Shown here piece by piece: positions 1 to 64,000 of a DNA stretch of 64,000 nt (position 1 is its first letter; every line of letters starts with the position of its first letter). The notes below the pieces were generated by a model. The model saw only the letters and a program-made list of their open reading frames with translations. It was not told where the DNA came from and searched no databases. The position numbers and the translations under genes were made by a program. This DNA is from Sternotherus odoratus. Taxonomy: Eukaryota > Chordata > Testudines > Kinosternidae. The stretch lies in the NCBI GenBank assembly GCA_032164245.1, contig JAVMKO010000006.1, forward strand, positions 106,824,624 through 106,888,623, read 5' to 3'.

Positions 1-540
1 CTACACGTCACCGCCGCGCGTGTGTCAGTTACACGGCCAAGGAGTCCAGGTTATGAATACGACCGAGAGCCTCCTGTCGCTGGGGGGAGCGTGTCCCCCG
101 GCTGAGGACGGGACGGCTGGTAAAGTGCCGATGGACCAGCCTGAATCCGAGTCGCCAGTCAGGCCTGTGAGCACGAAGGGTCAAATTAACACCACGTTGA
201 GTGGCTGGTCTCCAGGTACCTCGTGCTGTGTCTGGAACATGGGAGCAGGGTCTCTCCCCAGCTCCCCTGGGAACAGCAGCTGCTGGCCACTGACACAACC
301 CAGCCGCCTCCTGCCCCCCAGCTCCAGCGCGGACAAACACAGGACAATTGGCCCATTTTTAAGAGAGAGTCGGGGCACCTGCAGGAGAGCAGGAAATACA
401 GGACTGTCCCTTTAAAACGGGACGCGGTCCCTCTCCCCATCACTTAACTTCACTTCTGAGCTCCGGGATCCAGAGCCGTCCGCCGAGCAGTGAGCGATTG
501 AACCCCCGAACCTCCCATTGTAACCAGATCTGGAAATCCC
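1..540. other. no recognisable gene
   Basis: No convincing exon, repeat or RNA gene is seen. The short open frames on both strands have no recognisable domain and no matching splice signals. The stretch ends where a 60-bp tandem array begins. Confidence 0.4.
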
Positions 541-1565
541 CCCCGCACCCCGGCTACGAGGGACCCACACGGTGTTCAGATACCCTCACGGGCCTTACGG
601 ACCCCGGCTACGAGGGACCCACACGGTGTTCAGATACCCTCACGGGCCTTACGGACCCCGCACCCCGGCTACGAGGGACCCACACGGTGTTCAGATACCC
701 TCACGGGCCTTACGGACCCCGGACCCCGGCTACGAGGGACCCACACGGTGTTCAGATACCCTCACGGGCCTTACGGACCCCGCACCCCGGCTACGAGGGA
801 CCCACACGGTGTTCAGATACCCTCAGGGCCTTACGGACCCCGCACCCCGGCTACGAGGGACCCACACGGTGTTCAGATACCCTCAGGGCCTTACGGACCC
901 CGCACCCCGGCTACGAGGGACCCACACGGTGTTCAGATACCCTCACGGGCCTTACGGACCCCGGACCCCGGCTACGAGGGACCCACACGGTGTTCAGATA
1001 CCCTCACGGGCCTTACGGACCCCGGACCCCGGCTACGAGGGACCCACACGGTGTTCAGATACCCTCACGGGCCTTACGGACCCCGGACCCCGGCTACGAG
1101 GGACCCACACGGTGTTCAGATACCCTCACGGGCCTTACGGACCCCAGACCCCGGCTACGAGGGACCCACACGGTGTTCAGATACCCTCACGGGCCTTACG
1201 GACCCCGCACCCCGGCTACGAGGGACCCACACGGTGTTCAGATACCCTCACGGGCCTTACGGACCCCAGACCCCGGCTACGAGGGACCCACACGGTGTTC
1301 AGATACCCTCACGGGCCTTACGGACCCCGGACCCCGGCTACGAGGGACCCACACGGTGTTCAGATACCCTCACGGGCCTTACGGACCCCGGACCCCGGCT
1401 ACGAGGGACCCACACGGTGTTCAGATACCCTCACGGGCCTTACGGACCCCAGACCCCGGCTACGAGGGACCCACACGGTGTTCAGATACCCTCACGGGCC
1501 TTACGGACCCCAGACCCCGGCTACGAGGGACCCACACGGTGTTCAGATACCCTCAGGGCCTTACC
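541..1565. repeat. 60-bp minisatellite, 17 copies
   Basis: Seventeen head-to-tail copies of a unit of about 60 bp carry the core ggctacgagggacccacacg. Copies differ by a few bases: the second lacks a short piece, and a few have one C missing near ctcagggcc. Because 60 is divisible by 3, all three plus-strand frames stay open for hundreds of codons. These frames are repeat artefacts, with no start context, splice site or known domain. Confidence 0.95.
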
Positions 1566-1679
1566 ATGAGCCTCTGACCTGGCAAATAGCCGATAAACGC
1601 GCAAGGGCAACACTTGATCTCATCAAGGGCAACAGAAAGGAGTCAAAGTCTCCCAAACAGGAGCGCGGAGGGAAGACCG

Positions 1680-1835
1680 ACAGACCCGGGATTGTTTAGT
1701 CCGGAGGAGACTGAGAGGGGATGTGATCACGGTTTTCAAGGACCTAAAAGCTTGTTACAAGGAAGATGGAGAAAAATGGTTCGTAACCTCTGAGGACAGG
1801 ACAAGAAGGAATGAGTTGAAATTGCATGGCAAGAA
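1680..1835 (+). mobile_element. CR1 LINE 3' fragment
   Basis: The text around gatcacggttttcaagga and cctctgaggacaggacaaga matches the 3' end of CR1 ORF2, recognised from the family and by comparison with the minus-strand copy at 41140-41830 in this window. It is short, 5'-truncated and has no intact frame. Confidence 0.7.
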
Positions 1836-1879
1836 TTCACCAGTGTGCTCATTCCAACACACTCATGCTCATTCCAACT

Positions 1880-2135
1880 CAGGAATACCTCATCCTCCCT
1901 GATTAGAGATAACGAGCTGGTTCAGCCTGATTGGACTAACCCTGTTATCTCTAACCTGGTTCTTGCCTACTTATTTATACCTGCCCCTGGATACTTCCGC
2001 TGCAGGCATCTGATGAAGTGGGTATTAGCCCATGAATGCTTCTGCTTCAATCCTTTAGTTAGTCCTTAAGGTGCCACAGGACTCTGTCACTTCTGCTATT
2101 CCAGACTAACATGGCTCCCTCTCTGATTCATTCCA
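1880..2135 (+). mobile_element. Penelope-like element 3' tail
   Basis: This segment carries the tail sequence (tatacctgcccctgg, then aagtgggtattagccca, then ttaaggtgccacaggactc, then cagactaacatggctccctc). The same tail follows the GIY-YIG coding part at 36140-37015 and occurs alone at 34250-34440. It is a 5'-truncated copy with no coding capacity. Confidence 0.75.
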
Positions 2136-2162
2136 ACACGCTATGCATCCTGGGATACCTAC

Positions 2163-2837
2163 TGTCACGGAGCGCCCGGGCGATGGTCTGGAACCGCTCC
2201 CTAGGAAGCCAGACCGGACTCCGGGTGAAGGGCCCCTTCTCCGTACACAGCCTGTGTCCCAGGCCAGGAGCTTCAGGGGTCCCCACTTCCACCTTCCTGG
2301 GTCTGACCTCGGAGCATTCAGCACCTTCTGCCCCTCCGTGTGCTTCCCCCAGCAAGCCCGCCTGGGCGGGGTCCTGGGGGAGCCCATGGGTTCTGCACTC
2401 CAAATCCACAGTCAGACGTGACTCTCAGCCAGCCAGTAAAACAGGTTTATTCGTCAACAGATATATGGTTTAACACCGAGCTTGTAGGCACCCAAACCCC
2501 TCAGCTGGATCCATTTTGGGGGCCCAAGGGAGGCCAGACCCTGCCTGGGCCTGCCTCCCTTCTGCCCACCCAGCTTCAGACTCCAAAACCTCTCTCCAGC
2601 CAGCTGCCGACTCCCAAACTGAAACTCGCTCTCTCCAGCCCCTTCTCCCCCCTGGCTCAGCCAGGTCAGGTGACCTCCCTCCCCCACTTGGGGTCAGATT
2701 ACCGCTTCAGGTATGGACACCTGCAGAGAGGGCGTTGCCTGCTTGCTTCCACTATCAGCCCCTGTTCCTTCACATAGACCCTTAAGAAATGCACAGGGGA
2801 AACCGAGGCACACACACAGTATTCCTACTCCGTCACA
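2163..2837 (-). mobile_element. solo LTR, gypsy-type family
   Basis: The ends are perfect 10-bp inverted repeats, tgtcacggag and ctccgtcaca, giving the TG...CA ends of an LTR. It is flanked by a 5-bp target-site duplication, cctac, at 2158-2162 and 2838-2842. A minus-strand AATAAA lies inside (plus-strand tttatt near 2447). It resembles the LTR next to a gypsy-type pol fragment at 50979-51420, so the same orientation is inferred. No internal region remains: a solo LTR left by recombination. Confidence 0.88.
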
Positions 2838-2842
2838 CCTAC

Positions 2843-3333
2843 CCAGCATGCAATTGGCCGACCCCGGTGCACTCAGAGCGCGGTGGATTCACCCCGTCCC
2901 GTTTGCAGCTTATTGACATCCGGGGAAAACGAGGGTGGTACAACCGCCTGGCAAGACCAACCGACTTTTCAGAGGAGCGCTGTCGGCAGGTGTCTTCCAG
3001 CCCGTTCTGGGCCGGTGGCGAACCAGCCCACGCTAAACCACACACTGAAGTTGTGGAGGGGGCACACAGGCAGGCTAGCCGACACCACCGACGAGACAAT
3101 GCAGACTGGAGTGCGGAGTGCGGAGTGCGGGGGCGGGCTGGGCCTTCGGGAAGGAAGCGGAGGTGCTGGGACGAGTCACGGGCGAACGGCGTTCGAAGGA
3201 GAAAAGAGCTTCAGTCTCTACTCGCAAAGGGCCGGATTCGGATCCCCGCTCCCCCTTGGGTCAGAGCCGCCCCACGTATCGCCCACCCTGCAAACCCCAG
3301 CAGGCCAGGAAAGAGAACCCGGCATTTCGAACG
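2843..3333. other. no recognisable gene between two LTRs
   Basis: This interval between two related LTRs is moderately GC-rich, with a short direct repeat (gtgcggagtgcggagtgcgg near 3110). It shows no exon with splice sites and no known domain. It could be leftover internal sequence or unrelated host DNA; neither can be shown here. Confidence 0.3.
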
Positions 3334-3725
3334 TGTCACGGAGTGTGGGGAGTCCGGTCCCTGCACCCCGCTTCCTGGGATTCACAGAGACTCTCCGGCA
3401 GCCAGTAGATTAGAAGGTTTATTGAGATGACAGGAACCATCCAACTCAGAGCTTCCCAGTCTAGACAGGACCCCTCCGTCAGGCCCTTCTGGGGGGCCGG
3501 GAGATGAGGCCCAGGGTTTTGGGGCTCCCGGCCTTGTTCCCCGTCTTCTTTCTCCCTAGCACCCCGACCAAAAGCCCAGCCAAAGTGTTTCCCTGCCTCC
3601 TTCCTGTCCCCTCCCCCCAAGCCTTTGTTAGAAACACACAGACATCCAGTGTCCCATCACCTGGCTGGGCTCAGGTTACATCCCAGCCTCACCTTTTCCC
3701 CTCACAGAACGGTTTAGGAAGGGTT
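3334..3725 (-). mobile_element. second LTR of the same family, probably truncated
   Basis: It starts tgtcacggagtgtggggagtc and shares the LTR order of the copies at 2163 and 50979 (ctgcaccccgcttcctg, cagccagtaga, then the reverse-complement poly(A) signal, then aggacccctccgtcaggc). A clear right-hand end was not found, so the end given is approximate. It lies about 50 bp beyond the stop codon of gene A, in the same orientation. Confidence 0.65.
3418..3423 (-). promoter_or_regulatory. candidate poly(A) signal for gene A, inside an LTR
   Basis: The minus strand reads AATAAA here, about 355 bp downstream of the gene A stop codon. It lies within the same-strand LTR at 3334-3725. No other AATAAA was seen between the stop and this site, so gene A may end its transcripts on a retroelement signal. 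This is inference from position. Confidence 0.45.
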
Positions 3726-3777
3726 TTCAATCAAGTCTCCAGACTCTGTCCCCCGGATAAATCCAGAGCCGGGAGGG

Positions 3778-6700
3778 TCAGCGGAGAATATTCAGCTGCA
3801 GACAGGAGCCCAGGTGTCTGTGCTGGGCGAAGAAGATGCTGGCGGCTCCCTGGCCCGGCTGTCTTTCTCCCTTCAGGTGTCTGAACTTTTCAAAGTCTTT
3901 CTGATGCTCCCTTCTAAACTGGTCCCGCTCCCGCGCCCGTTGGACGAAGGGTCCCGGGCCCCGGGGCTTGGCCAGGCCGTAGCTCAGCTGGAGGTATTGT
4001 TCCGGGCTGCACCTCATCAGCCTCACCTCCAGGCTGAGCGCCTCCAGCACCAGGTTCTTCAGGGAATTCTCTTCCTCAGTCCGGTGCCAGGCGAAGAAAT
4101 TCAGCGAGGGCAGGAAGTAGCTGGGCAGCTGTTTCTTCTCCAGGCTGAACTCCAGCATCTTCAACAGGGTCCCCAGGGCATCCCGCACCGTGGCCCAGTT
4201 CTCTGCCTCTGAGTTGAGGTCGGAAGCCCAGAACAGGACCATCTGCCAGGGAAGGAGCGAAACAGTTGGAAGAAGAAACATGCAGCTCTAACCACCAGAC
4301 CCCCGCTCCCCTTCTCAGAGCTGGGGAGAGAACCCAGGAGTCCTGGCTCCCAGCCCCTCCCTGCTCTAACCACCAGACCCCGCTCCCCTTCCCAGAGCTG
4401 GGGAGAGAACCCAGGAGTCCTGGCTCCCAGCCCCCTCCCTGCTCTAACCACCAGACCCTGCTCCCCTTCCCAGAGCTGGGGAAAGAACCCAGGAGTCCTG
4501 GCTCCCAGCCCCTCCCTGCTCTAACCACCAGACCCCGCTCCCCTTCCCAGAGCTGGGGAGAGAACCCAGGAGTCCTGGCTCCCAGCCCCTCCCTGCTCTA
4601 ACCACCAGACCCCGCTCCCCTTCCCAGAGCTGGGGAGAGAACCCAGGAGTCCTGGCTCCCAGCCCCTCCCTGCTCTAACCACCAGACCCTGCTCCCCTTC
4701 CCAGAGCTGGGGAGAGAATCCAGGAGTCCTGGCTCCCAGCCCCTCCCTGCTCTAACCACCAGACCCCGCTCCCCTTCCCAGAGCTGGGGAGAGAACCCAG
4801 GAGTCCTGGCTCCCAGCCCCTCCCTGCTCTAACCACCAGACCCCGCTCCCCTTCCCAGAGCTGGGGAGAGAACCCAGGAGTCCTGGCTCCCAGCCCCTCC
4901 CTGCTCTAACCACCAGACCCCGCTCCCCTTCCCAGAGCTGGGGAGAGAACCCAGGAGTCCTGGCTCCCAGCCCCTCCCTGCTCTAACCACTAAACCCCGC
5001 TCCCCTTCCCAGAGCTGGGGAGAGAATCCAGGAGTCCTGGCTCCCAGCCCCCCCTGCTCTAACCACTAGACCCCGCTCCCCTTCCAGGAGCTAGAATAAC
5101 ACCCAGCCCTCTCCGCTCTCCCTCCCCTGCTGCTCTACCCACTAGATCTTCCTCCCCTGGACCTGTGGATGCTCGTATCTCCCATTCCCCGCCCCCTCCC
5201 ACCCTGCCCCTCTGTCAGTCACCTTCAGGTGGTAGGAGGTCAGGACTTTGCCGTAGCGCGGCCCCCACTTCTCCATGTTGATTTGCTTCAGGAGCTGCAG
5301 CGCGTCCCGCCTCCACCCCCCATCGGCATCAATGTCCCTGAGGAGTCGGGTCTCAGCCAGGGCGTAGGTGAGCCTGGGATGGGGGGGGGGGGGAATGAGA
5401 CAGGGCTGAATTAGAGAACGGGGTCAGACAGACCCCCATCCCAAACCTGCACCGGGGTGTGTCCCTGCGCCCCCTGCTGGCGGGGATGGCCCCTGCTCTG
5501 TGCGTGTGTCCTTGACCCCCCCATGCTGGAGGGGACGAGCTCTCGTCTGGGTGAGTTTTTGTTGCTTTCTGTTAGAACAAATGCGATTTGCACGTTTACC
5601 TCCAGTACAGATTCTTGGCCACCAGATCGGTCCCGGTTCTGTAAATTTCCATGATGTTCCAGGTGGGTTTCATCCGCTCCGTGCCCTGCTCCCGGTCCCA
5701 CCAGTCGGAGAGCCACCGGAGATCCTGCCGCGGCCAATCCATGGACATGTCCACTTTATCCCGGATGGTGGGCACCAGGTCTATGGACACAGCTCGGCCG
5801 TCCACCTCCGCACTGAGCTGCACCGCAGAGCGTTCTGCAAAGTCGCTCAGTCTAACGTTGCCTTGGAGAGGGCAAGACAGAGGAGTGGGAGTCAAAAGCA
5901 AACAGCTGACATAGGTCAGAGCTTTGCAGATCTGAGACGATGGAAGAGCAGAGGTCAAGGGAATGAGGGCCAAGATCCCAGGACTCCTGGGTTCTATTTC
6001 TGAGTCTTCCTTTGAGTCCCTGGGACCTTGACTAACTTCATCTCCATGGGCACATGGTCAGTTAGTGGAAGAACTGAAGAGCGAAACCAGGAATCCTGAC
6101 TCCCCAGCCCCTAACTCCGGGAACTCCATTGACGAGAGATTGTGAAGGAAGAGTGAAAAATTGCTCAGAAAACAGCTTTACTGGTGCCCCTCGCTCCCGA
6201 CCCACAGCTCCCTGCTAGCCCAGCCCTGCCCCCCATCTCTGTTGGAGCCCCTCACTCCCGACCTGCAGCCCCTGCCAGCCCAGCCCTGCCCCACACAGCT
6301 CCGCCGGTGCTCCTCACTCCCGACCCGCAGCCCCCTTTTAAATTCATTTCTCCGCTTACAGAACATCTCATTGTATCTCTTTTACACTTACTAATTCCAG
6401 TAACTGGGTTTCTTCTCTCTAAAAACAGAGATGAGGCAAGAAAAGGTCTCGTTAAAATCTGTGAGACTCAGAGTCTTGTATAGACGGCTGATCACAAAGA
6501 TAAAACTGGACTAAAATGAGGAGATTCCTGCCGGGGTGCCTGGTAGTAACTCCCGCCATGGCCTGTAGGGTTGCCCAGGAAATACAGAGTTAAGGGAAAT
6601 GCCTGGACAGGCCTAATTCTGGCACTAGCCCCTGAGAATGACCCCTTCGTCCTGCCTGGATTACGTGTGGGGCAGGGATTAGCTGGAGCAGTGTGGGAGA

Positions 6701-8547
6701 GCTGGGATTGTGATATGAGGATCTCTGGGGATTAGTTGGAGGAGTGTCACTGGGTCTGTTTCTCAGGCTTGGATCAATTCGTGCATCACTAATGGATTAA
6801 CACGCAGAGAGACACTTACCCTCGGCCAGAACATTCTTGACAAATTCATGTAACTTTCTAGCTACCAGAAATGGATCGATGCCGCTACTCCAAAGATCCC
6901 TCTGCAAAGGGAGAAATAACATTTATTCTGATGCTTTAATCCACAATAAAAGGAAGCTGTGGGTCAGGAGTGAGGGGCACCGGCAGAGCTGGGGGGTGGG
7001 GGAATCCAGGGGCGGAGTAGCAGGGGCTGTGGGTCAGGAGTGAGGGGCACCGGCAGAGCTGGGGGGTGGGGGAATCCAGGGGCGGAGTAGCAGGGGCTGT
7101 GGGTCAGGAGTGAGGGGCACCGGCAGAGCTGGGGGGTGGGGGAATCCAGGGGCGGAGTAGCAGGGGCTGTGGGTCAGGAGTGAGGGGCACCGGCAGAGCT
7201 GGGGGTGGGTGAATCCGGGGGTGGAGTAGCAGGGGCTGTGGGTCAGGAGTGAGGGGCACCGGCAGAGCTGGGGGTGGGTGAATCCGGGGCGGAGTAGCGG
7301 GGGCTGTGGGTCGGGAGCGAGGGGCACCGGCAGAGCTGGGGGTGGGTGAATCCAGGGGTGGAGTAGCAGGGGCTGTGGGTCAGGAGTGAGGGGCACCGGC
7401 AGAGCTGGGGGTGGGTGAATCCGGGGCGGAGTAGCGGGGGCTGTGGGTCGGGAGCGAGGGGCACCGGCAGAGCTGGGGGTGGGTGAATCCGGGGCGGAGT
7501 AGCGGGGGCTGTGAGTCGGGAGTGAGGGGCACCGGCAGAGCTGGGGGTGGGTGAATCCAGGGGTGGGGTATCAGGGGCTGTGGGTCGGGAGCGAGGGGCA
7601 CCGGCAGAGCTGGGGGGTGGGTGAATCCAGGGGTGGAGTAGCGGGGGCTGTGGGTCGGGAGCGAGGGGCACCGGCAGAGCTGGGGGTGGGTGAATCCGGG
7701 GCGGAGTAGCAGGGGCTGTGGGTCAGGAGTGAGGGGCACCGGCAGAGCTGGGGGGTGGGTGAATCCAGGGGTGGAGTAGCGGGGGCTGTGGGTCAGGAGT
7801 GAGGGGCACCGGCAGAGCTGGGGGTGGGTGAATCCAGGGGTGGGGTATCAGGGGCTGTGGGTCGGGAGTGAGGGGCACCGGCAGAGCTGGGGGTGGGTGA
7901 ATCCAGGGGTGGAGTAGCGGGGGCTGTGGGTCGGGAGCGAGGGGCACCGGCAGAGCTGGGGGTGTGGACGACTGTAGGATACCTTCTGATACAATCTCAC
8001 TTACCCGTCTCCTGTTTATTTCTTTGATGTCTTCCTCGGTGAGGTCCAGGTCTAGAACCTTCCCATCCAAGACGTCTCGCAGCGTCACCTTGTTATAATC
8101 CACCACCAGCTTGTTCTCCCAGCGGTACACCGGCACCCCGACCTTCAGGCTCAGCCAGGAAGGCAGGAAATGCAGCTCTGTGCCTGGCGCGCTGTACAGG
8201 GCACCCAGCAGGATCAGGTGCGTCCTGTACTGGATGGGGGCCAGGAAGTCGTAGTCGCTGCGGCTGGACTCCGCCCGGACGTGGAGGTCCTGGGCTTGGC
8301 TGCCCACCAGGATGGCTTCCCCCGTGAACAGATGCACATTCCACTCGTGCACCCGCGCCAGGAGGCTGCTGGCCAGAGCTTGCACCAGCTGGCACTCCCG
8401 CTCCCTTCTCCGGTGTTCCCGTTGCTCGGGGTACACGTGGCACTGTAAGAACCAGTCGAGGAACTCCGGGGCGACTGTACGACACTCAGCCTGCTCCTCT
8501 TCCAGGTCCCCTGGCACTCCCGCCTCACTCGGGTACTTGCCCGCCAT
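3778..8547 (-). CDS. gene A: Mab-21 / cGAS-like nucleotidyltransferase (5 exons, 500 aa)
   Basis: Joined coding exons: 8005-8547, 6820-6901, 5600-5861, 5223-5373 and 3778-4242. All have GT-AG sites and consistent phases (0, 1, 2, 0), total 1503 nt. The start ATG at 8547 has G at -3 and +4. The nucleotidyltransferase lobe carries GS at residues 82-83, the acidic pair D98-Y-D100 and the third acid D236 in VSIDLVP. The C-lobe has the Mab-21 signature SYHLK (342-346) followed by LPSYFLPSLNFF. No signal peptide, membrane segment or cGAS zinc insert is seen. Members of this family make nucleotide second messengers (cGAS, cGLRs) or have lost activity. Product and ligand here are unknown. MAB21L3 or another Mab-21 branch is possible. 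The C-terminus after HLK differs wholly from gene B. Confidence 0.9.
4270..5090. repeat. tandem array of about 78 bp in intron 4 of gene A
   Basis: About ten copies of a unit reading ctaaccaccagacccc, then agctggggagagaaccc, then aggagtcctggctcccag. The same unit, in either orientation and in fewer copies, appears at 13920-14000, 14820-15000, 26150-26340, 37490-37710 and 43055-43215. It is therefore a dispersed family that expanded locally here. Confidence 0.9.
6170..6345. repeat. short repeat block in intron 2 of gene A
   Basis: About three units built on ggtgcccctcgctcccgac and cagccctgcc. This is the reverse complement of the unit that fills intron 1 (6955-7970). The two blocks flank exon 2 (6820-6901) in opposite orientations. 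Confidence 0.75.
6955..7970. repeat. about 70-bp minisatellite in intron 1 of gene A
   Basis: About fifteen copies of a unit of roughly 70 bp built on gtgaggggcaccggcagagc. The array runs to within about 40 bp of the exon 1 donor at 8004. The same seed occurs in intron 1 of gene B (16440-16640), intron 1 of gene C (about 32800-32890) and as a 60-bp array at 55535-56480. Confidence 0.92.
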
Positions 8548-8854
8548 CCCCACCGGGCACAGATGGCTCCTGGCAGGGCTGAGCCCTCCTCAGTCTCTGG
8601 GAAAACGCTTGCCGTTCATCTCTGCACTTCCTGGAGGATGCTTCCTCTCCTGGCTGAGCTGCACAGCGGTGTGTATGTGTGGACGGGGAGGGGGAGGTTG
8701 CCGGAGGAGTACGCTGGTTTTCTGTGCACAGGGACCTTTGGCATCTGACTTCCTGAAAACGCCGCGCCCATAATACAGTAATAGTGAAAGTGCCAGAATT
8801 TGGAGATAAAGTCCACTCGGACTCATCGTTTCTAGTCTGAACAGCGAAGGCTCC

Positions 8855-8935
8855 GTGTGGCACTTTAGAGACTAACACATTTATTTGGGCATTAGTTCTA
8901 AAACCCACTTCGGCCCATGCAGCCCCCTGCTCGTC
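8855..8935 (-). mobile_element. Penelope-like tail fragment, about 310 bp upstream of gene A
   Basis: The reverse complement reads as the PLE tail (aagtgggttttagaac, then gttagtctctaaagtgccac). It is a short fragment between the gene A start and unassigned upstream sequence. Confidence 0.55.
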
Positions 8936-10830
8936 TGACTTCCTGTATAAGCCAGTGCGTAGGATTGTGGTATGAGGGGCTGTGCCTTTAAGGGCTGAGC
9001 TCCCAGACTGGGATGCTTTGCTCGTATTGTGTTGAACAGTTAGCTGGAACCGCACTGAGGATATAGCAGAGCCCTTGTGAGGACTGAGTGCTCACTGACC
9101 ACCATCCGACACCAGGAGTGCACGAACGAAGAACAGACGCTGGGTGGAAGGATGGAGCAATTAACTGCCCCGCCAGAGTTCAAACTTGGTGGGAAACTGG
9201 AGGTGGTTTAAATAGCGCTTCCCTCTGTGGGCTCCAGCAAACAGGAAGACAATAGCGATTGTCGTGACAAGAGCTGGTCCGCAAGCAGCTGCTGTGTTTC
9301 AGTTCTCCCTGGCAGAGGGGTGAACGATGAAACTGTCTAGAAGTTTGAGGTATAGGGCACTCGTGTTTCATTCTGGTGAGGAGAGAGAGGTTTGTAATCC
9401 GAGGGGCGTTAGTGATGGGAATACAGCATTCAGGCCTCTTTGCCTGGGATAGACTTTGGGGGTTTGTTTGCTTGTCTGAATTTTGATCTGCTTCTGTCCT
9501 TATGAACATGTCTGAACAAAGAACAGAGACACAGGATGGGGCTGATAGCACAATGAGAAGAGATGAGTTAAGGGGGAGCTGGGCTGGGTGGGAATTTAAG
9601 AGACCAGCGAACACTTGAAGACACCTCGACTCCGATCTCAAGGCAAGGGCAAGCAACCAGTCGGGAGTGGGAGGCATAAGAAATGCTAAAAATCCAGAGA
9701 AAAGGGGCCCCTGGCCGAAACACAACCTCACTCCCTATCCCTCCTGTGGGGTACAAAAGTGGTGATACCGCAGCCCCCGGACTGACGACCTTCCAAAACG
9801 AAACATGGCCATAAATTGTAAGGGGTGGGACCGGGGAAGGCACTTGAGCCTGCTAAGAAAGGGGTGGGGGCAGGAAAAGCCGGACGGGTGCAGAGAGCCA
9901 TGGAGATGCTTGCTTGGTGACCCCGCTAAACCCCTGCCTGGACTCTGGCCTTCTGCTTTCTGTCTGCGGGACAAGACCCAGGGGAGGGGGGTACAAAGAT
10001 TCCTTGGAACGGTGAAATATACAGAGAAATTTGTGCCTACGCTAGCTGCTCGAACCAGCCACCGGAGCGCACTACAATGTAAAGATGTTCCAAGGGAGCC
10101 GGGATGCAAATCATAGTAAAGAGTCTGAGAAGGGGATGGAATTGAAGAGGTCCCAGGACAGTACATGCAGAACTAAGCTGTCCATGGACACCTCCCCGGA
10201 GATATTGGCGTACTCCTTTTGGGAGCTGCCACCTGATGTGCCTAGACTACCTCTGAGCCCGTTTTCCCTGCAGCTTGGGACTTCAGTACCCTGCCTTGTT
10301 TGAGTCAGACACGCTGGCCTGCTGCAAACGCAGATCCAAGTCTGAACCCCGTCCCCTACAAGCTGCAGGCTAAGCTGAAAACAGCTTAAGACGTGCTCCT
10401 GTCTCCGGCACTCAGATACCCAGCTCCCATGGTCCAAACTGGAGACCAGTAACTTGTGCATCACAGGTACTAACTAACAAAACCGGAGTGCCAATACACT
10501 CAAACGGAGCAGGAGGCTTTGGGCTTCAGGGGTGTAAAAGAATTTCACGTCTTTATTTATGGGAAGACCACGTAGCTAAAACTGACCTAAGCCACACATT
10601 GCCACTGGCAGGCCCTTCCCCTTCCCCCCAGAATACAGAGATTATATTTTCCGTCCCAAATGCATCCATTTTCAATTGCTTCCAAACCTGGGAGAGGCGG
10701 GCTGGCTGCAAAAACACTCGCTGGAGCACTGGACGCAAGTGCGGTGCAGCAAAGTTCAGAGCTAGATTTTGTACGTCACTCCGAATTTTAAAAAATCCCG
10801 TCCGGTCTCAGCCAAAATGCGGACTGTGAT
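8936..10830. other. no recognisable gene
   Basis: Unique-looking sequence with scattered short frames on both strands and no known domain or splice-bounded exon. Possible retroelement debris near the right edge leads into the integrase remnant at 11085. Confidence 0.35.
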
Positions 10831-11084
10831 TGCCAGAGCTACTGCCCGGGGTGAAACCCTGCGGAAATCAATCAAGGCTGTTAGTACAGGGCGGCTGGGA
10901 GAGCAGATTCCCAGCCCCTATTATCAATATAAGGGGAGCTCTCCACCCTAGATGGCAATTGTTTAAAGGCACAGGAGGGCGATCCCCAAAGCGTTACAGA
11001 AAACTACGTGACAAAGGATACATGAAGATCAGTTGGGGATTGAAAACCCTCAGAGAACGCCCAGAGCCCTTTTATGCCGGCCTC

Positions 11085-11570
11085 ACATGAACAGCGACGC
11101 TGAGGAAACTCTCCAGAGTTGCTGTATATGCCAAAAATACAGGCCAAGTCAAGCAAGACAGCCCACGTTGGTGGCACAGGAGAAAACGGACCCCCTGGAG
11201 CAAAGGAAGCCTAGATTTGTTTACACTGGCTGGAGAAAGCGGTGTACTTGTCCTAGACTAATTCTCACCTCCCCGAGATAACCTTATGAGAAGACACTAG
11301 GGCTGAACGGGTGATGGCGCATATCAAGTCTGGTTTTGCTAGCCATGGTCTACCTGAGACAGTAAATGTCTGACGGTGGTCGCAGTTCGGTGGCCGGGAG
11401 TTGAAGCAGTCTGCAGTGAAAGTTGGGTTTAGAATATAGCCACAAGTCCAACGTTTCTCATCTGACACTGTCACCCCGGATGGAGACATGCTACAGAAGA
11501 ATAGGCAACACCTCCAGATCCCAGGGAGGGAGGGAGATAAGGGCCATCAAAACAGCCGTCTTGCCTGAGG
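11085..11570 (+). pseudogene. gypsy-type LTR retrotransposon integrase remnant
   Basis: The plus strand encodes a zinc-finger-like part (SCCICQKYRPSQARQ) of the retroelement integrase type. About 60 codons further, in another frame, comes integrase-core-like text (AERVMAHIKSGFASHGLPET). The conserved segment after this is broken by a stop and frame changes. Integrase would insert retroelement DNA; this copy is dead. No LTRs of its own were identified. The 250 bp to the left may belong to the same element. Confidence 0.65.
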
Positions 11571-11789
11571 TGGTCTCAGACAGGCAACAAGCACAAGAGA
11601 ATGAATCTTTATACACAACCTGTACATACATCACCCAAAAACATTCATGAGCAGTGAGGCTCCAATTTTCAGATGATGCCTTATGACACTGTTTCATAGT
11701 ATAATAATATTGTGTATGATCCATTGATTCAACTGTCTTATGCATATTGATTTTTTCTATAATCCCAATTATATTTGTCTGTATTAACT

Positions 11790-12180
11790 AAAGCAAGTGC
11801 TGAGAACTCTTTCCAGTCCACTGGTATCTCTGGAGGATGTTAAGCAGAAGCTACCAAAGTCAGACATTTTTAAATTAGCAGGTCCAGAGAACTTGCATCC
11901 AAGAGTCTTAAAAGAGTTGGCCGAGGAGCTCGCAGACTGTTAATGCCGATTATCGGTAAAGCTTGGAGCACTGGGGAAGTGCCGGAAGACTGAGAGAAAG
12001 CTCGTGTTGTGTCTGTTTTTTAAAAGAGTAAACAGAATGGCCTGGGTAATTCTAGGCCTGTCAGTCTGACATCAATCCTGAGCAAGAGAATGGAGTGACT
12101 GATATGGGACTCGGTTAATAAAGAACTAAAAGATAATGTAATTAATGCAAAGCAACATGAAGCTTTCTGGCCTGTGAGGA
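11790..12180 (+). mobile_element. CR1 LINE reverse-transcriptase fragment
   Basis: Decayed CR1 ORF2 on the plus strand: one frame reads AGPENLHPRVLKELAEELAD near 11880-11940, the entry to the RT fingers of CR1-type LINEs. The following text has stops (a TAA right after the second GCAGACTG) and shifts, so it is inactive. Confidence 0.75.
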
Positions 12181-12199
12181 GGGAACCTCCCCCCTCTCC

Positions 12200-13440
12200 T
12201 TTCACTGGGGTAACAGAGGGGGTCTCTCCTATGGCCCCTTAACTATAAGCTGCTTCTCCAGCCTAAGTTAAGTATTTTCCATCCCCAAAACCCACACTCT
12301 ACCAGTTGGGAATTGGGTCCGCTGCCACCATTCATGTGAATCTCCAAGACCCTGGAGGGGGCACACAAACACCCCAAACTCCCCTTCCCTCTCCCTGAGA
12401 GATTAGGACACTTAGACACTGCTTCACCCCCCCCCCCCAGCCTGAAATCAGAGAGAGAGATGCAGCACACCGGCTCACGCTGTGAGCCTGCCACTGAGAC
12501 ATTGCTCCCCTTCCCCCCTCCCTTTCCAGCCTGAAAGCAGAGAGAACTTCAAGAGAATAACCAAACGCTTCTTATAACAAAAAAGATTTAATAAAGAAAA
12601 GAGAACAATTTACAGCGAATACAACTTCACAGATATAAAGCTTTCTAATCCCTCCCTCAAGATTTTACCCCCTGGAAGGTTAGGGACACTCTAAATCAGG
12701 TACAAACTTTATGAGATCAAAATGCTACTTACAGTATTCTAATCTTAGAAATAGAAGGGCGCTCCATCTCTCCCAAAGCTAGGAGAGGGGAGAAGGGCTT
12801 CCATAGCTGGAAAGAGGTCGAGCTAGCCCTAAAGCTCCGGGACGAACTGAACTGACTTCCTGGTTCTTCCTCCAGGTGGGCCAGTCTGACGTCACCCCCC
12901 CCCCCCCCCGCTCCCTCAGTTAACCCCCAACAGGTAAAACAGCATTCCAAGGCACTTCACACTCATGACATGGTCTTGGAATCTCTGAATCTCTTAATTG
13001 TCCCAATAGTTAATTACCATCACTTGTTAACAATTTGCACTTTATTTCAAGTCTAACCCTGTCCAGCTTCAACTTCCAGCCATCTTCTTATATCCACTGG
13101 CTGCGGTGGGCTCTGATCTCAGCTCCCTCAGGTCATTCTGGAGTCACCACCTGCCTGCAATGAAGGCAAGGGCGGATTCTGATCTCAGCCCCCCGGGTCA
13201 ATCTGGAGTCACCCCTGATTGCAATGAGATCAGGGCTGGATCTCAGTTATGCTGGGGTCATGCCAGAGCCACGCCATGTGAGCCCCACTCTCACAAAACC
13301 CAGCAGACCTAGGAAAAGAACCCGGCACTATTTATTGTTCCATATCTCAAGGTTTTGAAGTAAAATATCCGTTTCTCCAGTGTAAATCCAGAGCAATTGC
13401 AGATCCACTGGGGTACGTCAGTTCAGACCCAAGCCCGGAT
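12200..13440. other. non-coding, LTR-like debris
   Basis: Contains C-homopolymer runs (12429-12439, 12895-12910) and a stretch around 12560-13060 with minus-strand poly(A)-type motifs like those in LTRs. Three short direct repeats built on gatctcagc and gagtcacc lie at 13110-13260. No coding domain is seen. The assignment to an LTR is weak. Confidence 0.3.
13331..13336 (-). promoter_or_regulatory. candidate poly(A) signal of gene B
   Basis: The minus strand reads AATAAA about 130 bp downstream of the gene B stop codon at 13465. This is a normal distance for a short 3' UTR. Confidence 0.5.
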
Positions 13441-13464
13441 ATCGACGTTGGGAGCAGAGGCTGC

Positions 13465-16400
13465 TCACAGCTCCCTGAAGTCGCTCGTGTCAAAAGATAC
13501 CTTCAGGTGTTTGAACTTTTCAAAGTCTTTCTGATGCTCCCTTCTAAACTGGTCCCGCTCCCGCGCCCGTTGGACGAAGGGTCCCGGGCCCCGGGGCTTG
13601 GCCAGGCCGTAGCTCAGCTGGAGGTATTGTTCCGGGCTGCACCTCATCAGCCTCACCTCCAGGCTGAGCGCCTCCAGCACCAGGTTCTTCAGGGAATTCT
13701 CTTCCTCAGTCCGGTGCCAGGCGAAGAAATTCAGCGAGGGCAGGAAGTAGCTGGGCAGCTGTTTCTTCTCCAGGCTGAACTCCAGCATCTTCAACAGAGT
13801 CCCCAGGGCATCCCGCACCGTGGCCCAGTTCTCTGTCTCTGGGTTGAGGTGGGAAGCCCAAAAAAGAACCATCTGCAAAAAAAACAAGCAGCTGTAACCA
13901 CTAGAGACCGCTACCCTCCCACAACAAGGGGTAGAACCCAGGAGTCCTGGCTCCCAGCCCCTCTCCTCTAACCCACATCCCTCCCAGAACTGAGGAACCC
14001 TGGCTTCCAGCCCTCCTGCTCCAATCTTAGATGGTTCTCCCCTATATCCAAGGATATATCTCCCATTCCACACCCACTCCCCACCCTGGCTCCCCCGTCT
14101 GAGTCACCTTCAGATGGTAGGAGGTCAGGACTTTGCCGTAGCGCGGCCCCCACTTCTCCATGTTGATTTGCTTCAGCACCCGCAGCGCCTTCTGCCTGCG
14201 CCCCCCATCGGCGTCAATATCCTTGAGGAGTCGGGTCTCAGCCAGGGAGAAGGTGAGCCTGGAGTGGGGTGGAGGCAAATGGGGGAGGCTGACTGGGTCA
14301 GACAGACACCCCCATCCCAAACCTGCCCCGAGGTGTGTGTGTGTCTGTCCACCCCTCCCTGCTGGAGGGGATGAGCCCTGCTCTGTGCATTTGTGTTACC
14401 TTCTGCTGGAACCAATGAGATTTGCACGTTTACCTCCAGTATGAATTCTTGGCCACCAGATCGGTCCCGGTTCTGTAAATTTCCATGGTGTTCCAGGTGG
14501 GTTTCATCCGCTCCGTGCCCTGCTCCCGGTCCCACCAGTCGGAGAGCCACCGGAGATCCTGCCGCGGCCAATCCATGGACATGTCCACTTTATTCCGGAT
14601 GGTGGGCACCAGGTCTATGGACACAGCTTGGCCGTCCACCTCTGCACTGAGCTGCACGGCTGGACTAATTGGGTCAATACCCACAGTGTTCTCCAGTCTA
14701 ATGTTTCCTTGGAGAGGGCAAGACAGAGGAGTGGGAGTCAAAAGCAAACAGCTGACATAGGTCAGAGCTTTGCAGATCTGAGACGATGGAAGAGCAAACG
14801 TCAAGGGAATGAGGGCCAAGATCCCAGGACTCCTGGGTTCTATCTCAGGCTCTGGGAGGGGACCGGGGTCTAATGGCCTAGAGTTGGGGGTGGGCTGGGA
14901 ATCAAGACTCCTGGGTTCTCTCCCAGCTCCAGGAGGGGAGCAGTCTAGTGGTGAGAGCGTGGGGCCTGGGAACCAGGACTCCTGGGTTCTATTTCTGGGT
15001 CTCTCTGACCTTGTGTAACTAACTTCATCTCCATGGGCACACGGTGAATTAGTGGAAGAACTGAGAATAGAAACCAGTAATCCTGACTCCCTAACCCCTA
15101 ACTCTGGGAACTCCATTGTGCGAGAGGGATTATGAAGGACCAGTGAAAAATTTCTCACCCCACAGCTGTGCTGGTGCCCCTTAATCCTGACTGCCAGCCC
15201 TGGGCTTCCCCCTTTATGCCCTGCCAATGCCCTGACTCACAGTCCCTGCTATCACAGCTCTGGGCTTCCTCAACACACAACTCTGCTTGTGCCCTTGAAC
15301 CCTAACCAGCAACCCCTACTATTGCGGCCAGGGGCTCTCCCACCCCCCACAGCTCTGTTAGTGCCCCTCAAACCCAACTCACAGCCCCCTTTTCAGTGTA
15401 TTTACTATTTTACCCTACACAATTGAACAGTTTTGCCGTCTGTATTTCCCTTGTGCTTATAATTTCTCCCCTTACAGAGTCCCTTCATGTATATAATTTT
15501 TACTTACTAATGCCGGGAGCAGGGTTTCTTCTCTCTAAAAGCAGAGATGGGGCAAGCAAAGGGCTCGTTAAAATCTGTCACACTCAGAGTCTTGTATCAC
15601 AAAGGTAAAATTGGAAAAAAAATGATGAGATTCCTGCCGGGTTGGAAGAAGTCCGATTTCTTTGCGCCTCTATTAATCAAGTCTTGGCCAGCTCACAGTT
15701 ACAGCTATGGGTTGTCTTAAGTGCTGACATCAACACACTGGAAATACGATCAGTTCGCCTTGTTCCACACTCGCTAGTTCCACTGTTTCACTCCTTCACT
15801 TATGGGGATGATTTTTATCCCAGTACAGGAAAATCCTTACAGCCCCTGCTAGCATGGGTGCTGTTATACCAGGATTAAAGGGCTGTCGTGCTTGGCAAGG
15901 AATTGACTGGAGCTACAGCAACTCAAGCCAGGTTGAAATGGGATTAAGAACAGCCTCAGTACATGGATATAAAAACACATTTGCCCAGTGCAAATTGGTG
16001 TGATGCCCTTTACCAAGGTGGCAAGGGTGCACCTCTTTGGCAAACTCCTTGGGAAGTTAAAGAACGAATTAACAGCAGGTGGCAAAAAGATAAACCTGAA
16101 AAATATTCCTCAATCGAGCTGCTAGGGTTTAGGTCACAGAGAATTCAGAACCCTCAGTGCCCCCCCCCCCCTTAAAAAAAAAGTTAATAGAAAAAAACCA
16201 AAACAATAACCCAATCTATGGCAGTGTTTATCATCCTCCTGACTGGCCTTAACTAACTGATGCAGTAATAATGAATTAATATTCACAAAGAAACTTACCT
16301 TCAGCCAGAGCTTTCTGGACACACTCCGACAGTTCTGACATTACACTATATGGATCAACTCTACTCTTCCAAAGCTGTAGCTGAAAAGGGATGAAATAAG

Positions 16401-17213
16401 ACAACTTCAGATGCTTTCATCCAAATCAAGAGGACGCTGCGGGTTGGGACTGAGTGGTACCAGTAGAGCTGTGGTGGGGAGCCCAGGGCTGAGGGAGCAG
16501 GGGCTGCAGGCGGAGAACAAGGGGTGCCGGCGGAGCTGTGGGGTCAGAAAGCCCCGGGCTGGGCTGGCAGGACTGAGGGGCTCTGGCAGACCGGAGGAGG
16601 TGCGAGAGGGAAGATCCCAGAGCTGGGCTAGCAGAGGGTGACTTTCTGACTGCCCTCTGATCTCACTTACCTGCCGGTCATTGATTGTTTTTATGTCTTC
16701 CTCTGTGAGGTCCACGTCTACAGTCTTCCTCTCCAAGAGATCTCTCATTATCAGCTTGTTATAATCCACCACCACCTTGTTCCCCCAGCGGTACACCGGC
16801 ACCCCGGGCTTCAAGCTGTCCCAGACAGGCAGATGACCCTTTGGGGTGTACAGTTTGCTGTACAGGCTGCCCATAAGGATCAGGTTCGTCCTGTACTGGA
16901 TGGGGGCCAGGAAGTCATAGTCGCTGCTGCTGGACTCTGTCCGGACGTGGACGTCCTGGGCTTGGCTGCCCACCAGGATGGCTTCCCCCGTGAACAGCTC
17001 CATGTTACACTCATGCACTCGAGTCATGATCCTGCTGACCAGAGCTTGCACCAGCTGGCACTCCCGCTCCCTTCTCTGGCGGTCCCTTTGCTCGGGATAC
17101 ACATGGTTCCCCAAGAAGCATTTCAGGAACTCCTGGACAAGTGTATGACACTCAGCCTGCTCCTCTTCCATGTCTCTTGGCAGTCCTGCCTCACTCGGGT
17201 ACTTGCCTGCCAT
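13465..17213 (-). CDS. gene B: Mab-21 / cGAS-like nucleotidyltransferase (5 exons, 485 aa)
   Basis: Joined coding exons: 16671-17213, 16299-16380, 14434-14707, 14108-14258 and 13465-13872, total 1458 nt. Exons 1, 2 and 4 have exactly the lengths of gene A (543, 82, 151). Exon 3 is 12 nt longer, adding four residues before the central strand. GS is at residues 82-83, the acidic pair at D98 and D100 (SDYDFLAP), the third acid at D240 (VSIDLVP), then SYHLK and LPSYFLPSLNFF. The catalytic set looks complete, so activity is plausible but unproven. Gene A is the closest relative, with exon 5 almost identical up to HLK. After that B ends quickly (VSFDTSDFREL), unlike A. The ATG at 17213 is preceded by GTGGGG, as in A. 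Confidence 0.9.
16440..16645. repeat. short repeat block in intron 1 of gene B
   Basis: Degenerate units related to the ggctgtgggt...gaggggcaccgg repeat of gene A intron 1 lie between the exon 1 donor (16670) and exon 2. Unlike in gene A it has not expanded. The shared position suggests the seed predates the A/B duplication. Confidence 0.65.
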
Positions 17214-17499
17214 CCCCACTGGGCACAGATGGCTCCTGGCAGGGCTGAGCCCTCCTCAGTCCCAGGGAAAACTCTAGTACAGTGGTTCAGATCTGCACTT
17301 CCTGTAAAGGCACCTCCTCTCCTGATCATAGCTGAGCCGCATGGGGGAAGGGGAAGTTGATTGCAGGGGAAACAGGCCAGTTATTTCTGCCAGAGAGACC
17401 TTTAGCATCTGACTTACCGGAAATGACACCACCATAATAATACAACAGTAAAAGCATGAGTCATTAGGAGACAAATTCCACTTCTTTCGGACTCACAGA

Positions 17500-17640
17500 C
17501 GCTAAGACCCGAAGGGACCCCTGTGATCATCTGCTGAAACGTCCTAACCCAGGGCAGTGGACTGTCCTGAATTCATTCTTGTTTGAACTAAACCCTAGTT
17601 CATATTGGCAGGCTGTCTGGAGCGGCTCAAGAGTGTGAGT
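17500..17640 (-). mobile_element. CR1-like 3' end fragment
   Basis: Text such as gacccgaagggacccctgtgatcatctgctgaa resembles the 3' end of CR1 read on the opposite strand. Compare agaagggacccttcccccca at 47170. Short and without a frame. Confidence 0.5.
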
Positions 17641-17699
17641 ACCAACCCCAGGGCAGACTGCTAAGGAGCAGGGTATAAACCAAAAATTGGTTGTGAATT

Positions 17700-17850
17700 C
17701 TATACTTAGCGCTCGTCATGTCCGCCGAAAGTAGCCGCCGAATGCGGAAGTACTCAATTCGGCGGCTTTTAGGTGGACATACAAGGGTCCGCCGCGCTGC
17801 TGAGGAAAAGGAAAAAGGGTCCCGGTTCAAAAGTTTGAGAACCGCTGTGA
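17700..17850. mobile_element. hAT MITE fragment
   Basis: Shares tccgccgaa, ggacatacaagggtccgccg and the end tttgagaaccgctg with the complete 205-bp element at 53517-53721. The left end lacks the terminal repeat, so it is truncated or decayed. Confidence 0.6.
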
Positions 17851-17989
17851 CAAATGGTCCCTCCCACCAAAAATCACAACGATATCCCTGGTCTATACAT
17901 CCCTTAGGGCTAGTCCTGGTCACATACTGGGGATCTTTTGCTAATGCTCAGTGACTCTGGCCCCACAGAGACCGAGAAGCAAAAAGACA

Positions 17990-19235
17990 CAGTTTCTTCC
18001 TGTCAAGGAGTTTTATTCCCTTCCTCCCAGGGTTCAGGCTGATGGGATGAGTTCACATACGGGTCCTCTCTTCATTGGGTGAGGGAGAATGCAAGTAACA
18101 AAGTCTTTGCTCTTTGAGGTTTCAGGATGGAACATTTGATTTCAATGAGCCTTCTTGGAGGGCAGGCCAGGCCCTAACAACTTCTGTAGGAAGCTGGCAT
18201 TGTACATTAATTAATGCTTCTTTCCTGAGTGAGGATTTACACAATTACAGAGGATTGCAATACAAACACTCCCTGCCACCTTATAACAAGGGGTACCGAT
18301 GGTATCAGTGAGATTAATACATGCAGCATCCTACAAGCGTTTCATAACATCTGATCCCTAAATACATTCTTATAAACCTACCAGGCTGCTAACACACAGG
18401 TGAGCCAGACTGGTTTCCAGCTATGCATTTGTCAGTGTTTGGTTGAGACTTTGGGGCCTTGGCATGAGCTGGCGCCTGGTCTGCCAGCGTCACACAGATT
18501 TTTCAGAAAAACATCCCATCTTGATTTACAACTTGCCAGTGAAGGAGAATCTACCCGAGCCCTTGGGAAGTTGTTGCAGTGGTTAAGTCCCCTCACTATT
18601 AACAAATTCATTCTTCTTTCAAGTCTAAACCTGTCCAGCTTAAAATTCCAGACATTGGATCTTATACCTTTGACTCCCTATTATCAAATTTCTGTTCCCC
18701 AAGTAGGTACTGTACTTACAGACTCTTATCTGCTCTGGGATAGATACCCAGTGTTGCCAATCACAAACATTCAACGGTCAGGAACATGGCTTAAAATCAT
18801 GAGATTTGGAGGGAGAAAACGCTGGGTTCTCTTTATTCACATTTGGGTTATTGAGCCTTTTAGGATTTTGTTTTCCTACTTACCTCCTCAAACCCTCCAC
18901 CGCTCCCCAAAAACAATTTTGTTAAATTTGAGACCATCAGCTAGGTCCCTACTCAGCATAAGTTCGACACAGCTTTCAGTACCCACAGAAGTGTTCTGTA
19001 GCGTACTACTGAACAGAACCAAACCAGTCAATGAAAAACTGTGTACCGAATGAACAACAAACGATCATGTGTAGATCATATCTTTACCCTGAGACAATTG
19101 ATTGAGAAACTTGCTTACCACAGAAGATGAATCTTGAACTTCATAGATTTCACCAGATCTTTCATCTGCATCCATAGGTCTCTATCACAGATCTTGCAAC
19201 AATATGGTCTTCCTAGAAAGATAGCGCCACAGGCC
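17990..19235. other. retroelement debris
   Basis: Includes a CR1-like 3' end in minus orientation at about 18500-18660 (ggaagttgttgcagtggtta, ctaaacctgtccagc). At 18770-18890 is a fragment of an interspersed repeat (aaaatcatgagatttgg) also seen near 47000. No exon was identified. Confidence 0.45.
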
Positions 19236-19239
19236 AAGA

Positions 19240-20020
19240 TCCTGTATGATCTTCAAAATGCTGGGTAAGGACAGAAAGTGGAGAGACAGATTGGTTTGCT
19301 ATCATCACTGGAGTGTGGCAGGATTGTATCTTACCACTTTTCCTTTTCTGCATAGATGACGTGATGCAAAAAGCAACATCAAAGGAAGATACAGAAGTTA
19401 TGTGGAGTAAAGCTTCAAGAGATCGACTTTGCGGATGACATTGTTCTGTTGGACACAGATGAGGATGATATGGAAAAAACCCCTACAATGTCAAAGATGG
19501 TGCTGTCAAAGAGGATTAAGAAACAGCCAAAAGAAGACAAAAGTCATGACTGTTGAAAGAGGAGTCAGTAATAATGTTGTGCATCTGACTGATGGCGAAG
19601 AATCTGGCATGGTTAACAAATTTGTACATCTTGGAAGCACAATCAGTGCTGATGGCCAACTCCACAAAGAAGTGGAAAAGAGAACTGGGAACACAAGTGG
19701 TGTTTTTTGAGACTGACAAATATCTGAACAAATAAAGAGATTCTCACCAGAACCAAGATAAAAGTTATGCAATGCCATTGTGATACCCACATTGTTACAT
19801 GCTCCTGAAACTTGGCAAGTGCTAGAAGCCCACGACAGGAAACTTATCACATTCCATCAGAGATGGTGGCTGAGAATACCTGGTGTCCGACCACTGGGGG
19901 AACAAAGTAACTAACACTGATGTGTTATGAAGGACTGTCCAACAAACGGGGTGTAAAGATACTGATTTGAAAAAGAAGACTGAAGTGGTTTGGGCGTGTT
20001 GCACAGACGTCAGAAAAAAA
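19240..20020 (+). pseudogene. non-CR1 LINE reverse-transcriptase remnant
   Basis: Across frames the plus strand reads LQEIDFADDIVLLDTDED, where FADD is the RT catalytic box, preceded by GVWQDCILP. Further on come VNKFVHLGSTISADGQ and lastly RKLITFHQRWWLRIPG. This order (FADD, then FxHLGSxI, then a C-terminal RRWLRIxG) is that of RTE/R4-like LINE polymerases. Several frame changes and stops make it inactive. No ends or TSD were found. Confidence 0.7.
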
Positions 20021-20459
20021 CCCAAACCCTTTACAAACTCCTTGATTGGAGACCCAGCAATATCCCCTTCACAGACCCTCTCTCAGGGATCCCCCACTAT
20101 TCCCCTCAGAGACCCTTACTAAACCTCAGAGCACCCCATGCCACCTCAGAAATACACAACTTCTCCCTCAGAGACCCCGAATATCTCCCAATATACCCAC
20201 GGGGACCTTCCCTCCGCTGTCCCCCAGGAAACCCAATGCCCCCTCAGAAATAACCCAACAGCCCCTCAATAACCCACACAGAAACCCACCAATTTCCCCT
20301 GCCAGAGACTTGTCCAAATATCCCTGAGAGACCTTCCAGTTTCATCCCCAAGAACAAGCCCCCAATATCCCTTCCCAAGGACCACACAACCTCCTCTCAA
20401 CATCCAATTCAGACACCCCTAATATCCTCAAGGGGACCCCACAATATCCCCCTCAGAGA

Positions 20460-22060
20460 CCCCCACCATATCCCCACTACCCCCTTCAGACTCACAATAT
20501 CTCCCCACCATCCCCCTCAGAGAACCCCAATATCTTCCCTCCAGCCCCCTCAGAGACCCCCAATATCTCCCCACCATCCCCTTCTGAGACCCCCAATATC
20601 TTCCCTCCAGCCCCCTCAGAGACCCCCAATATCTCCCCACTACCTCCTTCAGAGACCCCCAATATCTCCCCACCATCCCCCTGAGACCCCCAATATCTCC
20701 CCACCATCCCCTTCTGAGACCCCCAATATCTTCCCTCCAGCCCCTTCAGAAACCCCCAATATCTCCCCACCATCCCCTTCTGAGACCCCCCAATATCTTC
20801 CCTCCAGCCCCTTCAGAGACCCCCAATATCTCCCCACCATCCCCTTCTGAGACCCCCCAATATCTTCCCTCCAGCCCCTTCAGAGACCCCCAATATCTCC
20901 CCACCATCCCCTTCAGAGACCCCCAATATCTCCCCACCATCCCCTTCTGAGACCCCCCAATATCTTCCCTCCAGCCCCTTCAGAGGGCCCCAATATCTCC
21001 CCACCATCCCCTTCAGAGAGCCCCAATATCTCCCCACCATCCCCCTCAGAGACCCCCAATATTTCCCCACCATCCCCTTCTGAGACCCCCAATATCTCCC
21101 CACCATCCCCTTCAGAGACCCCCAATATCTCCCCACCATCCCCTTCAGAGACCCCCAATATCTCCCCACCATCCCCTTCTGAGACCCCCAATATCTCCCC
21201 ACCATCCCCTTCAGAGAGCCCCCAATATCTCCCCACCATCCCCTTCAGAGAGCCCCCAATATCTCCCCACCATCCCCTTCAGAGACCCCAATATCTCCCC
21301 ACCATCCCCTTCAGAGACCCCCAATATCTCCCCACCATCCCCTTCAGAGACCCCCAATATCTCCCCACCATCCCCTTCAGAGAGCCCCCAATATCTCCCC
21401 ACCATCCCCTTCTGAGACCCCCAATATCTCCCCACCATCCCCTTCAGAGACCCCCAATATCTCCCCACCATCCCCTTCAGAGACCCCCAATATCTTCCCT
21501 CCAGCCCCCTCAGAGACCCCCAATATCTCCCCACCATCCCCTTCTGAGAGCCCCAATATCTCCCCACCATCCCCTTCAGAGACCCCCAATATCTCCCCAC
21601 CATCCCCTTCAGAGACCCCCAATATCTTCCCTCCAGCCCCCTCAGAGACCCCCAATATCTCCCCACCATCCCCTTCTGAGACCCCCAATATCTCCCCACC
21701 ATCCCCTTCAGAGACCCCCAATATCTCCCCACCATCCCCTTCAGAGACCCCCAATATCTTCCCTCCAGCCCCCTCAGAGACCCCCAATATCTCCCCACCA
21801 TCCCCTTCTGAGACCCCCAATATCTCCCCACCATCCCCTTCAGAGACCCCCAATATCTCCCCACCATCCCCTTCAGAGACCCCCAATATCTTCCCTCCAG
21901 CCCCCTCAGAGACCCCCAATATCTCCCCACCATCCCCTTCAGAGAGCCCCCAATATCTTCCCTCCAGCCCCTTCAGAGACCCCCAATATCTCCCCACCAT
22001 CCCCTTCAGAGAGCCCCCATATCCTCCTGAGACCCCCGATATCCCGCCAACATCCCCCTC
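20460..22060. repeat. 33-bp C-rich minisatellite
   Basis: About 45-50 copies of a 33-bp unit (ccccttcagagacccccaat, then atctccccaccat), mixed with a variant containing atcttccctccagcc. As 33 is a multiple of 3, all frames on the minus strand stay open; these are not genes. A looser lead-in runs from 20040. The array ends 30 bp before a GC-rich centre and is mirrored by a G-rich array beyond it. Confidence 0.95.
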
Positions 22061-22089
22061 AGAGACCCCCTAGACACCCCCCCTCAGGT

Positions 22090-22245
22090 CCCTGTCCCCA
22101 GTGACCGTTGGCGCCCTGACCCCCCCCTCCCCTCCCATTGCAGCTGGGAGGGCGGGAAGGAAGCGGCTCCAGCCAGGGCGGGGGCGTAACGGCCGCAACG
22201 GTCCCGGGGGGAGGGGCCTGAGGGGGATGTCGGTGGGGGGGGGGG
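22090..22245. promoter_or_regulatory. GC-rich, promoter-like centre between inverted arrays
   Basis: A unique, CpG-containing segment with three Myb-type motifs: CCGTTG at 22105-22110, TAACGG at 22187-22192 and CAACGG at 22196-22201. The sequence gttggcgcc is close to an E2F site. GACCGTTG (22103-22110) and CAACGGTC (22196-22203) form an inverted pair 85 bp apart. This could be a bidirectional or plus-strand promoter for the exon at 23885. That is inference from motifs only. Confidence 0.35.
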
Positions 22246-22249
22246 GGTG

Positions 22250-23820
22250 TCTCTGAGGGAGTCATGTCGGGAGCACGCTGCGGAGGGTCTCTGAGGGGAG
22301 GTTGAGGGGATATTGGGGTCTCCAAGGGGGGATGTCAGGGGTCTCTGAGGGAGATATTGGGTGTCTGAGGGGGGGATGTGTCAGGGGGCTCTGAGCTGGG
22401 ATGTTGGGGGGGGGGCTCTGAGGGGATATTGGGAGGTCTCTGAGTGGGGATGTCAGGGTCTCTGAGGGGAGATTCAGGGGATATTGGGGTCTCCAAGGGG
22501 GGATGTCAGGGGTCTCTGAGGGAGATATTGGGTGTCTGAGGGGAGGGATGTGTCGGGGGCTCTGAGCTGGGATGTTGGGGGGGGGCTCTGAGGGGATATT
22601 GGGAGGTCTCTGAGTGGGGATGTCAGGGTCTCTGAGGGGAGGTTGAGGGGATATTGGGGTCTCCAAGGGGGGATGTCAGGGGTCTCTGAGGGAGATATTG
22701 GGTGTCTGAGGGGGGGATGTGTCAGGGGGCTCTGAGCTGGGATGTTGGGGGGGGGGCTCTGAGGGGATATTGGGAGGTCTCTGAGTGGGGATGTCAGGGT
22801 CTCTGAGGGGAGATTCAGGGGATATTGGGGTCTCCAAGGGGGGATGTCAGGGGTCTCTGAGGGAGATATTGGGTGTCTGAGGGGAGGGATGTGTCGGGGG
22901 CTCTGAGCTGGGATGTTGGGGGGGGGCTCTGAGGGGATATTGGGAGGTCTCTGAGTGGGGATGTCAGGGTCTCTGAGGGGAGGTTGAGGGGATATTGGGG
23001 TCTCCAAGGGGGGATGTCAGGGGTCTCTGAGGGAGATATTGGGTGTCTGAGGGGGGGATGTGTCGGGGGGCTCTGAGCTGGGATGTTGGGGGGGGGGCTC
23101 TGAGGGGATATTGGGAGGTCTCTGAGTGGGGATGTCAGGGTCTCTGAGGGGAGGTTGAGGGGATATTGGGGTCTCCAAGGGGGGATGTCAGGGGTCTCTG
23201 AGGGAGATATTGGGGTTTTCTGAGGGGAGGGATGTGTCGGGGGCTCTGAGCTGGGATGTTGGGGGGTTTCTGAGGGGAGATTGAGAGGATATTGGGGTCT
23301 CCAAGGGGGGATGTCAGGGGTCTCTGAGGGAGATATTGGGTGTCTGAGGGGGGGATGTGTCGGGGGCTCTGAGCTGGGATGTTTGGGGGGGTCTTTGAGG
23401 GGAGACTGAGGGGATATTGGGGTCTGAGGAAGGCAGTTGGGGGTCTCTGAGGGGACTATGGGGGTGTCAGAGGTCTGTCAGGGGATCTCTGAGCAGGGAT
23501 ATTGGGGAGATATGGGGGTTTCTAAGGAGGATATTGGGGGGCTCTGAGGGGCGATAGGGTGTCTCTGAGGAGGGACATTGGGGGGTCTCTGAAGATATAT
23601 AGGGGTGTCAGGGAGGATGTTGGGGCAGTCAGTCTCTCAGGAGGGATGGGGGTCTCAGAGGGATGTTGGGGATATTTTGGGGATCTGAAGGGGATGGTGG
23701 GGAGATATAGGGAGTCTCTGATAAGGGACATCAGGGGGTTTCTGAGATCGGATATTGGGGCCTCTGAGGGGGGAGGTTGGGGAGATATTGGGGTTCTCTG
23801 AGGGGGCGATTGTCTCTGTA
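22250..23820. repeat. G-rich minisatellite with a 170-bp higher-order unit
   Basis: Subunits of 30-60 bp (gaggggatattggg, gggatgtcaggggtctctga) are ordered in a unit of about 170 bp. It is marked by tctccaagggg near 22319, 22490, 22661, 22829, 23000, 23171 and 23299. The text is roughly the reverse complement of the C-rich array at 20460-22060. Many runs of three to nine G make G-quadruplexes likely on the plus strand. Confidence 0.93.
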
Positions 23821-23884
23821 CACCCCCACAGCCCGCCACGGGCACTGACTCAAGGACACTGAGCTTGAGGCCCCGTCCCGCCAG

Positions 23885-23986
23885 GTTATGCACAAACACA
23901 CACGCACCCTGAGAGAGACCGTAGATCCCATCGCTGCGCATGAAAAAAACATGGAGAGAGATGCCCAGCAACAGACGTGGGAGCAG
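23885..23986 (+). CDS. possible single exon, unknown protein
   Basis: A 102-nt open frame (34 codons, phase 0 at both ends) is bounded by an acceptor (cgtcccgccag) and a consensus donor (gagcag, then gtaagc). It begins V-M-H-K and ends AAHEKNMERDAQQQTWEQ, a charged, helix-prone text unlike the repeats around it. No following exon was recognised downstream. It may be a first coding exon of a gene driven from the GC-rich centre at 22090-22245, or a chance frame. I do not recognise the protein. Confidence 0.35.
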
Positions 23987-24054
23987 GTAAGCTGGATGGG
24001 GCAGTGGGTCGCTGTGGGACTCAGGACTCCTGGGTTCTGTTCCTGGCTCTGCCA

Positions 24055-24210
24055 CAGACTCTCTGTGTGACCTTGATCATGTCACTTGGACTGTCTGCCT
24101 CAGTTTCCCCATATGTGCAGTGGGGATCCTAGCCCTGCCCCACCTCCAAGAGGCATCATGAGGATAAACACACTGACGATTGCGAGGGGCTCTGGTACGT
24201 CAGGGTTGGT
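24055..24210. mobile_element. MIR-type SINE
   Basis: The block ctctgtgtgaccttgatcat, cacttggactgtctgcctca, gtttccccat is the conserved core of MIR/CORE-SINEs. Similar cores lie at 35335-35460 and, in reverse, at 42840-43030. Confidence 0.7.
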
Positions 24211-24529
24211 GCCTGTTACAGCCGAGCCCTCTCATGTTCTTAGTGGCCAGGCCAGAACAATGCTCGCTTGTTCTCAGTGCCTAAACTCCACGTTGTTGTT
24301 CACTGCCTGGGCACTGGGTGTACCCCATGGCAGCACGGGCTACGGCTAGGGATCCAAAAGTGGGGCTATTCGACCAGGGGATTCCCGAGATCCAGCCGAA
24401 AACAACCTGGCTTCAAGTTCACAGATTCTGCCTGTGATTGGCTGAGCCTGGGAGTGTGAAATGCTGACGGCTGAAAGGGAAGGGGAGCTGGAAAGATTGG
24501 GAGGGCCTATAGGTTGGGGTGGTGGGTGT

Positions 24530-25640
24530 GATGTTGCGCCCCATATGATTTTATGAAAATATGCAAATGAATGTGATTATAATGTAACTGAAATATTCTT
24601 CGTGCAAAAGGCCTTTTGTAAGGTATCGTTACAAAGCTTATAATCTACGGAGTGTGGTCATCCTATTTGTATGAATGTATCATTCTTGTATCTGAAACTA
24701 GAAATATGAAATATAACTCTGAGAGCCTATTGTAGTTATGCAAAGTGTGAGCCATTAATGGTGGTTTGGAATCGATGTCTACCATCAACAAGGACAACCG
24801 GTTGTAAATGGCTGTTTACTTGCAAGCCTTCCCGTGAGTCAGGGAGGGAAGAATGAAGGCTTGGGGTCTCACAGGACATGCGGCCATGTCACCTGGTACT
24901 GGAATCCATCTTAAACTGGGTGCTTTTCCATTTAGAAGAGTGTGGGGTGGGGACCCAGAGAGACAAAAGATTCCCGCCTTGTGCCAAAGCTATGTCAGAG
25001 GGTGGAACAGAACAAAGGAGGTTCCAGGCATGAGAAATCCCCTAGGTACCAGTGAGCTGGAGCGAACAAGGGCTGTCCCGGGGAAAGGATCGGGCCCAGA
25101 CGAAGAAGGAGTCCAATCTGTGAAAGAAGCTTATTGGAACATCTCTGAGGGTGAGATTTATCTGTAATCAGTTTCTTAATGTATTAGGCATAGACTTATT
25201 TCGCTTGGTAATTTACTTTGTTCTATTACTTAGAACCACTTAAATCCTCCTTTTTCTACTTAATAAAATCATGTTTGCTTTTTAATTAACCCAGAGTAAG
25301 TAATGAATACCTAGCAGAGCAAACAGCTGTGCATCTCTCTCTATCATTATAGAGGGAGGACAGTTGATGAGTTTACCCTGGATAAGCTCTATACATGGTG
25401 CAATGGATTTATTTGGAGTTTGGATCCCATTGGGAGCTGGCTGTCTGGGTGCTGGAGACAGGAGCACGTCTTAAGCTGTTTCCAGTTCAGCCTGTAGCTT
25501 TGGGGGCTGGTTCATACCCTGGGTCTGTGTTGTAGCAGGCCAGCGTGTCTGGCTCGACAAGACAGGGTTCTGAAGGCCCAAATTAGCAGAGAAATCGGGT
25601 TCTGAGGTAATCTCAGCACATCATCTGACAGTCCCAAGGG
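24530..25640 (+). mobile_element. LTR-like element, copy 1
   Basis: Begins near tgatgttgcgccccatatg and includes gccttcccgtgag, the step ggaatccatcttaaactggg and ctgtgaaagaagcttattgg. It ends with a polyadenylation-type region (ttaataaaatcatg near 25261). It shares order and text with 37965-39130, so both belong to one family of probable retroviral or gypsy LTRs. Ends and target duplications were not determined, and no coding region was found. Confidence 0.5.
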
Positions 25641-27176
25641 GGGTCTCTGTGATGATCTTGGCAAGCCCCGTATTCCAGGGATATGGATGAAGAAACCGAG
25701 TCATGAGTCAGGATTCTGGGAAATGATGGCAAATATTTTTCCTTATTGAGCAAAATAAAATAAAATTCTCAGAGAAGCACAAGCCCTGGGCTGAAGCTCA
25801 GTAGCCACTGGGCAGTGAGGGGCAACAGCAGTTTGCAGACAGTGGTATGGATACAGTGGTCAGCACGCTCTGGCTCAGTGTAAATCTAATCCAGAGTCAA
25901 TGCTGCATCTCACTCTTCTCATTACAACACTGGCTTTGCCTTGGAGTGATTCCAGCAGAGTCACTTCTCATTTACTGGGGAGAACGAGGGGATCAGCCCC
26001 GAGGTCCCTGATGGGTAACTCCTGACATACATCAGTTTGTGTGAGAGCAGACCTCCCCCTCACCCCAAGCTTGTCCCTTCATTTATGCTCTGGGGGGTGT
26101 TATAGGTGCACTTTGCCCAGGTGAGAATGACACCACCAGGCGCAATATGGACTCCACTCCTGGGTACTCTCTCTGTTCTGGGAGGGGAGTGGGATATGGT
26201 GGTTAGCACAGGGAGGGGCTAGGAGACAGGACTCCTGTGTTCCTTCACTGGCTCTGGGAGGGGAGTGGGTTCTGGTGGGTTAGAGCAGGCAGGGCTGGGA
26301 ACCAGGATTCCTGGGTTCTCTTTCCGGTTCTGGGAGGTATAACCTAGCTATTGTAATTGGGAAACATTCTTTATCCTAGTCAAGACAAACCTATTGGAGG
26401 ATGGGTCTTTTTGGGGGGGTGAGTTACTGAAGGGAAAACCCCTCCAATAGCTCTGGGAAGGAGGGTGAATATACCATAGTGAGCGAGTATCTTTTTCAAT
26501 GCCCCATCCCAACCCCCCAGCCTGTCTGAGCTAAATGTGCCGGCTTTGCCTGGTCGCTGGGTGAGATTAATGTGGCTCTCGGTGCAGTGCTATGAAGCTG
26601 GCTAGCTCGAGGTATATGCTGGTAGTCCCAAGGCTGGGATTACTTTGGTCCCTGTAGTGAGGTACTTTGGAGATTGCGAGACAAGGCACACACACGTGGT
26701 TAAGTAAATAAAGTAGGTGAGTTTATTGGAAGGTCCCAGTCCCGGCGTTGAGAGGGCTTATCAGATCAGCGCGACCGCAGAAGGAGTACCCGGCTCTTTG
26801 GAGCAGTAGCCGGGAAGGAAGAAAGCCCACAGACAACCCACCGGTGTGGGTTTAAGTACACTCACACATTTGCATCTCATACATACTCATGTCTCATTTG
26901 CAAGCAACAAGGTGATTGGTTACATGCTGTCCTGCCTCAGTTTCCCCATTTGGTTTCCCACGCATTCATTCTCACACAGACGGGGTAAACACTCACACAG
27001 CTGGGAACAGTCTGGGAACTGTTCCCAAACACACAGACAACAGCAAGGTCAATCTCATAGCATCACTATACACTCTCCTGGAGTTGACCCAGAAGCGTAA
27101 CTACACTTTCTAATGGGTGCCCGTCACAATGTCTTCCGGTCCTAACAGTCCCCAACCCCACTAGCAAATCAGTGAG
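25641..27176. other. non-coding; left flank of a segmental duplication
   Basis: Dispersed 78-bp-type units occur at 26150-26340. From about 26430 to 26650 the text (ccaatagctctgggaagg, gagctaaatgtgccggcttt, atgctggtag) matches 39500-39740. It flanks the PRY-SPRY exon in both places, so the duplication includes non-coding flank. The 450 bp between 26680 and 27130 in this copy, with minus-strand poly(A)-type text and CA-rich parts, look like an insertion absent from the other copy. Confidence 0.6.
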
Positions 27177-27761
27177 TCACAGGATTTTAAGGGACTGGGT
27201 GTTGCTCCCATTGTCATGCCAGCAGGGGTCAAAGAAGGGGTAGACGGGGGCGTTCTTGAAGTCAGCATGGTAGAAGGTGTATAGGGGGATCAAATTACTA
27301 GGGTCATTGGCGTTGTAGAAAGTCACTTCCGTGCCCATGTAATTGAGATAGACCCCAATGGTCTCAGGTCGGGGGTTACAGTCCAAGGGCATCGGATTGG
27401 TGTCAAACGCCCAGTACGGCTTCTCGGGCTTCTCCTGGTCGTAGCCAAAGAGCCAGTAGCCGTTGGTGCAGACCTCCTCAGATCACGGCCACCACCAGTA
27501 CTTCCGCTGGATCAGTCTGCCCTGTCTCTCCGCTCGCTCCGAGACGACACCCAGGTTCCAGCGCCGCTTCCCACAAACACCTCCCAGTAGTGCTGCTGCG
27601 CGCTGAAGCTCTGTTGGGCCACCACACCGATGGCCGTGTCGAATCGCCTTGGGCTCGAGCTGACGTTCCCTGTGGAAGTCCCACATCTGACTTCCTTCCC
27701 GTCCGCCGAGATCTCTAACGGGATGGGCTGTGGCTGGATCCAGGGTTAGATCCTCCCTCCC
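27177..27761 (-). pseudogene. broken PRY-SPRY (B30.2) exon
   Basis: A dead copy of the exon at 39762-40351. The frame is intact from the terminal TGA (27177-27179) up to the GTCTGC codons. A Trp codon is then changed to TGA (27483-27485, after KYWWWP). A 4-bp deletion near 27571 shifts the frame where the intact copy has GRKRRW. The acceptor AG at the 5' end is changed to GG (ttttccgg). Three independent lesions show loss of function. PRY-SPRY domains of butyrophilins and TRIM proteins bind protein or phosphoantigen ligands; this copy cannot. Confidence 0.88.
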
Positions 27762-28039
27762 CGGAAAAGGCAGATAGGGTCAGGGAAAGGGCTTTATTCT
27801 GCAGGTTTATGGCTTTTGCCGTCACTGCCGTCCCCCTGATACTGATTTTTGGGATGGGCCACAGAAGTCCCAGCCCTGCTGTGAGCCCAGCCTGTCTCAC
27901 ATTAAGCAGGAGTGAGTCTGGTCACGGTTTGGAGGGGAATCTCCCTGGAAAGCACAGTGAGTGACTTTACCGTTGGAGTTAACATGGTGGTAAGGGACAC
28001 AGTGCTGCAGAGAGGTACAGGTGCTCATTAGGGGGCGTT

Positions 28040-29000
28040 CTCCTCTCAGTGCCAGCCCACACTTTACTCACTCCATGGCAAGGACCGGACCAGATGCCTC
28101 AGACATGTCAATTTTAAACCCGGGATAATTCTCAGACGTGACATCCACCATGGCAACCCATTCTGCTGCTTGCACCGTCCCGTCCCTTGGTGCCTGGATC
28201 TGGTGTAACTACAATTTGTTACCCGCACAAATTTCTCTATCCCTTCCACACTATAGGGACACACACCTTTACCCAGTTCCTAGGGCTCAAGATGCAACCC
28301 TGTTAATTTATACAGCCACCCTTACCCAGTTCCTAGGGCTCAGGACACATCTTCCTGCGGGTTGGCAGGATCTTTAGCCGCTGAAAGAGCCTCACACAGT
28401 AATATTCTTATCCTCTATTTATTGACAATTCCCAGACAAACAGAATACACAAGCTAAACACACAGTATCATGCTCACCAATCCTGGGACAGGCAAGCAGG
28501 CTTCCCCTGTATATGACCAGCAAGGTCAGTCTCTGGATCTTAGCTGCTGCACCTCAGGGTCAGAAAAGTCCTGGCAGCTTTTATCTCAGGCTGGGTCTTG
28601 GAGGTGAGTTCTTTTCCTCAGGGGTTCCTTATCTCCTTTGGTCTTCTTCCAGCCCTTCTCCTCCTTGCTTCCGATCTTCTTCTCCTCAGCTCCTTCTTGG
28701 ATCCCAGTTTTTATAATGATATTTGAGTCTTGCTGACCTTAACCAATCATCTTAGTATAATTTTACTAACCAATCATAACAAAATTACCTAACCAATCCT
28801 ACCCCACCACCTTAACTGATTTACACATAGCACAATTAATTATACAGGAGACAGAAACCATTACAAACCAGACAGAGATCACAGGTCAAACAATAGGAAA
28901 GTGTCATGATAATGCTTTAGCTGGTGACAGTGAGAACTATTAGGGCGAGTCCCCCTCTCACAACCTGGTGTGAATCTTTTCAATACATTTTAGATGGAAT
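28040..29000. other. LTR-like, non-coding
   Basis: Contains a tandem cctttacccagttcctagggctca (two copies near 28270 and 28320), CCAAT-rich text with several aaccaatca motifs (28740-28800), and the end gggcgagtccccctctcac. It resembles an LTR in minus orientation. No ends were fixed and no coding part was found. Confidence 0.35.
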
Positions 29001-29007
29001 GTGAGTA

Positions 29008-29525
29008 CAGTAAAACCTCCATTTAACGGACTAATTCGGGCGAGGGGGTGTCCGTTAAATCAAAAAGTCTGTTATTTAATAATAAAAAAAACCACGAGCT
29101 GTCGGAGCAGCAGCCCGTCCGCCACAGGGTCGGGGCGGCAGCTCCGCAGCCCGCCCACTGCTGGAACCCGGGCGGCAGCCGGGAGCCGGCAGCCCGCCCG
29201 CCCGCAGGAGCCGGCAGCCAGCCCGCCCACTGGCGGGACTCGGGCGGGAGCCGGGAGCTGGCAGCCCGCCCGCAGGCAGGAGCCGGCAGCCAGCCCGCCC
29301 ACTGGCGGGACTCGGGCGGGAGCCGGGAGCTGGCAGCCAGCCCGCTGGCGGGACTCAGGCAGGAGCCGGGAGCCGGCAGCCAGCCCGCCTGCTACTGTGA
29401 CCCGGGCGGGAGCCGGCAGCCAGCCCCCGGGAAATGGATTTCGGATGCATCAGACTTGCTCAGAAATTTTGTCCGTTGCATCCGAAGTCCGTTAAATCGA
29501 GGTCCGTTAAATCGAGGGTTTACTG
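29008..29525. mobile_element. Tigger/pogo-like non-autonomous DNA transposon
   Basis: Terminal inverted repeats CAGTAAAACCTCCATTTAAC and its mirror (ttaaatcgagggtttactg) are bordered by a TA duplication at 29006-29007 and 29526-29527, as expected of Tc1/mariner-pogo elements. The inside (29150-29420) is a GC-rich tandem repeat of about 60 bp built on ggcagccagcccgcccactg. The long frames there are repeat artefacts. Confidence 0.8.
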
Positions 29526-29527
29526 TA

Positions 29528-30112
29528 TGTGATTCCAGGCTTGCAGCTAATGGCGGCTGCTTCTTCAGTCTGGCTGCAGAAGGTGGCTTTGGTTCAGGCC
29601 TTCCAGCATGGCTACTGAAAAGCCATATTGTTACACTGGGGTGGCAGAGCAGAGGGGCTGGTGAGAGCATTGTCATTTCTGTACTCACATCAAACACCTC
29701 TGTTCACAACAGTGCTTGGGGAATGGGACATGGGGCCTGTTCATTGTGGCTGGATGTGCATTTCACACCCACTGTCCCCTGAATATTTTACCCAGCTTCA
29801 CCCAGACAAACCATTGATAAGAATGGGGGAAATTTTCAAGCGAAGAAAGGTTGGGGGGCAGGAAGCTATATACCCGAGGAACCTCGTGACAAAATAACCC
29901 CGACAATTCAGCACTAACTCTCACCCTGGTCCCTACAGAGCTCAGCAATTTTCAAGACAAACTGGTGATGCATGAGCATTTTAGAGTTGCTCAGATGACA
30001 TGTTTCTCATTCTTAGCAATGGCTGTGGCTACTTCCCGGCACAATTCTATAGCCAGGATCTGCTCCTCTGTTAAACCCTACAGGGCTCTACCCGTTCCCT
30101 CCCTTGGACTGG
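29528..30112. other. 3' flank of gene C, nothing recognised
   Basis: No exon, repeat core or AATAAA on the minus strand was recognised in the roughly 580 bp downstream of the gene C stop. The poly(A) signal of gene C is therefore unknown. Confidence 0.35.
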
Positions 30113-32953
30113 CTAGGCCATTACATTCCCGTTGTCCGGCTCTTCCTCCTCCCATTCATACAGCTGTTTGTCCTCCAACTCCTTCAGCTTCTTCAGGTGG
30201 CTTGCTTTAAATCCCCAGAGAGATGCCTCTGCTCTGCTGAAGGCCCCTGGATGCTCAGAATCCTTCTTGGGGACTCTCCAGGATATATATTGCACCGGAT
30301 CCACCTCCAACAGCTCCCCCTCCTTGTCAAGAACCTGCAAGGCCAGGCGCTCAAAGAACCTGTTGCCTTCCCTGTAGCGCTTGTTGAAGAGATTAAAGTC
30401 ACGCAGGAAATAGTGCGGGAGCTTTCCCTTGTTCACGCAGTGACGTAGGATGCTCAGGAGGGTCTTCAGGGATGACTCCAGGGTCTCCCATTTCTCCGTC
30501 TCCGGGTGGATCTCTTTGGCCCACAGCAGCACGGTCTGCACAGAGAGAGGAAAGTTACATAGCCAAGATAAAGGCAATCTGTGTAACTCCTCGTGTTCTC
30601 AACACCAGCTTGGATTCTGACCCCAATGGAGCTACGGCCTATTGAACCCAGCTGGGATCTGACCCCATTGACCCCAATGGATCTATGACCGCGTGACCCC
30701 AGCTGAGTTCTGGCCCCATTGACTCCAATGGAACTAAGGCCAAGTGACACAAGCTAGGCCAGTCTTTTTGGTAGTTTCCTTGAGAGATTTTTGTTGGGTT
30801 CACACTCCCCGCCCTCATCAGCAGTTCAGATTTGGTCTGCCCTTAATATTTTTATGGGTGACCAAGTTGGAGCTGGGGGATTGAGCAGTTCTTAAATTCA
30901 GACACTTGAGCAACACTGCAGAGAAAACATGTCCGAGTTAAAGGTTCTCCAGGCTGACCTGAAGAAATCCCTTTGCAGCCCCAAATCTGGTGACCTCGAG
31001 CATGTGAGCCAGACCCACCAGTCAGGCAGAGTCGTCTCTGGACCAGCTCAGAGCACTGGCCCACCCCTTCTGGGGTCCCGTCTCCAGCTGTAGCAGGTCC
31101 CCAGTGCTCCATGGGAAATTGAAGGAAACCCAGAATGAGCCTGGCCAGTTGTGCACTGAGGGGAGAAAAGTCCCTTCCTGATCTCCACAGATGATTAGCC
31201 TAAGCCCTGAAGCATGAGATTGGATCAGAGTCGAAACAGATGATAATTATACAATATAGCCAGATCTCTCTCTGACTCCTCCAGCAAAGCAGGGAAGACA
31301 CCCAGACTCAATAGACCAACACGGATTTCAGTGCCTGGGATCTGACATAACTCACAATACCTCGGACCAGAGCCTGAACCCAGACAGAGCTACCTATGCT
31401 TGAATTATCCACACCCCCTGGCCAGCATCCCGCCCGGGCATGCTGGGAGAGTTACCTTCAGGTGGTAAGATGTCAATATCTTGCCATATTCTGGGACCCA
31501 GCACTCCTTGTTTATGAACTTCAGGAGTCTCAGAGCTTTCCGTCGCTGCCCCCCGTCACTGTCGATGTCCCGCAGAAAAGCTGTCTCAGCATTAGCAAAA
31601 GAGAACCTGGAACCGAGGGAGAGAGCAACCTCATTGAATGTTGGTAAACGAGGGATTTCTGTATAAACAGCCCCTACGCCGCACCCCAGAGGCAGCCGCA
31701 TATCAGTGCCAGGTGCAGACTGCCATTAACCAAACCAAGGCACTCCTGAATGGGAATGAGTGTCCACACAGGGCTATCCCAGGATAACTAGACTGGCTTA
31801 AATTCAAGTCTTGGCTTAAACCAAAGAAGGTTTCCCATGTAGACAAGGCCCAAGTTTCATTTTCCTTTGCCACTAACTTTTCCAGAGTTCAAGAGTGGAA
31901 AAAGAAGGAAAAGGAATAGATGGGGAGGAAACCAGCCTGGACTCCATCCTTCTATTGGATTCACTGGCCAAAAAGGGGGCAGAGGATGAAAAAAACAAAC
32001 AATATTTCAGAAATTCACATTTTTTCTAGTTTTCAAAAGCTGAACATTTCAGTTTGAGTCAAAATGAAAATGTCTCCCTGGAAAATAAAAATGTTGATTC
32101 AGGACCAAGAGAACATTTCAGTTCCTTTCAGCGGCGGATCTTTTTTACCTCCAGAAAACATCCTTGGCCACTACATCAGCTCCGACTCTCCTAAGTGCCT
32201 CTCCCTTCTGGCAGAATCTTTCCTGGCTGTTGCCCGGCTCCTCGTCCCACCAGTCGGACAGTCTGGCTAGGTCGCTTCTCTGCCAATCCTCAGACAACAT
32301 CACCTTATCCTGGACAGCAGGGACCAGATCAACATAGACTAGCTCCTCCTCGCCCAGCCGGAAAATCAGCTGCACCGCCGGGCATTTGGGGTCCCAGGGC
32401 TGCAGTGTCATTCTCTCTAGGAGATGGGGAGGAAACAGAAGATCCAGTGATGCACATAGAAACATAGGACTGGGTGGGTTCTCATATCTACCAGTTACAG
32501 ATGTGGTTGAAGCTGCTGGCCCTACTAACAGATGCTGGGGAATGGGGGGGGTGGTTGTGTGCTCCCCATTTCCCCCCTTTTCACCAAAATCCATACAAAT
32601 CCATTTGTTGATGACTAGAAATTTCCCTGAAAGTTCAGCACGGATCTGCTGCCAGAGTCCTGCTTTGGCTGGTAACTAAGAGACCTGCCTGCAGTATTAT
32701 TAACACCAAGCCTTAGAAATCGGGACTGGGGCCCCCAAATACCTTAGTACCGTTCTTCTTTCTCTTTGTTTTTATTGAAATTGTTTCCATGGAATAGCAC
32801 TGAGGCTGCGGGTCGGGACTGAGGGGAACCTGTTGTGAGGTCAGAGCCCGGGGGCTGCGGGTCTGGAGTGAGGGGCCCCGGCAGAGCTGGTGTGTGTTTG
32901 TGTGTGTGGACAGGGCTAGCAGGGGGCCGGGGGGGTTTGCCCAGGCCCTGGAG

Positions 32954-33024
<71 letters not shown>

Positions 33025-33067
33025 ACAGGGCTTGCAGGGGGCCGGGGGGTTCGCCCAGGCCCTGGAG

Positions 33068-33116
<49 letters not shown>

Positions 33117-33157
33117 AGGGCTAGCAGGGGGCCGGGGGGGTCGCCCAGGCCCTGGAG

Positions 33158-33189
<32 letters not shown>

Positions 33190-33311
33190 GACAGGGCTAG
33201 CAGGGGGCCGGGGGGGTCGCCCAGGCCCTGGAGAGCGGGTGTGTGTGGGTGTGTGTGTGGACAGGGCTAGCAGGGGGCCGAGGGGTTCGCCCAGGCCCTG
33301 GAGAGCGTGTG

Positions 33312-33351
<40 letters not shown>

Positions 33352-33470
33352 GACAGGGCTAGCAGGGGGCCAGGGGGTTCGCCCAGGCCCTGGAGAGCGG
33401 GTGTGTGTGTGTGTGTGTGTGTGGACAGGGCTAGCAGGGGGCCGGGGGGTTCGCCCAGGCCCTGGAGAGC

Positions 33471-33506
<36 letters not shown>

Positions 33507-33552
33507 ACAGGGCTAGCAGGGGGCCGAGGGGTTCGCCCAGGCCCTGGAGAGC

Positions 33553-33589
<37 letters not shown>

Positions 33590-34135
33590 CAGGGCTAGCA
33601 GGGGGCCGGGAGGTTCGCCCAGGCCCTGGAGAGCGGGGTGGGTTGGCCTCACCTTGAACCGATCTCTCTCTCCCGCGTTGGCGTTCCCGGGACGCGGGGC
33701 CGGTTCATCGCAGTCGGCCGTAGCCCCCTCCGCTCTCAGGGTGTCCGGATCCACCACCAGTCTGCTCCCGCAGCGGAACACCGACACCCCCCTGCACCCG
33801 TAGATGTAGGTGGGGAGCCGCCGGTCGATGGCGCTCGGGTCCCGGAGCGTCCTGCGGCCCCGCAGCCGGAGCTCGGAGGGGAAGCGCAGCGGGATGAGAA
33901 AGTCGAGGGCGCTGGCGCTGGCGTGGCCCTGGACGTGCAGGTCCTGCTCGTGGCTCCCCATGGGCTTGGCATCTGCGGGGTACAGCCCGGTGCTGCTCTG
34001 ATACAGCCACTCGATCAGCTTGGCCACCGTCTTCCGCACCACCTCGTAGCTCCTCCCGGCGCGCCAGTCTTCATCGTCCCCCCGCACGAACACGCGGTCC
34101 CGGTAAAACCGCTGCAGGGACTCTTCCCCGGCCAT
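30113..34135 (-). CDS. gene C: divergent Mab-21 / cGAS-like protein (5 exons, 471 aa), catalytic acid missing
   Basis: Joined coding exons: 33653-34135, 32585-32675, 32149-32416, 31456-31606 and 30113-30535, total 1416 nt. Phases match A and B, and exon 4 is again 151 nt. Exon 2 was placed from its LW start and phase; its donor (TTTG, then gtgaaa) is weaker, so it is the least sure exon. GS is at residues 60-61. The pair that reads D-Y-D in A and B reads A76-L-D78 here (SALDFLIP), while the third acid D221 (VYVDLVP) is kept. SYHLK and [12 protein letters not shown] are present. Loss of one metal ligand predicts weak or no catalysis and perhaps a binding or scaffold role. An IRF-type element lies just upstream. 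The C-terminus is acidic ([11 protein letters not shown]). Confidence 0.85.
32930..33645. repeat. compound (GT)n minisatellite in intron 1 of gene C
   Basis: Nine or so units each join a unique 45-bp block (gacagggctagcagggggcc, then gcccaggccctggagagc) to a GT run of 10-75 bp. It starts within the ggctgcgggt...gcagagct seed shared with genes A and B and ends about 10 bp from the exon 1 donor. Open frames of Cys-Val repeats here are artefacts. Confidence 0.95.
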
Positions 34136-34186
34136 CTCGGCGGAGCAGGGTTCGGAGCAGGGCCCAGCGACTGCCAGCGACCGCCG

Positions 34187-34202
34187 CTTTCGGTTTCGGT
34201 TT
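34187..34202 (-). promoter_or_regulatory. IRF/ISRE-type element upstream of gene C
   Basis: The minus strand reads AAACCGAAACCGAAAG, with the pattern GAAANNGAAA bound by interferon regulatory factors and ISGF3. It lies 52-67 bp upstream of the gene C ATG, inside the probable core promoter or 5' UTR. Genes with such elements are often interferon-induced; that gene C is induced is inference. Confidence 0.6.
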
Positions 34203-34249
34203 GGGACTCAGGCTCCCCGAGAGCAGCTCTACCTCTACTGGCGGTTTCA

Positions 34250-34440
34250 CTGCCTCCTACCTGGTTCTTGCCTACTTACCTATACCTGCCCCTGGACCCT
34301 TCCACTGCCGGCATCCGATGAAGTGGGTATTAGCCCAGAAAGCTTCTGCTTCAATACTTTAGTTAGTCTTTAAGGTGCCCCAGGACTCTTTGTTACCTCT
34401 GCTATTGCAGACTAACACGGCTCCCTCTCTGATTCTTGAG
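34250..34440 (+). mobile_element. Penelope-like element 3' tail
   Basis: Contains ctacttacctatacctgccc, aagtgggtattagcccag, tctttaaggtgcc and cagactaacacggctccctc, the same tail as at 1880-2135 and 36800-37015. It begins about 60 bp from the gene C ISRE. Confidence 0.75.
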
Positions 34441-34945
34441 TAACAACAGTAAATCAAGTATTCCTCGCTTTCTTAACAGTAAATCAACAGATGTGTCTGC
34501 TACGTTGGGAGGTTCCATCCCTGCACCTTTCAAAGCAAACTCCCATATTGCCCAGAGGTTCCTGCCCCAGCACCAGGTTCACCCAAGATGGACCATAAGG
34601 ACTGGCTGGACTGCCCAGGAGTCAAAAAAAATGTCCTGACCCAGTGCACCTCTGTAGACCGGGCCCTATAGTCCTTCACCTGCCCAAAGCGTTGGAAAAA
34701 ATTGGTCCTACGTTCTTCCCTCTGTTCTCTCTAGAAGGATTGGAAGAAAAAGACGGGATCAAGAGAGAAGAATTAAAAGAGGATTTTTATAGGCAGGATA
34801 GAATTAGTAAAAGTTAAAGCAAATGAGAATTAGCAGAACAAACGGGCACAGAAAACCACTGGGAGCTGCTTCTTAAATAACCCCACAGAGAATTAAAAAC
34901 ACTCCAAGAAAACCACTGTCCTGATGTACTGGCTGTAAACTACCA
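34441..34945. other. no recognisable gene
   Basis: AT-rich unique sequence with only short frames and no splice-bounded exon. Confidence 0.35.
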
Positions 34946-35335
34946 AATACGGAAACTTCACCTGTCTGGGTTTCAGTATTTTCTGGTGATTACCTGACTC
35001 AAGACAGAGGGGTGGCTTGCTCTAGCGATAGCCAATGAGATTGCAGGGATCTACCTGCTGTACAGCAATCCTGTGCTCTTACTGGCTGCGGTTTTCCAGT
35101 CAGTAGAATTACAGACAGACTGAACATCTACATAAAACCCATACAAGCCCCAGCGCTTCAGTCAAACCTGTAGCTGCAAGAGCCTGGTTCTGTGTGAGTA
35201 AGTGCTTCTCCATTGGTGTTATCAAAGACATTAGATGAGATAACTGGGCATGAGGAAGTGGTATTGACAAGTGAATAGTGTAGGAATGAAAGATCTTGGG
35301 TTTCTCTCTTCTTGGAATTTAAGTCCCTGTGCGAC
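34946..35335 (+). promoter_or_regulatory. promoter-like segment, inverted copy of 48190-48590
   Basis: Carries a CCAAT motif (agccaatgag near 35025), a TATA-like tacataaaac near 35130 and, about 80 bp on, a splice-donor-like gtgagtaagtg. About 80% of positions appear to match the reverse complement of 48190-48590. In that copy the two CCAAT-type sites, the TATA-like box and the donor are also kept. It could be the start of a duplicated gene; no coding exon was found. Confidence 0.35.
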
Positions 35336-35460
35336 TTTGGGCAAGTCATGGAAACTCTCGGTGCCTCAGTTTCCCTATATACAAAACAGGGATCATGATA
35401 CTGACCTTCATTTCTAAAGCCTATTTGAGAGATTAAAGCTGGTTAGAATGTTTTTCAAAC
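35335..35460. mobile_element. MIR-type SINE
   Basis: Core gtgcgactttgggcaagtca, then gtgcctcagtttccctatat, typical of MIR/CORE-SINEs. Confidence 0.75.
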
Positions 35461-36139
35461 ACATTTTTAAAAGGTCAGAAATGTAACCTGTTTTGAAGAA
35501 CAGATTTTTTGGGTGAAATGGCTGAGGAAGTGGCTGGACTGAGGGACTGCGATACTGTCCCTGGAAGGGGGGAGCACAGTGTGACACAGCTGGAGGCTGT
35601 GTCATGAAGAGGATGCCGTGGTCCTTGGAGCGACATAGGTCCAGGAGCAGAAGTGCTGGTGACAAGACATCACCAGAAGAGGGCACACTGGTGAACAGAG
35701 CTAATCCCCAGGACAGCCAGCAGAAGGTGCCGCAGTGGTGAGGTGAATCACGACACACGTGGTGGAGAACGCGGGCATTCGGTCACCCCTGAGGGAAGGG
35801 GACTGAGTGGGAGACGCAGAGACTCAGAGATGGCTGCCCTGGTACGAAGGATTTTGAAAGACTGAGAGACAGTAAGCGTGTAGAAACAACGGAGCCACAG
35901 TATGCAGAAGCATGTTTTTCTGAGGGTTTATATACCCTCCCAGAAGGGACTGGATGAATGTTATACCTGTGGGCAACAGAGACATTGGAAGGGTGAATGA
36001 CACTATTGGGATGAGGAACAAAAGCCTCAACCCCATATCCCTCCATTGCCTCCCCTTGGAAAGCCCCATATTGCCTCAGTACCCCCTAAGAGACCCCAAA
36101 AGGGGGCTGTGGGGTGGTCTCTGAGGGAGGATTGGGTGG
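35461..36139. other. no recognisable gene
   Basis: Only short frames without domains. The right end grades into the Penelope-like element. Confidence 0.35.
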
Positions 36140-37015
36140 GGATATTTAAACCAAAAAACCAACGCATCATCAGTGATCTACAACCCATCCTGGACAACAA
36201 TCCCTCACTTTCACAGGCCTTGGGAGACAGGCCAGTCCTGGCCCACAGACAACCTGCCAACCTCAAGCATATTCTGACCAGCAACAGCACACCGCGCCAT
36301 AATAACTCCAACTCAGGAACCAATCCATGCAACAAACCTCGATGCCAACTCTGCCCACATATCTACACCAGCAACACCATCACAGGACCTAACCAGATCA
36401 GCCATACCAACACTGGTTCATTCACCTGCGCATCTACCAATGTCATATATGCCATTATGTGCCACCAATGTCCCTCTGCTATGTACATCGGCCAAACTGG
36501 ACAGTCCCTACAAAAAAGGATAAATGGACACAAATCAGATATCAGGAATGGCAATATACAAAAACCTGTAGGAGAACACTTCAACCTGCCTGGACACACA
36601 ATTACAGATTTAAAGATCAGTATCTTGCAGCAAAAAAACCTTCAAGACCAGACTGCAAAGAGAAACTCCAGTGCTGCAATTCATTTGCAAATTTGATACA
36701 ATCAACTCAGGACTGAATAGGGAGTACCAGTGGCTAGATAACTACCAGAGCAGTTTCTCTTCTCTCGCTGTTCACACCTCCAATTCAGCTGCTAGAGGAA
36801 TTCCTCACCCCCCTGATTAGAGATAATAAACTGGTTCAGCCTCATTGGACTAACCCTGTTATCTCTAACCTGGTTCTTGTCTACCTATTTATACCTGCCC
36901 CTGGATACTTCCACTGCAGGCATCCGACGAAGTGGGTATTAGCCCAGGAAAGCTTCTGCTTCAATACTTTAGTTAGTCTTTAAGGTGCCACAGGACTCTT
37001 TGCCACTTCTTAAAC
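36140..37015 (+). mobile_element. Penelope-like retroelement 3' half with GIY-YIG endonuclease
   Basis: A frame open to 36696 encodes the end of the RT linker (NQRIISDLQPILDNNPSLSQ) and a GIY-YIG nuclease core: VIYAIMC, then CPSAMYIGQTGQSLQKRING with its conserved YIG, R and H. Penelope elements use this endonuclease for insertion. The 5' part with the reverse transcriptase is absent and the C-terminus ends early, probably by a frameshift near 36640-36690. The standard tail follows (36800-37015). The coding part is the best-preserved mobile-element domain in the window. Confidence 0.85.
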
Positions 37016-37029
37016 CAAAAATATCATTT

Positions 37030-37960
37030 AATCTCCCTTATTAAAAACAATTCCTCTTTCGTCCACTGGGAGGAGCCCTGAGCAGGTGAGGGAAACGGTT
37101 TCCCAGACTTAAAAGCCAGAGAGGGGCAGGCGCTGTCCAAGGTTCTCTGCTCGGTGTCCCCCTCAGGTTCCCTACATTTGGCCCTATGATCCCCCCCCCA
37201 TTTCTTTATTTGTCCCCCGAATCAGTTGAGTCCTGGGTTCAGTGGCTCCTCCCTAGGCGGAGGGAGGGGTTTTTAGCTGTCCTGCCTACGTCCTGGTTTC
37301 TCAATAGGACAAAGCTGCACCTGGAAAACCCAGGCCCATCTTTTCCTCCCCAGCATGCGCACAGGCCAGCTCTGGTCCAACCCCCATGGCCAGCCACATC
37401 CTGGGCCTGAAAGTTAGGTTACTTGTGAGAGTGAGCACATCTGAGCTAAGGGGGCCAGACCCCCAGCTGGTGAGAGTCAAAGGGACTGGGAGCCAGGACT
37501 CCTGGGTTCTCTCCCTGGCTCTGGGAGGGGAGTGGGGACTGGTGGGTTAGAACAGGGGGAGCTGGGAGCCAGGACTCCTGGGTTCTCTCCCTGGCTCTGG
37601 GAGGGGAGTGGGGACTGGTGGGTTAGAACAGGGGGAGCTGGGAGCTAGGATTCCTGGGTTCTCTCCCTGGCTCTGGGAGGGGTCGGGTGGGTTAGAGCGG
37701 GGAGTGCTGGGGGTTTGCCCCTTAGAGGGAGGATTTGCTGCCTGGCTCCCCTGGCCTCCCGGGGGCAGTTCTCTGCTGTCACAGCCCCTAAAGTACCTCC
37801 CATGTTCAGACTCTCAGCTCCAGCGTCTCTTGCTGTGCGTAGCCCTGGGACTGGAACCTCCAGGGCTCCTTCTCCGTTTCAGGCCGGCTCCGCCTGCCAT
37901 CTCCAGTGTCGCCCCCATTCCCCTCAGTGGGGTCATTCTTATGTTTAAAGTTAGGGATAG
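37030..37960. other. non-coding, with dispersed repeat units
   Basis: From 37490 to 37710 there are three units of the aggactcctgggttctctcc family also seen in gene A intron 4. The rest shows no exon or known domain. Confidence 0.5.
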
Positions 37961-37964
37961 GAAA

Positions 37965-39130
37965 TATAAACTCGTATTACTGATGTGGTCAGACTAGGTG
38001 GGGACCATTAATGGTACTTCGGTACTCAATGGCTCCATTTACAAGAACAATTTGCTGTGAATGATTTTGGTTTCCTGTAAGCCTTCCACGGACACGTGGA
38101 TCAGCCCACGAAGTATGGAGATTGGGGTCTTCTAGAGATGCGCGTCCACGTCACCTGAGACTGGCATCCATCTTAAGCCACTTTCCCATGTGGAACTGGG
38201 AGGGGCTCAAACTGAAACAATGGTCTCCCGCCTTATGCAAAGCCTATTTAAGGGTGGGAGAGGCAGTGAGTGGGGAGGCAGTGAGGGTAGCCCCTGCTTA
38301 CCACCCAAGATGTCTGCTGGAGCTAACAAGGACTGTCCCAGGGGAAAGCATTGGGCCCAGACTAGAAATGAGTCCAGTCTGTGAAAGAAGCTGATTGGAA
38401 CGTCTCTGAGGATGAGATATTACATGTAACCAGTTTCTTAGTGTATTAAGCTTAGCATTGCGTGTTTGTTTTATTTTGCTTAGTAACTTACCTTGTTCTT
38501 AATAGCACAGGACAAGTTAAGATGGATGTGATTAGAAACCTTTTTGGTTGTTTGGGTTTGTGGATTCCTTTGTGCTAACCCCAGGTGTTTTTGTATTGCT
38601 TGTAACCTTTAAGCTGAACCCCAAGAAAGTTATTTTAGGTGTTTAATCCGTAAAGTCTGAGTTTTCAGATGCTTCTTTCTTTTTAAATACATTTGACCTT
38701 TTTTAAAATAATCCTTGGATTCCAAAGTCCTTAGACAAGGGGTTGATCTGTGCTCACATTGCTAAGGCAACTGCTTGGTATTTTATTCTCAAGCCTTCCC
38801 AGGAAAGGGGGTGAAGAGGCTTGGGGGGGGGGGGAAATGACATTTTGGGGGGGCTAGGAATTTCAAGTGACCCTTCCCTGAATATTTGTGAAACTCATTT
38901 GGTGGTGGCAACAATATCTGTCTAAGGCAGAAGACTGTGCCTTGGAAGAGTTTTAACCTAAGATGGTGGAAGATAAGTTTAGGGGGTCTTTCATGCAGGT
39001 CCCTACATCTGTACCCCAGAGTTCAGATCTGCGGGGGTATACGCTGACATGGTGTCTGATACCTCTTATGACCACTGAAATCCTACCTTTCATACTTAAT
39101 AAAATCACTTTTGTTTATTAATAAACCCAA
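37965..39130 (+). mobile_element. LTR-like element, copy 2
   Basis: Shares with 24530-25640 the blocks taagccttccacgg, tggcatccatcttaagcc and tctgtgaaagaagctgattg and the poly(A)-type end ttaataaaatcactttt near 39095. A CCAAT/TATA-like part (cctatttaagggtggg) lies near 38245. No coding region and no secure ends. Confidence 0.5.
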
Positions 39131-39761
39131 TGTAAGTAATTGTAACCCGGGAGGCAAATAGTCTGTGTATATCGCTCTTTATTTCGAGAAAGAGGGTGAA
39201 TAATATGAACTTCTTCTACAGAAAACTTTATTCAGTGTAAGGCCGATTTATCTGGGGTTCAGGTCCCACTAGGGCTGTGCAGTTGGGTGCTGGGGCAAGT
39301 CCTTTTTAACTGAGCCTTCCCAGAGCTGAGCTAATCTCAGTAGGTGTATTCTGGAGAGGGGTGTGACGCTATCTCTGGGCCTGTCTCAGCAAGACAGAGG
39401 CAAGGGGTGCCCAGGGTGGCAGAAAGGTTAGGCTCAGTGGTATCTCAGCACCCCAAGAGACAGTCCCGAGGGGGACCCGTCGGGAATCCTTCATATGTGT
39501 GTTGCTGAAAGGAAAACCCTCCAATAGTTCTCAATGTACCATAGCAAGCGAACATCTCATGGTCTCAGCTCGCTGCTTTTTCAATGCCCCATCCCAACCC
39601 CCCAGCCTGTTTGAGCTAAATGTGCCGGCTTTGCCTGGTCACTGGGTGAGATTAATGTGGCTCTCAGTGCAGTGCTGTGAAGCTGGCTAGCTCGAGGTAT
39701 ATGCTGGTAGCCCCACGGCTGGGATTGCTTTGGTCCCCAACCCCACTAGCAAATCAGACAG
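39131..39761. other. 3' flank of the PRY-SPRY exon, duplicated
   Basis: From about 39500 the text (ttctcaatgtaccatagc, gagctaaatgtgccggcttt, gctggctagctcgaggtata) is the partner of 26430-26650. No gene is seen between 39131 and 39500. Confidence 0.5.
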
Positions 39762-40351
39762 TCACAGGATTTTAAGGGACTGGGTGTTGCTCCCATTGTC
39801 ATGCCAGCAGGGGTCGAAGAAGGGGTAGACGGGGGCGTTCTTGAAGTCAGCATGGTAGAAGGTGTATAGGGGGATCAAATTACTAGGGTCATCAGCATTG
39901 TAGAAAGCCACTTCCCTGCCCGTGTAATCAAGATAGACCCCAATGGTTTCAGGTCGGGGGTTACGGTCCAAGGGCATCGGATTGGTGTCAAACACCCGGT
40001 ACGGCTTCTCGGGCTTCTCCTGGTCGTAGCCAAAGAGCCAGTAGCCCTCGGTGCAGACCTCCTCCGACCACGGCCGCCACCAGTATTTCTTCGTGATCAG
40101 TCTGCCCCGTCTCTCCGCTAGGTCTGAGACGACACCCAAGTTCCAGCGCCGCTTCCGGCCCACAAACACCTTCCAGTAGTGCCGCCCCGCGCTGAAGCTC
40201 TCTTTGGTCACCACGCAGTTGGCCGTGTCGAATCGCCTCGGGCTATAGCTGACATTCCCTGTGGAAGTCCCACATCTGACTTTCTTCCCGTCCGCCGAGA
40301 TCTCCAGCAGGGGATGGGCTGTGGCTGGGTCCAGGGTTAGATCCTCCCACC
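39762..40351 (-). CDS. PRY-SPRY (B30.2) terminal exon, butyrophilin/TRIM type
   Basis: A 590-nt exon begins after a good acceptor (tgctctttccag) and ends at TGA 39762-39764, giving 195 residues. The PRY part starts W-E-D-L-T-L-DPATAHPLLEISADGKK; the SPRY part has SPRRFDT, SAGRHYWKVFVG, RWNLGVVSD and late VYPFFDP. This exon type ends butyrophilins, TRIM proteins and some secreted relatives. The ligand cannot be read from it. Upstream exons would lie above 40351, but none (RING, B-box, Ig domain) was found up to the window end, so the gene may be incomplete, rearranged or orphaned. It shares its segment with the dead copy at 27177. Confidence 0.8.
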
Positions 40352-40739
40352 CTGGAAAGAGCAGATGGGATTGGGGGAAGGGTTTTATTCTGCAGGTTTA
40401 TGGTTCTTCCCATCTCTGCCGTCCCCCTGATATTGATTTTTGGGGTGGGCCACAGACCGATCCCTGCTGTGAGCCCAGCCTGTCTCACACTAAGCGGGAG
40501 TGGGCCGGGTCACAATTTGGAGGGGAGATCTCCCTGGAAAGCACTGTGAGTAACTGTTATTGGAGTCAGCATGGTGGTAGGGGACATGGTGCTGCAGGGA
40601 GCCCAGCGGGTGGCTGAGTCAGGGGTGCTCCCTCCTTTCAATCAGTGCTTGTCCCAACACCCCAGTCATGCGGTGCTAGAGGGTGCTGTGCTGCTGGCAG
40701 TGGGGTGTATATAGAGCTGCCCCATCCCAGAGGTGGCCA

Positions 40740-41110
40740 CATCACAGTGCCAGCTGATGGATCCCAGGATTAGAGTCACAGAATCCTGTGGGGCAGGAGA
40801 GGACCTTGAGAGGTCACCTAGTCCAGCCCCCTGAATGGGAACAGGGCCAAGTAACCCCAGAGCAGACATCCTGTTAAAATCCTCCACTGAGGGTGAGCCC
40901 TAGACCTCCCTTGGAAGCCTGGTCCAGAGCTTAACTACCCTTGTAGTTAGGAAGATTCCCCTAATATCTAACCAAAATCACCCTTGCCTGTCCTGCCTCC
41001 CATGGGCACAGAGAACAATTGATCCCTGTCCTCTGTATAACAACCTGTAACATATCTGAAGACCATTATCCAGTCCCCCATTCAATCCTCTTATCTCCAT
41101 ACTGAACAGG
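40740..41110 (-). mobile_element. CR1-like 3' end fragment
   Basis: Blocks gagaggaccttgagaggtca, ctagtccagccccctg and gtagttaggaagattcccct are the reverse-strand 3' end of a CR1-type LINE, similar to but diverged from the copy that follows at 41140. Confidence 0.65.
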
Positions 41111-41139
41111 TGCACTTATTTTAACCTTGCCTCATAGGT

Positions 41140-41830
41140 CAGAGAATCCTAGAATCTCTGGGTTAGAAGGGACCCCAGGAAGTATCTAGTCCAACCCCCT
41201 GCTCAAAGCAGGACCAACCCCAGCTAAATCATCCCAGCCAGGGCTTTGTCAAGCCAGGCCTTAAAAACCTCTAAGGAAGGAGATTCTACCACCTCCCTAG
41301 GGAACCCATTCCTGTGTTTCACCACCCTCCTAGGGAAAAAGTTTTTCCTAATATCCAACCTAGACCTCCCCCCACTGCAACTTGAGACCATTACTCCTTG
41401 TTCTGTCTGCTACCACTGAGAACAGTCTAGATCCATCCTCTTTGGAACCCCCTTTCAGGTAACTGAAAGCAGCTATCAAATCCCCCCTCAGTCTTCTCTT
41501 CTGTAGACTAAACAATCCCAGTTCTCTCAGCCTCTCCTCATAAGTCATGTGCTCCAGGCCCCTGATCATTTTTGTTGCCCGCCGCTGGACTCTACAATTT
41601 GTTCATATCCCTTCTTTAGCGGAGGGGGCTCAAAACTGGATGCAATACTCCACTGCAATGAGGCCTTACCAATGTCGAATAGAAGGGAATAATCACGTCC
41701 CTCGATCTGCTGTCCGTGCTCCTACTTATACAACCCAAAATGCCATTAGCCTTCTTGGCAACAAGGGCACATTGTTGACTCATATCCAGCTTCTCATCCA
41801 CTGTAACCCCTAGGCCCTTTTCTGCAGAAC
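41140..41830 (-). mobile_element. CR1 LINE 3' end
   Basis: The minus strand carries the ORF2 C-terminus ([20 protein letters not shown], then [17 protein letters not shown]) and the CR1 3' UTR (ttctagga, ggaccccaggaagtatctag). The fragment is 5'-truncated. The frame from 41360 to 41569 is fairly clean, so the copy is relatively young. Confidence 0.9.
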
Positions 41831-42839
41831 TGCCACTTAGGGGTTTCTAAAGCTCTGATCAGTTTTGTTGCTCTCCTCTAGACTCCAGTTTGTCCCCAAA
41901 TCTTTTCAAAAACACGGCGCCCAGAACTGTCCTCAGTTCTCCAGCTGGGACATCCCTAGCACCAGCTAGATCCTCCCATGTCTTGCACATGCCCCCCCTA
42001 TTATGGGACAGGAGAGCCTAGGGATTGTTCTAAAGGGCTCAGCGAGGGGTCATTTCAGCAGCCCACTCTCTGTCTGCCGAGTGACTGCACTGAAGGACTT
42101 CAGTGGGAAAACTGAGTCGCTGCCCTCTGTGTCCCACGCTCACCCTGCTTAGCCTGGGAACACCCACAGGAAACCCTGATGATCCTATAGGCCTAACCCC
42201 ACAGATTTCCTCCTGTACCTCTCCAAGGATATGGGGAGCTGTGACCTCCTATTGGGGGGGGGGGAGGGCTGAGGCCTAGCTTCTGTCCCCTTTAGATCTC
42301 CCTTCTCGTGTTCCCCAGCTCCCCCCTCCTTCTCTCCAGCTTCCCCCCACTTTCCCCTCCAGCTCCTCCATTCTTGCCCCTGCTCCCTTGCAGGTTGGGC
42401 TGGGACCACTTGGCTGGCTCTGCGCAGGGTCAGACACTTGGTCTCTGGCTACTCGTCCTCACTCACCTGATCCCACTTTGTCCCCAGGGCCAGTCTTGGG
42501 AGCTTTGTCCCCAGGGCCAGTCTTGGGAGCTTGGTTCCTTGTGCAGATCTCCTGGCTCTGGAGGAAGAGCAGAAGGACTGTGGAGAGTCTCCTCCGGGCA
42601 CCATGACGTTATACACCAACCCCGACCAAGAGTGGGACTCCCCCTTTAGCCAGGCACCTCACAGACCCTCCCCCAGGACCGAGGTTAGGAACCCTCACAC
42701 TGCACTGCACAGACCCCCTGTCTGAGACTGGGGACCCCGTCATGCCAGGCACCGCACAGACCCCAACGCCCTGACTGAGATTGGGGACCACTACACAGAC
42801 CAGTCCCGTCCGAGATCAGGGTCCCGGCACTGCCCAGAT
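41831..42839. other. no recognisable gene
   Basis: Holds a direct duplication of 27 bp (ccccagggccagtcttgg at about 42484 and 42511) and pyrimidine tracts followed by AG. No exon could be linked to a gene. A run of three short direct repeats built on ctgagattgggga lies at 42720-42790. Confidence 0.35.
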
Positions 42840-43030
42840 ACTCAGTGAGCAGCAGTCACTGTCCTGAAGAGCTCACAATTAGTAGAAATGGCAGACAAAG
42901 AGCGGGGGGAAAACAAAGGACCAGGGAGGGGAAATGACTTGGCCAAGGCGACACAAGGAGTCAGTAGCAGAGCTGGGAACAGACCCCATGTGTCCTGAGC
43001 CCTGGTCTCTTACCCTATGCACAGGGCAAT
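42840..43030. mobile_element. MIR-like SINE, reverse orientation
   Basis: Contains ggggaaatgacttggccaag and gagctgggaacagacccc, the reverse of the usual MIR/CORE-SINE core. Confidence 0.6.
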
Positions 43031-43039
43031 GCTGCCTTT

Positions 43040-43215
43040 GAATACTTGAGTCTATCTGTGGCTCTGGGAGGGGAGTCGGGTCTGGTGCATTTAGAGCAGG
43101 GGGGGCTGGGAACCAGGACTCCTGGGTTCTCTCCCCGGCTCTGGGAGGGGAATCGGGTCTGGTGCATTTAGAGCAGGGTGGCTGGGAACCAGGACTCCTG
43201 AGTTCTGTTCTAGTC
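43040..43215. repeat. two units of the dispersed 78-bp family
   Basis: Two units with gctgggaaccaggactcctg and gtctggtgcatttagagcag, the family that is expanded in gene A intron 4. Confidence 0.75.
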
Positions 43216-44568
43216 CAGAAATTACTGGGTCATATAGTAGTTGTCAAGTGTTTCAGGTACAGCTACCACCAATCCAAATACGACCAAATTAAGGAACACC
43301 CATCCCCATGGACTAAGGTGTGAGAGTTCACAGCAAAACACACCATCAGGTCCTCGGTAAAGTCAGGGCTGAACGGAGGTGACCTAGCTGATATTGCTAT
43401 GCTCCTGTCTAGGCACAACAGTTTTAATGTGTTAATTATGAATGCACTATATTAATCTACAGGGTCTCAGACCCATGTACCCTTTTCCAGACAGGAAGGG
43501 AAATTGATCTTGGGTGTGAATTTGTGGCTAGAGGAGAATAGGATAAACTGTTTGTGCCTGGTTTCCAGGGGATTTAAGAAGATGGCAAGGAGATCAGAAA
43601 GCAATTCAAGCGAACGCAAGAACAGCTGAAATGTTCTTGGAGCTCAGAAGGCAGGAGATGACAGAGGGGAAGAAGCAGGGGTGCTTCTCCATCACAGGCA
43701 ATTTTTAAATCTAGGTGGAATGTTTCTCCCATAAATCTGTTCAAACACAAAGATTAGTTCACAGTGATGTTCTCTGGCCGGTGTTATCCAGGAGGTCACA
43801 GGAGTTTCTTCTGGTCTTGGAATCTACATATCTATGGGCTTGTCCCCACTACAGCCAGGATCCAGGCTGCAGCAATTAATTCACAAGGGTCAATTTAGCG
43901 GGTCTAGTGAAAACCCTCAGATTTGACGGCCGATCACTCGGATGTCAACTCTGGTAGACCACTGGAACGAGATGAGTAGTGGGAGTCAACAGGAAAGTTT
44001 CTCGACCAATGCAGCGTGGACCCTACGGCAAGTAGATCTAAGCTACGTTGACTTGAGTTACGCTACTAACGTAACTCAGTTTTCATAGCTTAGATCAACT
44101 TGTCCCCATAGTGTAGACCTACTGCATGGAGTAGCAAGGAAAAATGTCAGCTTTAAGACTCCTCGGTCACCTCCAGAACTAGGCTGCCCTTTTAGCAACA
44201 GTCTGATGATCGGTAAATAGAAGGGGAAATGCCGATAACATCTCTAATAATGCTTAGCCCTTATACAATATTTTACTGCATCCAAAGTTACAACATATAT
44301 GACATCTACGATGCAGCATCTGGATGGATTAACAATGTGATAGGAGTTGTACACTTTAAACCTTCTCTGATATGCTCTTATAATTTCCAGCCTGAGGGAC
44401 ACGTGACCTCAGACTACGCATTTCTCTTTAACTGCTAATTCAGTTTATTCTTCCTTATTCTTTTGAGTTAGTATCACCCCTCACACTGATTGATCAAATT
44501 ATGACTTTAAAAAAGAAGTGGGTGAGTTGGGGGGAATATTTATGCCGTGATCATTAGAGCAAAAAGAG
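43216..44568. other. no recognisable gene
   Basis: AT-richer unique sequence. A minus-strand frame near 44250-44390 (RRFKVYNSYHIVNPSRCCIV) follows an AG, but its phase does not fit the 4-codon exon upstream and it ends in an unsure manner, so it is not called as an exon. Confidence 0.3.
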
Positions 44569-44760
44569 GAAAATTCTACTTACCGGGGAGGCCATAGTGC
44601 CAAGGCTTGTCTCAAGTTGATCCAGGTGATTTGACAGACAAGAACTAAGCTAATCTGGGGATGTTGTTGTCTCTGCTTTATACCTGGCAAACACACCTCC
44701 ACGTTAATCACTGATTGGTTTAATCGTTACATTTTTGTTTTACAATTATGAATTACCCAG
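44569..44760 (-). promoter_or_regulatory. TATA promoter with a 4-codon first exon (M-A-S-P)
   Basis: Read on the minus strand: a CCAAT box (aaccaatcag), then 40 bp on TATAAAG, then a leader of about 90 bp, then ATGGCCTCCCCG directly followed by a consensus donor gtaagtag. This spacing is that of a real RNA polymerase II promoter with a short first coding exon. No second exon was secured downstream. The gene is unidentified. Confidence 0.45.
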
Positions 44761-44795
44761 ATACTCATACCCAGAAATGAAAAATGTATCATCCT

Positions 44796-46337
44796 TAGGC
44801 TGACCATACGTCCCGTTTTGAACGGGACAGTCCCATTTTTTTCATGTTTTTGAACCGTCCCATCTTTTTGTCACAAATATCAATTTTGTCCCATTTTTGG
44901 GGCAGGTGCAGGACTCCCAAGATCTTAGGTGAAGAATCATGCTACCTAAGGACAAGTATCAGATGTCAAAATCTCCGATGAGCAAACTGCCCTCATCGGA
45001 GACTTTGACATCTGATACTAGTCCTTAGGTAGGGAGAGGAGGCAGCGGATGGAGGGAGAGAGCAGGGAGGAAGGGAGGGATGGAGAAGGGGGATGGGAGG
45101 AAGGGAGGGATGGAGAAGGGGGATGGAGAGAAGGGAGGGATGGAGAAGGGGGATGGAGAGAAGAGAGGGATGGAGAGAAGGAGGGAAGAAGGAGGAATAG
45201 TGAGAAGAGGAGGCAGCGGGCGGTGGGCTGAAGCCGACGGCGGAGCGGAGCTGTCCGGAGCCACAGCCGGGGGCCGAGCGCGCCGGCGGGGGGGGGGGGG
45301 GGGGGGCTGCCGGCCGGGTTTTATGAGCTGCCACCCACTCAGAACAAGCTCAGCCCCTCTCACTCACCACCAAACCGGAAGCCAGGGCCCAGCTGTCTCT
45401 CCATTCAGCTGCTTTTCTGTCGCTGCCGCCGCCTCCTCCTCCAGCCTTAGCAGCCCGTCGCCTCTTCTCTCCAGACCCATCCCATTTGCCACAATGACCC
45501 ACACGGCTCTCCTGACCTCGCCGCCTTCCTTTCCGGCCACCATTCCTTCCCCACAGGCTGCCCTGGCCATGCTGCAGGCCCAGCCGCCGTCCCTGGTCAT
45601 AAAACCCGGCCGGCAGCCCCCCCGCCGGCGCGCTCGGCCCCCGGCTGCGGCTCCGGACAGCTCCGCTCCGCCGTCAGCTTCAGCCCACCGCCCGCTGCCT
45701 CCTCTTCTCACTGTTCCTCCTTCTTCCCTCCTTCTCTCCATCCCTCCCTTCTCTCCATCCCCCTTCTCCATCCCTCCCTTCCTCCCTGCTCTCTCCCTCT
45801 GTCCACTGCCTCCTCTCGCTCCCTCCATCCCTTCTCTCTATCCCCTTCTCCATCCCTCCATCCCTTCCTTCCTCCCTTCTCTCTATCCCTCCATCCCTCT
45901 CTTCCTTCTCTCTATCCCCCTTCTCCATCCCTCCCTTCCTCCCTTCTCTCTCTCCCTCCGTCCACTGCCTCCTCTTCCATCTCCCTTCTCTCCATCCTTC
46001 CTTCTCGCTGTCCCTTGCCTCCTCCATCCCCCCTGCTCCCTACCCCCATCTCTTCTCTCATCCATCCGTCCTCTCCCTTCTCACCTTCGTGCCTTCTCTC
46101 CCTCCGTCCCCTCCATCATCTTCATCCCTCATCCCCCCTTCTCTCTCTCTCTCCCTCCATCCTCTTCATCCCCCATCCCTGTTCTGCTTATTCCTCCATT
46201 CATCCCCCCCAGTCCCCCTTTGCCTCCCCCCCGCCCGGCGCTGGGGGGCCCAGGTGGGGCCATGCCCCCCCCACACCCTGTCCCGTTTTTGCCATCCCAA
46301 TGTCCCGTTTTTGTCTAAAGGAAATATGGTCAGCCTA
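44796..46337. mobile_element. hAT-type non-autonomous element, 1542 bp
   Basis: Starts TAGGCTGACCATA and ends ATGGTCAGCCTA, a 12-bp terminal inverted repeat. It is flanked by a perfect 8-bp target duplication ATCATCCT at 44788-44795 and 46338-46345, diagnostic of hAT. Inside are GA-rich and TC-rich arrays in opposite orientation. A GC-rich pair, 45230-45320 and 45595-45680, is also in opposite orientation, so most of the element can fold back on itself. No transposase is encoded. Confidence 0.9.
44942..45032. repeat. 41-bp-arm hairpin inside the hAT element
   Basis: Arms 44942-44982 and 44992-45032 are reverse complements with two mismatches and a 9-nt loop (caaactgcc). An RNA read from either strand would form a long, nearly perfect stem. 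Confidence 0.9.
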
Positions 46338-46344
46338 ATCATCC

Positions 46345-47010
46345 TTCAACCTTGGAGTTATTTCGCCAAAGGGTGTTACCACATAAGCAAGATGCTCTCA
46401 ATCCTGTAATCGTCCAAAATTAGTTGACATAATCTAGTTTTGTTCTCGTTCATTGGCAGCTGGTAGCCCTCAAAATCCATTCAGAATATCTTGAGGGCAG
46501 TATCACTGCCTCAATTTTGTACACACATGGTGTAAAGGAAACATGGTAGAGGGGGACTATCTCAAAACTGGCTGCTCCCATACTCCACGCAAGGGAGATG
46601 ATCTCCTGATGGGCAGTGCCCTCAATGAAATGGAGGAACACACTCCCTTGGGTGAGACCTACCATCAGATAAAGGTACAGAGGCTGATTATACCACATGC
46701 ACTGAGGAAGCTATTCCAGACAGACAGAGGGGACTTCAGGATCATAATATGGAGCTGAGAAGAGGTTGCAAAAGAGAGCTGTACAAAAGTATTTGGCAAA
46801 ATGTTACCAACTCTGTTTTTCTGAAAGCCCCAGCTCATGGATTCATGTGATCATGGGAGAATCTCACTTTCCTCCCACTTCCTAACTAAAAGCTAAATTT
46901 CTGGCCATCCGAGATGTGGAGAAGAAATTGAAAACATGACCCTCGAAAGGCTCAAAATCCAGAAAGCAATTAAAAAAAACCCCAAATTTATTATTGTTAA
47001 GCCAATCTCA
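46345..47010. repeat. two interspersed repeats with relatives at 50606-50980
   Basis: 46345-46400 (caaccttggagttatttcgc) matches 50615-50660 in the same orientation. 46800-47000 (aaagccccagctcatg, gagatgtggagaagaaattg) matches 50990-50790 in reverse. These look like parts of a dispersed repeat family rather than exons. No intact frame is shared. Confidence 0.6.
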
Positions 47011-47144
47011 TGACATTTTAACTAGGTACAAGCTGAGATCCCAGCGGGAAATTTTGTTAACTCAAGAGGTGTCATGCCAAGGAGTGAAATAAACACACCC
47101 ACGATAGTGGCTCAGAGCACAGGGCTTTCAAAGTGCAATGACTT

Positions 47145-47720
47145 GCACTAGTTTCATAGATCCCAAGTCCAGAAGGGACCCTTCCCCCCATCCCCATGAT
47201 CATCTAGTCTGAACTCCTGGATCACCCAGGCCAGAGAACAGCTGCCCATGAATTCCTGGTTGAACTGGAACAGAGCTCTCAGAAAAACAGCCCATCTAGA
47301 TTTAAAAACCGCCAGTGAAGGAGAATCCACCATGACCCTTGGTAAGTTGTTCCAATGGTTAGTGCCCCTCCCTGCTGTAACTTGGTGCCTTATTTCCAGT
47401 CGGAATTTGTCTAGCTCCAACTTCCAGCCACTGGATCTTGTCAGACCTTTCACTGCCAGACTGAAGAGTCATCTCATCATATTCCTGTTCCCCATGCCAG
47501 GAATTACAGACTGGAATCAAGTCACCCCGGAGCCTTCTCTTTGTTAAACTAAACACATGGAGCTCCTAGAGTCTCTCCTGTAAGGCCGGTTTCTAATCCT
47601 TCAGTCATTCTCACGACTCTTCTCTGACCCCTCTCCAGCTGATCAACCTCCTCCCTGACCCGTGGGCCCCAGAACTGGACTCAGGATTCCAGCAGTGGTT
47701 TGCACCAGTGTGAAATGCAA
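47145..47720 (-). mobile_element. CR1 LINE 3' end
   Basis: Minus-strand CR1 text: agtccagaagggacccttcc, gatcatctagtctgaactcc, ccagtgaaggagaatccacc and the ORF2 end ([18 protein letters not shown]). 5'-truncated. Confidence 0.85.
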
Positions 47721-48189
47721 AGGTAAAATCACCTCTCTGCTCCTACCCACGATTCCCCTGGGCAAATATTTGTATCGATGGGTAAATCCCCTACTGTGCA
47801 GAACTCATGCACAGAACAATCATCCTTTTCCCCTTCTCTCATGTGGCACTCCCTGCTCCTCTCTACCCCCTCCCAAGCCGTTTTTTCACCTTCTCCTCAT
47901 GGAATGTCCCTGCATGAGGTGAAGCATTAACTCTGGAAATTCATTTCCCACTCAGGCCTGATCGGGACGACCTATGGCCTGCACTGGGGTCATTTCCCAG
48001 CCCACGGCACAGGCTATTTGGGTCCAGTGACTTCAGCTGGGTCCCTCCTGATTCACAGTGAGCTGAGGGCAATCATTGCAGAGCTGCAGAGCCCCAGCCC
48101 CCGTTCACTCATCAGACACAAGGGCAAACTGCTGAAAGCAGCCCCCGGCCCAAGGGCGACTTGCCCCAACTCCCCCAGGGAGTTAAAGC
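47721..48189. other. no recognisable gene
   Basis: Short frames only. Confidence 0.3.
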
Positions 48190-48600
48190 TGAGAGAAACC
48201 CAAGATCTTTCATTCCTACACTAGTCACTAGCCAACGCTGCTGCCTCGCGTACAGTTGTCTCATTGAATGACTTTGATAACGACAATGGAGAAGGACTTA
48301 CTTGCCCAGAGGACCAAGTTCTTGCAGCTCCAGGTCTGAGGGAAGATTGGAAGGACTGGGGTTTGCACAGATTTTATGTAGCTGTTCAATCTGTTGGCAA
48401 TTATATTGACTGGAAAGTCCTAGCCAATAAGAGTGCAGGAGTGCTGTATGGTATGCAGATCCCTGCAATTTCATTGGCTATTGCCAGAATGAGCCAACAC
48501 TCTGTCTTAAGTCATGGAGTCACCAGGAAATGGAAAATACTCAAACCCAGCCAGGTGCAGGTCCCGTATTTGGTCGTTTACTGTGGTCCATAAATCTTGA
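48190..48600 (-). promoter_or_regulatory. promoter-like segment, inverted copy of 34946-35335
   Basis: On the minus strand: CCAAT motifs (atagccaatg; reverse ttattggct), a kappaB-like ggactttcc, a TATA-like tacataaaat, then about 80 bp on a consensus donor gtaagtcc. The inverted partner keeps most of these. An ISRE-type motif lies upstream at 48651. Suggests a duplicated, immune-type promoter with a non-coding first exon. Confidence 0.4.
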
Positions 48601-48650
48601 TACAGTTAATAGTTATCTCACAATGTGGTTATGTAACAACTCTCATCCGA

Positions 48651-48666
48651 TTTCACTTTCACTTTT
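48651..48666 (+). promoter_or_regulatory. IRF/ISRE-type element
   Basis: Reads TTTCACTTTCACTTTT, a double TTTCNNTTTC match to the interferon-response consensus. It lies about 50 bp beyond the promoter-like segment at 48190-48600. Confidence 0.45.
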
Positions 48667-49076
48667 ATTAATTCGACCTAGTTAATAAAAATCCACCTTT
48701 ACTTTTCCCTTCTTGGCCCAGCCTTGTTCTTCCCTCTAGACTCTAAACAGGGGAAAACTTTAGGCCACAATTTTCAAAAGTGTGGGCCAGGTAAAAGGGT
48801 TTTCCTCTGTCTCCAGATCTTCTACCCCGCCCCACAGATCTGCAAGTACCTCGCCAGCATGACTAGTGGTCCCAGCTGTTATTCCTGCCCTGGATCTGGA
48901 GTGGCTGGGGGCTCTTCCTAGTTAGTGTCCTGCCTGGGTCCTGGGAAAGGCCGTGTGTGCTGTTCTGCATCCTCCTTAGCCAGCCTGGCCCCCTGCCCCG
49001 GTGCAGCAGTGTTGCCTGATGGGGCCAATGAAAGGCTCTATCTAGCTCCTTTCTTCTTCCCCATCGTCAGTGGGGA

Positions 49077-49352
49077 GGCCAGGAGAAGACCCCGGCCGAC
49101 CAGGCTAATCTCCTGGATGAGGTGGGAGATGTCACTAAGGGGCTGGAGGCCTAAGAGGAAACGAAGGGGTGGCTGGAAGAGAAGGACCGAGGGCCGCTGG
49201 TGAAGGTGGGGCAGATAAGGAACGAGAAGTTACTGCTGAGGTGGGTGAGATGAAGAGGGAGATCTAGGACCAGAAGTGGGAGCTGAGGGCCAGGGTGCAG
49301 CAGTGAGAGCAGGACCTGAAGGCCAGAAACAAAGCCATGGTCCCTCCAGAAG
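49077..49352 (+). pseudogene. decayed coiled-coil-like coding segment
   Basis: After a pyrimidine-rich acceptor-like tract the plus strand reads QEKTPADQANLLDEVGDVTK, then GWLEEKDRGPL, and in a shifted frame EVGEMKREI and KWELRARVQQ. This is charged heptad-like text broken by TAA, TAG and TGA and at least one frameshift. Each stop could come from a one-base change in CAG or GAG. It may be a dead exon of a coiled-coil protein. The family is not recognised. Confidence 0.3.
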
Positions 49353-49880
49353 AAGGTTAGAGATCTCACCTCCCCTTTCCTGGGTCCTAATGTGAAGTGC
49401 TAAGGACTGGGTTGGAATTGCAGTCTGTCACTTTTAAGAAAGCAGGGGGCTGGGAGTGCTCTGGTCCTGTTTGAAGGCTGGGGGCGCTGTAGCAAAGCGT
49501 CCGTTCAGAGTCAGTCTGAAGTGCCAGTTTAAAGCAGGACGGGGTGAGCTGTGTCTCGCTGCCTGAGGGAGCAGCCTGTTTTCTCTCTCTCTGTGTTTGG
49601 TTGTTCTGGGTTATCGCTGTGGATTTTAAGCAGTAAAGTCGTGTGATGTCCTACGGTAATTCTGATCTACCGTCTCTGTGTGCTGTGAACATAACAGAGA
49701 AAGTTGGCGACAAGGATGAGAGTCAATAAATCAATAGGAGGGAGAGTAAGGAGAAAATGGCTGCATACGGCCATACACACCGTTTCCAATTCAATAAAAA
49801 AGAGAAATATTTTGTAGCATGTACTTCTGGGGAGCTGGAATACAGGGACACAGTCGAGATTACAAAGAGACATTAAGCCA

Positions 49881-50262
49881 TAGGTGCTGACTCCATAGGT
49901 GCTCCGGGGCTGGAGCACCCATGGAGAAGAATTGATGGGTGCTCTGCACCCACCAGCAGCTCCCCACCCCACCCCAGCTGACCTCCGCCTCCTCCCCTGG
50001 GCGCACCGCCGCGTCCTGCTTCTCCCCCTAGCTCCCAGCGCTTGCGTCGAGAAACAGCTGTTTCATGCAGCAAGCCTGGGAGGAAGGGGAAGGAGGGGGA
50101 ACGCGGCGCACTTGGGTGAGGAGGCGAGGCCAGGGTGGGGATCTGGGGAGGGGTCCAATAGGGTCAGGGAGGGGCGGAGTTTGGGAGGGAACTTTGGGGC
50201 AGGGGCTGGGCTGGGGGGGTATGTGCGAGCACCCACTGGCACCAAGAAAAGTTGGCACCTGT
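49881..50262. mobile_element. hAT-like short element (probable)
   Basis: Left end ataggtgctgactcc and right end gttggcacctgtg are imperfect inverted repeats. The heptamer cattaag stands on both sides (about 49872 and 50263). GC-rich interior without a transposase. Confidence 0.5.
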
Positions 50263-50978
50263 GCATTAAGGGCCAGACTACCAGTGTGCTGGGTGTTGTA
50301 CATTATTAATTAGGTGTATTACGGTAGTGCCTATTAGCCCCAGTCATGGGCCAGGCCCCCATTGTGCCAAGAACTATACTGTCTATATTAGGTGTAGTGT
50401 GGTAGTACCCATGGCCGAGGACCCCCATGGTGCCAGGCATTGGTATGAAATAGAGGTAGTGTGAGAGTCACACCTCCGGATAACAGCAGGGGAACATCAC
50501 ACACAGCCAGGTGAATCACTGAGTTAATCATTAACAATTTTATTACAGTGATAGTCTTTTGTGCAGGTGCAATTCACGAGGTGCCACCCATTCTCGGAAC
50601 TGACAGTCGTATCCGTGTTGAACCTTGGAGTTATTTAGCCCAAGGCTGGTACCACGTAGAGGAAGAATCTTTGCTCTCGTGTAATCAATCCACATTTCAT
50701 GGGACTTGTTGGCAACTGGTGGCCCTCAGAGACCAGACTGAATATCTGGAGGCCACAGGTGCATCATGAGGTCGGCTTAACAGCAGATGGTTTAAAAATA
50801 ATAAATTTAGGACTCTATTTGCCCTCTGGATTTTGAGACTTTCAGGGTCACGTTTTCAATTTCTTCTCCACATCTCAGATGACTAGAAATGTGGCTGTTA
50901 GTTAGGCGGTGGGAGGAAATTGAGATTCTCCCATGATCACAGGATCTGGGGCTTTAAGAAAAAAGTAGAGTTGGTAAC

Positions 50979-51420
50979 TGTCAGGGAGCGTGGGGGAGTC
51001 AGAGCCCTGCACCCCGCCCCCACTTCCTGCAATTCACTGTGACTCTCAGTCAGCCAGTAAAACAAGAGGTTTATCAGATGAGAGAAACACAGTCCAAACA
51101 GAGCTTGTAGGTACAGACAACAGGACCCCTCAGTCAGGCGCATCTGGGGGACAGGAAACTTAGACTCCAGTCCTGGGGCCCCCTCCATTTCCCCAGCCAG
51201 CTCCAAACTGAAACCACCTCCAGGCATCTCCCCCAGTCTCCCCCGGCTTCAGTCTTTGTCCAGTTTCCTGGGCAGAAGGTGTCACCTGGCCCCCAACCCC
51301 CTCCTGGGCTCTCATGTTACATGCTCAGGTATCTTCCCTCGAGGGCCGTCTCCTATCCCCAGTGAACTCCCCTGCAACACTCCCAGGTCACATCCACCCT
51401 GCTCCCTGCTCGTCACATCA
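50979..51420 (-). mobile_element. LTR of a gypsy-type element (3' LTR)
   Basis: On the plus strand it starts TGTCAGGGAG and ends CACATCA (TG...CA). It has the same order of blocks as the LTRs at 2163 and 3334, and it abuts a pol fragment on its 5' side in element orientation. A purine-rich tract (aagggaggcg) sits just before it, as expected of a polypurine tract. Confidence 0.8.
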
Positions 51421-51715
51421 CGCCTCCCTTCGAGACTGACTCTGACCAGTGACCTGGGGAAGTTCAGGGGCCCCTCTCCGGGACAGCGCGTCCGCGATCA
51501 TGTTGGCACTTCCCTTCCCATGGACCACGTCCATGTCGTAATCCTGCAGGAGCAGACTCCACCGCAGGAGCTTGGCGTTGGCCCCTTTCATCTGGTGCAG
51601 CCAGGTCAGGGGAGAGTGGTCGGTGGACACGGTGAAGTGTCACACAAATAGATACGGTTGTAGTTTCTTGAGGGCCCACACCATGGCCAGGCATTCCTTC
51701 TCGATGGCTGTGTAG
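51418..51715 (-). pseudogene. gypsy-type pol fragment (RT/RNase H region)
   Basis: The minus strand encodes the end of the RNase H region of a Ty3/gypsy polymerase: TDHSPLTWLHQMKGANAKLL, then RWSLLLQDYDMDVVHGKG and MIADALSRR. Its stop TGA is formed by the first bases of the LTR. The upstream part (AIEKECLAMVWALKKL type, near 51660-51720) is in another frame and the element is cut off at about 51715, so it is inactive. Confidence 0.85.
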
Positions 51716-51719
51716 TGCT

Positions 51720-52315
51720 CAAAGAGCAGAAACATTCTGCTTTGTCAGCATCATTACTGACAACTTTACCATTGCCACGTAGTAAAGTACCAACACCACT
51801 GTCAAGATTCCCTTTGTTCACAATATACTTTGAAGAACTCCTTATTGTCTTTAGCTCTGCCAGCCATAGATTTCCTGTGTCATTTTGCTTCACTTATCAA
51901 TTTTCTACTATTCTTAGCCCCTGATTTACATTAATTATTACCAACTTTCCCTTTCTTCCATTTGTTACAAACTCTGTTTTTATTTATGTATTTTAATAGC
52001 TGCTTTCACTTCCCCACAAACCCAGGTGGTTGTTTTAAATCAGTGCAGACGTCTTTCTCAATTGCGGGAATGCAGCTTTTGGGGCATCTACTAAGCCTGA
52101 TGACCTTAAACAATCCCCAGTTGTCAGTCAGGTTTTTCTGATTGAATTCTTCCCCACACCTGATTTGGCCTGTAATTGTTTTTAGCTGTGTAAGTTCCCA
52201 TCTGAGTAAGCTTGCCAATTGCAGAGCACTGAGAATCTTCCTTTAAACGGAACAGTCTTCGTCCCAATCTTAACTGTAGCAGAGCTGCTGCTCCGCTGTA
52301 ATACGTATGAAATTA
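51720..52315 (-). mobile_element. CR1-like LINE fragment
   Basis: The minus strand shows GNGKVVSNDADKAECFCSL, resembling the stretch upstream of the CR1 RT domain (DKAEVLNAFF). The rest is degenerate. It interrupts the gypsy-type element on its 5' side. Confidence 0.5.
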
Positions 52316-52399
52316 ATCATCAGCCACAGCTTTGCTGCCTCCGGATCCCCAGCACGGGATGATGCTGACCAAGGTGTGAAGTGGCCCATTCATCTCAAA

Positions 52400-53760
52400 G
52401 GGCTGGTCTCCACTATGACTTAACGTCGACTTTAGCGGCGTTACGTCGACATAAACCTGCACCCGTCCTCACACGGCCGCCTTTTGTGTCGATTTAAAGG
52501 GCCCTCAAAATCGATTTCTGAACTCCTCCCCGACACGGGGAGTAGCACTGAAATCGACCTCTCTGGGTCGACTGTGGATTAGTGAGGACGCATGGGGACG
52601 TTATTGGCCGGCGGGAGCTGTCCCACAATGCTCCATTGTGATCGCTCTGGACAGTCTCACTGCTCCACTGTGATAGCTCTGGACAGTCTCACTGCTCCAC
52701 TGTGATCGCTCTGGACAGTCTCACTGCTCCACTGTGATAGCTCTGGACAGTCTCACTGCTCCACTGTGATCGCTCTGGACAGTCTCACTGCTCCACTCTG
52801 ACCGCTCTGGACAGCACTCTCAACTCGCTGCTCCGGCCAGGTAGACAGGAAAAGCCTCGGGAACATTTGAATAGCATTTCCTGTTTGGTCAGCGTGGCCA
52901 GCTCACCTGCACAGGTCACTTGCCATGCAGAGCTCAGCATCACAAGCCGCCATGCAGAGCTCAGCAGCACAGGAGACCAGCCAGAGGAGAAGAGCTCCAG
53001 CATGGTCCACTCGTGAGGTGCTGGATCTCATCGCTATCTGGGGAGAGGAATCCGTGATGTTGGAACTACGCAACAACAAACGGAATGCCAACACGTTCGC
53101 CAGGGTCTCCAAGGCCATGCTGGATAAGGGGCCACAACAGGGACGCCCAACAGTGCCGCGTAAAAATTAAGGAGCTGAGGCAAGCGTTCCAGAAAACCAA
53201 AGAGGCAAACGGACACTCAGGGGGCCACCGCGGACATGCCGGTTCTACAATGAACTGAATCAGATAATGGGGGGGGGCACCACCATCGCACCACTGTCCG
53301 TGGACTCCACCGATGGGCTACACCTGAGGCATGAGGATTTGGATGACGACAAAACTGATGAGGACAAAAATACCACGCAGCAGCAGCAGGCAAGGGGAGA
53401 GACCCTGTTAGCAGACAGCCAGGAGCTGTTTATCACCCTGGAGCCAGTACCCACCCTACCCTCCCAAGGTGGTACCCCAGCCGGCGAAGGAACCTCTGGT
53501 GAGTGTCCCTTTAGGGCAGGGGGTCTCAAACCGTGGGTCACGACCCCTAGGGGGGTCGCCGGCCGCCTCCCGAGGGGTCGTGAGCTAATTGTGCCGCCGA
53601 AAAGCCACCGCCGCGATCGCTTCCGCATCCAGTGGCTATTTTCGGCGGACATACAAGGGTCCGCCGCGCTGAGGGACAAAGTAAAAAGGGGTCGCGGTTC
53701 AGGTAAGTTTGAGAGCCGCTGCTTTAGGGATAAGATGAGTCGTGATTTAAAAGGAAGCGT
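52400..53760 (+). mobile_element. Harbinger-type element with a broken Myb/SANT-like gene
   Basis: Begins ctggtctccactatgactta and includes four to five 34-bp repeats (ctccactgtgatcgctctgg, 52630-52800). From 52925 the plus strand encodes a Myb/SANT-like DNA-binding domain (RRRAPAWSTREVLDLIAIWG, then ESVMLELRNNKRNANTF). A frameshift near 53145 moves CRVKIKELRQAFQKTKEANG into another frame. An acidic part follows (DSQELFITLEPVPTLP). Harbinger elements carry such a protein beside a nuclease; no nuclease is seen. A 205-bp hAT element is inserted at 53517. Confidence 0.75.
53517..53721. mobile_element. 205-bp hAT MITE nested in the Harbinger element
   Basis: Ends CAGGGGGTCTCAAAC and gtttgagagccgctg are inverted repeats with two mismatches. 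A perfect 8-bp target duplication CTTTAGGG lies at 53509-53516 and 53722-53729. Confidence 0.92.
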
Positions 53761-53763
53761 TTA

Positions 53764-54015
53764 TTAATGATTAACTTGGCATGTATTCATTGCTATGTTG
53801 ATGTATTCGGGGATGGAGCGGAAATCCTCCAGGGACATTTCCATGAAGCTCTCCTGCAGATAACGGTGAACCTTTTGCAGGAGGTTTCTGGGGAGAGAAG
53901 AACCAAAGATGTGTTTCCGTATTTGAGTCTGTTGCGAACCGGGTTTTTTCAAGGAGTCTGTGGCGTGGGCTCTGTTCAAAGGTTTGTGCCGATCACGTTG
54001 TTGTATGGTGGTCAT
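53764..54015 (-). pseudogene. coding-like remnant, unknown
   Basis: A minus-strand frame ends LPRNLLQKVHRYLQESFMEM, then SLEDFRSIPEYINIAMNTCQ. Its composition looks protein-like rather than random. It lies just beyond the Harbinger Myb-like gene in opposite orientation, where a second Harbinger protein might be expected. The family is not recognised. Confidence 0.3.
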
Positions 54016-54019
54016 TGGT

Positions 54020-55150
54020 TCTCAAACTTTTTGTATTGGTGACCCCTTTTGGACACCAGGCCTCTAAGCGTGACCCCCCCTTCGGGGTCAGGCTGGGGGG
54101 GGGGTCCAGCAGCCCCCCCAGGGTTGGGTTCGCTCGGGCGGTTCCAGCAGCCCCCTAGGGCTGGGCTCACGTGAGCGGTTCCAGCAGCCTCCCCCCCCCC
54201 CCGAGGCCAGGCTCATGGGGGCACTGGAGGAGGGGGCACCGGGAGTCTGCTGGGGCCAGGCTGGGGGGCGGCAGGAGCCTCACCGGTGGCTGAGCTCGCA
54301 GGGGCACTGGGAGCCCGCCAGGAGCCAGCCAGGGGGGCGCTGCCAGCGCACCGCGGCAGGGGCACGGGCCATCTGCAGCTGCAGAGACCAGGATTGGGGC
54401 CGCCTGCAGCAGGGGTTGGGGTCAGGGCCAGCTGCAGGCAGCAGGGGCTCACGACCCCCACATAACCGGGTCGCAATGATGGGGCAATAGCTTCAATATT
54501 GATCAACACAGAAGATGCATTGCACACGGTTTTGCTAGAAGAATGAAGAAATTGAATACATTGCGTTGAAATCCCACTAAATCCTGCAGAGATAGACAGT
54601 ACAGCAGAATGCTCTATTATTTTAAGTGGGAAAATCTGCTTCTCTTGATGCAAGAATATTGAGAAAAGAGACCTGAAATCATTTCCCATTCCTGGGATGG
54701 GGAAATCTTGGAAAAAAACAGTTTTTTGACCTTTATGGCATCTGATACTAAGGAAATGTATCCAACGTCAGTGAAATGGGATTTTTTTTAACCGTTTAAG
54801 ATGCATGTGAGAGAACACTTTTTAAAAAAATTAGGTAGATGGATTCAATTGAAATTAAGCAGTTAGCCTTGAATATTCAACTGTACAGTTTTTTAATAGC
54901 AATCTGGAACTGAATGTACCAAACACCTCAACCCTTCATACATATTAGACCTTTACAGAAAAGTATGCTAAGATTCATTCACTTGACGCAGGCATAAAGA
55001 ATAGACTTTGGAAAATAAATCCTGATGTTGGCCGGAAAAAAAAATAGATTTCCATTTAGAGAGGCAGCTGAGTCTCTTAGCTGAGGGCACTGCTGATTAA
55101 CCTGCCCCGGGCTGTGCTGTTACTTCGACCCTATACAATAAAGCACTTAC
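54020..55150. other. no recognisable gene
   Basis: 54020-54480 is GC-rich with text like that of hAT MITEs (ttctcaaactttttgtattggtgacccc, and gggtcgcaatgatgggg). 54480-55150 is AT-rich and empty of recognisable features. Confidence 0.4.
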
Positions 55151-55162
55151 CACATGCTTAAA

Positions 55163-58100
55163 TTATGAAGGTGACTTGTTCTTATTTTCACTCTTTTCTT
55201 TGTCCTGGGTCAGCTTGAATTCACACCCGTTGGCGCAGCGGTCAGAGGAAGAGAGAGGGATTCCATTAGCAAAAGGAAAAAGACATTTTCCCAGTGTCTT
55301 TAGTGTTCTAGTCGCATGGAAGACTCTGCAATAGTCTTGGAGCAAAGAAACTGTCTTTGTTTTACCCCACGGTGGAAGGGAGCAGGATTTCATGGGCATT
55401 TTTGATAAACAAATAACAAAATGACAGACGCACCTGACTCCTCCGAATGGAAACAACTGGGGAGGTGCCAGACTTTGACAAATTGTTGTTATTTGACTTT
55501 TCTAGAAGACTGGGGCTGTGCGTCATGATTGAAGGGCAGTGGCAGGGGCTGCGGGTCGGGAGTGAGGGGCACCGGCAGAGCTGGGGGGCAGGGCTGGGCT
55601 GGCAGGGGCTGCGGGTCGGGAGTGAGGGGCACCGGCAGGGCTGGGCTGGCAGGGGCTGCGGGTCGGGAGTGAGGGGCACCGGCAGAGCTGGGCGGGCAGG
55701 GCTGGGTTGGCAGGGGCTGTGGGTCGGGAGTGAGGGGCACCGGCAGAGCTGGGGGGCAGGGCTGGGCTGGCAGGGGCTGCAGGTCGGGAGTGTGGGGCAC
55801 CGGCAGAGCTGGGGGGGCAGAGCTGAGGGGCAGGGCTGGACTGGCAGGGGCCGTGGGTCGGGAGTGAGGGGCACCGGCAGAGCTGGGGGGGCAGGGCTGG
55901 GCTGGCAGGGGCTGCGGGTCGGGAGTGTGGGGCACCGGCAGAGCTGGGGGGCAGGGCTGGGCTGGCAGGGGCTGTGGGTCGGGAGTGAGGGGCTGGGGGG
56001 CAGGGCTGGGCTGGCAGGGGCTGCGGGTCGGGAGTGAGGGGCACCGGCAGAGCTGGGGGGCAGGGCTGGGCTGGCAGGGGCTGTGGGTTGGGAGTGAGGG
56101 GCTGGGGGGCAGGGCTGGGCTGGCAGGGACTGCGGGTCGGGAGTGAGGGGCACCGGCAGAGCTGGGGGGCAGGGCTGGGCTGGCAGGGGCTGCGGGTCGG
56201 GAGTGAGGGGCACCGGCAGAGCTGGGGGGCAGGGCTGGGCTGGCAGGGGCTGCGGGTCGGGAGTGTGGGGCACCGGCAGAGCTGGGGGGCAGGGCTGGGC
56301 TGGCAGGGGCTGCGGGTCGGGAGTGAGGGGCACCGGCAGAGCTGGGCGGGCAGGGCTGGGCTGGCAGGGGCTGTGGGTCGGGAGTGAGGGGCACCGGCAG
56401 TGCTGGGGGGGGGCGGGGCCTGGCTGGCAGGGGCTGCGGGTCGGGAGTGAGGGGCACCGGCCGGGCTGCGGGTTCGGGTGGAGCCGGGGCTGTCTCAGAT
56501 GCTCTCACTCATGTCTCGGGTGGGGCGGTGCAGAGTTCAGACCGGCGAGTCGATACTTACAATAATATAGAGTGACACCGCCACGGCTGCGACTAGTAGG
56601 ACACCGAAGTAGGCTGCAGCTGGCGCAGGGTTTGTCACATACTCCTCACCGGGGCCCTGCCAGGCACATGGGAGGATCCTTATTAATTATCACTTTGTAT
56701 CACTTCCTGCAACCCTAAAAGGGGAATTCTAGGGCTGCAGAGTCATTAATGGTGCCCATGAAGAGGGGAGGGGGCAGGACCAATGGGATCTTGGGGGCTG
56801 GTTAGGAGCAGAGGGGAGAGGGGCAGGCACTAGGGTGGGGGTGAATAGGAGCAGAGGGGAGGGGGAGGGATGGGGGCAAAGAGGACAGTGAGGTAGGAGC
56901 AGAGGGGGGAAGGGCGGGGATGGGGACAGAGGAGCAGTGGGGTCGGAGCTGGGGATGGAGCAAAGGGGGTGCAGAGAGGAGCAGTGGGGTCGGAGCTGGG
57001 GATGGAGCAGAGGGGGGCATAGAGTAGCAGTGGGGGTGGTATGGAGCAGGGGGGAAGGACAGGGAGGGTGCAGAGAGGAGCAGAGGGGGGATGGAGCAGA
57101 GGGGGGATGGAGCAGAGGGGGGATGGAGCAGAGGGGGTGCAGAGAGGAGCAGGGGGGTGGTATGGAGCAGAGGGGGGATGGAGCAGAGGGGGGATGGAGC
57201 AGAGGGGGTGCAGAGAGGAGCAGGGGGTGGTATGGAGCAGAGGGTGCAGAGAGGAGCAGGGGGGTGGTATGGAGCAGAGGGGGTGCAGAGAGGAGCAGGG
57301 GGGTGGTATGGAGCAGAGGGGGTGCAGAGAGGAGCAGTGGGGTGGTATGGAGCAGAGGGGGGAAGGGTGGGGATGGGGACAGAGGAGCAGTGGGGTCGGA
57401 GCTGGGGATGGAGCAGGGGGGGCAGAGAGGAGCAGTGGGGGTGGTATGGAGAAGAGGGGGTGCAGAGAGGAGCAGTGGGGTCGGAGCTGGGGTGGAGCAG
57501 AGGGGGGGCAGAGAGGAGCAGTGGGGTCGGAGCTGGGGATGGAGCAGAGGGGGGGCAGAGAGGAGCAGTGGGGGTGGTATGGAGCAGAGGGGGGCAGAGA
57601 GGAGCAATGGGGTCGGAGCTGGGGATGGAGCAGAGGGGGGGCAGAGAGGAGCAGTGGGGTCGGAGCTGGGGATGGAGCAGAGGGGGGGCAGAGAGGAGCA
57701 GTGGGGTCGGAGCTCGGGATGGAGCAGAGGGGGGGCAGAGAGGAGCAGTGGGGGTGGTATGGAGCAGAGGGGGCAGAGAGGAGCAGTGGGGGTGGTATGG
57801 AGTGGGGGGATGGAGCAGGGGGGGCAGAGAGGAGCAGTGGGGGTGGTATGGAGCAGAGGGGGGCAGAGAGGAGCAGGGGGGTGGTATGGAGCAGAGGGGT
57901 GCAGAGAGGAGCAGTGGGGGTGGTATGGAGCAGAGGGGGTGCAGAGAGGAGCAGTGGGGGTGGTATGGAGCAGAGGGGGCAGAGAGGAGCAGTGGGGGTG
58001 GTATGGAGCAGAGGGGGCAGAGAGGAGCAGTGGGGGTGGTATGGAGCAGGGGGGCAGAGAGGAGCAGTGGGGGTGGTATGGAGCAGAGGGTGCAGAGAGG

Positions 58101-59491
58101 AGCAGTGGGGGTGGTATGGAGCGGGGGGATGGAGCAGGGGGGGCAGAGAGGAGTAGGGGGGTGGTATGGAGCAGAGGGGTGCAGAGAGGAGCAGTGGGGG
58201 TGGTATGGAGCAGGGGGCAGAGAGGAGCAGGGGGGTGGTATGGAGCAGAGGGGTGCAGAGAGGAGCAGTGGGGGTGGTATGGAGCAGGGGGGCAGAGAGG
58301 AGCAGTGGGGGTGGTATGGAGCAGAGGGGGCAGAGAGGAGCAGTGGGGGTGGTATGGAGCAGAGGGGGCAGAGAGGAGCAGTGGGGGTGGTATGGAGCAG
58401 AGGGTGCAGAGAGGAGCAGTGGGGGTGGTATGGAGCGGGGGGATGGAGCAGGGGGGGCAGAGAGGAGTAGGGGGTGGTATGGAGCAGAGGGGTGCAGAGA
58501 GGAGCAGTGGGGGTGGTATGGAGCAGGGGGCAGAGAGGAGCAGGGGGGTGGTATGGAGCAGAGGGGTGCAGAGAGGAGCAGTGGGGGTGGTATGGAGCAG
58601 AGGGGGTGCAGAGAGGAGCAGTGGGGGTGGTATGGAGCAGAGGGGGCAGAGAGGAGCAGTGGGGGTGGTATGGAGCAGAGGGGGCAGAGAGGAGCAGTGG
58701 GGGTGGTATGGAGCAGGGGGGCAGAGAGGAGCAGTGGGGGTGGTATGGAGCAGAGGGTGCAGAGAGGAGCAGTGGGGGTGGTATGGAGCGGGGGGATGGA
58801 GCAGGGGGGGCAGAGAGGAGTAGGGGGGGTGGTATGGAGCAGGGGGGCAGAGAGGAGCAGTGGGGGTGGTATGGAGCAGAGGGGGCAGAGAGGAGCAGGG
58901 GGGTGGTATGGAGCAGAGGGGTGCAGAGAGGAGCAGTGGGGGTGGTATGGAGCAGAGGGGGCAGAGAGGAGCAGGGGGGTGGTATGGAGCAGAGGGGGGC
59001 AGAGAGGAGCAGGGGGGTGGTATGGAGCAGAGGGGGCAGAGAGGAGCAGGGGGGTGGTATGGAGCAGAGGGGGGCAGAGAGGAGCAGGGGGGTGGTATGG
59101 AGCAGAGGGGGGCAGAGAGGAGCAGGGGGGTGGTATGGAGCAGAGGGGGGCAGAGAGGAGCAGGGGGGTGGTATGGAGCAGAGGGGGGCAGAGAGGAGCA
59201 GGGGGGTGGTATGGAGCAGAGGGGGGCAGAGAGGAGCAGTGGGGGTGGTATGGAGCAGAGGGGGCAGAGAGGAGCAGGGGGGTGGTATGGAGCAGATGGG
59301 GGCAGAGAGGAGCGGTGGGGCTGGTATGGAGCAGGGGGGATGGAGCAGAGGGGGGGCAGAGAGGAGCAGTGGGCATGGTATGGAGCAGGGGGGTATTGGG
59401 TACTTACCCCTCCGCTCCCGGTGCCTTGGGCACCAGCCAGGATTGCGGGGATCAGGAGCGCGGCCTGCAGCCCCCATGGAGAGCGCCGCAT
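55163..59491 (-). CDS. small single-pass membrane protein, unrecognised
   Basis: Exon 1 coding part 59408-59491: M-R-R-S-P-W-G then a hydrophobic stretch LQAALLIPAILAGAQG, a signal peptide. The ATG is in CACCATGC, and a strong acceptor (cctctttcctcccag) just before it implies an upstream non-coding exon. Exon 56561-56656 is exactly 32 codons, phase 0: GPGEEYVTNPAPA, then the membrane span AYFGVLLVAAVAVSLYII. A likely last exon 55163-55213 gives a charged tail LTQDKEKSENKNKSPS and stop; its acceptor is weaker. Together 76 residues, type I. No ITAM, YxxM, FXYD or cysteine is seen, so common adaptor families do not fit. Further exons within the minisatellites cannot be excluded. Confidence 0.55.
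55535..56480. repeat. 60-bp minisatellite in the last intron of the membrane-protein gene
   Basis: About fifteen copies of a 60-bp unit built on gctgcgggtcgggagtgagg and ggcaccggcagagctgggg. The seed is shared with intron 1 of genes A, B and C. Long frames on both strands are artefacts of the multiple-of-3 unit. Confidence 0.95.
56930..59395. repeat. 38-bp minisatellite, about 2.5 kb
   Basis: About 65 copies of a unit of 36-38 bp (ggagcagtgggggtggtatg, then gagcagagggggcagaga) with a few composite units. Frames of up to 1013 codons on the minus strand and 628 on the plus strand cross it and are artefacts. It fills the intron between the signal-peptide and transmembrane exons. Confidence 0.97.
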
Positions 59492-59499
59492 GGTGCTGG

Positions 59500-60095
59500 G
59501 AGGAAAGAGGAGAGGGTGAGAACCAGGGGGCGTCTGAAGGGCCCCGGGGCTGATCCAGCCCCTTGGCCGCAGGATTTGTGTTATTAGTCAGGTCAGGCAG
59601 GGAACCCAGTGCCCGGCCCCAGCATGTCCCTGGGGGGAGGCTGGTTTGTCTGGGTGGTCTCAGTTTAACCCGTTCCTCAGCTGAGGAGTTCAAATGTCTT
59701 TTAACGAAGGACGTTTCCCAAACGCTCAGGCTGATTTGACACCAAGTGGCTGGTTTCCACCCTTCACTCCGCAGGTGGCAATTGTCTTTGTCCCCTGACG
59801 TCCCCATTATGTTCACTATTTTCCTTTCCTCAAAAAGACCCATAACTCCCTATGGGGACTTGCGCTGTGGGGCTCAGTGCAGGTGACCACATCACGGGGG
59901 GCGGGAGAGGACTAGAAAAGTCGCCGGCCATTTCTCATTAGTTCCCCTGGGGCAGAAGCCACCGTCTAGCCCCATTTCGGTGACGTGATCAGCAGGGTCT
60001 GAACTGTAGATCTTCAAACCCCTTCTGTGACTTGTGCAGCAACCAGAGTGAGTGTTACTCCTCTGGGTAGACCCGCCCAGAAAGGGGGATGTGAA
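59500..60095. other. 5' flank of the membrane-protein gene
   Basis: Should hold the upstream non-coding exon and promoter. GC-moderate sequence; no TATA box or exon could be fixed. Confidence 0.3.
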
Positions 60096-60097
60096 AC

Positions 60098-60198
60098 ACA
60101 CACACACACACCAATTCCCTCTACCTGGGGGAAGCAGGGCACGCACAGAAACAGACACACACATAGCACCAATTCCCACAGGGCAATGCTGTGCAAAT

Positions 60199-60230
<32 letters not shown>

Positions 60231-60300
60231 CCCGTTTCCCTCTCCCAGGGGGCAGCATTGCACACACATACACAAACACACACACACACACACACACAAA
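60098..60300. repeat. (CA)n microsatellites, three blocks
   Basis: CA runs at 60098-60112, 60197-60229 and 60258-60298 separated by similar 60-bp unique blocks (ccaattccc, gggcaatgctgtgcaaatgc, gggcagcattg). This suggests a tandemly duplicated CA-containing unit. Confidence 0.9.
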
Positions 60301-61984
60301 AGTAGTAAAGGCCTCGATAGCATTCATCACCATTGTCACGTTACAGGAATTATTTGGAATCATATAGATCACTGGAGCAACCAGAGTCCTCTAGTGGCAC
60401 CGAATCTTATGTACAGGGGTCGTAATGGGTGTCTAGGACCCGGTTCTGGATTGCTGATTGTGACTAGGCCATTGGGATGTGGGTGTCAGTTTGGCAGTTG
60501 AAGTGATGGATATTGGCTCTGGACTGTCGGTCTGTCCAAATACTGTGCTCTGCTGGGGGGACATTCCTGAATACTGGGCGTCAGCTCTGCTCGGGGCTTG
60601 ATGGGCCATTAAGAGCAATCAGCGACACAATGGACTCTGGGAGCTTGGGATGCCCCAACCCAGATGAGAAGTCGATCAGAGAACATGCCAGGCAGCCTGG
60701 CCATAATGGCTTCTGCCTGCAAATGATGAGTCATGCATGGACGTGTGATCTGCCCATGTGACTCCAGGACTCCATGGGGCTGGACTTTCACAGCAGGAAC
60801 AAAGAGGTGTTTGCACCTGGAAAAAAAAACTATAACTGAAGCTGCTACAGCCCCCCCATTTTTCGTCTTTTACCTTCAGCCTGCAGCCTGTCTTGCTTCC
60901 AGCTCTGAATGGACTTTGCTACACAGGTGAACTCTGAACTAAGGTGCTGACCCATCCCCCAAAGGGGATGCTTTCTAAAGACTTTGATTTGAACCTGCAG
61001 TTTATTCTACCTTTGCTGCAAGCCTGAACCAAGAGATGTGCCATTACTGCATGTAATTGATTTCTTTTAACCATTCCTAACCCTCACCTAGACCTTTTTC
61101 CTTGTATAATAAACCTTTAGATTTTAGATTCTAAAGGATTGGCAACAGCATGATTTGTGGTAAGATCTGATTTCTATATTGACCTGGGTCTGGGGCCTGA
61201 TTCTTTGGAATTGGGGAGAACCGTTTTCTTTATTTGGGGGATTGGTTTTTATAACCATTGATCCCCAGGACAGGTGGCTGCTGGTGGTGATACTGGGAAG
61301 CTGGAGTGTCTAAGGGAATTGCTTGTGTGACTTGTGGTTAGCCAGTGGGGTGAAACCAAAGTCTTTTCTGTTTGGCTGGTTTGGTGCCTTAGTGTGGAGA
61401 AACCCCAGCTTTGGGCTGTAGTTGCCCCTTTGGAAGCAATCTGTCCTGATCTGACACTCACAGTTGGATTCCACCAGGAACAGCACCGTCACAACCATAC
61501 AACGTTTGACAGGTTTGCGCGCCCCTTTTCCAGTGGTGCCGTCAGCCATTTTGAAAACTGTCTGTGTGTGTGTTTGAATGGGGGAAATGTTGTGCTCGGA
61601 TATGTTGTGAGAAGGTTGGGTAAGGAGAGCTGTTTGTTAAGGGCCAGTTTGAAAGAAGAGAGACAAGTTATTAAAGAAAAGAACATTTGATATCTTGAGA
61701 GAAGTTTGGGTTTATTGAATAAGGAGAGCTGTGGGTAAAGGGATGCAATAAAAGAACAGAAACTCTGATACACAGAGAAGTTTGGGTACGGAGAGCTGTG
61801 TGTAGAGGGCAGGTTGTTTAAAAGGAGTGCTTGTGTTACTGAACACATGCAGAGTGAAACATCCTACCCCACTGCCTGCTGGGAGTGAAGTGAGAGCTGT
61901 TTTGGACAGCGCTCCTAGGGAGCTACGCCCTTCTTTTGGTGGACCAATCAGAGGCAGTTAGGTCACAGACTGCACTTGTTGAAC
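60301..61984. other. LTR-like sequence, no gene
   Basis: 60500-61250 carries CCAAT- and AATAAA-type signals (gtataataaacctttag near 61105) and resembles an LTR. 61690-61850 has three direct repeats of gagaagtttgggta and ggagagctgtg. No coding domain. Confidence 0.4.
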
Positions 61985-62335
61985 CAATTCCAAGGGCTGA
62001 AAACTGGCTAAAAACATTAAAAACAGGATAAAACGGGAACAAAAGGCCATTAAACAGCATAAAACTAAGGCAAAGCCTGTTTAGTAAGCACAGGGCCAAA
62101 AACTGGCTAAAAACCTATGATCACAGAATAAAAAGTGAATAAAAAGCCATTAAACGATATGCTAAAATCAGGATAAAAAAGAAAATTTAGTAAGCACATG
62201 ATAAAAAAAGTATTTAAACTATAGCAAAAACTAAAGCAAAGCCGATTTAGTAAACACAGGGCCAAAAACTAGCTAAAAACATTAAAAACAGGATAAAAAA
62301 GTGAATAAAAAGCCATTAAACAGTGGCTTTTAGGT
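61985..62335. repeat. AT-rich tandem repeat
   Basis: Three to four degenerate copies of about 110 bp with ggccaaaaactggctaaaaa, cattaaaaacaggataaaa and aaaaagccattaaac. Confidence 0.85.
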
Positions 62336-62479
62336 TAGCACCGAGAAGACTGCTTTTTAATAATACAAGTTTTGTAATGAAAATGAAGCCTTTCTTTATA
62401 GTTACTTGAGAAAACACAGCCTTTTTATAGCACTTTTGCCTGTGTTATAATAACATAGGAGCCTGCAAAAGAACCACAG

Positions 62480-62826
62480 GTTCTTCTTCGAGTGATTGCT
62501 CACATGCATTCCACTATAGGTTAGGCACGCGCTGCGGGCCTGGTTGCCGGGTAGATTTTTCCCCTAGCTGCAGACTGGGCGAGCAGGGAGCCCCCTGGAG
62601 TGGCGCCACTGAGGCACTCTATAAGTACCCCTGCGACACACTCTGGCCCTCAGTTCCTTCTTCACCGCTCGCGCTGGTAGTCGGAACAGGAGTACTGCTC
62701 TTGAGCGTCCTCCTTATCTCCTAGCTGTTATTTCTATTGTTCTTACTAATCGTTCTTGTTAAGTAGTTGTTAAATAGTTTATAGTGTAAATAGTTAGGTG
62801 CAGGGGATTTCCCTGCCACCGGAGCC
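62480..62826 (+). mobile_element. 5' leader of a DIRS-like element
   Basis: Begins gttcttcttcgagtgattgc and continues to the ORF start. This leader followed by a Cys-rich, Arg/Ser-rich ORF is an arrangement I associate with turtle DIRS-type (tyrosine recombinase) retroelements. The true left end was not fixed. Confidence 0.55.
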
Positions 62827-64000
62827 ATGTCATCCAAGGCTCCGGGATTCAAGCCATGTGCGGAGTGCGGGAAGCCCATGCCTGCGGGGGACCCACACTC
62901 CAAGTGCCTTAAGTGCCTCGGGGAAGCGCACTTGGCAGACTCCTGCAAAATATGCAGGGCTTTCAAACCCAGGACCCGCAAGGACAGAGAATCCCGCCTG
63001 CGGCAGATCCTGTTAGAGGCGGCCCTCACTCCGGACTCGAGTGCGGCACCGGGCCCCGCACCCAAGCCGGCCAAAGCAAAGCCTCGGCACCGGTCGTGCT
63101 CCCCCAGCGCTAAGCGCAGAAAGGACTCGGAACCGCGCCCAGCATCGGCACCGGACCGCGTGCAGCCTCCGGCGCCGCTCACGTGCCCACGGTCGCCGCT
63201 GGGGAGCCGACCAGAGGCACAGCCGCCTGCACCCGCACCGACGACTCCGGCGCCGCAGGAGGCCCCGTCGAGTCCGGTGCCAGTGGTCTCGCCACTCAGG
63301 GTGCCGATTCCGCAGCAGCTTCCCTCCACGCCGGAGGCGTTCGCTGCTGCGAGGAGGTTGCTCGCGGAGGATACCCCTCAGCAACCTGTCCGGTCTAGGG
63401 GCAAGCCGCCCATGACCGTGACTGAGATCGCGGCTCGAAGCCCGGCTGGGCACGGACGCCGATCGATCTCGCGGCGCCGATCGAACTCCCGGTACCGGTC
63501 AGCTTCCCGGCACCGGTCGCAGTCTCGGCGCCGCACTGAGTTGAGACCATGCTCCGGGTCTCCTCATGGCCGGTCGCGCAGATCGCGCTCCGGCCGCCGG
63601 TCCGAGTCCTGGCGCCGATCAGAGTCCCGGCACTCCCGCACGGACAGACGCCGGTCGTACTCTCGGCACCGGTCGCACTCCCGGCACCGGTCCGTCAGCT
63701 GCCACAGGGGCCGCTCTGGACGCCGATCACCGAGCCGCTCGTCTTCCCGGCACCGTTCGTCGTCGCGGCACCGGTCACGCTCCACACGGCACCGATCACC
63801 TCGGCACCGTTCGTCGTCGCGACACCGCAGACATCGGCGCTCCACATCTAGGCGGCACCGCCGCTCGCCCCGGCACCGGACCTCGTCGCGGCACCGGCGA
63901 TCCGCCCGACACCGGTCGTCATCGCGGCACCGTGGATCCCGCAGGAGTGAATCCAGCAGCAGCCGCTCTTCAGGGGGCAGTCACTTCTCCCGGCACCGGT
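62827..64000 (+). CDS. DIRS-like retroelement ORF1 (Gag-like), open at window end
   Basis: ATG at 62827 opens a frame of 391 codons with no stop before the window edge. The first 45 residues have paired cysteine motifs (FKPCAECGKPM, SKCLKCLGEAHLADSCKIC), a likely zinc-binding knuckle. Then comes a Pro/Ala-rich linker. From about residue 205 an Arg-Ser/His-Arg repeat follows (SRRRSNSRYRSASRHRSQSR), encoded by a degenerate ggcaccggtc repeat. Such RS-rich tails bind nucleic acid. The frame is intact despite its repeats, so the copy is young. Virus-like Gag or host gene alternatives are less likely given the 5' leader. Confidence 0.7.
   Translation, partial: MSSKAPGFKPCAECGKPMPAGDPHSKCLKCLGEAHLADSCKICRAFKPRTRKDRESRLRQILLEAALTPDSSAAPGPAPKPAKAKPRHRSCSPSAKRRKDSEPRPASAPDRVQPPAPLTCPRSPLGSRPEAQPPAPAPTTPAPQEAPSSPVPVVSPLRVPIPQQLPSTPEAFAAARRLLAEDTPQQPVRSRGKPPMTVTEIAARSPAGHGRRSISRRRSNSRYRSASRHRSQSRRRTELRPCSGSPHGRSRRSRSGRRSESWRRSESRHSRTDRRRSYSRHRSHSRHRSVSCHRGRSGRRSPSRSSSRHRSSSRHRSRSTRHRSPRHRSSSRHRRHRRSTSRRHRRSPRHRTSSRHRRSARHRSSSRHRGSRRSESSSSRSSGGSHFSRHR

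Follow-up and report, generated by a model that had tools for sequence, protein, structure and literature searches.

To our knowledge, cGAS (MB21D1) is the only vertebrate member of its nucleotidyltransferase fold with a proven second-messenger role. According to the accessible text of PMC9980059, vertebrates have additional cGLRs that are complete at their sites but still uncharacterised. The vertebrate clusters named there are cGAS, Mab21L1, L2, L3, and MB21D2, and the cGLR motif is written as h[QT]GS X8-20 [DE]h[DE]h X50-90 h[DE]h. The vertebrates in the available part of PMC1784063 are zebrafish, two frogs, chicken, rat, mouse, and human, with no turtle or squamate among them. By description, one parallel for several non-cGAS Mab21 paralogs in one animal is the shrimp set LvMab21-1/2/3, which make no cGAMP and act on IKK-epsilon, as stated in the accessible part of PMC12928593. 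A literature search at the level of titles and the beginnings of abstracts found no description of a reptile cGAS-like clade beyond cGAS, and none of the papers in the searched literature mentions any of the five database locus names that were looked for.

The locus described here, from the turtle Sternotherus odoratus, contains two intact genes, A and B, which are probably catalytic to judge from their sequences, plus one copy, C, that looks decayed. The three belong to a real branch of the cGAS/Mab-21 family that is, as far as the literature searches show, undescribed. The window, i.e., the whole 64,000-nt stretch analysed, covers bases 106,824,624-106,888,623 of contig C6 in a genome of 1.76 Gb; its end lies 106 kb short of the C6 end, in a repeat-rich place. 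A sequence-only reading of the window had proposed a tandem cluster of three Mab-21/cGAS-like genes on one strand, and this arrangement holds: the three genes, all of Mab-21 type, follow one another in head-to-tail order along the minus strand. When exon 1 of A was used as the query against the whole genome, A, B, and C were the only sequences returned. The coding exons of A and B are as follows.

8005..8547, minus strand: gene A exon 1, spine helix and part 1 of the NTase core, with the GS loop and DYD (LVGS..SDYDF)
6820..6901, minus strand: gene A exon 2, 82 nt
6392..6418, minus strand: gene A micro-exon, 27 nt, phase 1-1, peptide matching P0001
5600..5861, minus strand: gene A exon 3, third catalytic Asp (SIDLVP)
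5223..5373, minus strand: gene A exon 4, 151 nt, carrying the residues for the donor nucleotide (E, K, Y, and K)
3778..4242, minus strand: gene A last exon (exon 5 of the sequence-only reading, sixth coding exon), Mab-21_C helical lobe and stop
16671..17213, minus strand: gene B exon 1, GS loop and DYD
16299..16380, minus strand: gene B exon 2, 82 nt
15508..15534, minus strand: gene B micro-exon, 27 nt
14434..14707, minus strand: gene B exon 3, third catalytic Asp
14108..14258, minus strand: gene B exon 4, 151 nt
13465..13872, minus strand: gene B last exon, Mab-21_C

Both genes have GT-AG introns throughout and yield frames of about 500 aa with no stop and no frameshift. Five coding exons per gene had been proposed; A and B each have a sixth, a symmetric 27-nt micro-exon (phase 1-1) within intron 2 that had been overlooked. 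Over the five exons originally listed, the intron phases of 0, 1, 2, 0 and the 151-nt length of exon 4 in A, B, and C are as proposed. With the micro-exon included, protein A has 509 aa and protein B 494 aa, and A reads LAEERRNPVTGISNV, as in Chrysemys P0001. The micro-exon peptide is absent from Chelydra P0003, and a version of it is found in Chelydra P0047; thus, the micro-exon may be skipped at times.

A and B are members of the Mab-21 superfamily (PF20266/PF03281) through their C-terminal lobe. The last exons of A, B, and C match the Mab-21_C Pfam family with 31.7, 33.8, and 47.4 bits, respectively, the cut-off being 24.1. The genome search with PF20266 gave 14 matches over the cut-off, A, B, and C among them. 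We take the others to include MAB21L1, MAB21L2, cGAS (C3), MAB21L3 (C1), MB21D2, and ITPRIP- or MiD-like genes. Two further cGAS-like genes (C6:31.6M and C21) are also among these matches. The first, at C6:31636587-31636883, retains a zinc-thumb-like exon and has the acid set EFDLML/MSIDLVP; the second, at C21:8669615-8669917, has an altered thumb and MSIDLVLALE. The PF03281 NTase domain is spread across exons 1-3; scanned against Pfam by itself, exon 1 gave no match to a Mab-21 family for any of the three genes. Precomputed PF03281 is present for 17 of the 20 database matches of protein A, and precomputed Pfam assignments on the orthologs list two Mab-21 domains and nothing else.

The 20 database matches of protein A comprise 19 turtle proteins and 1 lizard protein. 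For protein C, the query for which included a doubtful exon 2, there are 27 matches: 6 named turtle, 17 squamate, and 4 unnamed. A 32-row profile search returned 23 proteins, all from turtles except one squamate MAB21L3. No crocodilian, bird, mammal, amphibian, or fish relative was found among the roughly 8000 candidates sharing most words that each protein search scored (7992, 7997, and 7994), and since only about that number were scored, the absence outside turtles and squamates is provisional. A/B-type orthologs span both great groups of turtles, the side-necked, represented by Emydura, and the hidden-necked. The homologs are named ‘uncharacterized protein’, ‘mab-21-like 3’, ‘MAB21L1’, or ‘C2orf54-like’ in the database, and the last three names are misleading for proteins of the A/B/C clade.

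The C-lobe tree has 34 rows, i.e., 20 of the 50 database proteins, the 3 from the window, and 11 from this genome. In it, A, B, and C group with 17 turtle and squamate proteins in a 20-row clade (99/98) that excludes the turtle’s own cGAS, MAB21L1/2, MAB21L3, MB21D2, ITPRIP-like, and MiD-like proteins. The own cGAS and the two cGAS-like genes form a clade without A, B, and C (100/99), and the own MAB21L3 pairs with Salvator MAB21L3 (100/99), outside the A/B/C clade. On the strength of these separate clades, the reading of A, B, and C as duplicates of MAB21L3 or cGAS was rejected. The earlier assignment of the genes to the cGAS/Mab-21 fold, but not to a duplicated cGAS, is thus sustained by sequence, ortholog structure, and tree, with A, B, and C in a clade of their own rather than inside a well-described single-copy family.

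A full-length tree of 27 rows resolves two sister clades: A/B/D, with turtles only (100/100), and turtle C together with the squamates (100/99). Forcing an all-turtle clade was rejected (p-AU 0.0067, a value not to be taken at face value, as the group was named after the C-lobe tree had been seen), and the same result, with the same reservation, stands against A/B being a recent turtle-only copy of C. Both trees carried long-branch warnings for outgroup rows, including several MAB21L1/2, MB21D2, ITPRIP-, and MiD-like ones, and these warnings are a further reason for caution with the p-value. Given the clade of turtle C with squamates and the rejection of the all-turtle clade, the split between the A/B and C lineages would, under the tree model, predate the turtle–squamate divergence, which would imply that the A/B lineage was lost in squamates. 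The lineage-specific expansion previously proposed therefore describes A and B, a turtle pair, and does not extend to C, which under that model split off before the divergence and which looks decayed.

Like cGAS, A and B have the bilobal NTase fold, a GS loop, a DxD plus a third Asp, and the donor residues E/K/Y/K. Unlike cGAS, A, B, and C have, as had been observed earlier, no zinc thumb (the H-CC-C insert): there is none between AET and LLK, whereas the own cGAS exon has NHGNTKTCCES..CC. They also differ from cGAS in their separate clade, the longer stretch between acids 2 and 3, and the near-neutral pI; at the SYHAK site, A has an intron and cGAS has none. For the structure comparison, Chelydra P0003, an ortholog of B, was used together with the family profile; from sequence only, the core aligns weakly (16.9 bits). 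Against solved structures, the profile finds cGAS-like receptor 1 first (3.1e-34) and cGAS next (3.5e-24), and its alignment with mouse cGAS matches GS..DxD (weakly), the third Asp, the donor Glu, LLK, and SYHxK. The best sequence matches among solved structures are with invertebrate cGLR1 (8gjy/8gjw); identity to 8gjy is 19-23% in the structural alignment, and there are differences in the spacing of the motif and in the residue that precedes GS.

Measured against the cGLR motif, A and B read LVGS (V for Q/T), X14, and DYDF, with a gap between acids 2 and 3 of 144 in A and 148 in B versus 50-90. Because of the spacing and the residue before GS, A and B are not filed as cGLRs by the definition in the accessible text of PMC9980059, and that motif as written would miss them on spacing. 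Leaving spacing aside, both have the G[S/G] loop, the [DE]h[DE], and the third acid, and they may well work like a cGLR. The predicted pI of the whole protein is 6.7 for A and 7.2 for B, and that of the core is 6.9 for A and 8.8 for B, while a pI above 8.5 is reported for nucleic-acid-sensing cGLRs in the accessible text of PMC9980059. The lack of a zinc thumb and the whole-protein pI values disfavour direct nucleic-acid sensing by A and B.

GS, DYD, and SIDLV are all present in A and B of the window. The A/B/D-type turtle set has 16 rows, consisting of A, B, and 14 of the 19 turtle matches of A, with isoforms included and five short matches excluded. Each of the three catalytic acids is D in 16/16 rows, and the donor residues, taken as named for cGAS in the accessible text of PMC4897736, are likewise nearly constant (E 15/15, K 16/16, Y 15/16, and K 16/16); invariant core columns amount to 124/415, or 30%. 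The GS serine is less constant: S in 13/16, C in 2 (isoforms of one Caretta gene), and G in 1. In alignment A1 (32 rows), all three acids are kept in 13/13 turtle or turtle-like rows. The squamate rows of A1 keep the third acid in 0/16 (14 K and 2 N), the first acid in 9/16, and the donor residues in 16/16. Turtle exceptions at the donor site are a Cys in Chrysemys and an R for the donor E in P0023, a Dermochelys C-type protein whose model looks damaged there. In these alignments, the catalytic parts are kept in turtles and broken in the lizards and snakes examined.

The observed basis for a functional proposal, then, is the intact frames, the clade, the fold of the ortholog, and the conserved catalytic and donor residues. 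We put at about an even chance the proposal that A and B function as nucleotidyltransferases of the cGAS fold, belong to an old and distinct reptilian clade of Mab-21 proteins, and make a nucleotide signal. We infer that A and B are expressed and catalytic, with a product, a trigger, and an immune role. The GS loop and the Asp98/Asp100/Asp245 triad would hold two metal ions, and the helical lobe would grip the donor NTP via Glu312, Lys334, Tyr352, and Lys355. Some trigger, probably acting on the spine/platform face as in cGAS, would order the active site; the enzyme would then link a pair of nucleotides to form a second messenger, probably cyclic, which STING or another receptor would read. 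A reader for the messenger may be available, since the STING ligand domain gave three matches over the cut-off, clustered on C8; two of the three hold an internal stop, perhaps from intron sequence. That the cluster is an uncharacterised sensing locus, as first suggested, is possible, and the intact catalytic triad of A and B, to which that suggestion made no reference, strengthens that reading.

The strongest rival, to which we give a minor but real chance, is a non-catalytic scaffold that binds a nucleotide or a partner and signals by contact, e.g., by activating TBK1/IKK-epsilon or as an adaptor, which is how MiD51 acts. The squamate proteins suggest such a role, and activation of TBK1/IKK-epsilon is reported for three shrimp Mab21 proteins in the accessible part of PMC12928593. 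However, a pure scaffold would need none of the three acids, which are present in every A/B/D-type turtle row at a column invariance of 30%.

The following segments were considered for gene C.

33653..34135, minus strand: gene C exon 1, still with the GS loop but no longer with the first catalytic Asp (SALDF)
32585..32675, minus strand: in-frame ‘exon 2’ candidate of C, weak donor, probably not real
32149..32416, minus strand: gene C exon 3, retaining the third Asp (VYVDLVP)
31456..31606, minus strand: gene C exon 4, 151 nt
30113..30535, minus strand: gene C last exon, Mab-21_C

The catalytic motif of C is SALDF, versus SDFDF in 4/4 turtle C-type orthologs. Exons 1 and 3 are separated by about 57 residues in the turtle orthologs P0021-P0024 and in most squamates; this segment, taken from Natator, Gopherus, and Rhineura, has no match in C intron 1, a 1,236-nt CA-rich stretch. 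There, 56 and 180 of 200 shuffled peptides reach the scores of the Natator and Gopherus segments, respectively; in a positive control, A exon 2 scores 61 against the B region that holds B exon 2. The candidate exon 2 at 32675-32585 was rejected, as the 57-residue segment that orthologs have at this place is unrelated to it. Clean reconstruction, claimed for all three genes, is therefore convincing for A and B only. With the segment not found and the first catalytic Asp gone, C looks like a decaying copy of the sister lineage in this species, although the cause may lie in a repeat that was collapsed during assembly.

A and B differ unevenly along their length. In the last exon, a block of 300 nt (B 13500-13799 versus A 3870-4169) shows 99% identity, whereas the best block of exon 1 reaches 85%, and dS falls from 0.32 in exon 1 to 0.10-0.15 in exons 3-5. 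This contrast points to sequence exchange between the genes and fits gene conversion that spans the 3′ half while the 5′ half has diverged. With the micro-exon left out, overall dN is 0.137 and dS 0.230, a dN/dS of about 0.6. The nearest turtle orthologs differ from A by 17% and from B by 13%.

It is improbable, in our estimate, that A and B are active nucleotidyltransferases with a non-immune job, be it developmental signalling, as for the developmental MAB21L1/2, or an RNA-directed task. MAB21L3 is the nearest vertebrate gene in the C-lobe tree, in a loose grouping (82/78, an open fork), and two introns are shared with the own MAB21L3, namely, the phase 0 intron between YHL[KQ] and MVLFW and the phase 1 intron before the third-acid exon. 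MAB21L3 itself shows HFL, not DxD, at the matching position, and it lies apart from the cluster, on C1. Indirectly, the divergence of the orthologs, the A-B exchange, and the decaying neighbour would fit an immune gene better than a developmental one.

Still less credit is due to the idea that A and B are likewise functionless, decaying duplicates. The weak constraint between them, the apparent decay of C next door, and the repeat-rich surroundings so near the contig end lend it some colour, but it has to contend with long open frames whose splice sites are all intact, a triad conserved in all 16 rows, and orthologs in Emydura as well as in hidden-necked turtles. That they are ordinary MAB21L3 duplicates, as some database names and the two introns of identical position and phase might suggest, is hardly credible given the tree position of the own MAB21L3 and an intron before exon 4 that differs.

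Returning to A and B as enzymes, we advance more tentatively, and below an even chance, a broader proposal: a second ancient vertebrate cGAS-like enzyme would exist besides cGAS, catalytic in turtles (A/B), with a dead sister in squamates, a trigger unlike the dsDNA mode of cGAS, and perhaps a signal other than 2′3′-cGAMP. The different trigger is suggested by the missing zinc thumb and the near-neutral pI. Such a clade outside cGAS, with its catalytic site complete in turtles and disabled in squamates, amounts to a natural experiment. The contrast offers a test for another vertebrate nucleotide alarm signal, and the squamate proteins can show what the fold does after catalysis is lost.

The interferon-type motifs noted earlier are borne out in part: the ISRE-like GAAANNGAAA occurs in 9 copies in the window versus 1.84 expected in shuffles, the sequence being very uneven, but GAS-type STAT sites are not enriched in the window (9 versus 15 expected). 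Copies of GAAANNGAAA lie 53 nt upstream of the C ATG and 592 nt upstream of the B ATG, and there is none within 600 nt upstream of A. PRY-SPRY sequence nearby, also noted earlier, is present as coding sequence upstream of C and as a partial copy between B and C.

34188..34197, minus strand: ISRE-like GAAACCGAAA, 53 nt upstream of the C ATG
40397-39765, minus strand: open PRY-SPRY exon upstream of C
27479-27177, minus strand: partial SPRY between B and C

The Lepidochelys model P0043 fuses Mab-21_C with PRY. The D-type turtle paralog (P0012 and P0016) was sought within the window, and no D core exons were found. Two minus-strand exons, at 59491-59408 and 56656-56546, encode a small protein with a signal peptide and a transmembrane segment and resemble the N-terminus of Eretmochelys P0016, a database model in which this part is fused to a D-type Mab-21; they probably represent a separate gene linked to the cluster. 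Long spurious ORFs arise from long tandem arrays near a contig end, at 20300-23300 (33-nt and 170-nt units) and at about 56700-59400 (repetitive open frames). Finally, mobile-element domain fragments are found on the plus strand: a GIY-YIG fragment at 36001-36696, presumably from a Penelope-like element, and a Myb/SANT-like fragment at 52871-53170, which we take to be of Harbinger type.
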